NCBI GenBank assembly: GCA_026770025.1
Contig: JAMXDE010000009.1
Span: forward strand, 1,959,001-2,023,000
Direction: 5' to 3'
DNA: 64,000 bases
Source: Craspedostauros australis
Taxonomy: Eukaryota > Bacillariophyta > Bacillariophyceae > Mastogloiales > Achnanthaceae
Below the pieces are notes generated by a model. The model was not told the DNA's origin. It worked only from the letters and a program-made list of their open reading frames with translations, and did no database searches. Shown here piece after piece: positions 1 to 64,000 of this stretch (positions are counted from its first letter, which is position 1; every line of letters begins with the position of its first letter). Both the position numbers and the translations under genes were made by a program.

Positions 1-527
1 TGACGAAGGATAATCCGGTCTTTATGTATTAACAAGACTACGATATATGCGACAACTGGTGTGGTGGTAGTATATGGTATATTAGATTGGTTGAGTGAAG
101 CGTCGTATTGGAGGTTGAATTCGTGGATGCGTCAATCCTCTCTAGACATACACGGCTCAGCGTAGACTGATTTGTGAGTCGAAGCAATCAATTCCAACCG
201 TTGCTCGCGATGATTTTTCGGCGTCAACAATGACCAAAACTGGCGATGCCGTGTGGAGGCAGTCCAACAAGAAGCCAAACAACACAATCTTGTCATTGCA
301 GTGTCTTGCCCATCATCACATGGTGACTTGCATCCAAGAACAGCAACAGGAGAGAAGAAGCATAGCACAGCACAACAAGCATTGATACAGCGAATTCCCA
401 ATGTAAGTGGCGTTCATGGCGTAACATTTGATTGATAGGAAGCGCATTCTCCATCTCACACACTCATTGCATTCCATCACTTCATTATTATTATTATTAT
501 ATTCCATTGCAACACAACATCAGCAAC
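1..527. other. Intergenic, no gene seen
   Basis: No reading frame here has plausible coding character. A short ATT microsatellite at about 483-500 lies just upstream of the auxilin start. The stretch presumably holds the promoter and 5' leader of that gene. Confidence 0.5.
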
Positions 528-2201
528 ATGTCTCGAGCCAACAAGACCATCCTGGTGCTGTACCGCATCGTGAACTCGGAATCGGACAGCTCCGATCCGC
601 TGTTCAATTGCTTCCACATGCCATTTGGCAATGGTCCGACCCTTGCGACGGTGAAGCAGTGAGTTCGTTGTTTATAATGAGTTGTTTGTGATCTTTGTGG
701 TTGCTTGTTTGGCGCGAAAGTTTGCTTGCTGTGGGTGCTTCTGCTTTCATCCTCACCCATCAACCTACCAACCTACCAACTCACTCATCAACTCTACTAA
801 TATTATATACTTTCACATACCATTACATATACCATTATATTCCATATTATATTGTATTCTATCACACGCCTACTCAGATACTGCGCCGCCGCTCATTCTT
901 TGAGCCATCTGGGACCCGAGGGATACCACTGGCGCGTGCTCGTGGAGGACAAGGTCGCGGCCGGTGCGGACCGCACCTACAGCTGGTGGGATGTGCAGGA
1001 CTCCAATGCCAAGCTGCCCGTCAAGGAGTCGTCGCAGTACGACTTGCGCAAGCTGCTGTTCCCGCCACCCAAAGCGACGTCCTCCACGGACACGGCGACG
1101 AAGGCCGCGAAGGGCGCCTTCAAGATGATGGGCAAGGCCGTGGCGGCCGTCGCCGGCGAGGATACTTCGGGTGCCGATCATGGACCACCCGTCGCGGTGC
1201 TCACATTCAAGCTGTTGGATCTGGTGCGCATCAACGATGATTTCAACTTGAAGCATGGTGGTCATGCGGTCGAGATGCCCACGACGCCCGTCTCGCGTCG
1301 CTCACAGCCAGCGGCGCGACCAGCTGCCCGACCACAGCCAGCTGCTCGGCCACAACCAGCGCCGCAACCACAGCGTCCGGCGTATCCGCCGCAGCAACAA
1401 CAAAAGCAGGCCTACCGAGCTTCTGCTCCGGCACCGCAGCGACAGCCAGCGCGACCAGCGAATCAACCAGAACCATCGTTGATGGACTTCGGCGCCGCGC
1501 CCGCATCAGCGGCCCACAACCGCGTGCTGCACCACACGACATCGTCCCCGGCATCCTTCCATGCCAACGAAACGCGCGCCGAAAAGTTGAAGCGAGAATA
1601 TGCCAAAAAGAAGCAGAGCGCGAACCGTGTCTGGGACGACGTGGATCAACGATGGGTCGAGGTCAAGCCCGGCGCCTCGTTGGGATCCAAATCGGCGCCG
1701 CCCGGTGCCATGAATAACGCCAATAAGAAGAAGGAGAAGGGCATCTCGCTCGATCCCACAAACGCCGTCGGCAAGAGCGCCAACGTCCAGGCCGCCGTCC
1801 ATAAGCGCGTCAGCGACATGAAGAAATCGCAGCAGAAGGCATTGCAGGAGGTGCGCCAACGCGAGGCCGCCAAGAAGAAGGCCGAAGACGAGGAAGACGT
1901 CGCGCGCAAGCAGCTCGAACCCAAGATCAAGGCGTGGAGCGAAGAGCACGGTAAGAAGAAGCAGCTGCGCGCCTTGCTCGCCTCGTTGCACGTCGTCTTG
2001 TGGCCTGGCACGAAGTGGAAGCAGATCAGCATCGGCGACGTCTTGAATGACAGCAAGGTCAAGCGGTTCTACCATAAGGCGACGCTCGTCGTGCATCCCG
2101 ATAAGACGGGACATCTGCCGGCCGATCAGCGGTTCTTGGCCAAGCGTATCTTCGACGCCTTGACGCAGGCCAAGACCGACTTTGATAATGGCGCGAAGTA
2201 G
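528..2201 (+). CDS. Auxilin-like J-domain protein (clathrin uncoating cofactor)
   Basis: Two exons, 528-658 and 878-2201, with a 219-bp GT-AG intron (donor GTGAGT, acceptor CTCAG), give 484 aa. Splicing joins the codon CA|A and keeps the frame. Residues 1 to about 105 form a folded-looking N-terminal region with aromatic patches (GYHWRV, YSWWDV). Residues about 140-230 are rich in Pro, Gln and Ala. A basic helical stretch (about 270-400) leads to a C-terminal J domain with HPDK at residues 450-453, preceded by LHVVLWPGTKW, a sequence typical of auxilin and cyclin-G-associated kinase. In that family the terminal J domain recruits Hsc70 to strip clathrin coats from vesicles. No PTEN-like or kinase domain is present, as in plant and yeast auxilins. 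The intron model is strong because exon 2 alone lacks a credible start. The N-terminal domain is not assigned. Confidence 0.88.
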
Positions 2202-2631
2202 GCAGGTGGGCGTGAGCGGTCACATAGTCGTAGGTGCTCTAGACAGCAGTCAACGTGAAGAATCTTGCATTGCAGCAAATCATTGATTCATGTGCTGGAT
2301 GCTTGTGTTATGCTCTAGTCTGTAAGTGTGTCAGTAAGACGTACTCGTAGAGTACAGTTGAGTGTCCGCTCATTCATGGTTGCGATGTTGCCTGCCGGTT
2401 GGGAACTGTGGTTGTGGCAAAGTCTTGGCCATGAGAAGGGATCTTCCACAGAAGGATTCAGACATCACGAAGATGAGATGTGACATTCACGCTCAGACAC
2501 GCAAGTGTCATTTATTGTCCTCAAATGAAGCCTTGACAGCAATGACAGAGTCATTCATCACAACAATCACAACCAGCATAGGTACACACATCACATATCA
2601 CACATCACACACCAATCAACGTAACATAACC
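2202..2631. other. Intergenic / promoter of the acyltransferase
   Basis: No separate gene is seen. An open frame continuing upstream from the acyltransferase has little coding character. A CACATCACA-type short repeat at about 2585-2615 precedes the start codon. Confidence 0.5.
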
Positions 2632-3669
2632 ATGGACCTCTCCACATGCCAATTCAGCCCACCGTCGTTGGAAGCATGGACCACGGCAGTCCTGGCACAC
2701 GCCGGTTGCTGCGTGCTGGGTGGATTGCCATGCGCTGTGCTGCTATTTTACAGCCCGCATCGCAAATACCTCGGCCCTCCTCTCGGTGTCGTCGTCGCGC
2801 TGTCCATCCTGCTGATCGTGCGGCACAACGACAGCGTGCCGTGGATGGTCGCCTTCCTCGCCGCGACATTCGCATTCTCCACGTTCTTCAAATGCATCGC
2901 GCACGAGCATCCGCCTGGCGCCGACGCCGATCTGGAGTCCTGGATCTACTGGTTCGTCATGATGCCGGAACCGGACTTTGCCAAAGGCAAGCTGCGGCGC
3001 ACGACGTGGACCAACTTTGCGACGTTGCTGCGATGCTTCGCCCTCAAGATCGTTGGATTATCGATGCTGCTGAGTCTCCTGCGCGCGCAGCTGCAACATC
3101 GCATCGAAGCCTATCTCCACATCTGGTTGATCTACCTGTGGGCATCCTTCTGTCTCGACTTTTCCCAAATCGGCTGCACGATCGCCACGCGCGGTATCCA
3201 AATGCAATCGGGATTCCGCAATCCGCTCCTCGAAAGCCGATGCCTCAAGGATCTGTGGGGCGAACGATGGAATCTGCCCGTGCACGTCCTGCTCAAACGC
3301 GCCATTTACAAACCCGCGATGCGCGCCACGCAGAGTCCCATCGTGGCCGTGTTGTGCACCTTCATCGTGTCGGGGGGTCTGCATGAGTACAACTTTGCGG
3401 TGCACAATCATGCCGCTTACCAACCTGGTCTGGCCATGACATTCTTCGTGACGATGGGGATCCTCATGATCGTGGAAGATGCGGTGTGGGCATTGGCGTG
3501 TCCGGCAAGCATGCAGGCGGTGTTGCGCAAGACGCCGTCGATCGTGATTTCGATCGGCGTCACCGTCTTCGTTTCGTTTCTGTCGGAGCGGTGGTTCATG
3601 CGGAGTTGGTTGGAAGCTGGCTTCGTTGAGGTCATTGCGGAGTTGATGCCGACTTGGGAATGCGGGTAA
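2632..3669 (+). CDS. Wax synthase-type MBOAT acyltransferase
   Basis: The protein is 345 aa with about seven or eight hydrophobic segments, so it is an integral membrane protein, probably of the ER. Two features place it in the wax-synthase-like branch of the MBOAT fold: LKDLWGERWN at about residues 205-214, and SGGLHEY with the likely catalytic histidine at residue 251. Family members transfer an acyl group from acyl-CoA to a fatty alcohol, sterol or diacylglycerol. The real substrate cannot be read from sequence. The frame stays open upstream to 2362, but that part is Thr/His-rich, has no signal and reads like leader DNA, so the start in the context ACCATGG at 2632 is chosen. The gene has no visible intron. 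Confidence 0.82.
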   Translation: MDLSTCQFSPPSLEAWTTAVLAHAGCCVLGGLPCAVLLFYSPHRKYLGPPLGVVVALSILLIVRHNDSVPWMVAFLAATFAFSTFFKCIAHEHPPGADADLESWIYWFVMMPEPDFAKGKLRRTTWTNFATLLRCFALKIVGLSMLLSLLRAQLQHRIEAYLHIWLIYLWASFCLDFSQIGCTIATRGIQMQSGFRNPLLESRCLKDLWGERWNLPVHVLLKRAIYKPAMRATQSPIVAVLCTFIVSGGLHEYNFAVHNHAAYQPGLAMTFFVTMGILMIVEDAVWALACPASMQAVLRKTPSIVISIGVTVFVSFLSERWFMRSWLEAGFVEVIAELMPTWECG

Positions 3670-3857
3670 GGTGAATGCCATGGACTAGTCCGTACAGAGC
3701 AGACTCGAGTAGAATGTCATAATTAGAATAAGTGTGGTGGACCAGTTGAGATGGCTGGTACTCCCGCGCTGATCAATACCGTGGCGCACATAGCAGAGCA
3801 ATAGTATGTAGAGTATGGTAGAGGTATGGTAGACGTATGGCAGAGTACATACATACG

Positions 3858-4937
3858 TTACAACCGCGGCTGCGCCAGCAACCCCCCGATGAGACCAAAC
3901 AGCATGAAGTAGATGCTCTTCTTGACCAGCGACTGTTGCTCGTCGAGAGACGCAAAACACGCCTTGATGGACGCGACGGCCGCCGCAGACCAACCAAACG
4001 AGAACCATGGACCTCCTGCGAACATGGCACGGTACGTCGGTGTTACCAACACGGCCAACGTCCCCAACACCATGCTCATGCTGATGCACCGCGCGACTTG
4101 CACGCCCAACACCAACGGGATCGTGCTCTTCTCACCGTGATCCATGTCGACATCTTGCGTATCCTTCAGTATTTCACGCGCCGTCCCAATGGCGAAGCCC
4201 GTCATGGCCATGCGATACAACTGATAATGCATGCTGCGTGTCACCAACGTCGCTGCGATCAACGGTGAGATGCACAACCATCCGACGATGAGATTCTTGA
4301 TGAGGAATAGCCTCTGCCATCCGCCGGCGGCATACAGCGCCATCCACAGCAAATTGGATGCGCTCCATGCTGCGAATGGAAGATTGACGCCGCCCGCTGC
4401 GATCACAAGCGATGCAAGCGACAAACTTCGCGCGTATCGCCATGCGTCGCGCACGGAGATTCGTCCCGACGCGATGGGACGATGTTGTTTGAACAATGCA
4501 TCCATGTGAGCATCGGCGCAATCGTTCATGACCATCCCGGCACCGTACGCAATGTAGATGGACAGCGCGGCGCAGCTGTCTTGGAGGGGATGCAGCGTCG
4601 GAGAAATCACGAGGCGGCCCACGACGAAGGCACCGACGGCTTGCACGATCGTGATGGGACGCAAGATTTGCCAGTAGAGACGCAGCGGATGCATGTTGGT
4701 GTCGCTGTTGTCGTGTGTGGATGCCTGGCGGTGTTGTTGACGTTGGAAGGAAGGCGGCGATCTCGTGCGCACTGTGGATGGGGTGATCACGTTGCCTCGC
4801 GATGATGCCAATGATCCGACACCGAACGATTCCACGAGCAACGTTGTGGAGTGAACGCACAGAAGAAGGAGCAGCACGAGACTACTGCGAGTACGAATGC
4901 ATCTCATCTGGCTTGATCTCGCACTTCTGCGCGTCAT
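3858..4937 (-). CDS. UbiA-family prenyltransferase, probably plastid-targeted
   Basis: From the start at 4937 the protein is 359 aa; a start at 4907 would drop ten residues and is equally good. It opens with a basic stretch and a leucine-rich ER signal (LVLLLLLCVHS), then VESFG, which resembles the ASAFAP-type plastid import motif of secondary plastids. Both aspartate-rich motifs of UbiA enzymes are present: NDCADAHMD at residues 138-146 and DTQDVDMDHGEKS from 259. These bind the Mg-diphosphate of the prenyl donor. Seven or more hydrophobic segments follow. Such enzymes attach prenyl chains in plastid quinone, tocopherol, chlorophyll or archaeal-type lipid pathways; which acceptor is used here is unresolved. 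The gene diverges from homoserine dehydrogenase across about 490 bp. An in-frame extension up to 5129 is low complexity and was rejected. Confidence 0.85.
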   Translation of the reverse strand: MTRRSARSSQMRCIRTRSSLVLLLLLCVHSTTLLVESFGVGSLASSRGNVITPSTVRTRSPPSFQRQQHRQASTHDNSDTNMHPLRLYWQILRPITIVQAVGAFVVGRLVISPTLHPLQDSCAALSIYIAYGAGMVMNDCADAHMDALFKQHRPIASGRISVRDAWRYARSLSLASLVIAAGGVNLPFAAWSASNLLWMALYAAGGWQRLFLIKNLIVGWLCISPLIAATLVTRSMHYQLYRMAMTGFAIGTAREILKDTQDVDMDHGEKSTIPLVLGVQVARCISMSMVLGTLAVLVTPTYRAMFAGGPWFSFGWSAAAVASIKACFASLDEQQSLVKKSIYFMLFGLIGGLLAQPRL

Positions 4938-5086
4938 TATAGCTGCGTCAAACAATGATGATGATGATGATGATGGAATGGCTATTGGGTATAGCCATTG
5001 AAGATGGTCATGTTGCCATCGGAGACTTGCTCTCATCTCGATCTTTCTCTTGGTAACATCACTGATGAGAGTCGTCTTGTTTGAAG

Positions 5087-5094
5087 TGACGTCA
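5087..5094. promoter_or_regulatory. CRE-like palindrome TGACGTCA
   Basis: This 8-bp palindrome sits in the divergent UbiA/homoserine dehydrogenase promoter, 343 bp before one start codon and 150 bp before the other. TGACGT-type elements bound by bZIP factors are known from CO2- and light-responsive diatom promoters. Function here is inferred from the motif alone. Confidence 0.35.
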
Positions 5095-5206
5095 CGTTCG
5101 GGATTCACGGATCTTTTCGCCCCAAACACGAATCGTTTTGGGTCGAACGACTCTTTGATTCGCCGTCGCGCAAGTCGCGCTGTGCACCTCCCTCCATCGA
5201 ACTTCT

Positions 5207-5305
5207 TTGATGATCATCCATCCATCCATCCTCCCAGTCGTGTCACTCAACATGAGCATCCATCCTTCCACCCATCTATCCACCCACCCATCCATCTATC
5301 CACCT
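5207..5305. repeat. CATC/CCATC microsatellite
   Basis: An imperfect tetranucleotide and pentanucleotide run on the + strand, just upstream of homoserine dehydrogenase. Confidence 0.8.
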
Positions 5306-5429
5306 GATCCTCCATCACATCAAAGAACAAGTGTCTTGCACCAATCGCTGGTTCAGCTTCCATCCATTTGCTTCATTCATTCATTCATTCAACCATTCAC
5401 TCATTCTTTTGACTCCCAACGACAGAACA

Positions 5430-6725
5430 ATGACAGGTGATGGCCCATTCCGCATTGGCATGATCGGTGCCGGCACCGTCGGCGGAGGCGTCTACGAACT
5501 CATCATGGACCGGTTGCGTAGCGCAACGCCACAACAGCGACCCATCCTCATCACGAAGATCTGCGTGCGCGACCTCGACAAACCGCGATCCTTCACGATC
5601 GATGAGGCCGTGACAACGATGACGACCGACGTCGATTCCATCTTGCACGACGAGGCGATCGACATGATCGTCGAAGTCATGGGCGGCACGCGTCTGGCCA
5701 AGGACATCGTGTTTTCGGCCCTGCGATCGAAGAAGCACGTCGTGACGGCCAACAAGGCGCTCATTGCGGAACATATGACAGAGTTGGAACAGCTGCTGCC
5801 AGCCGACGTCGCCTTCGGATACGAGGCCGCCGTGTGCGGTGGCATTCCCATCATCCGGACGCTGCAGCAGGCGTATGTCGGCGATATCGTGGAATCGATT
5901 CAAGGCATCTGCAACGGCACGACGAATTACATGCTGTCCAAGTTGGAGAAGGGCGACGTCGCCTACGACGACGTCCTCAAGGAAGCCCAGGATTTGGGAT
6001 ACGCCGAGGCCGATCCCACCGCCGACGTCGAAGGCCACGATGTGCGCGCCAAGATCGCCATTCTGGCCAAGCTCGCGTTCGGCGTGTCCATCGAGGATTT
6101 GCACGATATTCCATGTCACGGCATCTCCCAATTGACGCGCGTCGATTTCGCCTTCGCCAAGTCGATGGGCTGCACGATCAAATTGTTGGGCACCGCGGAA
6201 CGGTCGACGGCGCTGTCGGTCTACGTCAGCGCCTGCATCGTGCCGTCGTCGCACGTGCTGGCCTCGATCGGTTCCAACGGCAACGGCGTGGCCGTGAAGT
6301 CCGCCAATATGGGACAGTGCTGTTACATGGGACCCGGTGCGGGGCGCTTTGCGACGGCCAACAGCGTCGTGGCAGATATTTGCCGAATGGCCCACGAGGC
6401 GCCGTCGCCGGCGTTTCCCAAACCATCCACGATCGCGACCGCCATCGATCACGACTTCGTGCACTACTTTTACGTCCGCATTCCATGCGCCGCGCAAATC
6501 GCACAGAGCGGCAACACGACGGGCGTGATCGCCAAAGTCGAGGAGATTGCGAGGTCGCATGGCATTTCCGTTGCTACCGTGTCCAAGGATCATCCTGGCA
6601 ACGTCTGTCTCACGACGGCCAGCGAATGCAGCTACTCCCAAATCAGGCAGCTTTGCGCGGCCTTCCAAAGCGAGAGCTATTGCGTCGGGGATTGCGTCTT
6701 TCTTCCCGTTTTGGGAGCGCAGTAG
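5430..6725 (+). CDS. Homoserine dehydrogenase with C-terminal ACT domain
   Basis: This 431-aa protein reduces aspartate semialdehyde to homoserine, the branch point to threonine, methionine and isoleucine. The N-terminal Rossmann motif GAGTVGGGV lies at residues 13-21. CNGTTNYML and the family signature LGYAEADPTADVEGHD with its conserved Asp and Lys residues follow in the middle. The last about 80 residues (from HYFYVRIP) look like an ACT regulatory domain, as in bacterial monofunctional enzymes, where threonine often inhibits. It is not fused to aspartate kinase, unlike the plant enzyme. The start at 5430 puts the Rossmann strand close to the N terminus. An in-frame extension to 5331 (Phe/His-rich) is a weaker possibility and gives no clear transit peptide. 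A long open frame on the opposite strand is a codon-bias shadow. Confidence 0.95.
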   Translation: MTGDGPFRIGMIGAGTVGGGVYELIMDRLRSATPQQRPILITKICVRDLDKPRSFTIDEAVTTMTTDVDSILHDEAIDMIVEVMGGTRLAKDIVFSALRSKKHVVTANKALIAEHMTELEQLLPADVAFGYEAAVCGGIPIIRTLQQAYVGDIVESIQGICNGTTNYMLSKLEKGDVAYDDVLKEAQDLGYAEADPTADVEGHDVRAKIAILAKLAFGVSIEDLHDIPCHGISQLTRVDFAFAKSMGCTIKLLGTAERSTALSVYVSACIVPSSHVLASIGSNGNGVAVKSANMGQCCYMGPGAGRFATANSVVADICRMAHEAPSPAFPKPSTIATAIDHDFVHYFYVRIPCAAQIAQSGNTTGVIAKVEEIARSHGISVATVSKDHPGNVCLTTASECSYSQIRQLCAAFQSESYCVGDCVFLPVLGAQ

Positions 6726-7119
6726 GTGAACTCTCATGGTGAAGTGTAGTGTAGTATTCTCTTACTCGTGCGCTCGTCCTTGTCATGCTTCGGTGATGTC
6801 AGTTTGCAGCTCGGATACGCGTACGGCTACGAGTTGCTCTGGTCCATACAAGGCTACTATAATCTAGACTAGACCTACCTCATCATTCATGACTCAACGA
6901 TTCACGAGTATCTACATCCACATCATTTTGGCGCCACCCAAACTCGATGTGTTGGATTCTGTCGGTTGTGCCACCACCAACACCATCATCATCCTTGTTT
7001 CTGTTGCCAAAGACACACGCGAGGTTGACGTTGGATCTCTTGCGACATCCACTGCACGTGCTTGCCACTTGCGTGATCCACCAGTGATACTCCAACTCCA
7101 ACAACTCCATCCATCGATC
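6726..7119. other. Intergenic between homoserine dehydrogenase and AFG2-like gene
   Basis: No gene is seen. The AFG2 frame stays open back to 6889, but the added residues have no recognisable domain, and the lysine-rich start MPKKKKK at 7120 looks natural. Confidence 0.45.
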
Positions 7120-10100
7120 ATGCCGAAAAAGAAGAAGAAGAGCCGCGACAATGGTCCACCACCTGCGGCTTCAGTGCCACCATCTCCCCAGGTTTCCGTG
7201 ACTGCGGCCGCATCGCCTGCCTTGCGCAAGCCATCGACGAAGTCGCCTGCGTCCAAGAAGGGATACACCAAACCATGGGACACCAGCAGCCCGCCATCGA
7301 CGGTTGACATGCTGCCACTCAAGCTGGTGCTGTCGTCGTCTTCTCCACTGCGCAGCACCCTCAAATTCAATCCCATCGTGGTGCTTTGCGACTCGGATGC
7401 CAGTCGATTGGATGTTGCGTCCGGCGATTGCGTGTTCTTGGTTTCTACAACGCAAAGCAGCGCAGCAATGCAAGTGACGAAGACAGCCTATGCCAAGGTG
7501 AAAGTCATTGCTGCGACTGGCAAGGCCATTGGGCACGCATCACCGCGATCGCAAGGCGCGGCACAGAAGAAGATCGCTGTCGGAACCTGCAACATCTTTC
7601 CCAAGTATTTGGCAGAAGCCATGTTGCCGCCCAGCGATGAGTTCGTTGCGCCATCCACTCCGTCCGCAGCAACATCACCAGCAACGACGCCCAATACACC
7701 GCCATCCAAGTCATCGTCCCGATTTTCATTTGCCAAAGGCGGTGGCGGTGATGCCATCATCTCACCATCCTCTGTCAACGTCACCGCAAAAAAGACCAAT
7801 GCGTACCAAATATGGATTGTACCGCGCGAATCCGCACAAGGCGATGTCCTTGCAGATCTCCTCTTGTCGTCAGCAGCAGCCCGCGTCCATGTTGACGACG
7901 CGATGCATTCCAACATGTCAGCAGCGATCAAACATCAAATGTTCCTGGCCTACACGCATGGATCGTGCCTTGCGCAAGGATACGCATTGAGACTCACACT
8001 GAATGGACGGCAATGGCAGTGCACGGTGGCGTCCGACGAACTGAAACCAAACGCGGATGTTTCAACGATCGAGAAACAATTTTCGAAGATGTCGCTCGAT
8101 GTGGGTGGCAGTGCGCTACTTGCGGCATTGAGAGATGCGATGCAGGATTCATGCGTCGCGCGCAAACTAAGACTATTGCAAATCACCAAATCGACAAAAT
8201 TCACATTCGAATCATCAACGAATGCCAAGAGCAGCAGACGCAATCAGTCAGCCCCGTCGACGCTTGCGACCGTCGCAGGATTGGACGCAACACTGGAAAA
8301 GATCTCCACAGTTCTCTCGCAGCCTCTGTTCCACGCCCACCTCTTCCAAGAACCGCTGCGACCGCCGCGAGGCGCACTGCTGTGCGGCTCCAGCGGAACT
8401 GGCAAAACAAGCTTGGCACGTCAGATCGTCCGCGATTTCCAAGCACAAAACGTCCACGTCGAATTCATCAACTGCACTTCGATCCAATCCGCCACAGGTC
8501 ACATGGGACAGGCCGAACAGAAGGTGGCGCAACTCTTTCGCGCAGCAGAAACACCGCGGCCCGGATGCGTCGGAGGCTTGATCGTGCTGGATGATATCCA
8601 TTTAATCTGCCCGCGCCGCAATGGCATGAATGCAGGCGCCGATCGATTGACGTCCACCATTTTGGCGTTGTTGGATGGAACGGATTCAAAAGAACAGCGC
8701 TCTGCGAGCAACCACAATGTCGTCGTGCTGGGGATCACGGCAAATCCCAATGCGTTGGATGCGGCGGTGCGACGTCCGGGACGGTTGGATGTCGAAATCG
8801 AAGTTCCCTTGCCCGATGAACCATCGCACCGCAGGGACATCCTGCAGCTGCACGTCCGATCCATGCCCCAGATCGAGTGCAACTATACGGATCCGGAATG
8901 GTTTGCATTGGCGGCATTGGGCAAAGGATTTACGGGAGCCGATTGCATGCTGGCCGTCAAGGAAGCCGTGCGAAATGCTGTGTTGCGGCAGCAGGAGGAG
9001 TGCAAGGATGATTCTGCACGCACTACCAACGGCGAGGGCCGCATCATCGTGCGCTGCAATTACCAAGACATGGAAAAGGGCATCCGCCGCACCAAACCGT
9101 CCGCCATCAAATCCATTTCGGTCGAAGTCCCGCAAGTCCACTGGTCTGCCATCGGCGGCATGGAGCAAGTCAAGAAGGAACTGCGCGAAGCCATCGAACT
9201 GCCCATGACACACGGTGCCTTGTTCCGCAGGTGGAACATCGCCGCGCCGCGTGGTGTGCTGCTGTACGGCCCGCCCGGTTGTTCCAAGACGCTGATGGCG
9301 CGCGCCTTGGCCACGGAAGGGCAGATGAACTTCCTGGCCGTGAAAGGACCGGAATTGCTGAGCAAATGGCTGGGCGAGAGCGAACGTGCCTTGGCCTCGT
9401 TGTTCCGACGCGCCCGCATGGCCAGCCCGGCCGTCATCTTCTTTGATGAGATCGATGCGATCGCATCAAAACGAGGCGGCGTCGGCAGCGATCGGTTGCT
9501 GTCGCAGTTGCTGACCGAGATGGACGGCGTGCAGCGGCAGGCCCGCGTCGTCGTGGTGGCAGCGACGAATCGTCCCGATCTGTTGGACAGCGCCCTGATG
9601 CGGCCGGGACGCATGGATCGCAAGATCTACGTGGGAGCGCCGGATGCACGCAGCCGTGTCGAGATCTTTCGCGTTGGTCTGCGAGGCAAGAGCTGCGCGG
9701 ATGGTATCGACGTGAGTGGTGTTGTGGTTGATGCCATTGTCTTTGCTGCGTTGGTCCATTGTTTCGTTTGTGCTCTGGTACTTTGACTCAGCTCCGTCAC
9801 TCACTCGACTCTCTCGCTCACCTTTCCTTCATTCATGATGCTTTGCATGGTGCTGGCGTCACCGCGCTGGTGGGACTAAACCTGTATTCGAATGCTGTCT
9901 CAATACCGCCTTTGATTCCCACAACACAATCGAAACCTTGTGACGATGCAGGTGGAGGCTCTGGCCCAGCACGAGCGAAGCCAAGGTCTTTCCGGTGCCG
10001 AAATCATTTCCGTTTGCCGCAACGCCGCCTTGTTGGCCTTGGAACAGCATCACGAAGGCGAAGACGATGATCCACGAATCAGCATGCGTCATCTGCTGAC

Positions 10101-10176
10101 GGCGCTGGACGACATCGATGGTCAAATCACGCCGGAGATGATCGCCTTTTACGATGGTTACCGTCAGCAAAACTGA
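7120..10176 (+). CDS. AFG2/Drg1/SPATA5-type tandem AAA ATPase
   Basis: Exons 7120-9711 and 9952-10176, joined at a codon boundary by a 240-bp GT-AG intron, give 938 aa. A Lys/Pro-rich tail precedes a Cdc48-N-like region (about 60-360) and two AAA modules. D1 has Walker A GSSGTGKT at residues 423-430 and a Walker B reading LIVLDDIH. D2 has Walker A GPPGCSKT at 717-724 and Walker B VIFFDEIDAIA, then ATNRPDLLDSALMRPGR. The cysteine and serine in the D2 P-loop are the signature separating AFG2/Drg1/SPATA5 from Cdc48. Yeast Drg1 releases Rlp24 from pre-60S ribosomes in the cytoplasm, and the same role is likely here. Without the intron the protein would lack the C-terminal helical part of D2 (LSGAEIISVCRNAALLA), so the splice is well supported. 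In D1 the usual catalytic Glu is Asp. Confidence 0.92.
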
Positions 10177-12275
10177 AACGGCGAGATCTTTCGTGTACCA
10201 CTTGCAGCTGTAGTCGTATGCACAGGTCATGGCGGCGTTGGAATCACTTCGAGATGCTCTACCAGCGCCAAACATGATGGAAAGAACGGAATGATCCCGC
10301 GAAGGACGATGGCGATGACGAAGGAGGGGTTGTGACGTGCGATGCGCTCCACCGCCTTTGGCGTGGTTTGTGGTTGTGGCAGTGGCCTTAGCGAAGGATA
10401 AATCATCATGATACAAGAGGAGGACGAAGACAGAGAGGCATGCGGGCAGTGTACTCGTAGAAGATGAACAGACAGAGGCATTTAGGTCTGCGAGTCCATT
10501 TCCACTGCCGAAATTGTGAACCGCGCATGTGATGTTCAAGTCGCTTCGTTCATGATCGACAACGCCACAAAGTGGAAGAGCCCACGTCACGACGAATGGG
10601 TGAAATTGCGCCGTTGCTTATCGTGTGTGCGCGCCAACCACGACTTCAATACCCGGGATTGTTGGTTGTAATTAACGATGACTCGAAGAAATATCCAGGG
10701 ATTAGCGAAGTTGTTCAAGCGACACATCATGCTAATTCCCCACAAGACCTTCTGCGACATGACGCGTTCATGGGTTGCAAGTGCCTTATGTGTACCCACG
10801 ACTTGAGGAACAAGCGATGGAGGAAAATAGTGACCTTTTGAACAACCATGACACACTCAACCGGGTAGAGCGCGACACACGATACAGCCGACATCACGAA
10901 AACAACGCCACTCTTGTTCTTCAGTTTATCATTAGTATTGCACTTTTGTGGGTTGAACAGTTCCCTTTGCTCTTCCCTTCGTGTTCGGAGAAGCAACGAA
11001 GGTTCCGGAGCGTTCATGTCGTTGTGACTCGCTGTTGTCACAGACGTGTGCAAGGACACACACGTTGCAACGGAGAATCAGTACGCAAAATGTCACAGTT
11101 CCGCATCCACGAACAAACTCGTGACAACAACGGAGATCGTCATCGTCTTGTTTGCGCGCGTTGTGTCGTGTGTTGCTTTGAAGTGACTGGTTATTATGCC
11201 GTGCCACTCTCGAAAATCGGAAGCGTTCCTCGCACACGTTCCAACGAAATCGCGGCCGAGTTGCCGATGAACGCCTTCATCGCACAAAATAAGAACCGAA
11301 GCAGAAGCAAAAGCAAGAGCCACACGATTACGTACGCACACTCCACGACAAAGGATCTGTCGACCACAACAGCACACAAGAGGGAGAAACAGCAACAGCG
11401 ACAACAACAAGAATAGTCAACGACAGCGGCCAACCTCGAGCACAAGCACAACTTCATCCACGCCGGTTCTCGTCATCAAGCACCAGCCATAGCCAACCGC
11501 TTCAAATCACAAACACATCAAGCAATACCCCATCCATCGACAACGCGCGCGACATCACATCGACAATGATTGTCATCATCGCGATCGTGACGTATATCGT
11601 CAGGAACTTCGATATGGATCAGTGCATGCCGAAAAAGCAAGTCGATCTGGACGATGACTACTGAGGCACACATACACGCACACAAAGAGTCACACTGTCT
11701 CCCATAAGATCTCGTCGTCATTGCGCACGTCAACAGTGCGCTGCATTGAGAGAACCGCCACCCCGGATCTGCATCCAGTGATGGTAACAGCAGCTGCGAC
11801 AATCAGCTCCATGGCGTTCAGTCCATGTCCTGCAAGGCATCCACAGGTCACCTTCGAGACTCATATGGAGTACTCCACAAGGCAACGCAACGCGACATGA
11901 CAATCGCAATACAACACAACATAACACATCACAACAGCCACTCCAACACAACGGCCAACTATCAGCAAGGCACCATGCGTCGGATTGTGCGACGCAAAAC
12001 CGAACCAGTTCGTGAGACACTGATGCGAGCAATTTTGAAGACCCAACAATTTTGAAACCAAGCAACAAATGGACGACCAGTCCAGAGCATGTGAATACTA
12101 TTCTATTATACATTGCTATCTTAGGCATTCGTGCGCCGACGAAGCAATAGAGAGCGTCGGGGAATGAACGCTGCGTAGCGAAGTAATAGTTCGTATCGTA
12201 TAATCCAATTTTGACAACTCGACAAAACCAACGATAGAGGCACACACTTACTTTTTGGAGGATGCAGAAGTGCTC
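10177..12275. other. 2.1-kb gene-poor interval
   Basis: The longest open frames (about 210-245 codons on either strand) have low-complexity, cysteine-rich or valine-rich translations with no motif and no plausible start context. One of them is simply the antisense of the adjacent J-protein gene. No RNA gene or terminal repeat was recognised. Confidence 0.5.
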
Positions 12276-12280
12276 CACTC

Positions 12281-13810
12281 CTAGTTCTTCCATGATGTTC
12301 CCTCCTTGGTGCATGCCACAATCACATCGCCGATCAAAATCATGGCCTCCCCAGTCTTGGCACGCGCAACGATGGAATCCACAACGGTGGGCAAAGGTGT
12401 GTTCTTGAATGATGTCGACGACGACGATGATGACGACGATGACGACGACAGCGACGAGGTGACCCATCCATTCAGCTGCTCAAAATTCATGTAGTATCCT
12501 TCGCCCGACAGCACCTTGCGACATGCTTCCTGAATGATTTTATCCATCTCTATCTTGGTGACCTTCCACAAGGCCTCCATCTGCAACACGAACAGCAATG
12601 CTTGCCGGGCCTCGAACTGTCTCAGGAAGAGGAGGTCTTCCTCGTCGTAGTTGCTGACGGCGTCTCCATCTGAGTCATCAAACATCGTGGTGTGATGGTC
12701 CAACAGGTGCCAATTTCCTTCCAAATCCATATCGAAATCACTGACATCGTTGTCGTTGTCATTGTTATTGTTGTTGTTGTTGTCGATGTCACCATACAAG
12801 TAAGACTTCCCCTCGTCGCCCCGTTCCAACTGTCCCTTTCGCTGTCGACGCTGCTTGCGTTGACGTTGCTGTTCCTTCCACAGTTCTTCTCGCAATCCCC
12901 ACACTTTCTCCATCACTACGGCACGCTCACTGACGTACGTCGCCTCGGCGACATGCTTCATCTTGCGCCAGCTATTGCGCAGTGGATTGCCATTCGAGGA
13001 CAGGTAAGATTGGCCTGCGTGACGGTACGCACGCCCGATGCATCGCATGACCTGCGCGCCCATGGGCAGATGCTTCAAGGCATCGCATTCCACAGCCACC
13101 TGATGCATGAAGATGTACCGTTCCACGGTACCCTCAATGTACGGTCGGATACGTTCCGACAGGCGTGCTGTAATGTACCGAATGCGCTTGTCGCGGTCGG
13201 CCCTGCAGCAAGCTTTGGCATTCACGCCAGGGTCGTAGTAGCGGCAGTGGTAGTTGTCAAAGTGCTGGTCAGGTGTCTGGAACTTAGTGTTGCGGTAGTC
13301 GGTTTTGGGTGACATGTTGTACCCGATCCATTCCAGTAGCTCTCGCTGTCGCGGATTCAACGACGCTGGTGACGCGACCATGCTCTCATCGGGTCCCACC
13401 ATGAGCATGATGGCCATCGCCATGTCCGTGATTCCGTATTGATGATACATCAATCGTGCCGCATCGTCCTTCAAGATTTCGTAGGCCTTCTGTACATCTT
13501 CCAGCTTCTGTTGAGCATACTCGTATGCGCTGCCCGTGTCGTTCTTCTGCGTTGATCGGATCTTGTCGGGATGATACTTGCGAGACATCATGCGGTACTG
13601 CTTCGTGATCTCGGCTGTCGTTGCGTTGGAGCGCACCTGCAGAACATCATACAGAGTGGTGTCGTGCGGTGGTTGGGAGATGTGCTTGCGATGCATCTTG
13701 AGCAAGATCGAGGACACGTCGGGTGCCTTAGCGGCAGCCATGGTGATGGCCATGCTCAGCGCGATGCACAATGCAATCCATCCCGTCTCCATCATGGTGG
13801 TCGTTCTCAT
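12281..13810 (-). CDS. Secretory-pathway J-domain (DnaJ-like) protein, intact copy
   Basis: A 509-aa protein with a signal peptide (WIALCIALSMAITMAAA, residues 11-27) and a J domain at about residues 52-125 with HPDK at 80-83. It probably works as an Hsp70/BiP co-chaperone in the ER lumen. Two Met codons near the N terminus (MRTTTMM) compete as start; the first is taken. Open frame upstream to 14125 reads as Arg/Ile-rich leader. No Gly/Phe or zinc region typical of class I or II DnaJ follows. The rest is a unique charged domain with a Lys/Arg/Gln run (WKEQQRQRKQRRQRK), an Asn/Asp-rich stretch, an acidic segment and a poly-Ser stretch near the C terminus. A second copy at 43480 is near-identical but frameshifted, so this is the functional one. 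Confidence 0.85.
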   Translation of the reverse strand: MRTTTMMETGWIALCIALSMAITMAAAKAPDVSSILLKMHRKHISQPPHDTTLYDVLQVRSNATTAEITKQYRMMSRKYHPDKIRSTQKNDTGSAYEYAQQKLEDVQKAYEILKDDAARLMYHQYGITDMAMAIMLMVGPDESMVASPASLNPRQRELLEWIGYNMSPKTDYRNTKFQTPDQHFDNYHCRYYDPGVNAKACCRADRDKRIRYITARLSERIRPYIEGTVERYIFMHQVAVECDALKHLPMGAQVMRCIGRAYRHAGQSYLSSNGNPLRNSWRKMKHVAEATYVSERAVVMEKVWGLREELWKEQQRQRKQRRQRKGQLERGDEGKSYLYGDIDNNNNNNNDNDNDVSDFDMDLEGNWHLLDHHTTMFDDSDGDAVSNYDEEDLLFLRQFEARQALLFVLQMEALWKVTKIEMDKIIQEACRKVLSGEGYYMNFEQLNGWVTSSLSSSSSSSSSSSTSFKNTPLPTVVDSIVARAKTGEAMILIGDVIVACTKEGTSWKN

Positions 13811-14403
13811 CTGAGCAAAGCTGCGACTAATCCTGGTACGGATACGGATACTCGTACGGATACAGATACAGATACGGTCACTGGTGGTTGGTTCTGCCCG
13901 TCGATGACGCTGCGCAAGTACGGATGAGATGAAAGTCAAACAGTGACGTCCCGTCGAATCATCGTTGTTTGTGTTTGAGACTTTCTGGAGAAAACTGGTC
14001 GTCCACACAAATAGTAGTAGTGCTATACGAGAACTTGTACGACTACTCGTACGATCTATGAGGATGGTGACAACAAGATCGATGGTTGTGTGTGTTGACG
14101 ATGGCAACGCAGAATTGATGAACAAAAGAGGGAAATGTGTGTTGGTTGTGGCGCCAAATCGTGTGTTGTTGTCACGTTGCGGTTCTCAAACGACCCGCTG
14201 AACTCGTTGGACTCAATGCAACACATTCGTTGGTGTTTCGCACTTCACGAACACCTGTTGTAACCGTTGGACACAAAGATCACAGTCAACACTCAGCGAT
14301 TTGCCAGAGGAGGCAAAGGAACATGTCATCATTCCACTCCCAACAAGGGAGGGAGGACAGCATCCAACTGCATTGCGCCGGTTGTGGCGGAGAAGGGGGT
14401 GCA
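13811..14403. other. Divergent promoter between J protein and lipase relic
   Basis: Up to about 14222 this is duplicated (inverted) upstream of the second J-protein copy at 43065-43480. TACTCGTAC-like words recur near 13853 and 14045. After 14250 the match jumps to the other end of the right arm (54665 downward), which marks a rearrangement joint. Confidence 0.55.
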
Positions 14404-15222
14404 TGTTGGAAATCCGGGGTGGTGTGATAGTAGAAAGCTAATCGTTTGTTAGAATCTACTTCTCTGAACTGTGAGCTCTTCATTGCTCTCAATTGCAAAG
14501 TTCGATCTCCTCCTGAGATCTCCATGGGTCCCTCTGTTGGTCTAGCAGGCATCCATCTTGCGTTCATTGCAAATTCATCATGGACATGCATGCACCACCG
14601 AGCACCCCATGTTCGTGCACAAAAGCACGTTGTCCTCCTCTGATAGGTTCAATGCCTTAGACATCGCCAAGTTGTAGGCATCGCACAGGTCGGTCCATTC
14701 AACCAGATCACGATCTTCCATTCGTCATGGGAACATCCTGGTTGGGAACTCATTCAGCTCCTTGGCCATCACACATCTCCGATCATCTCCGATGTTTCGC
14801 CTGTCGTTTCTCCGCTTACTTTGCCGATCACTTCACTGGCTTCCTGGAGGTTCCTCATACCAGGTTCGTTCACAGGCCATCTCACACTTCGTGACACCGG
14901 CCATCCTCCAGTACTCTTTTCTCATTGGTTGCGACATGGGGGCCGTAGTCGCGTGCATCGTGATGTTGGTCACGATTCCAACATCCCTGCCCCCTGCGAC
15001 ATTCACGTGTGATTGGCATTCCTGCATTGAGGTCACGAACGCCAAGGTACGGTTCGCATTCGGCACGTGTCGTTCTCCATCATCAGAACACGTGCAGCTC
15101 ACATTTTTCTGTCACAAAGATCCAAAGGTGGGAGTTGCGGTAATGTATTATATTATGACATTCGGCTCCTTACTATTGGGAGGTGCGGCAATTCGGTGTT
15201 TCAGAACACCCGATTCCTGACA
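14404..15222. mobile_element. Solo LTR of an LTR retrotransposon, copy 1
   Basis: An 819-bp element with TG...CA ends (starts TGTTGGAAATCC, ends ATTCCTGACA), flanked by a direct 6-bp target duplication GGTGCA at 14398-14403 and 15223-15228. The right arm carries the unoccupied site near 54510, where the two flanks join with a single GGTGCA. A near-identical copy lies at 16043-16871. No internal region, primer-binding site or polyprotein is present, so it is a solo LTR fossil. It is younger than the cluster duplication. The family (copia-like or gypsy-like) cannot be set without an internal region. Confidence 0.82.
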
Positions 15223-15280
15223 GGTGCATACAAGATGTCCTGATGTCAAAAGGGGCACATCGGTGACCATAGCACAATCG

Positions 15281-15325
15281 CTGGCAGCAGCAGCAGTAGC
15301 AGCAGCAGGAGGAGGAGGAGGAGCA
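15281..15325. repeat. GCA / GGA trinucleotide run
   Basis: A short imperfect CAG-type then GGA-type run. The inverted counterpart at about 54415-54450 has a different repeat number. Confidence 0.7.
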
Positions 15326-15609
15326 ACGTCTGTACGAACACCATGTCGTTGCAGACGACCACCAAGTCGACCTGCACGCAAAGCGATTTTCATCCTGGCA
15401 TGGTCTGCAGCCTGGGACAGCCATCCATCAATCCATCTCGCTCACTAACGTCAACTTGGCACCAGCGTTGTATCCCTCCTCATCCGGAGCGCACACCCAC
15501 CGAGACCAGCTCCGCTTTCCTGCAGTCTCTCAGAGAGGACCGCAGACGAAAGCGGAAGCTTCGAGCAGCACGTCAAATGCATGAGCGTCGAACCGCAAGC
15601 AGGGTAGAC

Positions 15610-17720
15610 TGATCAAGAAATCAAGTTTGATCTCGTTGGCTTCCTCTCATCATCCTTCGGCTCTGGAATAAGCGCAACTATCACCGTCGTAGGCTTCATC
15701 TGCAGCTCTGTTAAGGCTTTGTGGCATGGCCGTCGCAAGTCGTACACGCACCCTCAGCACCATTCTGTGGAGGCGAAGAGCATTCCGAAACGATCACCAT
15801 GGCCAAGGTGCTGTGGCGTGTTGTGGATGCGTATATCGTGGATGCGTCTATCATGGATGCGTCTATCATGGCTGCGTTACAATAACACCCAACCTGCAAG
15901 CTTGTCATCACTGGCCATTCTCTTGGTGGCGGTACGGCTTCGCTGTTGCATCTGTGGATCCATTCCATTCTGGAGCAGCGAGATTTCGTGTGTGCAACTC
16001 TTGACACACAGACGCCTCCTACATGTAGAGTATGCACAAGCATGTTGGAAATCCGGGGTGGTGTGATAGTAGAGAACTAATCGTTTGTTAGAATCTACTT
16101 CTCTGAACTGTGAGCTCTTCATTGCTCTCAATTGCAAAGTTCGATCTCCTCCTGAGATCACCATGGGTCCCTCTGTTGGTCTAGCAGGCATTCATCTTGC
16201 ATTCATTGCAAGTTCATCATGAACATGCATGCACCACCGAGTACCCCATGTTCGTGCACAAAAGCACGTTGTCCTCCACTGATAGTTTCGATGCTTTAGA
16301 CATCGCCGAGTCGTAGGCATCACACAGGTCGGTCCATTCAACCAGATCACGGTCTCCCATTCGTCACGGGAACACCTCGGTTGGGAGCTCATTCAGCTCC
16401 TCGACCATCACACATCTCCGATCATCTCCGATCATCTCCGATGTTTCGCCTGTCGTTTCTCCGCTTACTTTGCCGATCACTTCACCGGCTTCCTGGAGGT
16501 TCCTCATACCAGGTTCGTTCACAGGCCATCTCACACTTCGTGACATCGGCCTTCCTCTAGTACTCTTTTCTCATTGGTTGCGACATGGGGGCCGTAGTCG
16601 CTCGTATCGTGATGTTGGTCACGATTCCAACATCCCTGCCCCCTGCGACATTCACGTGTGATTGGCATTCCTGCATTGAGGTCACGAACGCCAAGGTACG
16701 GTTCGCATTCGGCACGTGTCGTTCTCCATCATCAGAACACGTGCAGCTCACATTTTTCTGTCACAAAGATCCAAAGGTGGGAGTTGCGTTAATGTAGCAT
16801 ATCATGACATTCGGCTCCTTACTCCTGGGAGGTGCGGCAATTCGGTGTTTCAGAACACCCGATTCCTGACACAAGCACGGCACTACTCTGCGGATGAATC
16901 TGCCCTTGCCTGATCATCTTCATCTGTCCAATGTGCACTGCTTCTCTTTTGGTGGACCGCCGGTGTATTACGTGTATACCTTGCATTCTGACAACAGCAA
17001 CAAAAGAGAGAGGGAGACAGAGTCCAGCGTCGATGCCAATGCTGATGTCGACGTCCACACTGGCAAGCAACAGGATGCGAAACAACAGGACCCTGCAGTT
17101 GCACCTGAACTGATGCGGACCAAGCAGGAATCGTCTTCAGGCAGGGATCGTCATCAGGCAGCATCAGCTACCCATTGCCCAGCCATGCTTTGGAGACATC
17201 CACACACGTGATCCACGCCAACGACTGCGCTCCGTTCCTTTCGGTGAATGCAGTGCGACGGATGCTGTCGCAGGCACACGCCGTGGATTCGTACTGGGAG
17301 GCAAATATCGCAGCGGCCAGCTGCTTTCACCATCTGCTTTCACTGTCCCAAATAGTGGTACGCCCGTCAGCAGATCAATCATGATGGGGTGGATCTTGCA
17401 TGTTCGTCTTTCTTTGAGATCATGGACGTGCCTGGCGGTCTTCCATCCGCTACGCCGAAGGACGGTGCTCCAACTCTCCTCGTGCCAGCTGGTCAGATGG
17501 TTTGGATGGTACCGGAACAAGTCGACAGAGGCAGCGTCCATGGCGATGTGAATGGGGATGGTACTGCTGATGGAGTATCCTACACTCTGCAGACGCTGAA
17601 TTTCATCACCATCACGTTGGCGCAAACGCTGGACATCTTCTGTCATTCCAGGATGGCTGTCGATCACTTCCCACCCCAGTACGAAACGGCATTCAAGAAT
17701 CTATCTGCAGACGTTGAGTG
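15610..17720 (+). pseudogene. Class-3 lipase relic, left copy, split by a solo LTR
   Basis: The clearest piece is LVITGHSLGGGTASLL at about 15901-15950, the nucleophile-elbow GHSLGG of alpha/beta-hydrolase class-3 lipases (sn-1 diacylglycerol lipase type). It is preceded by ETITMAKVLWRVVDA. Beyond the LTR at 16043-16871 the family pattern resumes with VHCFSFGGPPVYY near 16945 and HVIHANDCAPFLSVNAVRR near 17210, which holds the expected catalytic Asp region, then TLLVPAGQMVWMVPE. These pieces lie in different frames. A stop and frame changes between them are shared with the right copy, so decay began before duplication, unless unrecognised introns remain. A 15-bp minisatellite encoding VDASIMDASIM lies just before the nucleophile. 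No intact gene can be drawn. Confidence 0.68.
16043..16871. mobile_element. Solo LTR of an LTR retrotransposon, copy 2
   Basis: An 829-bp element with the same TGTTGG...TGACA ends as the copy at 14404, flanked by the 6-bp target duplication CAAGCA at 16037-16042 and 16872-16877. The unoccupied site is seen in the right arm near 53700-53710. It interrupts the lipase relic. Its high similarity to copy 1 suggests both insertions are recent relative to the arms. Confidence 0.82.
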
Positions 17721-17757
17721 AATGGGGTGGTGGGCCTGTGCTGGGATAAGTCTCTGC

Positions 17758-17794
17758 TTTGAAAGTACTGTAGTAGCAGCACTGTACTTTCAAA
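17758..17794. terminator. Perfect 11-bp hairpin between convergent 3' ends
   Basis: TTTGAAAGTAC at 17758-17768 is repeated as its exact reverse complement at 17784-17794 with a 15-nt spacer. It lies between the 3' ends of the lipase relic (+) and the secreted protein (-). A transcript-end structure is possible but not shown. It has no counterpart in the diverged segment of the right arm. Confidence 0.3.
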
Positions 17795-17956
17795 TCTTTT
17801 GAGCTGCCAGCACCTCACCACACAACCACGAATAGCATCCTGACTCGAATATCTCTGGCTGCTGAAGTTATAAGAATGGTAGAAACGGTGTTCTCTAATT
17901 TGATGTGTAGTCACAATGAATGGTAGCATAGTTCTCTGCGTGTATGCCCCCGGATC

Positions 17957-20900
17957 TTAGCTGCAGGCAGATTGAACTGGGCCAGGGCACTCAGTGGCTG
18001 GGTCGTCGATGGTGTATGTTTGTGTGCTCAGTTCGCACAATTTCCCCCCCTTGACGCAATCCTTACAGCTATCGCTACCATCACTGCAAGCTCCTTCGGC
18101 GATAACGAGAGTATTTTCTGCGTCCCCGTTGGAAATGTCGTAACACGCAATGTTAGGGCCCCCCTTGCATGCGCCCTTCTTGACGATAAAGCTTCCTGTG
18201 GCGTGGGTGGTTGTTCGGTATGCATAACCGCAAGTGTAGGCTCCTTGGCATGCGTTCTCCTCGAGAATGATATTGACGACGATCGGTGACGCATTCGTGC
18301 CTTGATTTTTACGACCCCCGAGACTTCGGCAAGCATCGGTGCCGGTGCAAGCTCCTTTGTGAACTCTCACATTGCCCATGACGTTTCGGCCGGCGAAAGT
18401 GCAGCTCGTTTCACCTGTGCAAGCTCCTGGCCCAATCACCCTGTGGCCAACGGCGACATCGGTGTTTGGGACGGTATCGAAGATGCCGTAGTTTGAGCAA
18501 GCATTCTTCGCGGTACAGCTTTCAAGGACGATGCTGTCTCCATGGATGCTGCTGCACGAGAAGAGGCTCATACAGGACCCTTCGCTCACTGTCAACACGT
18601 TATCACCCGATTGTCTGGTCGTGCACGCATTTGATCCTGTACAGCATCTGCCATTGCATGGTGCCGTCAGCTGATTACTGCCGGCAGTGAAGAGCTTCTT
18701 GGTTTCCACTGTTGTCAACAGCAGTTGCGTCACCTCCGCGTCGTTCTTGATCTTGTTGAAACGTTTCTGGGCCACTTCCAGCGACACAGTCGAACCTGCT
18801 ATCTTTCCGCAGCCAAAGATGCTCTTGATCATGTTGGCCTTGTCGTCGGTCAGTCCAGCAATTGCGGTGAGGAAGTTCGCGCATGGTCCGGTGCCTCCAT
18901 CACAGCTGACGTCGCCGACAATCCCATTGAAAGTCGATGATCCATCTCCAGGAGTATTAAGACATCCAACTCCCATGGAAGGTGGTGGAGTGGTCGGGGC
19001 CTCACTTGGAGCCTGAGACTCCGAAGGAGCGATACTTGGGGTGGTTGAAGGCACGTCGGATGGACCCATGGAATCCGAAGGGGCCCAGCTGGGGACCTCC
19101 GACGGCGTTGAGCTGGGGACCTCGGACGGGCTGTCGGACGCAGTCGCAGATGGCATCTGAGATGGAATCTCGGATGGTAGACCGGTCGGTTGGCGAGACG
19201 GCAGACTGGATGGCACACTGGACGGCTGGTACGATGGAATACCAGACGGAGTACCTGAGGGGTTCTCCGACGGAACATCGGAAGGTGCATCAGATGGTTG
19301 TTGGGACGGCAGACCCGAAGGCATTGCACTTGGGATACCAGACGGAAGGGAGCTCGGGACATCGGAGGGGGCCTCGGACGGAATATCGGAGGGGGCCTCG
19401 GACGGAACTGTGCTCGGCATGGCCGACCCAAAGACAGTTGGACTGTTGGTTGGTCTTCTTGTGATGGTCGGAAGAGGTGTTGGAAAGAAGGTCGGGGTCT
19501 CTGTGGGCAAGCTGTCTCTTCCAATGCAGTACTCCTCCACCCTCTCCCCAGTCGGATTGCCACCGGAGCTGCTGTCTCCCTTGGGGCAAGCTCCATCGGT
19601 GTTGCTGATGAGATACGCCCCACCGTTGTCGCAGTCTTTTGCGGTGATGCATCCCCTGCAGGTGCCGGCGACACTGCACTCACCAGGAGCAACGATGATA
19701 TCCATTCCTAACCTGTCGTTGAAGCCAATCTTTTCGCAGGAGCGGTCCTGATCGCAACCGCCGTCGCCGATCGTCAGACCCCCTTTGTACTTGCCGGCAG
19801 TGCCATAATTGACTGTGGAATGGGTATCCTTGCAGGCATCGATGCCAACGCATGCATTCGGTCCAATGTTGATGTGGCTTGGGAAACGGTTGGAGGTTTT
19901 CTGCTGACTGCGGCGTCCGGCCGCGTTGCATGCATCTGAGCCGACGCAAGAGGCATCCAGGACGACGACATTGCCGTAAGAGCGATGTCCAACTCCCTCG
20001 CATGATCCTGGATTGGTGCATGAGGCTTCACCCACGAAGGTGACTCCCACAACGGATGGATTGAGATCATTTTCATTCATGGATTCGCATGCACTCTCGC
20101 CAGTGCATGAGGAATCGAGGATGAGGGGATTGGGCCCGATATTCTTGCATGCGCTGTCGCCAGTGCAACCAGTGATGGCGACGGTCATGAATGGTGGAGA
20201 GCTGGAAGTGGAGGCGGCGGCAGAAGTGCACCCCGAAGATCCCTGGCAGCATGGGTCTGCGACCGCAGGCGATTGCATCATGGCGATGTCCGCGCATGCT
20301 GCGTTCATGGCATCCGGACGTTCGGTGACGAGGATCGCGTTGGTGGCAGCGATCATCGTGAGTTGCTCAGCGAGCACGGCGTCCGTTGCGTACTTGTTGA
20401 AGAGCTTGCGCGCGGCTCCTTCTCCGAGATCTCCAGCGCAACCGAAGAAGTTCTGCAGCTCTGCGGATTCCTTGACAGCGGTCACCGCCTCGCGGCACGA
20501 TGGGTTGGTGGCATCGCAGATGATGGTCTTGGAGCTGGATTCGGCAAAAGTGAGGGCGGTGTCACCGTCCGGCTTACAAGCGACTTCGATGATGGCATCG
20601 AAGGAGTCTGGGTCAGACGCTGGTTGAGTGGTAGGCGACATTGAGGGCATCTCAGCTGGAGGGCCCGTCGGCGGTCCTGTTGGTTCATGCGTCGGCGAGG
20701 CAGTCGGAGGACCCGTGGGTCCAGCAGTCGGCGATCCAGTCGGCAACACTGTTGGCGCAGAGGTCTCGGGAGTACCCGGGTTGTCTGTGGGAGGCTCTCG
20801 TTCGGCCTTGTTTTGTTTCGCCGCCTTCGCGTTGTCATCAGCGCCGACCTTGAGGGCACGGATCCTGTTCATCGCCGTGCGGAGTTCCTTGGTTGGATCC

Positions 20901-21001
20901 ACGGGGGTCCGGTTGCCACGGAGCACGGCGTGAGTCAACACCATGTTGGAGAGGAAGAGAACAGCCACGATGGCTGCCTTCATGTTGATCATGCGGATCA
21001 T
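17957..21001 (-). CDS. Large secreted two-module protein with PSD/PSS linker, left copy
   Basis: A 1014-aa protein, no intron. The signal peptide MKAAIVAVLFLSNMVLTHA follows the start MIRMIN. A Pro/Thr-rich stretch (GPTGPPTASPTHEPTGPP) leads to module 1 (about 130-495): a helical FGCAGDLGEGAARKLFNKY region, a CCQGSSGC segment, then Cys-rich repeats of the type CTGDSACKNIG that suggest a beta-solenoid with paired cysteines. A linker of PSD/PSS/PSE units fills about 497-676. Module 2 (about 677-1014) repeats the architecture of module 1 (IFGCGKIAG...VAQKRFNKI, CCTGSNAC, CTGETSC). The protein is probably extracellular or cell-wall associated; its ligand is unknown. The homologue at 49114 matches almost perfectly in module 1, while module 2 and the linker are strongly diverged. 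The upstream in-frame extension (to 21304) is leader DNA. Confidence 0.85.
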   Translation of the reverse strand: MIRMINMKAAIVAVLFLSNMVLTHAVLRGNRTPVDPTKELRTAMNRIRALKVGADDNAKAAKQNKAEREPPTDNPGTPETSAPTVLPTGSPTAGPTGPPTASPTHEPTGPPTGPPAEMPSMSPTTQPASDPDSFDAIIEVACKPDGDTALTFAESSSKTIICDATNPSCREAVTAVKESAELQNFFGCAGDLGEGAARKLFNKYATDAVLAEQLTMIAATNAILVTERPDAMNAACADIAMMQSPAVADPCCQGSSGCTSAAASTSSSPPFMTVAITGCTGDSACKNIGPNPLILDSSCTGESACESMNENDLNPSVVGVTFVGEASCTNPGSCEGVGHRSYGNVVVLDASCVGSDACNAAGRRSQQKTSNRFPSHINIGPNACVGIDACKDTHSTVNYGTAGKYKGGLTIGDGGCDQDRSCEKIGFNDRLGMDIIVAPGECSVAGTCRGCITAKDCDNGGAYLISNTDGACPKGDSSSGGNPTGERVEEYCIGRDSLPTETPTFFPTPLPTITRRPTNSPTVFGSAMPSTVPSEAPSDIPSEAPSDVPSSLPSGIPSAMPSGLPSQQPSDAPSDVPSENPSGTPSGIPSYQPSSVPSSLPSRQPTGLPSEIPSQMPSATASDSPSEVPSSTPSEVPSWAPSDSMGPSDVPSTTPSIAPSESQAPSEAPTTPPPSMGVGCLNTPGDGSSTFNGIVGDVSCDGGTGPCANFLTAIAGLTDDKANMIKSIFGCGKIAGSTVSLEVAQKRFNKIKNDAEVTQLLLTTVETKKLFTAGSNQLTAPCNGRCCTGSNACTTRQSGDNVLTVSEGSCMSLFSCSSIHGDSIVLESCTAKNACSNYGIFDTVPNTDVAVGHRVIGPGACTGETSCTFAGRNVMGNVRVHKGACTGTDACRSLGGRKNQGTNASPIVVNIILEENACQGAYTCGYAYRTTTHATGSFIVKKGACKGGPNIACYDISNGDAENTLVIAEGACSDGSDSCKDCVKGGKLCELSTQTYTIDDPATECPGPVQSACS

Positions 21002-23498
21002 GGTTGCTGTTTGCTGCTTGTCGGTTGCTTGGATTGTGTGCTGCGATTCATTTTCGTGTTGGACACGGATAGAGCAGCGCAGCGTAGAGCAGAGCAGTGT
21101 GAAGTACGGGAGCAAAAGTGCTCGTACCGGTGGGATACGAGAGGTGTGGGATTGAGTTGAGTTGGGCAGAGCAGCGGAACGTGGCAGCAGTGTATTGGGC
21201 AGACCAGAGTCGAGCGGAGTTGGAGGCGATGACACAATATGCCACCAACATACAAAGCAAGCATATGGTCGGAATGACAAGGGTGGGAGGGGGCATGACA
21301 TCAATACGCATCACCTCCCATGACGATGGCAGCTGATTCGGTAGGAGCGTCCTCCCTAGATGCTGCCGGTGATGCTGATTGTCCCAATGTGTGCATCTGC
21401 TTGAGGCAGCATGCTGTGTCGGATAGGGCGAGTGCTGCGAACGAATCCTCCTGACATTGCCTCTTCGCCATGCAGACATTCATTCATCCTGCAAACCTCC
21501 ATCTGCAATTGATCGATGCCCGGAACGTACCTTTGGTTTGTATCTGGCTTTGGCCGGAGAGAAGCTTGTGATCACCTGCCAATGCTTGTCGATTGCTGTG
21601 TGGTGATGCTGTGCTTTGGAGTACAATCTGTTCGTCGATTGTTTTTTATGAGAGATGCTGTGTGGATGTTGTCGAAGGCAAGGAAGTGATCTTCGCAGAC
21701 GCAAATCCACATGCACGTGTAGCGAGAGACACTGAGACACAGCGTGCGATGGACACTGTGGTATTGTTGTTGCATCAACGACAGATGAACACTCCTCCCT
21801 CCGCTACTCTGCTCGTGCGTGCGCACACCCACTTGTGGAATCGAGTATTTGGAGGAGAATTGCTCGTTCATTTGTTTGCTCGTTCTTTCATCCAATCCTT
21901 CATCTCTTCAGCGCAGTCCACCAGCGCGATCCAAACCAATGACGACAGGTTCCAGCGCCGTCAGTGCGTGCGTTTGGTGTTCGTGTGAATTGGAGGGGCT
22001 CTCCTCTGTTTCGTTCGCACTCGCGTTGATGACCTCGTTGGTACAAGTTGCGCTTTGGTGCACCACCGGCGGAGCAAGCCCAGTGCTTTCACGATCGCCA
22101 CTAGGTTTCTATTTCTCTGTGGCTCTGTGGTCGCAGACAGAACTGGACGCCACTTTTCGCAAATAGCATTTCTTGGTCCGCTCTATTTGTTGGTTTGTGT
22201 CACGAAGAAAATCTGGGAACGAGACAGAAGTTTGTACAGCCTCCGACAGTATAATAGTATGGTACAGGCTGTGCTCTCGGCCAATGCCGTTTCAGTGAGT
22301 GGACGATGTTGGGAGGGTATTTCTCCTCCAATACACAGACCTACCACGGTACTCGTCGGTCCTTCCAGTTGACGACTCTACTACATGGTCGCTATCAGCA
22401 CAGCGGCAAGACTTCTCTTGGTGCCTACTGGAGGGGCACTGGCCATACCCCTTAACCGCATCTCGTGAGAAAGGCAAACAACATCACGCAGGGGACTGAG
22501 CAGTGGACGGCGAGAAGTCGTTTCATGCAACCACGGAAGCGCTGAATGGCTTCGCAGCGCCACAGTGTTGATCAAGAGTGGCAAATGATTGAACAATTTC
22601 AAGGAAGAACATTGCGAAAGCGAACGCGTGATGAAGGGAGAAGTGCCAAATGGAGAACATGGTCACAGAGAACGCGATGGAGGAGAACATGGTCATGGAA
22701 ATGAAGCCAGGATGGTGTGGCGTGGTGTGGCGCAGCGAGTTGCGGTATTGTACAACCTGTGGTCCATACTATGAGAGTAGTACGAGCCAGACACAGGGAA
22801 CGAGTGCTATACGACTACTCGTGTAATACGTATGCATGTCGTCACCATTCAACTCGACTCGACTCCACATCGCTTCACTCCACTCCATTCTACTCTCCGA
22901 CGCTCTCCTTAAGTTCATTATCACAGCAATCTCTCTCTCTCTTGAAGCAGCACTCGAGATTATCATCGCACGACCATAGCGGAGGCGACGATGATCACGA
23001 TAGCAGTGACGAACATGGCCACGCATACGCGTGTACTTCCGGAAGTCTCTTGTTTGGAAACAACACAACAGATCGGAGTGATGCGCAGAGATGCGAGTGC
23101 TGATACTCTGAAGATTTTCACTTCGATACACTCGTGCATGTGAACACGCACAGTTGGCAACGCCGCCGCGGCCAGAGAGACATACTCATCCGTGTATTCT
23201 TTGTGAAAAGCTCCCAGCGCTTCGTTTGCAGCAGAGTTTTTTACTTCTTTTTCTGCCGTGATAGTTCTGCGCCTCCACCATACCAGCCACATGTGAGGAA
23301 TGAACAACGAACCAAGAAATCGCATTCGTGGATTTGGTTGCGCTTGCGCATGTCACTATGCCCGTATGTTGTTTTTCTCCGAGTCGGTCTTGTGCCCAAC
23401 ATCACGCGCGACACGAGGCGAATTCGGAGAAGGCGAGACCAAAACCAAATCTGTCGCCACTTTATCTCATCTCGTCTCACCTCATGTCTCTGTCTATG
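21002..23498. other. Upstream region of the secreted protein, then unassigned DNA
   Basis: Up to about 21785 the DNA is duplicated upstream of the right-arm secreted protein (48327-49113), so it is presumably the shared promoter and leader. Beyond that point up to the transposon, no gene or repeat was recognised. Confidence 0.5.
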
Positions 23499-23651
23499 AG
23501 CCAACTTAGTGAGTCGACCTGCACTTTGTTACGGGACTCAAGAACATTTATTCAGTAGATCCAAACCAAGCATATAATCGTATTCTCCCACCTCTTCTTA
23601 TAAATAATTAACCATTACATTTTTGAGATAGATCCTATTTTAAGTTTTATG
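23499..23651. repeat. Left terminal inverted repeat
   Basis: Pairs with 29424-29577 on the opposite strand. The best-conserved parts are the outer 34 bp (CTTAGTGAGTCGACCTGC onward) and an AT-rich inner part (TAAATAATTAACCATTAC). Confidence 0.88.
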
Positions 23652-24176
23652 CATATTCAAAGGCTTTCTGAAGTCGTATGGGTCGATCCCTGTGAAATTC
23701 CTAGTTGTTTTGCAGAAAGTTCGATCATGTTCTCATGCATTTATCGTATGGTATCCAATCACGGAATAGACGCCGGGATTGTCGTTCGTTTGGTACGCGT
23801 TAAATACACGTTAGCATCTGCGACATGATCTCACATTTTGCTCGTCACAAAACACATCACACAAAACACATCACACAAAACACAAAACACATCACACATC
23901 ACACATCACACATCATCGGCATCTGTTCACAAATTCAGGCATCATCGCCACACTTTCGCTCCATTTCGCAACTTTCTTCGCCAATGTCATGTGTACTCTC
24001 TGTTGTGTTCCATGCTTGTGCTCGCCCTAGTAGTGTAGTAGTAGTAATAGTTGCTGTGGCTGTCAATGAATGGTGGCCTTTCATCCCATGCTCTCCTCTC
24101 CTCACTTCGTCTCAAACCTGTGCAGATCATCACATCCGACCAAATAACAACTACACTCTCCACCAACAATTCCACC

Positions 24177-27100
24177 ATGTTTCCCTCTGCTGCTGCCAAG
24201 GCCCTCTCCAAGGATGGCAACCCCTCCCCCAGTAAGAAACCGCGTTCTCCTTACCCTGTATCTCCTCCCTTCGATTCGAAGGGGTTCCTGCTGCCAACTG
24301 CGGAGCAACTGTTGCCTGACAAGCCGTCCGCTGCGTTGAGGAAGCCGAGCACCATCACGCGAGTGATCGATGTGAAGCCGATGCATGCAGCGGATGGCAA
24401 CCTCGTCCCGAACAGTACGCATGCGCACGCTCGCGAGCTGCATGTGTACGTTCACATCCTCGACAATAACGGAAGCGTCTTCGACGACTCCAATGTCAGG
24501 GTGCGTTCGGAGGGACGAGGTGTTGGCGATGGTACGTTGGTGAGCGTTATCGTGAACGCGCCACCCCCGCCTGCTGCAGCTGATGTTGCACCACCTGCCG
24601 AGCCTGCCCCACCGGCGAGGCTCCCTCGTCGCTGCAATGCTGTTGTTGCTGGTGTCTACGCAGACACCTCCAATGACAGCGACACCACCTACGACGACAA
24701 CGACAGGGGTGAACGAACGCGTGCCAGCAGGAACAGGAGAGGAGGTCAGTTCGGGTTTGATCCGGAAGAGGCGGGAAACTGGAGGCGCGATGCCATTGTT
24801 CGTGTCATGGCAGTGCTTGGATCTAACCTAGATCCTGAACTGTTGTACCACATGCCCAAAACAGGATTCGTTCTTGACAGCAACGGTGATAGGACAACAT
24901 GGTGGAACTTGACACGCGTGTGGGTCACTGTGGCTACTGCGCTCTGGGGTGTCTTGCTCCCTCAGGAGGAGTTGCCAACTCGTCAGATTAAACAGGTGGT
25001 GGAGTTTGTCCGCGCTCGCGTGGACCTGCCGCCGCCTGCACTCGGTTCAAATCTGTACACCCTGTGTGTGAGGGGGGAAAAGACAATTGCTAACGTGGCG
25101 AAAGCCGTTCTCGCTGCATCTACTTCATGCAACAACGTCACTGCAATCCTGTCTCGTCATGTGGAAATCATGCCGGAGGAACAACGTATTCGTGTCGCAC
25201 CAGCACGCGCCACTAACACTAGGAGTCAACTAACAACGTTGCGACGCGCCTTCGACATATTCAGCTGTGGCGGAATCATTCCGCCCAAGGTTCTACAGTA
25301 TCGTGTGCGTGCTTGCAACCTGTCTGGTGTGACGTCGTTTCTCATGACCACCACTACGTACAAGGCAGGGTTGAGTCACACGGTACAGTTTGGAGGTGTC
25401 AAATTTGAAAATGTCCCCGTGTTCGATCGCGGAAGCACGACCATCGAACAACTATTCGGCATGTACTCATCCACGACCAACAACCCAGTGGGAATGCCCG
25501 CTTTCACCCTCATCACCAACCTACTCACACGCAAAAGCAAGATCAAGACGGGCCTCTCTTCCTTCGAAAGCTACTTCTGGATGGCGACGGAGAAACTCAA
25601 ACAGGCGATTTCGCGCCTAGTAGACCTACTGAAGGCTAAGTATGAAACAGACGGGGAGGAACAAAACGATGCCAATGACAAGAGCGACAACCACAACGAC
25701 GAGCCAGATGACGTCATCGCGCCACATGTGCGCACAGCCGATTCCCTCTTGCATGCACTTGAACTGCTTGTTGTGTTCCTCAAATGGGAATTCACCGCCT
25801 CCCACATGCAGCTTCAGTGTGACGATCCCATGCATTCGGCTGCGTTCGCACTCACCACCAACAAGGAGAAGAAGAAGGCAACAACCACATCAACCAATCA
25901 ACGCCAACCACGCACCAACAAGCACAAGCGCAAGAAGACCACCTCTGTCACCAACGACACTCCAAACGTCACAAATGACAATTCTCCCACCACTACAAAT
26001 GACCAACCCTGTAAAGTATGCAACCGTTGTGGATCAGCAATGCGATTTGTGAATGATCGTTTTGTTCCTTTTGTCACAATGCTTAAGGACAACGAACTCG
26101 CAGAACACAAGGACGAATTACAATCCATGCTTGCGGCGGCGCCGGGATTCGCCAACGAAATTGTTAACTACATGGCTCACAAAGTGCGTGCAAAAGTTCA
26201 ATTCCGACAAATCGCCTTTTATCAATCCGAACTCAATGATAAGCCTGAAAGAGCCTATGTGGTACTTGACCATAAGCAAAAAATTCTACCGACAGGCCAA
26301 GGCGAAGCCCAACAAGAATATTGGGGGAAGAAGGGAATGTCACTGCTTGGGGCGATGGTCATCACGTGTCGCAATGACATTTTTACTTATCGGTTCATCG
26401 ACATTGTGGTCGATGGAAGACCGACACAAGACACTCTTCAAGTTGGTGGACTGCTGGAGATCGTGCAAAAAAAGGTCAAAGACATTCACCCATCCGTGAC
26501 TGAAATCATCTTACAGAGCGATAATGCGTGTTGTTTTGCCAGTCACGAGCACATCGCGCTCATCACGTCCAAACTCAACAAGAACCTTGTGACACGAAAC
26601 GCGGCCAAAATCATCATGTGGATCTACACGGAGGCCCAAACCGGTAAGAGCATGCTGGACACCCACTTCGCGTACATCACACGTGTACTGCGAAAATACG
26701 TGCAAAGTGGCAAGGACATCAAGACCCCGTTCCAACTCTTCCTCGCGCTCCAAGCCGGCAGCATCGCGGGGACAACCACGGTACTTGCCAACGCGTCGTC
26801 CCTCCAAGGCAACATCACGACGCTTCCTGGCGCACCAAAAAGACGATTCCGCGCGAATGGGCAACAGGTACGTCAAACTCACGAGGTGAAGTATGATGAT
26901 GACCAGGCGCGGTTGGTGGCTGCATCTGGTATCACGGAAGACGTCGTGGTCAAGAGCGCTGAATGGGAAGGGTGGACCATCAACGAGTTGGGTGTCGTCC
27001 CTGCCGATTCGCACACGTCCGACAAGCTGCCGATCACGTCCGAATCGTCCAGGAAAACGGACAAGACGCGCAAAATGGGGCGCACAGCAACAGAGAGCAA

Positions 27101-27725
27101 GGCGTTCGCGATTGGCAAAGCCCTCCAAGACGGACAACAACATCTACCATCCGATCACACCACAGCACTACAAGACCAGACCGCGGACACAGAACATCCA
27201 CCACTTGCAGTGCCCGGCTGGGCAAGCAAAACAACACGGACCAACGCCAAACTACCAGACTACATCGCGGACAAGTTGAAGGACATCTGTGAAGCGTCCG
27301 CGAAGGACCCAAAAAACAGGCCATCGGAGCACGAAGCACACGAGAAACTGATGAACAACGCAAGAACCAAAACTGACTGGTACGTGCAACTGCACGCAAA
27401 TCCCATGCGTGTCAAATCGTCGCTGTTTGCGGCGTACAGTGCCAAACAACGCAAAGAAAAGAAGCAGGCTGCCCTCATCAAGACGGAAACCACCACAACA
27501 CTGACCACCACCACCACCAACACAACAAGCAAAGCAACAGTAACAGCATCTGCAATCGTGGCCATCAATAATGTGCCAGATGGAACAGAGGAGGAACGAA
27601 TCGAAGAGGAGTTGCAGAGAGAGGAAGAGGAATTGGAGAATCAGAGGTGGTGTGATGCTCACACAGTGAAGGCGAATGCAGAAAGTGAGGCTGTGTTGGA
27701 TGATGATGGCACGAAAATTTTGTGA
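24177..27725 (+). CDS. DDE-type transposase, 1182 aa
   Basis: An intronless 1182-aa frame starting MFPSAAAKALSKDG. An early basic, Ser/Pro-rich tail (PSPSKKPRSPYP) resembles a nuclear signal. A CKVCNRCG cysteine cluster begins at residue 612. The catalytic core shows Asp698 (VVLDHKQK), Asp782 (LQSDNACCF) and Glu819 (IYTEAQTGK), giving spacings of 83 and 36, followed by a conserved-looking SMLDTHFAYI. The pattern D..HK / SDNA / E.QxGK..D recalls a group of uncharacterised long proteins repeated in many invertebrate genomes (recognised from memory, not searched). Thr-rich runs occur near 27500 and a Glu-rich stretch near 27585-27640. The frame is fully open, so the element may be young. A diverged C-terminal relic of the same family lies at 57480-58186. 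Confidence 0.8.
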   Translation: MFPSAAAKALSKDGNPSPSKKPRSPYPVSPPFDSKGFLLPTAEQLLPDKPSAALRKPSTITRVIDVKPMHAADGNLVPNSTHAHARELHVYVHILDNNGSVFDDSNVRVRSEGRGVGDGTLVSVIVNAPPPPAAADVAPPAEPAPPARLPRRCNAVVAGVYADTSNDSDTTYDDNDRGERTRASRNRRGGQFGFDPEEAGNWRRDAIVRVMAVLGSNLDPELLYHMPKTGFVLDSNGDRTTWWNLTRVWVTVATALWGVLLPQEELPTRQIKQVVEFVRARVDLPPPALGSNLYTLCVRGEKTIANVAKAVLAASTSCNNVTAILSRHVEIMPEEQRIRVAPARATNTRSQLTTLRRAFDIFSCGGIIPPKVLQYRVRACNLSGVTSFLMTTTTYKAGLSHTVQFGGVKFENVPVFDRGSTTIEQLFGMYSSTTNNPVGMPAFTLITNLLTRKSKIKTGLSSFESYFWMATEKLKQAISRLVDLLKAKYETDGEEQNDANDKSDNHNDEPDDVIAPHVRTADSLLHALELLVVFLKWEFTASHMQLQCDDPMHSAAFALTTNKEKKKATTTSTNQRQPRTNKHKRKKTTSVTNDTPNVTNDNSPTTTNDQPCKVCNRCGSAMRFVNDRFVPFVTMLKDNELAEHKDELQSMLAAAPGFANEIVNYMAHKVRAKVQFRQIAFYQSELNDKPERAYVVLDHKQKILPTGQGEAQQEYWGKKGMSLLGAMVITCRNDIFTYRFIDIVVDGRPTQDTLQVGGLLEIVQKKVKDIHPSVTEIILQSDNACCFASHEHIALITSKLNKNLVTRNAAKIIMWIYTEAQTGKSMLDTHFAYITRVLRKYVQSGKDIKTPFQLFLALQAGSIAGTTTVLANASSLQGNITTLPGAPKRRFRANGQQVRQTHEVKYDDDQARLVAASGITEDVVVKSAEWEGWTINELGVVPADSHTSDKLPITSESSRKTDKTRKMGRTATESKAFAIGKALQDGQQHLPSDHTTALQDQTADTEHPPLAVPGWASKTTRTNAKLPDYIADKLKDICEASAKDPKNRPSEHEAHEKLMNNARTKTDWYVQLHANPMRVKSSLFAAYSAKQRKEKKQAALIKTETTTTLTTTTTNTTSKATVTASAIVAINNVPDGTEEERIEEELQREEEELENQRWCDAHTVKANAESEAVLDDDGTKIL

Positions 27726-29423
27726 GGGGTGTGCATCGCTGCGATAACACGAGTTGTGGAGTTTTGCGGGTGGCAGACCATGCTACTACAACGAGTCTAG
27801 AGGCCATCCAAAAAACACATCCAAATATCGGCTTATCATGCTATATCTCAACAACACATCGCTTAAAATTAAATGTAAACATTGCATTCAGACGGCTGGC
27901 TATCTGTTAATCAGAATATCGAAGTTAAATGAATATAGAACATATTATGGAAGTCATGTTGGTTTGCTGTGTGTTGTGTGGTGGATTCGAGAAAAAATTG
28001 TTGATGCCACAATGTTGCCCTCCAATGAGCACACATGATCATCATCATCATCCTTGTATTTCAGAAAAATGTGCATACCATTCGCTCTGCATACCTCCCA
28101 GCTATCCGCTCCATGAAGCATGGCCACAGATATTGGCTCTGCATGCAGCAATGCATCCACACACTGAAACAGAGCATGTTCGAAAAATCATTTTCGATGT
28201 GGATGCAGTTCAGATACGGATCCGTATCTCGTCCATACGATCCTTTCACCCCCTCCAAGCGCTCCTCGTGCATTACCACACTCCATGGCGACACGCGGAT
28301 GCATCCATACTGGGCTGGGAGTGCATGGCCGACGTGATGCACCTCCATATGATGATGTGGTGGTGCATTTATTGCTCCCACCAAACATGACCATTCCGCA
28401 GATATGGTTGGCTGCAGCGTCTTCCAGACAACTTGAGAAGAGCATGCTTCACGACGTGCATCTTCAATTGATGCCGCACGCATCTTGTATGGGTGGCTTG
28501 ACGATTGAGGGGCGTCGTCTCATCGCCCCTCACCGCCAAAGCCACGCGACCGGTGCTGCGCGAGCCCCAACCAAAACTCCTCAAAACCACCTTTGCCTCT
28601 GCGCGGACACCTTCCCGGTGCTCCGCGGCCCTCAAACTTCGAGGGTGCCTTCATATTGGCCTTCTCGACGCATCCTGCGCATCCATAGGCGCTGATATGG
28701 TCTGTGTGTGTCACACATTGGCCAAAACCAACCAGCCGATTTGGGGCCAAATTGTGATCGTATTTTGGGGGCCTACGACGGCCCCAAATCAACCCCTCTC
28801 CCCACCTCTGTTCGTCCACCCATCAAACGTTGCGTGGAGATGACGGCGATGTGCTTGGATCTTGAATTGGCCGCCTGGTTGTTGCGGCGCCAAGCATACC
28901 GTTCGACGGCCATTGTGGTGTTTTTTTGGTGTTGCTCCACTTCCATGTCGGTGTGTCGAGTTTGCCACTCTCAACCGGCCTCACATGTTGGGGGATGTGG
29001 AGATTTACCTCCAATTGTACCGAATGTCCAAAAAGACCACTACACAAAACACTCGAGGAGTACCAACCCTTCTCAACCACTTCGCCACGACGAAGCAGAC
29101 CTGATGATTTTCCGCATCGTGATATGATTGGTGTTTCATGACGAAGTATCCAATTTCGTGACGTCGATGACGGATTGGACAAGCACATTGTGCAATTAAC
29201 GTAAACACGAATTCGCCGCTTCCCCCAACATTCTACAACTAGTGCTATCGTGGATGGACTGTTGGATGGTCTCATCCGAACACCTGAAAAAGAGACTAAA
29301 CAATTCAAAATCGGAACAAAGTTGCAGAAACAAAGAACAGCAAAGGGTTAAATTGGATCGATGTAGTCGGTAGAAGACGGCCGAGTCCCTAAAGCAGTCT
29401 AAAAATGCGCACATTGTCGGGTC
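27726..29423. other. 3' part of the transposon, no gene recognised
   Basis: Frames of 80-160 codons exist on both strands but none shows a motif or credible start. It might hold a second degraded gene or cargo. Confidence 0.45.
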
Positions 29424-29577
29424 CATAAAACTTAAAATAGGATCTATCTCAAAAATGTAATGGTTAATTATTTATAAGGAGAGGTAGGAGAATACGAATA
29501 TGTACGTTGTTTGGATATCTGAGACAAAAGTTCTGGAGTCCCGTAACAAAGTGCAGGTCGACTCACTAAGTGGGGTC
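29424..29577. repeat. Right terminal inverted repeat
   Basis: The reverse complement matches 23499-23651. It is followed directly by an exact 43-bp repeat of its outer end at 29578-29620. Confidence 0.88.
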
Positions 29578-29620
29578 GGAGTCCCGTAACAAAGTGCAGG
29601 TCGACTCACTAAGTGGGGTC

Positions 29621-31357
29621 CTATGTCTATGTCTCTGTCGAGGCAGAGACCTGGAACACAGCTGGAAAAGATGCAGTAGAATACAATACTAATGTACATT
29701 TGAATTGAAGAGAAGAGATGAGTGGTTGAGCCGGAGACAGTGTCATGTCACACCAAACGACACATCCTCTTGTATTTACGTGGGCTAATCATACGTGTAC
29801 TTGCAGTCGTAGCTGTGTTCATGCCGGATGCTGCTCGCCGTTTCGAAACGATCAGCTTGACGAGGGGAACCAGGAGGGGGCACGCTCCTGCAGCAAATGC
29901 TGCTAGTCTGGGGGCATTGCCTTTGCGTCTCACCGATCCGTGCCACAGCGAAGAACGGCGACTCTGATTACGATGGTTGGGGGTATTACTGACAACGATG
30001 ACGATGATGTTGATGACGATGTTGATGACGATCCGTGGAACGAAAACACAGATCCGGAATCCGACTCAAATGGCCACCACACAAAATCAAAGAACAAACC
30101 ACACATCCTGTCAGATCATCGTTGTTGTCATCACTCTCCCGCTGCTGTCGCTGACGCAACCAAACACCAACACCGACACCAACGCCGAGACCAATGCCAT
30201 ACTCATTCAACAGACAGTCAAGTCATTGAAAATGATAACCCCGACATGATCATTTATGGAGTGCGAGTATCAATGCATCACATGACCTACTAGATCAAAA
30301 ATCTATATTCACCTTAGTCTATGTCTAATCTTGTTCTACGTAGACTGAGTCAGGTCACGCATGAGACTTTTGGTCATGAACCGTTTTCTCTTTCTCGCTT
30401 GACCCTATTTCCCGCAACTCCCGACAGCCCTCAGATACCTATCTTGGTGTCCACAGATGGTAGCAAGCTGATACATGGATGTCAGGCCCTGCCTGGTATC
30501 GCCTTTATGTGCACATGAACATGCATGTCTACTGTCTTGTTGAGTGAATGTACCTGAGCATCTTGGCTCAGATACAAGGCTCAGAAATCCCACCAAATTT
30601 GGCAAGATCACATTTCTGCAATGGTCGGATTTGTTGCATGCATCAATGTTGCTCTAAGAAGCAAGGTTGGTATTGGAGGCGCCATGAACCTCCTCAGTCT
30701 TGCAAACTTGACAACATCTTCATGCTCTGCACTTCATGCACTGCTGTGTTGCAACACATGTTGTATCAGCACAAAACCATATAGTGCTAAGTACGTTACT
30801 CCTGTATCCCCCACTATCTATAAATTTCACTTGTGTTCGGTTAAGCAATCGCAATGCCTGCAGCTCAACGGCAGAGCACCAGCAATTTTCACTGAGGTTC
30901 TGGGTTCGAATCCTGGCATGGTACTTTGCTTTTGCTCTCCCCTTGTGATTTTTCGATAGTGCTCTAACATGTTGCCTCAGCACCAATTTGCATCACTTCA
31001 TCTCCATCTGCTCACAATTCAGACTCCAACAGTTCTGAATTGGGCCAGCTATACACCATCTAACTTGTACTAACAACTCAGAGCACACTGACAACTATTA
31101 ACAGCTTCACTCTACTTCATTTGACTGATCTGATCACTCGCAATTTCGAAGTGAGTGCCTATTCTTGTCTGTGTTCTATCAGGACCCATTCTTCTCAATC
31201 ATCGTCACTGTCATCATTAGTGCCATCACAATCATTGCTAGCATCAGCACCTTCAAGCATCCGGATCTTCACCTTTGTCCTTCCTGTCACCCTTGCCTTC
31301 TGGGCTCTCCTTGTGATCCAAACAAATCCAGTCCAACCCTTCTCGCACCCACTGAAG
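29621..31357. other. Left-arm spacer before the Nei relic
   Basis: No protein gene is recognised. It contains a tRNA-like sequence at about 30856-30935 and a GAT-rich low-complexity stretch near 29994-30035. None of it matches the right-arm spacer 46766-48326 by eye. Confidence 0.5.
30856..30935 (+). ncRNA. tRNA-like sequence (tRNA pseudogene or SINE head)
   Basis: A perfect 4-bp D-stem with its loop (GCTCAACGGCAGAGC) serves as an A-box, and GGTTCGAATCC is a consensus B-box, at normal spacing. The acceptor and anticodon stems do not pair properly and no anticodon can be named. It is best read as a tRNA-derived sequence. Confidence 0.45.
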
Positions 31358-32740
31358 ATGGTCGAAGGTCATTCTGTCCATCGTGTCGCACATCGGTTCT
31401 GACAGGGTCTTGTGGGAAGGTCATGTAAGGCATGGTCTCCCAATGGACGATTCACCAATGGCACATCAGCCATACACAAGCAGCCATTTTTGCGCATCGA
31501 AGCCGTCGGCAAGAACCTCTTTGCATTCTTTGGGAACGATGCTGACAATCCTGTCGTGGTGCATGTACATTGTGGAATGGCAGGCAGCTGTGCAGTGTAC
31601 CTGTACAACTACAGCAAGGAAGATCCATCACCAGAACCAACCACAACGAACTGCCTTCGTTTGGAGTCTGGTGATATTGTGGCCGATCTGGCAGCCAGCC
31701 ATGACTGTGCAGCACAGTGACATGTCGTTGTGCAACAACAAACGATCCAAGTTGGGTGAAGATCCCTTGTGTGCCGATGTCGATCCAGAAGCGTTGTGGC
31801 AGCGAATCCAGAGACCCAAGAAGTCCATCAGTGCATTGCTGATGGATCAGAGGTAGTTTGCTGGTCCTGGGAACATCTACCATGCGGAGATCTTGTTCAA
31901 GGCGGGCGTGCATCCTGGCGTGCTGGGCAGGGCACTGGAGCGCTCCCAATGCAACCGGGTGTGGGCACACACCGTCGCATTGCTACGACGTGGATTCGAG
32001 ACAGGGTTCCATCCTGACGGTGGATCCTTCTGAAGCCAAGGCATTGGGCAGGCCGAGACTGCGACGGTACATCTGCAACACCTCCAGATGTCCCCGCTGT
32101 TCCACATCCAGACCTGGCAGATCGCGAATCGCAGGTGCTACGCTTGTCCCAGATGTCAACCGGTGCATGACAGCGACCGGAAGAGCACAGTGATCACCAA
32201 TGCAGCGAAGTCAACGAAGATAACGAAGACAACACAGACAGCGAGAGTAGCGAAGGTAGCGAAGACAGTCGCAATATCTCGCACCAAATCCCGTACCGCA
32301 TCCCGCACCACGTCGCACGCCAACACAGAGAAAGAGAATTGCGTTCCATTCAATTCGCACTGTGCACCTGAATCAGTGGCGGAACGATTGCAGGCCGACG
32401 GGCCTGGAAGGCTCACCATTCGCGAAATCAAGAGCGAGTTACATCGTCGAGGCCAGACGATTCTCACAAACTCGAAGAAGGCAGTGCTGGCGAAGCAGCT
32501 GGAGCACGTCCTATCGCAGGACGCCGTGATGATATCGGCGGAAGATGATGCGATGGAGAAGGCCATGGCAGGGGAGAGTTTGGCGGTGGAACAACTTGCG
32601 GAACTGTGACCATCGCAGGCCCGCAAGGTCAGGCAACGGGCGGCAGCGACAGTGATAGCAATACCGATAGGACCAAGAGAGCCAACTACATTCGAGTCGT
32701 CCACAGATTCGGAAGACGATTGATGACGCTGCGGATACTC
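31358..32740 (+). pseudogene. Nei/Fpg-type DNA glycosylase with SAP domain, left relic
   Basis: The N terminus MVEGHSVHRVAHRF matches the Nei start (M-x-EG, where the Pro2/Glu3 region is catalytic), but residue 2 is Val instead of the catalytic Pro. Further family blocks follow: VHVHCGMAGS, FAGPGNIYHAEILFKAG, VDPSEAKALGR and the zinc finger CPRC...CYACPRC. A later block GPGRLTIREIKSELHRR resembles a SAP DNA-binding domain. These enzymes excise oxidised pyrimidines. The frame is broken by a stop soon after the start (about codon 15), a 4-bp insertion near 31693, a stop after LLMDQ, an extra base near 32001 and a 4-bp deletion within the zinc finger. The stop after LLMDQ and the extra base are shared with the right copy, so the gene was already broken before duplication. 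Confidence 0.82.
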
Positions 32741-33172
32741 GTACATATGATGCATGCTCAACTGTGGAGCATGAAGGTGGTATTGCATAACTGAAGGAGG
32801 ATTTGGCACAGAGAGAGATTCCATTCACTTCGAAGACGCGGAAAGCTGCATCGATCGAGTTCTTGACGACAGCAAGGGATGAGAGCTGTTCTGGAGTAGA
32901 TAGAGCTGCACCTGTACCGGCGGCGGAAGGATGTAATCGACTGGAGCAGAAGAGGGTGGAGCACAGCAAGCACCAGGAAAGTGTATGGTTGCAAACAACA
33001 TGTGGGCGTGCCTCTATATCTGTGCTTCATCGCCGATAGCTGTCCATTGCCTCGCTGTTGCTATTCCTGCAGATTCTTCTCCTCCATCCTTTCCCTGTAT
33101 TTCTTCGTCACACAATACCAAAGAATTTGGATGGCTGTAGGAAATCGTTCTAAAAACGACCAACGCGGACCA
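32741..33172. other. Intergenic, end of left arm
   Basis: Up to about 32940 this is the duplicated 3' flank of the Nei relic. The remainder is unique, with no gene seen. Confidence 0.5.
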
Positions 33173-34669
33173 CTATTGCGAGGTTTGTCCACCTCCACCT
33201 CCACTCTCATTGCCTTCGCCGCCGCCACCACCGCCAACTCCAACGGGTATTGGCATTCCCGATCCTCCGGATGGAACGCGGCGGGCAATCTCGCTGATCA
33301 TCCGTTGTGGCGGCTGCCCTTGCAACCAAACCACACCTGGACCTGTCAACGTTGTCATGAAAAGGCCCTCACCACCAGCAATGACGTTTTGAAAGCCTTT
33401 GACCATTTGCACATCTGCAAAATGAAGCAAGCAATGAGCAGGAGATGGTTGGCAGTGGAGGACGGTGGTTGATGAGCGAAGAAGAGAAAATGGATGAGAG
33501 GAGAAGGTGGAATGAAACATCGTTCTGTAGGGTCTGCACATCATTGCCTGACTTGATGTTCGTTGTTTTGTATCTCCGCTCGATGACTTACCGTAGTCGA
33601 CACCGTTGGAGAAACCGACCAGACAACCCGACGATATGCGCAGCTCCTCTCCATCTGCCAATTCTCGCCGAATGAGCGTCCCGCCTGCTTTCAGGAACAC
33701 GTCTCCGTTGCCTGTCAACCCTTGCAAGATAAATCCTTCTCCACCAAAGAAGCCGGTTGAGAAGTTCTTGCTGTATTCCATTTGAATGTCGACAGTGTGA
33801 GAAGCGCATAGCAAGGCACCCTTCTGGCATACCAGCTTGCCGTCGTATTCCTCCACGTTCAAACGGATGATTTTGCTTGGAAAATCTGTTCCCAACGCAA
33901 TGGTGCCCTTGGTATCGCCTTGGTAGGTGTAGTCCGAAATGAAAAAGTTCTGCCCCGTCAACATGCGCTGAAACCCTGTCGAGAGACCCCCTCTGTTTAT
34001 GATTGTGGCGTGTGTGTAAGCAAGCACGAACGTTTCATGTTGAATGATGCCCAAGAATGTAATGAATAAGACAAGGAAACAAGAATGTCAGATACTCATG
34101 TATAATACGAGAACAGAATCAAATAGAAGAGTAGGGTAGAGTAGTCTATGGCATGCTGAAGCGCGGATATGCACAGGCACTGATGGTCACCGCGTGACCG
34201 CATTCCACCCAAAGCAAGAATCACGAACGTACCCAGTGGTGGTCTGCATCTCCACACCATCGGTCATGTACATCATGGCACCGGATTCTGCACGCAGAAC
34301 TTGTCCTGGCTCGAGTTCGATGATGGCGATCTGAGACTCATTGCCCTCAATCTTCGATTGCACATCGAAATTGATTGGGAACCCGACGACTCCATCGGAG
34401 CTCGTTGCTGCGTTTGCAATTGAAGTATCTCGCGAAGTCGGAACTGGAGCTGACGACGACGACGACGACGATAGATATCGTGATGAAAGGCTTGCGGGGG
34501 TACAGACGCCAGCACCAGCCACCTGTTTGTGGATTGGCGCGACGGATTCAAGTCTTCCAACCAGAGCTGTGTTGACACAGGTTGTAGACCGAAACAATGT
34601 CTTCGCCCTTGACGGGATGGCTGTCAAAGCCTGTTTTCGCAGCATCATCGTCGTCTTTTCTATCATCAC
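33173..34669 (-). CDS. AIM24-family protein, probably mitochondrial
   Basis: Three exons (34669-34233, 33992-33592, 33414-33173) with GT-AG introns of 240 and 177 bp give 359 aa. Donors are GTACGT and GTAAGT. Joining restores QTTTGGGLSTGFQR and VDYDVQMVKGF, both continuous within the family. The N terminus is Ser/Thr/Arg-rich without acidic residues up to about residue 75, fitting a mitochondrial presequence; a second start lies seven codons in. The AIM24/TIGR00266 beta-sandwich follows from about residue 100: MMYMTDGVEMQT, GQNFFISDY, EGFILQGLTGNGDVFLKAGG and GEGLFMTTLTGPGVVWLQ. Yeast Aim24 helps keep the MICOS inner-membrane complex intact. The tail is Gly-rich. It is single copy between the two arms. 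Confidence 0.88.
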
Positions 34670-35719
34670 CCTTGCTGTTGTGACGTCCTGCGATTCCAGG
34701 TTGTCGTCGTTGCTGATTCCACTATACTTGTAGTCGTACGTGTATTCGTGGTGTGGATGTGTTAATGATGTGCGCAGGTTTCATGTGTGCGGTGGATTCT
34801 TGATGCCATCCGCCACAACCATCCGGCAACAACAACAACCACAGGTTTGGAGTCGACATGATTGACCCCATCGACCCCAACCCAAAGATCCCAATCAGTC
34901 AATTCGTCGAACGAGAGCTGATTTGTCCGTTCTGGACGGTTATCCGTGATTCGATGACTTTCCCACGTCAAAATACCCTCAACTTAACCGTCGGGTACCA
35001 ACATCATTTGGTTTTAACCAAGTCCATACACAAAACAATACTCTTGGTCGTGTTTGGCGCTTAGCTTCACTTTCGCTCCAACCGCAATAACCACCGCAAC
35101 AACTTCGACACACATGGAACAACTTCCCATCATCGGACGTTCGACCGTTTGGACGTTTCGATGCTTGATTTGTGTGGTCTGGTCACAAGAACGAAGAATG
35201 TCCACAACCTCACAATCATGTCACACTTGCACGAGTGCGAATCCCATCGGACCAAAAACCCCAATCGTCACTGATTTGAACTCACTCCATCCCCAAGCGA
35301 GGGAGGGAGTCGGCGGAATTGAGAGCGGCAACACACGGACGAAAGGGATTGAAATTAGGGTTGAGACACGCCAAACCAATTTCAAGTCACACCAACGTGA
35401 ACCGCCAACAAAACAAACAACCGACCAACGAACAAATACACACGACACAAACCGGCAACAACAGGAAAGGAGAAATCACGCGGACCAAAGAACGGAAGAG
35501 CAAAAATAAGGAGAAGCAACCACACCACCACCATCACCAACCACAACGTCCACGCGAATGTCAACCACCACAAATCTCAGAACACAAAATCGCAACTCAA
35601 CCAATTGTGCATCGACGAGCAAGGAGATACATTCACACCTGCATTCACATCCGCATCCACACACACTGGTGCATACCAATACACAGCAAGCATTCGAATA
35701 GATATAAACAGAAGGAAAG
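34670..35719. other. Divergent promoter region between AIM24 and cyclin H
   Basis: No gene is recognised. The 350 bp before cyclin H are A/C-rich on the + strand (CAAACCAAC-type words), which explains the long open but meaningless frames there. Confidence 0.5.
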
Positions 35720-37665
35720 ATGGTAGTCAACTTCGATCGGTCGACGCAGGCCAAGTTCTGGATCTTTCAATCTCAATCATCTTTGGATGAATGTCGTCAG
35801 ATGGCCGTTTCTCAGCATCAGCAAGAAGCACAGCCAGAGCCACAGTCGCAGCCGCAGTCTCCAGCATCTTGCAATGCGACTAACAAGAGACGCCGTGATC
35901 AGCCACAAATGAGCCAGGCCACCAAGCCAAAGGCACAACACTTCGCTTCTGGCTTCTCCGCCAAGTCATCATCTCCATCTCCATCAATCTCTGCCAACGT
36001 GGATTCCAGTTCCAGCTTCTCAGCCAACGATCAGGAATCCTTGGTTCAGTTCCATGCGCATCAGATCCAGCAGCTCGTTGGACCCAAGGCCATCCTTCCT
36101 GAACTGCGACGCAGCACATCCACCGTCTCCACAGCCATCATGATCTTCCGACGCTTCTTCCTTTCCAACTCGGTCATTGACTTCCACCCTCGCAACGTTG
36201 CTGCTGCTAGCGCATTGCTCGCTGTCAAGGTCGACTGCGACGCTCGGTTGAATGTGAGTTCAAACAACCCCCATTTTGAATGCAACCGTGTCATCTAAGG
36301 TCATCCATGAGTATGCCATCGAATGTCATCTCACACTCTCCACCTCTTCTGCCATCTCCTGATGCCTCCATTCTCCATTCTTCACCACTCTACTTTATTC
36401 ACGATTCTTTGTATGATTCCATGGTACAGATCGACGTCCTGTCCCATGCCACAACTGTCATCGAGCATAAGGCACGGCGATTGCCGCTTGTCCGACATGA
36501 GTTGCGTTCTGTTTCCGGTGGGGAAATCGAAGAAGCAGAACGCAACCTTCTATCTGGCTTGAACTACCAGCTGCGATGCCATCACCCGTACGGGGCCATC
36601 CGGGTGTTGTCTCAGGAGCTGGAGTCATTCGCTGCCACGACCAACGCCATGAACACAATGAACACTGCGCAAATGGATGAGGCCACCAGAGTTGGAGCCA
36701 ATGCAAGAGCTCACTCGCCTCGATCAGTGTGCCACTACGTTGATGAACAATGCATCTCGCAGAACCAAAACATGACACCACCACTGCTGTCGGCATCTGT
36801 ATCAACGGCGTCATTCTCAGCCACACCATCGACATCGAAATCTACTTCGTCTACTGCTGCTGCTACATCAACCTCCAGCATCAGCCAACGCGCACTCGCC
36901 ATCGCGCAGAATGCTCTTGCCTACTCCGATGTCCACTTTCTGCACGCACCAGGAAAGATCGCGGTCGCTGCTGTTGCCATCGCCCTCGAGGGTGGCCACG
37001 CCAATGCCAGCAACACTTCCAGCATCAGTATGAAGAGCAGCGTCGGCCCCATGATGCACAACTACCTGAAGCAGCGCTTCCATAGCAAGACCGACGAGCA
37101 GCTGATGAAGTTCGAGATGGAGATCGCCAGCATCATCGATGCATTGCACACCAGTCCTTCGATGAATATCGAGAAGTACTATCCATCCAGCGACAGATGC
37201 AACGCCATGTCACGTGAGCAAGCTGAGAAGTTGCGAAGTTCCTTCGCCGCAGCATCGAGCATCCGTCACGAGAAGCACTGTCAGATGTTGGCCAACTACT
37301 ACAACAGCTGCAACAACAACAACTGCGATTGCAATGGCGACTATGACAGCGGATGTGGGTACGTGAGCGATGATCTGTACGACAGCAGTGGACAACACGA
37401 GTACTACCGTGCTCATGACGTTTCCAACAAACGCCATCGGCGCAGTGAAGCTCAATGGGGCCTTGTCCACACAGATAGTCACCACTACGAGTATGATCGC
37501 GACCAACGTCATCACCACCACCACTTCCACTATCACCATCACTATTCGCAGCATCAGCATCAACATCATGGTGGTTACGCGAACCAGACTGCTGCGTACG
37601 ACAGTCGAATGGATGGGATGGACTCGGCAGTCCGTGTGACACCAACCAACGTATCATACTACTAG
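35720..37665 (+). CDS. Cyclin H-like subunit of the CDK-activating kinase
   Basis: Exons 35720-36253 and 36430-37665 (176-bp intron, GTGAGT donor, phase 0) give 589 aa. The N terminus NFDRSTQAKFWIF resembles the helix that precedes the first cyclin fold in cyclin H. After a Gln/Pro/Ser-rich insert, cyclin box 1 reads IMIFRRFFLSNSVIDFHPRNVAAASALLAVKVD. The splice joins it to IDVLSHATTVI, and box 1 continues with AERNLLSGLNYQLRCHHPY. A Ser/Thr-rich insert then separates it from box 2 (ALAIAQNALAYSDVHFLHAPGKIAVAAVAIA). The tail is rich in His, Asn and Tyr. Cyclin H with CDK7 and MAT1 activates cell-cycle CDKs and phosphorylates RNA polymerase II within TFIIH. It is nearly twice the usual length (about 320 aa) because of the inserts and the tail. 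Confidence 0.85.
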
Positions 37666-38635
37666 AGAAAGAGACAGGGGGAGAGGGGGAGTGCACTGAA
37701 GCACTTGTAGTATAGACGACATGTCGTCATAGCACAACATAACAAAGCCAAACCAATAGACCAATAGACAACCCACCAACCTAAACTCAAACGATTTCCA
37801 TCGTAGACAGCGTCACTGCCTCTGTGACTACTCGACGGAGCACACACAGCTAGTTCGATGAAGGTCATACATTCATTCGCACTGATCTCCAGGGGCACAG
37901 ATGCCTCTTGGCCCATTTTGTCGCATGGTTTCCCGTCGCATAGAATAGTACGACACATATTCGTTGAGTACACGAAATGGCATTGTTGCCGAGACTACTC
38001 ATACTTTCGTGGCGACTGTATTGGGGCAGGTCAGCGTACTTTCGTTTTGGGACAACTTTGTGGCGAGCTCGCTCTTGTTCTTGTTTTTGTGGTGTCAACT
38101 GACACGCCTCGCTTGATGTTAACGGCTGCGCAAGAATCAATCGACTCGCTAGACTATTCATTGACGTGACAAGGACAGTTGTAGTATTGATTGTTCAAAT
38201 TTATTAGTCCACCGACGACGATCAAACGGTCCTGACCTGTTTTTGTTCGAGCTGTGTTGCAGTCGAACCAACTGTGTTCGCGATCTGTGTCATGACATCC
38301 AATGGTTTCCAAAACGTGGAACGACACATCAAGTGAGGAGAACTCAGACCAACGAAGAAAAGCAACGATGGGACCAAAGAGCGACCAGACGCCATTTGAG
38401 TGTGATGGTCCAGAGCAGTTCCCGGCGACCCTCGCAACATGCAGAGGCCCTTTCTGCCTCTTCCGCAGTTCATCGGCCACTGCGGGTTGCACGACCACGC
38501 ATTCCATTGCAAGTCGACGCCATCACGGAGTGGAGAATGTATTTTATGACTCAATTGCGACTTCCCATCATAGAAAACGCCCAAAGACCATAGAGAGTGA
38601 AGAGTGAAGAAGACACTGGCGGAAACGTCAGCTTC
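37666..38635. other. Intergenic between cyclin H and SLC35F-like gene
   Basis: No gene is recognised. Frames of about 100-120 codons at 38150-38600 on both strands have no motif. A non-coding first exon of the transporter could lie here. Confidence 0.5.
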
Positions 38636-40024
38636 ATGCCGACCGCTGCGCTATATCATAGTACTCAAGACTACGAGAACAACACTCCCATGTCAAGGTC
38701 TCATTTGATCTCATCATCTTCCGCCGATGATCTGGTGGATGGGGGCCTTGCCAGTATCAATGATGCTCCTAACAACCATGACATCCGAGATCCCAGTGTC
38801 CCAATCGTGCGTGTGGAAGAAGGACAACATCCACAACACCATCAGAAGCAACAGCAGCGCGAAGTACAGAACGAACAGGCATCATTGCTGTGGTGGAACA
38901 GCAACACACAGGACCAGCAACCCGATCAACAGCAACGCAAAGCTTGGCTGCAGCTGATGTTCGGTCAGGTCATCGCTTTGATCGCAGCATCCCAAAACAT
39001 GGCATCCTACACGATGGAGAACGAACTGAGCATCGTCGTTCCGCTGTTCCTGCTGTGGAATTGCTACGTCTGCCTCGCGATGCATCTCTTCTTCCGCAAA
39101 CGACAGCCACATCAATCACCATCCTCCTTCTGCTGCCCCCACAAGGCACCACTCTGGCAATACATGCTGATCTTGGCGATGGATATCGTTCCCAACTTCA
39201 TGGTGCTGTGCTCCTTGCAGTACACGTCCTTGACGAGCGCGACGCTGCTGAGCACGCTGACCATTCCATCCGCGATGTTGACGTGCCGGTGGCTGATGAA
39301 GAAGCGGTTTCATCTGCAACATTACGTGGGGGCGGCGCTCTGCTTGGTCGGCGGAGTTTGCAACGTGTGGTCAGACTACAGCACGGCAGAATCATCCACG
39401 GACACATGGACATCCGTCCTTGCGACTGCGACGATGACTGGCAACAGCACGAGCGCCATCTCCGACGACAGCGCCGATGGTTCCGGCAGCAACCCGCTGC
39501 TCGGTGACTTCCTCGCTATCATGGCGTCCATCACGTACGGTGCTGCCGACGCCGTGGGAGAGTACTTCGTCAAGAACGTGGATCGGTACGAATACTTGGG
39601 CATGCTTGGATTGCTGGGTGCCATCACGACCTCCGTCCTCATACCGTTCCTGGAACGCGATCGTTTGTTGTCGTTGACGTCGCAATTGGACGCAGACATC
39701 GTTGGGACGAGCGCTTGGTACGTTGCATCGGTTGTGGCGTACTACATGAGCGCCTCTTACTTCATGATCCAATCCGATGCGACCCTGCTGAATCTATCCC
39801 TGCAATCGTCAAGCCTGTGGGCTGCGGTCTTTTCCATCATTGTAGTGCACGAGATTCCCACGTTGTCGTTCTACGTGGCAATCCTATTCGTGGCGGTCGG
39901 TGTGTACTTATACGAGTACGCGGACGGGAATCGTGACGGGGACGAGCTTACTAGCAGCAGCGGAAGTAGCAACAACAGCAGCAGTATTGTTGATAGGGAC
40001 ACAGCAGAGCAGCGTTTGCTCTGA
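38636..40024 (+). CDS. SLC35F-type drug/metabolite-superfamily transporter
   Basis: A 462-aa membrane protein. A hydrophilic, Gln/Ser-rich N-terminal tail of about 100 residues is followed by about ten hydrophobic segments, the EamA/DMT topology. Blocks typical of SLC35F1/F2/F6 include QYTSLTSATLLSTLTIPSAM, the region after HYVGAALCLVGG, GDFLAIMASITYGAADAVGEY, and the C-terminal SLWAAVFSIIVVHEIPTLSFY. Members are orphan or queuosine-nucleobase-like carriers in the plasma membrane or endomembranes; the substrate is unknown here. The start ATG at 38636 was chosen because the frame further upstream opens only with a GTG. A Ser-rich insert sits between helices near residues 265-290. Confidence 0.85.
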   Translation: MPTAALYHSTQDYENNTPMSRSHLISSSSADDLVDGGLASINDAPNNHDIRDPSVPIVRVEEGQHPQHHQKQQQREVQNEQASLLWWNSNTQDQQPDQQQRKAWLQLMFGQVIALIAASQNMASYTMENELSIVVPLFLLWNCYVCLAMHLFFRKRQPHQSPSSFCCPHKAPLWQYMLILAMDIVPNFMVLCSLQYTSLTSATLLSTLTIPSAMLTCRWLMKKRFHLQHYVGAALCLVGGVCNVWSDYSTAESSTDTWTSVLATATMTGNSTSAISDDSADGSGSNPLLGDFLAIMASITYGAADAVGEYFVKNVDRYEYLGMLGLLGAITTSVLIPFLERDRLLSLTSQLDADIVGTSAWYVASVVAYYMSASYFMIQSDATLLNLSLQSSSLWAAVFSIIVVHEIPTLSFYVAILFVAVGVYLYEYADGNRDGDELTSSSGSSNNSSSIVDRDTAEQRLL

Positions 40025-40452
40025 TCATCGTGGAGTTTCGACGATTTGGTCTTCGGAGAGATGGCGACAATGCGCGACATCTCCGACCGTGGGTGTCTCT
40101 CGACTCCTATGCTATATAATAGCCGAAACTCGACAATAGTATAATATAATATGGAACTGTGGCAACTGGAAGTACTTTACTCTATTGTATTGTTCAACAC
40201 AGCGAGTGTGCGACTGCACACTCCTGTTCTTTCAGTTTAGGTTCTTCCTGCGCGCGAAGTAATAGTTCTGTTTCGCCGGATGCTTGAATCTGCGACGCGA
40301 ACTGATCCCTTACTCTGGTATCGTCTCGAGTGTGGAGTCAGTTAGAGTGCTCTGCTTGACTCGTTTCTGTGCTGCTGCTGCTGCCAAATTGAATGTGCTA
40401 CATTTACTCCTGGAGATTGAGAATGCTTTGGTAGAGTCCAACGCTTTTGCAT
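40025..40452. other. Convergent intergenic region
   Basis: Lies between the 3' ends of the transporter (+) and the rubredoxin gene (-). It is AT-rich near 40110-40200, with no gene. Confidence 0.55.
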
Positions 40453-41073
40453 TTACGAAAGCGCGTAACCAGACAGGAAGAGCAAGAAGAACGCGGCGAG
40501 TCCACCGAAGATGGCGGCATTCTTCTGTCCGGACGACCAGGCGTTGGTACCGAATCCGTATCCCTGATTGACCTCGAATCCTGGAATTTCCTCAACGACT
40601 TCCTCAAAGGCATCCTTGGAGGCACGGCAGACCGGACAACGCCAATCGGCTGGCAAATCCTTGAACTCGGTGCCCGGCTTGATCATGCCACCGATCATCA
40701 TGCTGTCGCCCTTGGCCTCGTCGTACTCCCAATCGCAGTTCGTGCAGGCGTATACGCCCGTGGATTTCTTCATGAAGACTTCCTGCGCACGCAGTTCATC
40801 CGCACGGCGCGCCTTCTCCATGGCCTCGCGCGTTGCCTCGTCGAGCTCTTCCTCCTCTGCGGCGGCCATGGGGTCGTCCGACTTTGTCGCGGCGGCGACG
40901 TCCTTGCCATCGTCTGCGGCCATGCGCAAGGCGAAGGATGTGGCCAGCGGCTGCTGCAGACCGCTGCGCAGGCTTCCGGCGACGTACGTGCCCGGTGTTG
41001 AGAATGCGTTGGAAGTGACGACGCAGATAGCCAGGGCGAGGAGTCCTGCGGTGGTTGCTGTTCTTGAGATCAT
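40453..41073 (-). CDS. Plastid membrane-anchored rubredoxin
   Basis: A 206-aa protein. Residues 1-24 form an ER signal ending SNAF, the ASAFAP-like cleavage site of secondary-plastid proteins, followed by a Ser/Arg/Leu-rich transit region and ALRMAA. An acidic helical stretch precedes the rubredoxin fold, whose Fe(Cys)4 ligands are C110, C113 (YACTNC) and C146, C149 (WRCPVC). A single C-terminal membrane helix ([18 protein letters not shown]) anchors it. This is the architecture of RBD1, a thylakoid rubredoxin needed for photosystem II assembly in plants, green algae and cyanobacteria. It fits with psbO elsewhere in the window. The start is the only Met before the signal. Confidence 0.93.
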
Positions 41074-41754
41074 GGTTGTTCTGTGTTGTTGCTGTTGTTG
41101 CTTCTGTGTTGCTGATACTGGTTGAGAGAGTATTGATGTTGCTGTTGCTCCTATTGTTGCTATTGGTGTGGCTTAGACTGATGCGAATGTTGAATGGAAT
41201 AAGGGTGTTGGATCGGACAGGAGATGGAACTATGCGAATCTGCGCTCTGGTGCTTCGATTCCTGGTCTGGCTGCTCCTGCTATTGCCGAATGATGTGGAC
41301 TGTGTCGTCGTCGATTGTTTGTTTGTCTTGTGTTGATGATGATGTGGGTTGAGTTGGTGTCGATCTTGTGGAGTTGCTGACCTGTCGTCGCGTCGCTGGC
41401 ATCTGGCGTCGTTGACACCGTCACTTCTCACGTACCCAATCACGTCACACCCATCAGCCAACTCAACCGAGAAGGATTCGCACAATCGGACTGACGTGTG
41501 CGAATCTTGGATTCGACCTATTGGATCCAGTATCCCGAAAACGTCTTCGCCATTCTACGGATATCTTATCTAGAGAGGCGAATAAGATAGGGAAACATTG
41601 GGGCGAAAACTCAGAGCATTCGTGTGTATGACACCATGGATTGTGTCATATAATATAATACGTGATACAATAATCCTCTTCAGACGGCATGATGACCACG
41701 TAAGGAATGTAAAATCATGGAATGACATGCTCTACAAATGCTCTACTATTGCGT
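41074..41754. other. Intergenic upstream of the rubredoxin gene
   Basis: No gene is recognised. TTG/TGC-rich low-complexity DNA at about 41075-41160 lies directly upstream of the start codon. Confidence 0.55.
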
Positions 41755-42780
41755 TCAGTTCACCAGCATGGTCGCATCCAACCGATCCAACCGTTCCTGC
41801 GCCTTCTTCATGTTGACGCGGATGGTCTTGACGGACCCCGTCAGCTGCACGAGGCCAGCCTTGGCACCGGGCGGTTTCTTCACATCGCGAGCACGCGTCA
41901 AGCTGACCGTGATCACTTGTCCCGAGCACTTGGATTGCCGTGCCGCCAATGCCGCGGCATCCTGTACAACGTCGTCGGGTAAATTGGCATCGTGCGACCG
42001 GATCACGATGTGGCTGCCAGGGCACCCCGACGCGTGCATCCACCAATCGGCGCCGTCGCGATGTTGCGGGTTGCACGACAGCTCGTCGTTGTCCTGTGCC
42101 TGCTTGCCGACGCGGATCTCCACTTTGCCTGCCGTATAGAATCGCCGGTACGGCAGTCGGAATGATTGCATGTTGCGCGGTCCTTTCTCCTTCTTGGGAC
42201 CTCGTCCCTGTTTGGCCGGCGGCTCGTCGGAGACCTCCAGCTCATCGATCAGATCCAGAATGGGTTGCGACAGATCCTGCGACGACGCTTTTTTGCCCTT
42301 GACGTCGCTGAGCAACACCTCGAGCTGGTTCAGTCGTTTCAGGCGCAGCTGGATATCCTTCAGATCGGCTTCGAGAGCATCGACGTTGGGACACTTTTCC
42401 AATTCTAGTAAAGTGGCGTCGGGGTCGGATGCGAGCCGATCGACCTCTTGCGTTGCCTTTTGGAACCGCTGGTTAGCCTTGCCGACCTTCTTGTGCGCGC
42501 GCAGTGCGAGGCGTGTCACTTCCTTGCGCAATCCTGGCAGGTTGTACGTCGTCGCTGTTGAATCGTCATCGTCGCTGTCATTTGCTGCGTACAGAGCACT
42601 GAAGGAGAAACGGCGATAATTTGAATACTGTATCGCAGTGGCGGCCCACGATCGTGTTGTGACAGGAGTAAAGGCCCGAGTTCGCGGTAGATTCTGCACC
42701 ACCGACGTCAACAGTCCGATGTAGGACGACCACATCACGATGAGTGCCAACGGCTTTGCAGAGGATGTCCGAGTATGCAT
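41755..42780 (-). CDS. NFACT-R (DUF814) domain protein, probably plastid-targeted
   Basis: A 341-aa protein. It begins MHTRTSSAKPLALIVMWSS, a signal-like hydrophobic segment, and reaches RTRAFTPV, an ASAFAP-like motif, then a Ser/Arg-rich transit-like part. Residues about 85-195 look like a charged coiled coil (LRKEVTRLALRAHKKVGKA). The C-terminal third is an NFACT-R domain: VEIRVGKQAQDNDELS, then DGADWWMHASGCPGSHIVIR. That domain is found at the C-terminal side of NEMF/Rqc2/RqcH, which bind stalled large ribosomal subunits. Here the NFACT-N nuclease-like domain is absent. A plastid ribosome-rescue or RNA-binding role is inferred. An in-frame extension to 42954 is rich in HPSIHQ and was rejected as a translated microsatellite. 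Confidence 0.83.
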   Translation of the reverse strand: MHTRTSSAKPLALIVMWSSYIGLLTSVVQNLPRTRAFTPVTTRSWAATAIQYSNYRRFSFSALYAANDSDDDDSTATTYNLPGLRKEVTRLALRAHKKVGKANQRFQKATQEVDRLASDPDATLLELEKCPNVDALEADLKDIQLRLKRLNQLEVLLSDVKGKKASSQDLSQPILDLIDELEVSDEPPAKQGRGPKKEKGPRNMQSFRLPYRRFYTAGKVEIRVGKQAQDNDELSCNPQHRDGADWWMHASGCPGSHIVIRSHDANLPDDVVQDAAALAARQSKCSGQVITVSLTRARDVKKPPGAKAGLVQLTGSVKTIRVNMKKAQERLDRLDATMLVN

Positions 42781-43479
42781 GCCACGGACGTTCTTCTGAA
42801 AGATGGAAGTATTTGGATTGCTGTTGGACAGAGCCGCTTGCGGATACCTTCGTTCCCTCGATTGCCAGTGATTCTGGGCTTGATGTGGACACTCCGAAGT
42901 CAAGATGGATTGATGGATTGATGGATGGATGGATGGATGTACACAGGTAGCCAAGATGGAGACTTGTCCGTTGATTGTTTCCCTTGTTGATTTGTTCGTT
43001 CTTTCCTCATCTTTCCGCGCATGTCAAGTTGCTTGCGTGAATGGCTTTTTTCGTCATTTGTGGTTCACGTTTGATGTGTCGCATTGAGTCCAACGAGTCC
43101 AACGAGTCCAGCGAGTCGTTTGAGAACCGCAACGTGACAACAACGCACGATTTGGCGCCACAACCAACACACATTTCCCTCTTTTGTTCCATCGATTCTG
43201 TCACCATCGTCAACACACACAACCATCGATCTTGTTGTCACCATCCTCATAGATCGTACGAGTAGTCGTACAAGTTCTCGTATAGCACTACTACTATTTG
43301 TGTGGACGACCAGTTTTCTCCAGAAAGTCTCAAACACAAACAACGATGATTCGACGGGACGTCACTGTTTGACTTTCATCTCATCCGTACTCGCACACTG
43401 TCATCGACGGGCAGAACCAACCACCAGTGGCCGTCCGAGTACCCGTATTCATACCAGGATTAGTCGCAGCTTTGCTCAG
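42781..43479. other. Divergent promoter between NFACT-R gene and J-protein copy
   Basis: From about 43065 on it duplicates the J-protein upstream region of the left arm (to 14222). A GGAT/GATT microsatellite lies at about 42901-42940. A 9-bp unit (GAGTCCAAC-like) is repeated at 43086-43115. Confidence 0.55.
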
Positions 43480-44999
43480 ATGAGAACGACCACCATGATG
43501 GAGACGGGATGGATTGCATTGTGCATCGCGCTGAGCATGGCCATCACCATGGCTGCCGCCAAGGCACCCGACGTGTCCTCGATCTTGCTCAAGATGCATC
43601 GCAAGCACATCTCCCAACCACCGCACGACACCACCCTGTACGATGTTCTGCAGGTGCGCTCCAACGCAACGACAGCCGAGATCACGAAGCAGTACCGCAT
43701 GATGTCTCGCAAGTATCATCCCGACAAGATCCGATCAACGCAGAAGAACGACACAGGCAGCGCATACGAGTATGCTCAACAGAAGTTGGAAGATGTGCAG
43801 AAGGCCTACGAAGTCTTGAAGGACGATGCGGCACGATTGATGTATCATCAATACGGAATCACGGACATGGCGATGGCCATCATGCTCATGGTGGGACCCG
43901 ATGAGAGCATGGTCGCGTCACCAGCGTCGTTGAATCCACGACAGCGGGAGCTACTGGAATGGATCGGGTACAACATGTCACCCAAAACCGACTATCGCAA
44001 CACTAAGTTCCAGACACCTGACCAGCACTTTGACAACTACCACCGCCGCTACCACGACCCTGGCGCGAATGCCAAAGCTTGCTGCAGGGCCGACCGCGAC
44101 GAGCGTATTCGGTACATTACAGCACGCCTGTCGGAACGTCTCCGACCGTACATTGAGGGTACCGTGGAACGGTACATCTTCATGCATCAGGTGGCTGTGG
44201 AATGCGATGTCTTGAAGCATCTGCCGATGGCGCGCAGGTCATGCGATGCATCGGACGTGCGTACCGTCACGCAGGCCAATCTTACCTGTCCTCGAATGGC
44301 AATCCGCTGCGCAATAGCTGGCGCAAGATGAAGCATGTCGCCGAGGCGACGTACGTCAGTGGGCGTGCCGTGGTGATGGAGAAAGTGTGGGGATTGCGAG
44401 AAGAACTGTGGAAGGAACAGCAACGTCAACGCAAGCAGCGTCGACAGCGAAAGGAACAGTTGGAACGGGGCGACGAGGGGAAGGCTTACTTGGATGGTGA
44501 CATCGACAATAACAATGAGAACGACAACGACAACGATGTCAGTGATTTCGATACGGATTTGGAAGGAAATTGGCACCTGTTGGACCATCACACCACGATG
44601 TTTGATGACTCAGATGGAAACGCCGTCAGCAACTATGACGAGGAAGACCTCCTCTTCCTGAGACAGTTCGAGGCCCGGCAAGCATTGCTGTTCGTGTTGC
44701 AGATAGAGGCCTTGTGGAAGGTCACCAAGATAGAGATGGATGAAATCATTCAGGAAGCATGTCGCAAGGTGCTGTCGGGCGAAGGCTACTACATGAACTT
44801 TGAGCAGCTCAATGGATGGGTCACCTCGTCGCTGTCACCATCGTCGTCATCGTCATCGTCGTCGACATCATTCAAGAACACGCCTTTGCCCACCGTTGTG
44901 GATTCCATCGTTGCGCGTGCCAAGGCTGCGGAGGCCATGATTTTGATCGGTGATGTGATTGTGGCATGCACCAAGGAGGGAACATCATGGAAGAACTAG
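43480..44999 (+). pseudogene. J-domain protein, right copy, frameshifted
   Basis: Near-identical to the intact gene at 12281-13810, with the same signal peptide and J domain (HPDK at 43721-43732). A one-base deletion near 44229 (in the codons after LKHLPM) shifts the frame, so the reading ends at 44331 after 283 residues. The original frame is still open from there to 44999 and ends identically (CTKEGTSWKN). It could make a short J-domain protein lacking the C-terminal domain, or be a recent pseudogene. The remaining frame has not picked up stops, so the break is young or under little drift. Confidence 0.85.
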
Positions 45000-45541
45000 G
45001 AGTGTAACTACACCATACTCCACTCGTACGAATCAACCAATCTATTATATTTGCGCAAGCTCTATAGATGGCGGCAAAGGTGACGGGGAAGGTGGCCACA
45101 CGTCGTACGAGTAGTAGTGATCCGCGTTGGTCGTTTTTGGAAGGATCCGACTACTATACTCGTACTCTGCGTTGCGTGATGACCACTCACAAGGATAGCA
45201 TGGTAAAGCCACATCTAGAGGAATAGCAAGAGTGAGCGAAGGCAAAAACATCGACGATGAAGCATGAACACAGAGGCATGTTCATATCATGTTGAATCTG
45301 CTACACCCTCATCGACACGATCACGTCCATCCGTCCACCACCGGCGCTGGTGCAGCTCTATCTACTCCAGAACAGCTCTCATCGCTTGTCGTTATCGAGC
45401 ACTCGATCGATGCAGCTTTCGCGTCTTCGAAGTGAATGGAGTCTCTCTCTCTCTCTCTGTGCCAATTCCTCCTCTAATTTTGTAATACCACCCTCATTCT
45501 CCACAGTTGAGCATGAATCATACGTACGAGTATCCGCAGCG
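45000..45541. other. Spacer between J-protein copy and Nei relic
   Basis: The unique part (45006-45340) contains several TACTCGTAC-like words. From 45340 on it matches the 3' flank of the left Nei relic. A CT-dinucleotide run lies at about 45443-45460. Confidence 0.5.
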
Positions 45542-46765
45542 TCATCAATCGTCTTCCGAATCTGTGGACGACTCGACAGTGATTGGTTCTCTCTTGATCG
45601 CTATCGCTATCGCTGACTCTGCCGCCCGTTGCCTGACCTTGCGGGCCTGCGATGGTCCCAGTTCCGCAAGTTGTTCCACCGCCAAACTCTCCCCTACCAT
45701 GGCCTTCTCCATCGCATCATCTTCCGCCGATATCATCACGGCGTCCTGCGATAGGACGTGCTCCAGCTGCTTCACCAGCACTGCCTTCTTCGAGTTTGTG
45801 AGAATCGTCTGGCTTCGACGATGTAACTCGCTCCTGATTTCACGAATGGTGAGCCTTCCAGGCCCGTCGGCCTGCAATCGTTCCGCCACTGATTCAGGTG
45901 CACAGTGCGAATTGAATGGAACGCAATTCTCTTTCTCTGTGTTGGCGTGAGACGTGGTGCGGGATGCGGTACGGGATTTGGTGCGAGATATTGTGATTGT
46001 CTTCGCTACCTTCGCTACTCTCGCTGTCTGTATTGTCTTCGTTATCTTCGTTGACTTCGCTGCATTGGTGATCACTGTGCTCTTCCGGTCGCTGTCATGC
46101 ACCGGTTGACATCTGGGACAAGCGTAACACCTGCGATTCGCGATCTGCCAGGTCTGGATATGAGTGGAACAGCGGGGACATCTGGAGATCTTGTAGATGT
46201 ACCGTCGCAGTCTCGGCCTGCCCAATGCCTTGGCTTCAGAAGGATCCACCGTCAGGATGGAACCCTGTCTCGACTCCACGTCGTAGCAATGCGACGGTGT
46301 GTGCCCACACCCGGTTGCATTGGGAGCGCTCCAGTGCCCTGCCCAGCACGTCAGGATGCACGCCCGCCTTGAACAAGATCTCCGCATGGTAGATGTTCCC
46401 AGAACCAGCAAACTAGCTCTGATCCATCAGCAATCCACCGATGGACTTCTTGGATCTCGGGATTCGCTGCCACAGCGCTTCTGGATCGGCATCAGCACGC
46501 AAGGGATCGTCACCCAACTTGGATCGTTTGTCGTTGTACAACGACATGTCACTGTGCTGCACGGTCATGGCTGCCAGATCGGCCACAATATCACCAGACT
46601 CCAAACGAAGGCAGTTCGTTGTGGTTGGTTCTGGTGGTGGATCTTCCTTGCTGTAGTTGTACAGGTACACTGCACAGCTGCCTGCCATTCCACAATGTAC
46701 ATGCACCACGACAGGATTGTCAGCATCGTCAGCATCGTGTCGGAGAATGCGGAGAGGATCCTGGG
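45542..46765 (-). pseudogene. Nei/Fpg-type DNA glycosylase with SAP domain, right relic (5' truncated)
   Basis: Matches the left relic from the VVVHVHCGMAGS region to the end but lacks the first about 50 residues, including the catalytic N terminus; homology stops at about 46765. From 46411 to 45545 a 288-codon frame is open and contains LTVDPSEAKALGRPRLRRY, the zinc finger SRCPRCSTHIQTWQI...CYACPRCQ, a Ser/Thr/Lys linker, a SAP-like segment (LTIREIRSELHRR) and an acidic end. The stop after LLMDQ and the frame change before the DPSEAK block are shared with the left copy. Zinc finger and SAP parts are better preserved here than on the left. Without the N terminus no glycosylase activity is expected. 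Confidence 0.82.
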
Positions 46766-48326
46766 ATCATGTGATGTGTGCCCATGCGAATCAACTCAAT
46801 TTGATATTCAATTGCAGCACTCCCGGAACCCCACGACGTCAAGGCCAGACATGGTTGATCTCATTCCGCTTGGTAACATAGGGCATAGCGATATTTTGTC
46901 TTGAACGAATACGTTAATTGTGTCCAACCGGTACTCATTGAAGTGGAATCTGCGTGTGTGGTTGCCATCGTGTCCACCCATTTGGTTGTCGAATGAGGTG
47001 GTTCCTCGTGATGCATCCAAAAGTCATCTCAAAGTCCAGAACTTTGGGGAGAGAGAGGGAGAGAGACAGCACTCAACGCCTGAGCGAAGCACCATACCTC
47101 ACACGAAACATGTGCAAATCGACCAGCGCTTCCGCTGCGCCGTGTTTTGTCAACCAACGTGAGCTGGTCTGGCATCGCTCTCGCTGTCTGTCTTCTATTT
47201 CTCTGTTTGGAGTGTTGATGGAGGGGTTTGACCGGTTATTTCGGAATTGCCGCGCGCCTCGAAGGGGCTGGGATGTTGCCGCATCCATTTCCTCGCTTCC
47301 GTTGTTTCGGCACCTCACTTGTACTCTTCGAGCCCGGTATCTTGGAACTGAAAGCATGGGATTCCATTCGCCGAGACCTTCGTCCTCGGGCATGGGAAGA
47401 TGCCGATGTGTCAAATGCCAACTGCTGTGTGAAGGAACAAAGTCATCATCAACAGTTGGCTAGCCGGTGAGAGTCGAACCCACGACACCGACAATGGATC
47501 CACACGGTTGCCGAACAACGGAGAGAGCGTGCCATGTCACCACAATGGTGTTAACCATTCCCACGTTTGCATTTCTCCGAGCCAGGCTCATTGAATCTTT
47601 GTCGAAACAACGCATTGCACAAAAACACCCATCTACGCACATGGCGATGAGTCTTGAGGTTGGTCTTGGTCTTGCTCTCGGTTGTGCTCCTCATCACGTC
47701 CACGCTCACGCAAGCTCTCTATTCGGGGGTTTCGCATTCCGCTCAGCCAGCCCCAAGCAGTCCCACGAGTGATTCATAACCTGATAGAGACACTTTTTGA
47801 GGGGTGGGATGCGGACTTCCCCCTCAGCGTGCTGAATCGAGCGGAGGAGATTCCAGTCCGCGTGCTCCGAACTGAAGTGTTCTCAGCTCGTGCAGTCCCG
47901 GCAATAGTATCACTTCCACGCGTAAGCAAAAAGCAGCCAATCATGATGCTTTATTTCGACAGTTTTGGTCGTTCTTGTCGTTCTCAATGATCTATGTTTG
48001 TGACAATGCTACTCCATATGGACCCAATTCCGGACAACAACATCCAAGAGAACAACAATGGCACACCCATTTCGTCAGACTTTCATCTCTTCCTATTTGC
48101 TGGCTATCATATATTCAATCTCAGAACAGCCATGGCCAACACAGCATGTCGTCAAACCGGAACTGAATTGAACTTGTCTAAAATAGATATCTTTGTCATG
48201 GAATGAGTTAATACAGGTCACATTAATCAAAGAGGGATTGTGTCACGAAACAGTCCTGTGCAGTTTCACAACTCGAGACTCAATGCGAACTGTGACATGA
48301 CACAGGGGCAGAGCGAGCTGGACGCT
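46766..48326. other. Right-arm spacer
   Basis: Sits between the Nei relic and the promoter of the secreted protein. It shows no similarity by eye to the left spacer and no protein gene. It contains the tRNA-like sequence at 47455-47557. Confidence 0.5.
47455..47557 (-). ncRNA. tRNA-like sequence with long variable or intron part
   Basis: On the - strand GTGGGTTCGACTCTCAC forms a good T-arm with a consensus B-box, followed by CGGCTAGCCA. A possible acceptor half GGTTAAC and D-stem CCAT/ATGG with GG in the loop lie upstream. The anticodon arm can be drawn in more than one way, and a 17-nt variable region plus a long loop would be needed. No amino acid identity is claimed. It could be a diverged tRNA, a pseudogene or a SINE head. 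Confidence 0.38.
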
Positions 48327-49113
48327 GTCGTTGATGCAACAACGAAACCACAACGGCCATCGCATTTTTCTTCTCTTTGTCTCTCACTGCGTGCGCGTGT
48401 GGATTTGCGTCTGCGTCTGCGAAAATCACTTTCTTGCCTTCGACAGCATCCACACAGCATCTCTCATAAAAAACAATCGACGAACAGATCGTACTCCGAA
48501 GCACAGTATCACCACACAGCAATCGACAAGCATTGCCAGGTGATCGCAACCCTCTCTCCGGCCAAAGCCAGATACAAACCAAAGGTACGTTCCGGGCATC
48601 GATCAATTGTAGATGGAGGTTTGCAGGATGAATGAATGTCTGCATGGCGAGGAGGCAATGTCAGGAGGATTCGTTCGCAGCACTCGTCCTACCCGACACA
48701 GCGTGCTGCCCCAAAGAGATGCACACATCGGGAGCATCAGCATCACCGACAGCATCTAGGGAGGACGCTCCTACCGAATCAGCTGCCATCGTCATGGGAG
48801 GCGTGCTGTGTAACGGCTCCACGCGTCCCCACGCTTGTCATTCCGACCATATGCTTGCTTTGTGTGTTGGTGGCATATTGTGTCATCGCCTCCAACTCCG
48901 CTCGACTCGGGTCTGCCCAATACACTGCTGCCACGTTCCGCTGCTCTGCCCAACTCAACTCAATCCCACACCTCTTGTATCCCACCGGTACGAGTACGTA
49001 TGCTTCCGCACTCCACGTTTCTCTACTCCTCGCTGCGCTGCTCTATCCGTGTCCAACACGAAAATGAATCGCAGCACACAATCCAAGCAACCGACAAGCA
49101 GCAAATAGCAACT
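48327..49113. promoter_or_regulatory. Duplicated upstream region of the secreted protein
   Basis: This DNA is nearly identical (inverted) to 21002-21785 in the left arm. Retention of the whole 0.8 kb with the gene in both arms suggests it holds the promoter and 5' leader. No specific element was identified. Confidence 0.5.
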
Positions 49114-52100
49114 ATGATCCGCATGATCAACATGAAGGCAGCCATCGTGGCTGTTCTCTTCCTCTCCAACATGGCGTTGACTCACGCCGTGCTCCGTGGC
49201 AACCGGACCCCCGTGGATCCAACCAAGGAACTCCGCACGGCTATGAACAGGATCCGCGCCCTCAAAATTGGTGTCGACGGAGACACGAAGGGGACGAAAC
49301 AAAACAAGGCCGAACGAGAGCCTCCCACAGACAACCCGGATACTCCCGAGACCTCTGCGCCAACCGCGTTGCCAACTGTCTCGCCGACTGCCTCGCCGAC
49401 GCATGAACCAACAGGACCGCCGACGGGCCCTCCAGCTGAGATGCCCTCAATGTCGCCTACCACTCAACCAGCGTCTGACCCAGACTCCTTCGATGCCATC
49501 ATCGAAGTCGCTTGTAAGCCGGACGGTGACACCGCCCTCACTTTTGCCGAATCCAGCTCCAAGACCATCATCTGCGATGCCACCAACCCATCGTGCCGCG
49601 AGGCGGTGACCGCTGTCAAGGAATCCGCAGAGCTGCAGAACTTCTTCGGTTGCGCTGGAGATCTCGGAGAAGGAGCCGCGCGCAAGCTCTTCAACAAGTA
49701 CGCAACGGACGCCGTGCTCGCTGAGCAACTCACGATGATCGCTGCCACCAACGCGATCCTCGTCACCGAACGTCCGGATGCCATGAACGCAGCATGCGCG
49801 GCCATCGCTGCCATGCATTCGACTGCCGTCGCAGACCCATGCTGCCAGGGATCCTCGGGGTGTACTTCTGCCGCCGCCTCCGCTTCCAGCTCTCCACCAT
49901 TCATGACCGTCGCCATCACTGGTTGCACTGGCGACAGCGCATGCAAGAATATCGGGCCCAATCCCCTCATCCTCGATTTCTCATGCACTGGCGAGAGTGC
50001 ATGCGAATCCATGAATGAAAATGATCTCAATCCATCCGTTGTGGGAGTCACCTTCGTGGGTGAAGCCTCATGCACCAATCCAGGATCATGCGAGGGAGTG
50101 GGGCATCGCTCTTACGGCAATGTCGTCGTCCTGGATGCCTCTTGCGTCGGCTCAGATGCATGCAACGCGGCCGGACGCCGCAGTCAGCAGAAAACCTCCA
50201 ACCGTTTCCCAAGCCACATCAGCATTGGACCGAATGCATGCATTGGCATCGATGCCTGCAAGGATACCCATTCCACAGTCAATTATGGCACTGCCGGCAA
50301 GTACAAAGGGAGTCTGACGATCGGCGACGGCGGTTGCGATCAGGACCGCTCCTGCGAAAAGATTGGTTTCAACGACAGGTTAGGAATGGACATCATCGTT
50401 GCTCCTGGTGAGTGCAGTGTCGCCGGCACCTGCAGGGGATGCATCACCGCAAAAGACTGCGACAACGGTGGGGCGTATCTCATCAGCAACACCGATGGAG
50501 CTTGCCCCAAGGGAGACAGCAGCTCCGGTGGCAATCCGACTGGGGAGAGGGTGGAGGAGTACTGCATTGGAAGAGACAGCTTGCCCACAGAGACCCCGAC
50601 CTTCTTTCCAACACCTCTTCCGACCATCACAAGAAGACCAACCAACAGTCCAACTGTCTTTGGGTCGGCCATGCCGAGCACAGTTCCGTCCGAGGCCCCC
50701 TCCAATATTCCTTCCGAAAATCCATCCGATGTCCCAAGCTCACTGCCCTCGGACAACCCAAGTTCACTTCCATCAGGTGCTCCTTCCAACCAACCTTCCA
50801 ATGTCCCGTCTGACCAACCATCTGATCTTCCGTCCGACCAACCATCCGACCAACCTTCCAATATCCCATCTGACGAACCATCCAATGTCCCAAGCTCACT
50901 GCCCTCGGACAACCCAAGTTCACTCCCATCAGACACTCCATCCGACCAACCTTCCAATGGCCCATCTGACCAACCATCTGATCTTCCGTCCGACCAACCG
51001 TCCGACACTCCGTCCGACCAACCTTCCAATGTCCCATCTGACCAACCATCCGATGTTCCAAGCTCACTGCCTTCGGACAGCCCAAGTTCACTCCCGTCAG
51101 GTGCTCCTTCCAACCAACCTTCCAATGGCCCATCTGACCAACCATCTGATCTTCCGTCCGACCAACCGTCCGACACTCCATCCGACCAACCTTCCAGTGC
51201 CCCATCTGACCAACCGTCTGATCTTCCGTCCGACCAACCGTCCTCAATGCCGACTGAAACCCCATCTAACAGCCCATCGACTGTGCCTTCAGACACCCCC
51301 AGCCTAGCTCCTTCGGAATCCATTGCTCCAACTGAAGTACCAACGATCACGATGGCGCCAACCCGTTCCCCAGCCACCATTCAAGTTGGCTGTCTCGAAA
51401 CTCCTGGAAATGGATCATCGAATTTCAACCCCGTTGCCGATGTAGTCAGCTGCGATGGCGCGACCGGAACATGTGCCCACTTCATCGATTATATCAACGC
51501 ACTTGACGATGGCAAAGCCAAAATGATCAAAAGTATCTTTGGCTGCGAACCATCAGGGGTGGCTGTGTCGCAGGAGGTGGCCCAGAAACGCTTCAACAGC
51601 ATGAAGAATGACGCGGAGGTGACCCAACTGTTGTTGACAACAGTGGCGACCAAGAACCTCCTCACTGGTGGTGGACCCCAGTTGACGGCAGCTTGCAATG
51701 GCAACTGCTGCACAGGAGACGAAGCGTGTGTGGTTAGTCCCTCCACTGGTGTGATGACGATTACCGAAAGTTCATGCATGGTCGGAGACAGTAACTGCAA
51801 CCTTGTGGTCGAAAACGCTATTATCATCGACAGCTGCACCTCCAACAGTCAAAGCACTGATGATACCTGCGCCAATTTTGGTACGTTCACCACGGCCCCA
51901 AACTCGGCTGCCCAGCTTGGCTACAAAGTGATTGGGCCAAATGCTTGCAAAGATCTGGAGGGTTGCAAGGCCATGGGCAAAGACGTCTATGGTAACGTGA
52001 GAGTCGCAGAAGGGGCTTGCTCTGACGGGGTGTTCGCTTGCCGAAACCTGGGACAACGTAAGAGTCAAGGCAATATCGCATCACCAATCCGAGTCGATAT

Positions 52101-52407
52101 TAGTATCGAAACCAACGCGTGCCGAGATGATATCGCTTGCACATCGATGTATAAAAATACTGCCATCGCAACGGGAAGTGTTACCGTGAAGAAGAATGCA
52201 TGCAACGGAGAGTCTGTGTGCGGCGATCTTCATCAGGACGGGATTGGAGGCAATGACCTTGTCATCGAAGAAGGAGCCTGCATTGGAACTGTTACGTGCC
52301 GAGATTGCTTGAAGGGCGTCCAGTCATGTGATTTGTCCTCAGAAACATACACCATCAGCGCCCCAAAGGTTGGTTGTCCTGGTCCAGAACAATCTTCCTG
52401 CAGCTAA
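49114..52407 (+). CDS. Large secreted two-module protein with PSD/PSS linker, right copy
   Basis: A 1097-aa protein, no intron, with the same start, signal peptide and module 1 as the left copy at 17957-21001; only scattered substitutions and a short deletion in the Pro/Thr stretch distinguish them up to about residue 530. The linker (about 490-758) is 90 residues longer, made of regular PSDQPSDLPSDQPSDTPSDQ units. Module 2 (about 759-1097) has the same architecture (IFGCEPSGVAVSQEVAQKR, CCTGDEAC, paired-Cys repeats such as CKDLEGC, ACRNLGQRKSQG) but only about half its residues match the left copy. It probably sits at the cell wall or is secreted. It remains fully open, as is the left copy, so both seem to be under selection. 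Confidence 0.86.
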   Translation: MIRMINMKAAIVAVLFLSNMALTHAVLRGNRTPVDPTKELRTAMNRIRALKIGVDGDTKGTKQNKAEREPPTDNPDTPETSAPTALPTVSPTASPTHEPTGPPTGPPAEMPSMSPTTQPASDPDSFDAIIEVACKPDGDTALTFAESSSKTIICDATNPSCREAVTAVKESAELQNFFGCAGDLGEGAARKLFNKYATDAVLAEQLTMIAATNAILVTERPDAMNAACAAIAAMHSTAVADPCCQGSSGCTSAAASASSSPPFMTVAITGCTGDSACKNIGPNPLILDFSCTGESACESMNENDLNPSVVGVTFVGEASCTNPGSCEGVGHRSYGNVVVLDASCVGSDACNAAGRRSQQKTSNRFPSHISIGPNACIGIDACKDTHSTVNYGTAGKYKGSLTIGDGGCDQDRSCEKIGFNDRLGMDIIVAPGECSVAGTCRGCITAKDCDNGGAYLISNTDGACPKGDSSSGGNPTGERVEEYCIGRDSLPTETPTFFPTPLPTITRRPTNSPTVFGSAMPSTVPSEAPSNIPSENPSDVPSSLPSDNPSSLPSGAPSNQPSNVPSDQPSDLPSDQPSDQPSNIPSDEPSNVPSSLPSDNPSSLPSDTPSDQPSNGPSDQPSDLPSDQPSDTPSDQPSNVPSDQPSDVPSSLPSDSPSSLPSGAPSNQPSNGPSDQPSDLPSDQPSDTPSDQPSSAPSDQPSDLPSDQPSSMPTETPSNSPSTVPSDTPSLAPSESIAPTEVPTITMAPTRSPATIQVGCLETPGNGSSNFNPVADVVSCDGATGTCAHFIDYINALDDGKAKMIKSIFGCEPSGVAVSQEVAQKRFNSMKNDAEVTQLLLTTVATKNLLTGGGPQLTAACNGNCCTGDEACVVSPSTGVMTITESSCMVGDSNCNLVVENAIIIDSCTSNSQSTDDTCANFGTFTTAPNSAAQLGYKVIGPNACKDLEGCKAMGKDVYGNVRVAEGACSDGVFACRNLGQRKSQGNIASPIRVDISIETNACRDDIACTSMYKNTAIATGSVTVKKNACNGESVCGDLHQDGIGGNDLVIEEGACIGTVTCRDCLKGVQSCDLSSETYTISAPKVGCPGPEQSSCS
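50700..51260. repeat. Coding minisatellite of the PSD linker
   Basis: Tandem 12-bp-based units (CCATCTGACCAA-like) form longer repeated blocks: a block near 50726-50846 recurs at about 50887-50983 and 51048-51160. The array is more regular than the left-arm counterpart (about 19000-19420), indicating recent expansion. Confidence 0.85.
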
Positions 52408-52984
52408 GACTGGCACGAAATAACACAATCAGAATACCGATACTAGGATTTCATCTCCCACATGAAGTATATCGCTGGTGTCGACATGCGGCTACAACTG
52501 CTACAACCACTTATACTAAGATACGAAATGAGCACGAGTACTAACACGAGGGCTGTATGATGGAATGGTACAGCACTGCTCTCACTCCATCTGGTACCAC
52601 GGGTGGACGAGTTTACTTCGGCGGTTGGAGCCGTTGTTTGCGAGGGTGCGGTGAGATCTGATGGCTTCGTACCAGACCTCAGAAACTCAAAACTTCAAGA
52701 GTCCTGTGGCACCAACTATTACAATACAAACGTTGAAACACTGCCATGAGTCAATGTGGAGAATTGCACTCTCTCCCCTATCAAGCATAGTTCTCGTTGA
52801 CTCCAACCACGCAGATAACTTTGGTGAGCAATATTATAAGATAGAATAGTATAGCAGATAGCTGTATCGAAAACAACCTTTCCCCTCCTGTGATGAGTGA
52901 AGCTCTCCAGTCTGGGACACAGCGCATGGCACATGCGATGCTGGCACTTGAGCACAGATCAACTGACCGCTTTCACTCAACGTC
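52408..52984. other. Diverged 3' flank of the secreted protein
   Basis: No match by eye to the corresponding left segment 17593-17956, although DNA on both sides matches closely. No gene is seen. Confidence 0.5.
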
Positions 52985-54130
52985 TGCAGAGTGTAGGATA
53001 CTCCATCAGCAGTACCATCCCCGTTCACATCGCCATGGACGCTGCCTCCGTCGACTTGTTCCGGTACCATCCAAACCATCTGACCAGCTGGCACGAGGAG
53101 AGTTGGAGCACCGTCCTTCGGCGTAACGGATGGCAGACTGCCCGGCACGTCCATGATCTCAAAGAAAGACGAACATGCAAGATCCACCCCATCATGATTG
53201 ATCTGCTGACGGGCGTACCACTATTTGGGACAGTGAAAGCAGATGGTGAAAGCAGCTGGCCGCTGCGATATTTGCCTCCCAGTACGAATCCACGGCGTGT
53301 GCCTGCGACAGCATCCGTCGCACTGCATTCACCGAAAGGAACGGAGCGCAGTCGTTGGCGTGGATCACGTGTGTGGATGTCTCCAAAGCATGGCTGGGCA
53401 ATGGGTAGCTGATGCTGCCTGATGACGATCCCTGCCTGAAGACGATTCCTGCTTGGTCCGTATCAATTGAGGTGAAACTGCAGGGTCCTGTTGTTTCGCA
53501 TCCTGTTGCTTGCCAGTGTGGACGTCGACATCAGCATTGGCATCGACGCTGGACTCTGTCTCCCTCTCTCTTTTGTTGCTGTTGTCAGAATGCAAGGTAT
53601 ACACGGAATACACCGGCGGTCCACCAACAGAGAAGCAGTGCACATTGGACGGATGAAGATGATCAGGCAAGGGCAGATTCATCCGCAGAGTGGTGCCGTG
53701 CTTGTGCGTACTCTACATGTAGGAGGCGTCTGTGTGTCAAGAGTTGCACACACGAAATCTCGCTGCTCCAGAATGGAATGGATCCACAGATGCAACAGCG
53801 AAGCCGTACCGCCACCAAGAGAATGGCCAGTGATGACAAGCTTGCAGGTTGGGTGTTATTGTAACGCAGCCATGATAGACGCATCCATGATAGACGCATC
53901 CACGATATACGTATCCACAACACGCCACAGCACCTTGGCCATGGTGATCGTTTCGGAATGCTCTTCGCCTCCACAGAATGGTGCTGAGGGTGCGTGTACG
54001 ACTTGCGACGGCCATGCCACAAAGCCTTAACGGAGCTGCAGATGAAGCCTACGACGGTGATAGCTGCGCTTATTCCAGAGCCGAAGGATGATGAGAGGAA
54101 GCCAACGAGATCAAACTTGATTTCTTGATC
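52985..54130 (-). pseudogene. Class-3 lipase relic, right copy
   Basis: The inverted near-identical counterpart of 15610-17593 without the solo LTR. On the - strand the GHSLGGG nucleophile region lies at about 53812-53830, HCFSVGGPPVY near 53620, and HVIHANDCAPFLSVNAVRR near 53370. As on the left, these lie in different frames, and the stop before the nucleophile block is shared. Beyond about 52985 the match to the left copy ends abruptly. The catalytic Ser region is intact, but no continuous frame links the pieces. Confidence 0.66.
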
Positions 54131-56339
54131 AGTCTGCCCTGCTTGCGGTTTGACGCTCATGCATTTGACGTGCTGCTCGAAGCTTCCAATTTTGTCTGCG
54201 GTCCTCTCTGAGAGACTGCAGGAAAGCGGAGCTGGTCTCGGTGGGTGTGCGCTCCGGATGAGGAGGGATACAACGCTGGTGCCAAGTTGACGTTAGTGAG
54301 CGAGATGGATTGATGGATGGCTGTCCCAGGCTGCAGACCATGCCAGGATGAAAATCGCTTTGCGTGCAGGTCGACTTGGTGGTCGTCTGCAACGACATGG
54401 TGGTCGTACAGACGTTGCTCCTCCTCCTCCTGCTGCTGCTGCTGCTGCTGCCAGCGATTGTGCTATGGTCACCGATGTGCCCCTTTTGACATCAGGACAT
54501 CTTGTATGCACCCCCTTCTCCGCCACAACCGGCGCGATGCAGTTGGATGCTGTCCTCCCTCCCTTGTTGGGAGTGGAATGATGACATGTTCCTTTGCCTC
54601 CTCTGGCAAATCGCTGAGTGTTGACTGTGATCTTTGTGTCCAACGGTTACAACAGGTGTCCGCAAAGTGAGGAACAGTTATGAAGGAAAGAGACCAAACT
54701 CGCCAAAACATGCAAAAAATAGTCTTGCAAGTTGAGATTCAATTAGGGACATTCAGTTGGATTTTCGTGTGTGTTAGGAATCTAGGGTACGATTTTGTCG
54801 GAATACCCATGGTTGCCGCACCTCCCAACATTATTCGTCACATGTTTGAATATTATTCGTCACATGTTTGGAGACTTTTCGTCACACTTTTGAATACCAT
54901 GTCATTATGACTATTCTTAAGGACACGGACGTGATTAACACCAGTCCTACCGCAAGGAAGATAGTCTGTCCTCTGGAGAAGCAAGGACCACACCGACAAC
55001 GGATCAGGAGGTTCCGATACCAAACCAACCATGACAACAATGCACACAGCGACGTCGATCAGAACAGATGGATAATGGGCTAGTGACGCCCCCCCCCCCC
55101 CCCCCCCCCCCCCCTCCGGGGGGAACAGCACGCGCCCCTCCTGTGGACAAGACATGCCACAGGTTTGGAACATCAGAAAGGATCAGAACATCCGCAGGTT
55201 TGGAACATCACCAAGGATGACACCAATTGTGAGATGATGGTGTCATGGGATCAAGGATCAAAACATATGACAGACAAGTCCTCAGGACTGCAGATTCCTA
55301 CCATGCGAACGTAGACAGCTACGAACATGCAGAGGCAAGCAACAATGATGCCAAGATAAGGATGCAAGAACAGAGCATGATGAATATGGAGAGAAGCACC
55401 TAGGAACGCAGGGATACCCCGTGTCGCCACCGCAACAGATGCCTACTATGAAAATGAAATCGGAAGAGAAAGTGAGATTGTGCTCACAGTTGTAAAAATG
55501 GTACAGTTTCTAACAGCAGCTTAGATCACAGTACTAACTATGTTGGCAAGTTCCGTGATTGGAAGCCTACGATCGTGGAAGATGGTGTTGGTTGATAGTC
55601 GTTCGTTTGCTATTTCATTACGTTGGCACTCCAATCCTCTCAGTGTCCGTTCGTTCTCTTGCCCGATGCTTTCGGCGCTTCAATCTGTATCGTAGATTTG
55701 GTCTCCGACTATGAGTTGGTGTGTGAGATGCTCTCTTGCTGCTCTTCGTATTCTCTCTCTCTCTCTGTCTCAATATTGTGTGCTTCATGCTACACGATAC
55801 CCCGCATTCGATGCGTACTCCGCACTTGACACTTTGTTCATTCACTGCTGGTTCCTACTCCATGAGTACTTACCATTTGAAGTTCACCTTCTGTATCCAT
55901 GATCTTGATGCCCTTCGGTCATTGGATCTTCACCTCGTGCTCTGACCTGGAGACAGATGTCGACATGGTGACACGATGACATCCTGTTGACGTCAGTAAG
56001 CATCATTCTGCTCTCCAGATGTCACGTTCCATTGGTGATGCGGTGCTCTGTCAGATGATATCATCATCTGAGGTTTAGTTGGGAAGTACCTCGAGATTCT
56101 CTTGGTACCATTGATGGATGGACTGACGATGTTCTAATTCTCTCAGAAATCGTCGATTACAAATTTCTTCCAGAAATTCTGCTCATTTTCGTGTGTTCCA
56201 TTTCCACTGTAATTCTGACGTGTTAGAACGTAATCGTAGATGGGTTTGAAGATACCGCACCGATAATGTAGAGTGATCAAGTCGTTGTTGTTGGTGAGGA
56301 GAGTGTTGGTTTACTGTGTTATTCGTATGGTAGTTGGAA
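54131..56339. other. End of right arm, then gene-poor DNA
   Basis: 54131-54665 duplicates the DNA upstream of the left lipase relic, including the GCA-type run at 54415-54450. After that no gene is recognised. Contains a C26 homopolymer at 55089-55114, a repeated phrase (CAGGTTTGGAACATCA at about 55160 and 55193) and a TGACGTCA palindrome at 55988-55995. Confidence 0.5.
55089..55114. repeat. C26 homopolymer
   Basis: Twenty-six C in a row, then TCCGGGGGG. The length should be regarded as uncertain because such runs are error-prone in sequencing. Confidence 0.85.
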
Positions 56340-57477
56340 TGCTGTCGAGCTCACAAGATTGTCTTCTTGGAACTGTGAGCATGAGAGAGGCATGACATGA
56401 TCTCATGCAATTGCAAGTAAAATAACACAGCGACAACACGACAAATGTGCGTGTTACTGCGTGAAGAAGATTTGCAAAAGTCAATGAACAAAACACCGCG
56501 ATACCCCGTGTTGTGAATTACGTCTTCTCACGATGTTGCTAGTAGTACGATCACACGATTGATCGTATTCACTTGAGAAGGTCATGGCAAGATTCGCACG
56601 TGTCACACCCAAGATCCAAGTCTGTCCTGATTGGGCAGATTGGCTCATCTTGGCAAGAAATCAATTTCCGCGACATTTTTGGATCTGTGATTGAGGGAAA
56701 ACGATTCTTGCGACGCGAAATGCGACACAAATTTGACACAACGGATTTTCGACCAAAATTTCCGTTCGGAACGGAAAAGGTAAGAAAAGTGGAGATTTCT
56801 GATTGGTTGACGGGTGTCGCTATTGTTAGAGACTTAGCGTGCGCTAATATGACGAATCACAGCATACTATTGACACAAATGTAGTTATACCGTCCAAGTG
56901 CGTATGAGAGAATAACGGGTGAACGATGCACATATACACGTACATCTCGACATCTACTCACATGTACATCTCGACAACAAGATTTTATTCTTGGAACTGT
57001 GAGCATGAGAGAGACATGACATGATCTCATGCAATTGCAAGTGAAATTAACACGGAGACAACATGACAAATGTGTGTGTTACTGCGTGAAGATGAGTTGC
57101 AAAAGGTCAATGAACAAAACACCGCGATACCCCGTGTTGTGAATTACGTCTTCTCACAATGTTGCTAGTAGTACGATCACACGATTGATCGTATTCACTT
57201 GAGAAGGTCTTGGTAAGATTCGCACGTGTCACACCCAAGATCCAAGTCTGTCTTGATTGGGCAGAGTGGTTCATCTTGGCAAGAAATCAATTTCCGCGAC
57301 ATTTTGGATCTGTGATTGACGGGAAAACGGTTCTTGCGACGCGAAATGTGACACAAATTTGACACAACGGATTTTCGACCAAAATTTCCGTTCGGAACGG
57401 AAAAGGTAAGAAAAGTGGAGATTTCTGATTGGTCGACAGGTGTTGCTATTGTTAGAGATTTAGCGTTGCGCTAATAT
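56340..57477. repeat. Tandem duplication of a 0.5-kb unit
   Basis: About 56350-56855 recurs at about 56975-57477 (offset 624 bp), roughly 93% identical by eye. Both copies include TTGGAACTGTGAGCATGAGA, CACACGATTGATCGTATTCA and GGAACGGAAAAGGTAAGAAA. No open frame spans either copy. The second copy runs directly into the transposase relic, so the unit may derive from the same element. Confidence 0.8.
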
Positions 57478-57479
57478 AA

Positions 57480-58186
57480 AAGGATGAGAAAGCTTGGTTA
57501 ATTGAAGCTTCGAATGTCACCAATGCCAAATTGGTGGAGGAAGAGGGTTGGGAGTGCTCCGTTGTGAACGAACTTGGCACGACGGTGAAGGAAGACCATG
57601 AGTAGTCATGCCAACCAGTACCAGTGGATACAAAAAGGCAAAGATGAGGCGTAAAGCCCAGAAGAGTGCGAAACAGAATGAAGCGAATGTGTTCAAAACA
57701 GCCCTTTGCAACAACCTCATTGAAACTGCTGACCACAACACGAAGTGGAAGGATACAACTGCTGCTATGGATCTTCCTCCTGTTGCAACCCCGGCTTGCA
57801 CCGCAAAGAAGACTTGATCGTTTTGGCCTATCCCTGACTATGTGTTGGCAGAGCTGAACAAAATCTGTGTACTTGCTTGCCATGACTCGAGGAACAGAAT
57901 GTCAGAGTACGACGCATGCCAACAACTGATGACGATGGAATGGGTGAAAACAGACTGGTACGCTCAACTACACGTATCACCACTGAGAGTAAAAGCATGT
58001 CTCACCATGGACTATCTCAAGTTCAAAAAAGAACAAGAAAAGAAGTCAAAAACCACTGAAACGATGGAGTGCACAATGGTAAGTATGACTGCGAGCGCCA
58101 GTGCGCAACCACCACTCCATGATTTTGGTTGCGACGAAGAAAAATGTGTACGGTGCAAAGTCAAGGAAGACGACATGTTGCAGTAA
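57480..58186 (+). pseudogene. C-terminal relic of a second, diverged DDE transposase
   Basis: The reading DEKAWLIEASNVTNAKLV followed by EEGWECSVVNELGT aligns with DDQARLVAASGITEDVVV and EWEGWTINELGV of the intact transposase. After a stop, further pieces follow in shifted frames, ending with VKTDWYAQLHVSPLRVK against TKTDWYVQLHANPMRVK. The catalytic core is missing. It is therefore a truncated, decayed member of the same transposon family, clearly older than the element at 23499. Confidence 0.78.
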
Positions 58187-58554
58187 ACCCACGATGATTT
58201 GCATCCACATGCGGCAAAACAAACAGTCGAAAGTGCGGAAACATTGAAGGAAAATGTGGCGTGGAAATTGTGAATCGTGTCAGAAGCAGATCGCAAGCAA
58301 GAAATAATTCAAAATGGGAACAGGTGTGACATCATCAGCGAGTTTTGGCGATGCCCAGCGAGGTCTAAGGAGGGTCTACAACGATTAAGAACAAAAACTA
58401 TCGCAAGGTCCATAACTTTTGAAACACAACTCTCCCGATTTTTAAATTAAATATCCCCTCGACAGAATTTTACGTAGATTCCGAATATGTACTTATTTTG
58501 TAATGTTTAAGTCACGATCAGGCACGACTGCACCTTCGTTCACTCGAGTGGGTC
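58187..58554. mobile_element. Right end of the transposon relic
   Basis: On the - strand the end GACCCACTCGAGTGAACG, then TACATATTCGGAAT and AAGTTATGGACC, parallels GACCCCACTTAGTGAGTC, TACATATTCGTATT and AAGTTTTATGGACC in the intact element's right end. It marks the boundary of the relic near 58554. Confidence 0.55.
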
Positions 58555-59006
58555 ATAGACAATACCCTCCACTACAAAAGAGGGCGAACTATGTGTTCAT
58601 CCCTGAAATATGCAAATCACTACATGCGAATCCTGAATGAGGTCGCGCGGAATAGGCTTGAGATTGATCGGAACCCTGTTTGGCAGTGGAGGATCTTTCC
58701 AGTACACATCAGCACCTGGAGTTGGCACCCGGACTCCTTTTACCATCAAACTGCACGCCGATTCTTGTTGCCCTTTGTGTTGCCGTCGTCTGAAGAGGCC
58801 TATTTGGAGCTTTTGGCTGATTTGGGAGTTTTGGCTGATTTTGCACTTGGGTATGTTGCCGTTCCGAGGTGCGCAGAGGGATAAGGAAGAGGGATGCGGA
58901 GAATACGATCCAAGATGTCGGCATCATGTATGGCGTATGATTGTATGGGAGGGACATTTGTTGACGTACATAGGGCCAATCAAAGGCAAATAGAGACATT
59001 GTTAGA
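58555..59006. other. Intergenic, nothing recognised
   Basis: A run of about 100 open codons at 58591-58993 has no motif. Confidence 0.5.
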
Positions 59007-59452
59007 TCAATGATTGGCACGAGGACGGGCGGGGTCGATACTGAAGAGGGAGAGGGTCGGATTGGATCTGTTGCTCGGGATGGAAGCATTGAACACAAGG
59101 ATTGTGCCATGTGATGCACCCGTACAATGCATGCTGTCGCAACACAAGAAGAGTAAAGCAGAGTGCTGGTATTGACTTACGCTGCCTTGGCGAACTTGCT
59201 CGAACTTGATGTAGAACCTTTCATGCTCATCTGAGCATCTTGAAGGATACGGTCCAGATGACGCATCTCCTCTTCCTTCATCCCGAGGAAATCGTTGCCC
59301 TCGGTTCCTCGTTGATGCATGGGACGCACATCGTCCTTCACTGTGATATCGACGATTGAATTGCGACGGAGTTTGGTTGCCGTAGATGCCTGGGCTTGGT
59401 GATTCGTGGCGTGAAGGCATAGCAGGCAAGCTGCGATGAGCAATGTCTTCAT
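59007..59452 (-). CDS. Small secreted protein candidate, unknown function
   Basis: Starting at 59452 (MKTLLIAACLLCLHATNHQAQA) a clear signal peptide leads to a short hydrophilic chain (LRRNSIVDITVKDDVRP, MKEEEMRHLDRILQDAQ, a Ser run, KFAKAA). Read straight through it stops at 59177 after 91 residues. A consensus donor GTAAGT at 59180-59175 and an acceptor GCGACAG at 59134 suggest a 47-bp intron; joining 59452-59181 to 59133-59007 stays in frame and gives 132 aa ending RPRANH. Both versions are possible. I do not recognise the family. A 335-codon frame overlapping on the same strand lacks a plausible start and was not adopted. Confidence 0.45.
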
Positions 59453-61028
59453 GGTGAAGGCTGGTGTGGATGCTGCCATCTTTCGTCGAGGGTTGGTTGA
59501 AATTGATGAGAGGGAGGCGCACTGTTGCTGTTGGAATTATGGTATCGATCTCGCCATTCATGATGTCGATCCTGACCTTGGCACTGGAACAAGCAGAAGA
59601 TGGCAAGCCCGAGGATACATGATCGCACTGCGGAATCGGTTTCGTACCTCCGTTGAAAGGGCCCCAGCGCCTGAAGATTGCGCGCAGGCTTTGTACCAGA
59701 GGCCACTCACTCGCCTCCACTATGAGGAAGTCTCTGGTCGTTGCATCGACATCAAGTTGTTCTTTCGCTTGAGAATTGATCGACCAGCGTTCGCGTCGCG
59801 GTGCTTGTAGGTCGCAGTCTGCCTGTGGAGATGCTCGCACACACCATACTCGAGTATGTGATGGATACACCGATCGTTGATGCATCAATTCGCCTTCACG
59901 CTGCGGTGCTTGTGGGTCGCACTCCCCTCCGACGAGTGTGAAGCTGCTCGTCTGTATACCATGCCATGCCATGCCATGCCATCGTATAATGCGATGGATG
60001 CAATGATCTTTCATTTCAGAACAGTGCGACTATGCGCTTGTGATGTGCGCAGATGTTCCCATGTTGTATCGTTTCGCCATCGTCGAAATGCAGTATCCAG
60101 CCGCTGGAGGTGTCGGAGTGTCATGGTGGCTGCTCACGCGAGTTGGCGCGCTGGGGGTGGTTGAAGTAGTCGCCGGCAGCCCCGGAGGCTCGTGGAAGAC
60201 GGTGTCGCAGGAGTAGGGAGTATGGAGTGCTGGTGTCACTCCTGATTAGATATTCCACTGCGACCTCTGCTGGATGTAGTACCTACCACTGCAAGTGCAA
60301 GCCCAAATACAAGAGAGAGAGAGAGAGAGAGAGAGAGCAGAGTAATGATACTTCTGCCAACACACCATGATGTGCCAGATCTCATGCGTTGCCGATGAAA
60401 GGATGGCTCGGAGATCAGACCAAACGTCAGTACCACAATCACGAAACAGATCATCGGTGTTCGGTTTTTCTCATCAACCTCCCAACTCGAAATGTGGGCT
60501 TGGGCCATCTCTCTTCCCAAACGCTTCGCGCACGTATTTCTTGACTGGATCCGTGCACGTCTCCGCACACGCGGAAATATCAAGACCAAGTTTCATGAAG
60601 CTCAACAAATACTACGCTGCTGTTGGTTTGCCAATGCGAAAGTGTCGATGCTTAGAATAGTTTGCATTATCTATGTACGCACGTCCGTTCGCATGGCTGA
60701 CGTGCCTTGGGTTGATTGCTCACCCATCGGCGATTGCGGTACCGATCTATCGTGTGTGGTTGTTGGGATAGGGAATATTCACAGTGATTGTCAATGCGCA
60801 AGGCAAGAGGGACAAGGATGCTGATCCGCCGCGCACCATCCCACTCATTGTTGGGGAGGACGGTGAGGACGAGGCACGACACACGATTGTGGTGCTCCGA
60901 CACGGCGCTGCTTGCGTTGCGGTTGGTATAGTGGTAGTGACTGGTGGTGCGTCATGTATGGTGTGTGGTTGCTTTGTGGTTGGTGACAGTTTGTTGGGTT
61001 TCCGCTGCACTAGCATGATGAAACTCGT
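59453..61028. other. Gene-poor interval upstream of the small secreted protein
   Basis: No gene is recognised. Contains a GA-dinucleotide run at 60312-60337 and a CATGC pentamer run at about 59962-59982. Confidence 0.5.
60312..60337. repeat. GA microsatellite
   Basis: Thirteen AG/GA units. Confidence 0.85.
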
Positions 61029-62763
61029 TTAGTCAACACGGGCGTAGAAGATACCCTTGGTGAGGATCTTCTTTGGGACCTTGGAACCCATGTCAGTGTC
61101 AGAAAGCTGGGTGGCGACGAAGACACCTCCGATCTCCTGCTCCTCGGCGTTGACCTTGTTGACCTCCATCTCGATACGTCCGCTGGTGACGTCGAAGACC
61201 TTGTTGTTCTCCTTGAAGAGCTCATCGTCTCCCTCCTCTCCGGACTGGAGACCTGGAAGCGCGACGGCCATGTCGTATCCGGTGGTTCCACCACGTCCCT
61301 TAGGGTCGAGGAAGAGTCCGGTACGGTAGGATGGAGTGTTGAAGTCTCCTCCCATCTGGAAGCCTGGGGTGAAGGCTGGGCCGGATCCCTTGGCGACGAG
61401 GTCCTTGACGGTGAAGAGGAATGGGACGCGCTCGCCTCCTGGAAGCTGCACGGTGGTGGCGGCGTAGTCGATACCCTCCTTCTCCTTGAAGACGATCTTT
61501 CCGGAGGAAGTATCGAGTGGGCCCTCAACACCATCGAGGGTGTATGTCTGGCGGGTCATGACCTTGGAGTTGACGAACTTCTTCTCGGTCTTTCCTCCCT
61601 TTCCGATCTCCTCCTCGACGGCCCAAGCCTTTGGCTCGATGCACATATCGACGAGCTTCTGGCCGCTCTTTGGCGTGATGCTGTCCTCGCCGACGACCTC
61701 TGGGCAGCGGTTGGCAAGGCCGGTTCCCTTGACCTGGAGGTAGGTGAGCTCGTTGAGCTCGGCCTTGGTGATGGCGTTGGCTGGCTGGCCCATCAGGGAG
61801 AAGGCGGCGACACCGGCAAGGGCGATCTTTCCGGCATTGGCGAAGTCCTGCTTGGAAAGCTGGAGGGCGGAGTCGCGCTGCGCTCATCCGAATACACAGT
61901 GGTGTGTGTGCGCGTGTGGATGCGTCCACCGATGGATGAGATTAGCGCCATCGCGGGATGCCATGGTGAACACGTTCCATCCAACACAGTAATGCGCAAA
62001 GCGGTGACATTTTGTTTGAAATGCCAGTGTTGTGGCAAGTGTTGTAACCCGAGATTGATGCATTGCGGAGCGCCATGGTCCAGTGCATCCAGCGACATCC
62101 GCAGCAATTGCATGCAATTGTATCAAGTTGAAGATAGAAGGGGAAAAGATTTGAGTGAGTATTTGTTGGCGATGATGAGGCAAGGTTGTCAATGCACTGG
62201 CAGCCCAATACAGGATGGATCGACGATGCTTCTGATCGCTCTTCCTCGCCGTGGTTGGCGATAAGCGGACCGCTGCGAGGAGAACGGATGCAAGTCTTTC
62301 ATGTCGTGTATATCCATCCATCCGTTCGTCCATTTAGACATCCATCCAATCATCCATCACCAATCAACAGCCGAACCACCTGATGGCAAGACGTGTGATG
62401 ACGTCGCCCTGGCCATCACAGTCGTCCGCGCCATCATGGCATGCTGCCGCTGTTGAAGGTTGAACTCGGATGCTCCTGATGTCTCAATGGGCGTGCGGAC
62501 TTCGACATGGTTAGGCTTCGGCTTCCGTTTGCGGCTGGCTTCGGATGCATCATTCCATCAATGCGTCGATCCATCAACACAGTATCCACCCTCTGCGTCT
62601 TCGCTTGTCACTGATCGAGGACGGGGGCGGTTGACGGCTTGGACGCAAGGGGGATGGATCGTGCTGGTTGTCGTAGCTGTAGACTCACGCTGGAGGTGGT
62701 GGATGGGGCAAAGGCAGAAGCCGATGCGAGGAGGGCGAGGGAGCAGGCGGCAGTGAACTTCAT
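61029..62763 (-). CDS. psbO: PsbO, oxygen-evolving enhancer protein 1 of photosystem II
   Basis: Exon 1 (62763-62689) encodes 25 residues: an ER signal ending ASASAFAPSTTSS, with the canonical ASAFAP plastid-import motif. An 811-bp GT-AG intron follows (donor GTGAGT, acceptor GAGCGCAG). Exon 2 (61877-61029) gives 282 residues, in phase 0, total 307 aa. After a short transit region, AGKIALAGVAAFSLMGQPANA is the thylakoid-transfer peptide with an ANA cleavage site. The mature chain shows ITKAELNELTYLQVKGTGLAN, the conserved cysteine pair (NRCPEV, VDMCIEP), GIDYAATTVQLPGGERVPFLF, GKGSGPAF-like KGSGPAFTPGFQ and GRGGTTGYDMAVALP. PsbO stabilises the Mn4CaO5 cluster on the lumen side of PSII. A further small exon inside the intron cannot be excluded. 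Confidence 0.95.
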
Positions 62764-64000
62764 GATGGACAAAAGGTGTGACTGTGTTGTTTTTGTGGTT
62801 GTGTGGCGATGGGCAGCGAAGGGAGTTCGAGCAGAGACACAAGGAGCGTCAGCGACGATGGGAGAAGAAAGGGACGGCGGTGCTGGTGCCAGCGAAAACA
62901 ACGCGACCGACACAAACCAATCCACAACCGCAGCTCCGATACAACGAAGGAAACATCAACCCAAAAAAGGAGACACAACAGCAGGCAGCACAGATCCGCG
63001 GATCCGCAACAACACAGCGCGCAGTCGAAACCGGGTTGACACGGCTGCGCGACATCACCAAAAGAGTCCCATGATTTGACGTCAACCACGCATGTGGAAG
63101 TTCCACAACCAACTGGATATGCCATTCTTGAAGTCATATCTTGGTTGTGTCGTTCAGAAAGATATGAGATTCCCTCTTGTCGCTCTGCTGCAACTGGCAA
63201 ATGGAATCCCAAATGACAGTTCGGACCAATCCGTTTTGGAGGCCTTTTCTTCCTGAACTTTTGGAGTGGCATTTAGTCCATTGAGTCGTAAGTTCTCTTT
63301 GGTCGATCAGGTCCAGAGGATTCGTTGTGACACCAACTGCCCAATCAGAATTTCGGCTTCTTGAAGTCACCAACCAGCTTGGTAGTTTTGTCTCATGAGA
63401 TTAGAAGGGTGCAGAATATAGTAGTAGACATTCTCACTGTTCCACCATGCGCGCTCGTGCTCCAAAGTCCTGTAACACTATGGTTCTCTACGCACGCGCA
63501 GTCCATGAAGATTACAATTATTATATTTGTATGTCGTGATAGCAGAGCACTCGTATGATGTCCTCCAACGTTGAACATATCATTAAACATATCTGTGTTG
63601 CGTCTGCTGGGGGGCGCAGGGACTGCGGAGCATGTATCTTTGGTACTCGACGCACCTGCCAGGCATGTACTGGTTCAGATTGTCTTGAACGGTAAGGAGA
63701 GAGAATGAGAGGACGCATCCAGAATGTCGAGAAAGTAGACGGAGCAAAACGTGGCAGAACAGCGCGGGAACATGCACAATACACTTCTGATGCCGTGGAA
63801 GAGATGCTACACTTTCGTTAGTGTTTGTGCTTTTTAATGGATTAGCGTGAAATTGAATTTCAATTCTGTGTATGGTGTTGGTAAGCGGATGTTTGGTCCG
63901 CGCAGTAGTCCTATCCATGCTCTGTAGATACTCCTGCTTAGATCCCCGAGTTGGAGATTGAGCAAGCCCCGTGGCTCTGTTGCTTGATTGGTTCCTTTGT
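62764..64000. other. psbO promoter region and window end
   Basis: The first about 300 bp upstream of psbO are A/C/G-rich leader. A TGACGTCA palindrome lies at 63078-63085. Beyond this no gene is recognised; frames of up to 170 codons on the - strand are Cys/Ser-rich and lack motifs. Confidence 0.5.
63078..63085. promoter_or_regulatory. CRE-like palindrome TGACGTCA upstream of psbO
   Basis: The same 8-bp word as at 5087, 315 bp upstream of the psbO start codon. A bZIP site responsive to light or CO2 is plausible by analogy with diatom carbonic anhydrase promoters, but rests only on the motif. Confidence 0.35.

What the first reader, a model, noticed from the sequence alone, without database searches (positions are those of the whole stretch)
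17957..52407. Mosaic pair of secreted proteins: identical first module, strongly diverged second module
The proteins at 17957-21001 (-) and 49114-52407 (+) are almost identical for their first ~500 residues and for ~0.8 kb upstream, yet from the start of the PSD linker (about 19390 left, 50710 right) onward module 2 drops to roughly half identity by eye. The 3' flank also differs, and similarity then returns to near-identity in the lipase relic (17593 left, 52985 right). Modules 1 and 2 within each protein share an architecture. A single duplication followed by drift cannot give this profile. Exchange or gene conversion of a module cassette, with the PSD repeats as the crossover zone, can. That would be a diversification mechanism for surface proteins, comparable in logic to cassette switching.
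Basis: partly seen in the sequence, partly recalled or inferred. Interest (0 to 1): 0.78.

Follow-up and report, generated by a model that had tools for sequence, protein, structure and literature searches.

The report
Mosaic two-module secreted protein family
Two neighbouring algal genes for secreted proteins share a nearly identical front half but have very different back halves, most likely because members of their large gene family have repeatedly been overwritten, piece by piece, with copies of one another.

Summary
Observation confirmed. The left (17957-21001 -) and right (49114-52407 +) genes have dS 0.034 in module 1 and 0.95 in module 2. Identity breaks at 19388/50704, the start of the PSD linker, and returns at about 17740/52967. 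The genome (74.8 Mb, probably a diatom) holds at least 119 places with this module. Among 45 genes read, the right module 2 has close kin (84, 78, 74% aa); the left module 2 has none above 55%, though its module 1 is 98% like the right one. A second tract, in the AIM24/Nei block, shows the same topology. So the left gene most likely kept its own old module 2 while right-type DNA overwrote its promoter, module 1 and neighbours by ectopic gene conversion: the reverse of 'module 2 swapped in'. Other members are mosaic too (L012, L019, L005/L030, L010/L045, L017), with breaks mostly in the linker. The two arms are circular permutations of each other. Module 2 evolves faster (omega 0.70 against 0.25). 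Exchange is well supported, its direction is inferred, programmed switching is not shown. New member of a known kind: segmental conversion in a secreted multigene family.

The parts
17957..21001 (-). LEFT gene, 1014 aa, secreted-type, two modules; the mosaic one
49114..52407 (+). RIGHT gene, 1097 aa; its module 1 and module 2 pair as in L009, L016 and L002
19496..20608 (-). LEFT module 1 (Cys-rich, probable beta-solenoid); 97.6% aa to RIGHT
49483..50595 (+). RIGHT module 1
18971..19495 (-). LEFT PSD linker, 175 aa; break to RIGHT at about 19388
50596..51384 (+). RIGHT PSD linker, 263 aa; tandem array of 168-bp units from 50701, break to LEFT at about 50704
17960..18970 (-). LEFT module 2; no match above 55% among 119 places in the genome
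51385..52404 (+). RIGHT module 2; 84/78/74% aa to L009/L016/L002
21002..21784 (-). LEFT 5' flank paired with RIGHT (79-95%); several stretches closer to other paralogues
48325..49113 (+). RIGHT 5' flank paired with LEFT
17741..17956 (-). LEFT 3' flank, no counterpart in RIGHT and no close copy found in the genome
52408..52966 (+). RIGHT 3' flank, no counterpart in LEFT
14234..17740 (-). relic block R, left copy (with two LTR-like insertions), 98% to the right copy
52967..54676 (+). relic block R, right copy; lacks about 126 bases near its start
12256..14214 (-). block D: DnaJ/DnaJ-X gene, left copy, open frame of 614 aa
43095..45022 (+). block D, right copy, frame split by a 1-base difference
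31536..33204 (+). block X, left: Nei/Fpg relic and tail of the AIM24 gene; inner part 97% to RIGHT, outer part 64%
45080..46729 (-). block X, right: truncated Nei relic with an AIM24 tail remnant, joined to block D

Best explanation
The two genes belong to a large family of secreted two-module proteins (PT stretch, Cys-rich probable beta-solenoid module 1, PSD linker, module 2). The left locus is the old resident, beside the AIM24 and DnaJ frames. A derivative unit with circularly permuted order (DnaJ, truncated Nei, gene, relic) arose from it long ago (dS about 1); related units now sit at the right locus and on contigs C38 and C2. Much later (dS about 0.03) ectopic gene conversion from right-type copies, mainly the right locus about 30 kb away in inverted orientation, overwrote the left locus in several tracts: promoter plus module 1, inner Nei relic, relic R and DnaJ. 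Module 2 with its 3' flank, and the AIM24-side tail, escaped. The tract end lies at the start of the PSD linker, where the two linkers differ in repeat content. Similar patching occurs elsewhere in the family, so one module 1 type, often with its promoter, is found with different module 2 types, each module keeping its position. Shown: mosaic structure, breaks, third loci, conflicting trees. Inferred: direction of transfer, conversion as the molecular process, the linker as the physical tract boundary, the circular intermediate.
For: dS contrast 0.034 / 0.95. Right module 2 has close kin, left has none. Module 1 groups left with right, module 2 does not; DNA AU tests reject four of four concordant alternatives on 14 genes. 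The outer part of block X is 91-94% among right, C38 and C2 but 63-65% from left to each, the inner part 97% left-right: same topology and depth as module 2 in non-coding DNA 12 kb away. X-P spacers share nothing above shuffles, as expected of an old duplication. Stretches of the left 5' region are closer to other paralogues (9 of 42 windows). Right, C38 and C2 share the order D-X-P and the D|X junction, left alone of the four X copies has the Nei N-terminus. Other family genes show like breaks.
Against: Protein AU tests on 41 rows reject only one of five alternatives (p 0.001; others 0.10, 0.23, 0.24, 0.32). A strict nearest-neighbour criterion flags only 3 of 40 genes. Module 2 evolves faster throughout, so part of the identity step is constraint, though not the synonymous contrast. 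Blocks D and R show few residual old edges on the left; the direction rests on module 2 and the outer X tract. Only 45 of at least 119 places were read, from one assembly; donor tracts were not traced base by base.
Confidence: 0.72

Rival explanations
1. Left is a recent copy of a right-type locus into which module 2 with its 3' flank was imported from a third paralogue.
For: Module 2 plus 3' flank is one tract bounded on both sides by right-type DNA; module exchange does occur in the family.
Against: No donor above 55% among 119 places and none by DNA. A second imported tract in block X would be needed, also without donor: only four X copies were found and left is the odd one. The X-P spacer and the 5' edge do not look recently copied from right.
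Confidence: 0.15
2. Collapsed or mis-joined assembly, or two diverged alleles, produced an apparent mosaic.
For: Long identical runs (422 bases) are places where assemblers can switch; ploidy and read support are unknown.
Against: Independent mosaics with different breaks occur on other contigs, the two arms differ by 2-3% even where alike, and the frames are open across the breaks.
Confidence: 0.07
3. A programmed switching or shuffling system uses the linker as a designated recombination site.
For: Three of the six clearest mosaics break within the first ~110 bases of the linker; the repertoire is large and mostly without stops.
Against: Breaks also lie inside modules (-660, about -600, +581), ages differ (dS 0.03 to 0.3), and no expression site or recombination signal was identified (I did not search for one systematically).
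Confidence: 0.03
4. One ordinary duplication, with module 2 simply evolving faster.
For: Module 2 has a higher omega in the family (0.70 against 0.25).
Against: Synonymous divergence differs 28-fold and the non-coding 3' flank is unalignable beside 98% identical DNA.
Confidence: 0.01

Closest known systems
Segmental gene conversion of Trypanosoma brucei VSG genes (PMC3708902; abstract and passages seen)
   Same: Large family of secreted/surface proteins with two regions; mosaics made by copying segments between paralogues, including '3' donation', in which a C-terminal part is exchanged.
   Different: Most copies here have no stops (106 of 119 places), whereas many VSG donors are pseudogenes; single-gene expression and switching are untested; events here are spread over evolutionary time; free-living alga, not a parasite.
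Circular-DNA-mediated segmental duplications, A-B/C-D to B-A/D-C (PMC7450558; abstract and Results read)
   Same: Block order X-P-R-D against D-X-P-R; the ends of one copy adjoin in the other, both ways.
   Different: About 12-21 kb instead of 22-3918 kb, much older, and later overwritten; breakpoint microhomology could not be judged.
Paralogue identity in diatom silicon transporter genes ascribed to gene conversion (PMC6114903; passages seen)
   Same: Gene conversion proposed between paralogues in a diatom.
   Different: That case is two identical genes; the paper says non-crossover gene conversion had not, to its authors' knowledge, been found in diatoms (2018). Here breaks, donors and conflicting trees are seen.
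Pfam DUF7640 proteins
   Same: Three of six family proteins scanned reach the DUF7640 cut-off.
   Different: Left, right and L010 score below the cut-off; the domain covers only part of a module.
Ser/Pro-rich rods of mastigoneme proteins (OCM3, PDB 9ufe; PMC11015965 seen only as a listing)
   Same: The linker matches OCM3 by sequence at E 3.8e-16.
   Different: A low-complexity match only; no sign that these are mastigoneme parts.

Membership tests
interlocus (ectopic) gene conversion | sharp identity steps at matching positions of paralogues | tested here: met
interlocus (ectopic) gene conversion | synonymous divergence differs between tracts of one gene pair | tested here: met
   0.034 against 0.95
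interlocus (ectopic) gene conversion | conflicting trees for the tracts | tested here: met
   DNA AU tests reject four of four; protein AU tests reject one of five
interlocus (ectopic) gene conversion | donor and recipient identified, transfer non-reciprocal | tested here: inconclusive
   left as recipient inferred; no pre-conversion state seen
circular-DNA-mediated segmental duplication | block order flip with ends of each copy adjoining in the other | tested here: met
   14214|14234 and 45022|45080; the derivative order also at C38 and C2
circular-DNA-mediated segmental duplication | only microhomology and short indels at junctions | tested here: inconclusive
   junctions too diverged to judge
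VSG-like antigenic variation system | mosaic genes from family donors | tested here: met
VSG-like antigenic variation system | archive rich in pseudogenes | tested here: not met
   13 of 119 scored places hold stops; 441 candidates, 119 scored
VSG-like antigenic variation system | one member expressed at a time, with switching | not testable with these tools
   no expression data
programmed cassette switching | dedicated expression site or recombination signal | not tested
   no systematic signal search was made
Pfam DUF7640 | score at or above the curated cut-off (28.1) | tested here: inconclusive
   L005 28.4, L020 33.8, P0003 33.5 pass; left 19.6, right 17.1, L010 18.8 fail
right-handed beta-helix / solenoid fold | confident structural match | tested here: inconclusive

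The most novel reading that the evidence does not exclude
A free-living photosynthetic alga keeps some 85 or more two-module secreted proteins as a recombining pool: conserved module 1 types, often with their promoters, are shuffled position for position onto fast-evolving module 2 types, with the disordered PSD linker (and a second boundary inside the modules) as the tolerated crossover zone. This would be a VSG/var-like diversification logic for recognition, mating, adhesion or defence outside parasites.
Probability: 0.3. Interest if true: 0.85.

Novelty: new member of a known kind. Interest (0 to 1): 0.63.

Why it matters
Mosaic evolution by segmental conversion is best known from parasite antigens under immune pressure (established knowledge; VSG example in PMC3708902, passages). 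Here a probable diatom shows the same footprint in a family with at least 119 places in one genome, with mapped breaks, conflicting trees and a second module under much weaker constraint. A 2018 paper stated that non-crossover gene conversion had not, to its authors' knowledge, been found in diatom genomes (PMC6114903, passage); later work, such as interhomologue mitotic recombination in diatoms, I only recall. The family gives testable material: what each module binds, whether linkers set tract ends, and how fast exchange runs in clonal cultures.

Tried and rejected
Rejected: one duplication plus drift; module 2 import from a third locus as first choice (no donor found).

Led nowhere: Rfam at gathering scores and ARAGORN on the window, nothing found. 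Viral contigs and genome-contig scans, no relatives (each warns that records of this genome may be left out). Protein search with the right module 2, none. The module 1 search gave one relative (P0003); the profile search gave 54 hits, of which module-only HMMs kept just P0003, the rest being linker matches. Residual homology of flanks and spacers was not above letter shuffles; a 25-base edge at 31511-31535 gave 17 of 25 matches and was not pursued. Structure models were poor (pLDDT 44 and 50), so fold matches are leads only.

Paper searches, ten in all: DUF7640, none; diatom + PSD repeat, none; diatom + gene conversion + paralog; mastigoneme/Ochromonas; circular intermediates; conversion and escape terms; diatom + mitotic recombination + gene conversion; VSG; diatom secreted families; diatom + conversion + surface protein + domain shuffling. 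Judged by the titles and abstract starts listed, none describes this family or such mosaics in a diatom; most hits beyond the listed rows were not seen.

Caveats on counts: pairs are not independent, and the step partly reflects the change of constraint at the module 1/linker border. In one search, 9 of 42 windows had another paralogue at least 8 points above right, gaps counted as mismatches, three of the nine lying at the edge of right's homology; my notebook entry misstates this as 8 of 41.

Full report
What is there. The two proteins are intronless frames of 1014 and 1097 aa: signal-peptide-like start (my reading, no predictor run), PT stretch, module 1 (about 370 aa), PSD linker (175 and 263 aa), module 2 (about 340 aa). 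Modules 1 and 2 are homologous: a module 2 profile finds module 1 at E about 1e-33. The window is eukaryotic and photosynthetic (PsbO, AAA, DnaJ-X, UbiA). That it is a diatom is my inference from PsbO (the organisms of the PDB entries are recalled) and from linker hits in named diatoms. The window lies in a 74.8 Mb assembly of 90 contigs, at C7:1959001-2023000.

The observation. Identity is mostly 97-100% through module 1, falls at about 19388/50704 within the first ~110 bases of the linker, is about 60% in module 2 and at background in the 3' flank, and returns to about 98% at 17740/52967. dS is 0.12, 0.034 and 0.95 for N-terminus, module 1 and module 2; dN/dS is about 0.36 for module 1 and 0.38 for module 2. 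The longest run without a mismatch, 422 bases, was reached in none of 10,000 random placements of the same mismatches. In the right linker an array of 168-bp units starts at 50701, at the break.

Besides gene (P) and relic (R), a DnaJ block (D) and a Nei-glycosylase/AIM24-tail block (X) are paired. Read along the genes, the left order is X-P-R-D and the right order D-X-P-R, all in one relative orientation. The two ends of the right copy map to one place on the left (14214|14234), and the two ends of the left copy meet on the right (45022|45080). This is the signature described for circular-DNA-mediated duplications (PMC7450558, Results read). Contigs C38 and C2 carry D-X-P like right, beside L009 and L019 (D on C2 is partial), and share its D|X junction. 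Of the four X copies found only the left one extends into the Nei N-terminus, and AIM24 beside it is a long frame with the domain, while right keeps only its tail. I infer that left is the source arrangement and D-X-P-R the derivative.

Third loci. A search with left module 2 scored 119 of 441 candidates, all matching: 85 in frames of at least 780 aa, 6 of 500-779, 28 shorter. I read 45 genes, 40 with full module 2. Right is an ordinary member: its module 2 is 84, 78 and 74% to L009, L016 and L002, whose module 1 is 91-92% like its own. Left has the same module 1 (97.6% to right), but its module 2 is 50-54% to all of them and nowhere above 55%. In trees (quick method, SH-aLRT), module 1 groups left with right (98) inside a seven-gene clade (100); module 2 puts left outside {right, L009, L016, L002} (100), and L012 and L019 in another, 19-row clade (99). 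DNA AU tests on 14 genes reject the four concordant alternatives tried (p 4.5e-58, 0.0096, 0.0002 and 3e-50). Protein AU tests on 41 rows reject only one of five (p 0.001; the others p 0.10, 0.23, 0.24 and 0.32).

Direction. The outer part of block X (32951-33204) is 91-94% among right, C38 and C2 but 63-65% from left to each; the inner part (31536-32650) is 97% left-right and 90-92% otherwise. This is the same topology and about the same depth as module 2, in a stretch 12 kb away that is largely non-coding. Two tracts in which left keeps an old sequence, with right-type blocks around them, are most simply explained by overwriting of left; import of two old tracts from absent donors is possible but costlier. 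The spacers between X and P (9.75 and 1.6 kb) share nothing above shuffles, as expected if the duplication is old. In the left 5' region and module 1, 9 of 42 windows are closer to other paralogues (L016/L002, L004, L019/L008, L024/L017) than to right, which suggests more than one donor, or changes on the right.

The family. Of 31 pairs with module 1 dS under 0.3, 17 have module 2 dS above 0.8. Of 19 pairs with module 2 dS under 0.3, 12 have higher dS in module 1, L010/L045 being extreme (0.336 against 0.045). L013/L015 (0.031/0.063) and L020/L021 (0.038/0.043) are low in both. A single-break scan of 780 pairs finds 309 with a clear step: 246 in the linker, 49 in module 1, 14 in module 2; among 27 with one side above 88% the numbers are 18, 6 and 3. 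Clear cases, in bases from the module 1 end: left/right +108, L019/L012 +66, L005/L030 +17, L019 against L016 and L009 +581 and +585, L010/L045 -660, L017 against clade I about -600. So three of these six lie in the first ~110 bases of the linker, three inside modules. L012 is the cleanest: 5' region 93-100% to L023/L024, module 1 91-99% to L019/L016, module 2 and 3' flank nearest to another clade; its 5' break cannot be placed between about -1350 and -750 because all these genes are alike there. In several mosaics the 5' flank travels with module 1 and the 3' flank differs with module 2; L012, whose 5' flank is not of the module 1 type, is an exception. A strict nearest-neighbour criterion flags only 3 of 40 genes, so independent events are few in this sample but more than one.

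Comparison. The logic resembles VSG segmental gene conversion, including its '3' donation' pattern (PMC3708902, passages), but the pseudogene-rich archive is not met (13 of 119 places with stops), and expression control and switching are untested. It works like segmental conversion in a multigene surface family; it is not shown to be a switching system.

Noticed in passing
14401-15222 and 16040-16871: Two copies (94%) of an element of about 0.8 kb with TG...CA ends and 6-bp target duplications (my reading), inserted in the left relic only: solo-LTR-like, younger than the copying of the relic.
   Followed up: partly
23498-29577: 154-bp inverted repeats (90%) flank about 6 kb holding a 1224-aa frame without Pfam match: possible DNA transposon in the left spacer.
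   Followed up: no
56353-56850 and 56977-57477: Direct repeat of about 500 bp at 94.6% identity.
   Followed up: no
43095-45022: The right DnaJ copy is split into two frames by a 1-base difference from the left copy, whose frame of 614 aa is open.
   Followed up: partly
31380-32600: A Nei/Fpg-type DNA glycosylase relic with in-frame stops, at least two of them shared by both arms.
   Followed up: partly
G000:C73:7268-27298 (L026, L027, L028): Three family genes with identical scores and lengths in tandem, 8,715 bases apart.
   Followed up: no
G000: C1:398787, C7:1045206, C14:688622, C28:109949, C40:127720, C18:339753, C22:355002, C49:257690, C5:2176635, C51:21811: Ten single-module family frames of 389-417 aa each hold one TGA; whether it is at the same position, and whether these are dispersed pseudogenes or read through, was not examined.
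   Followed up: no
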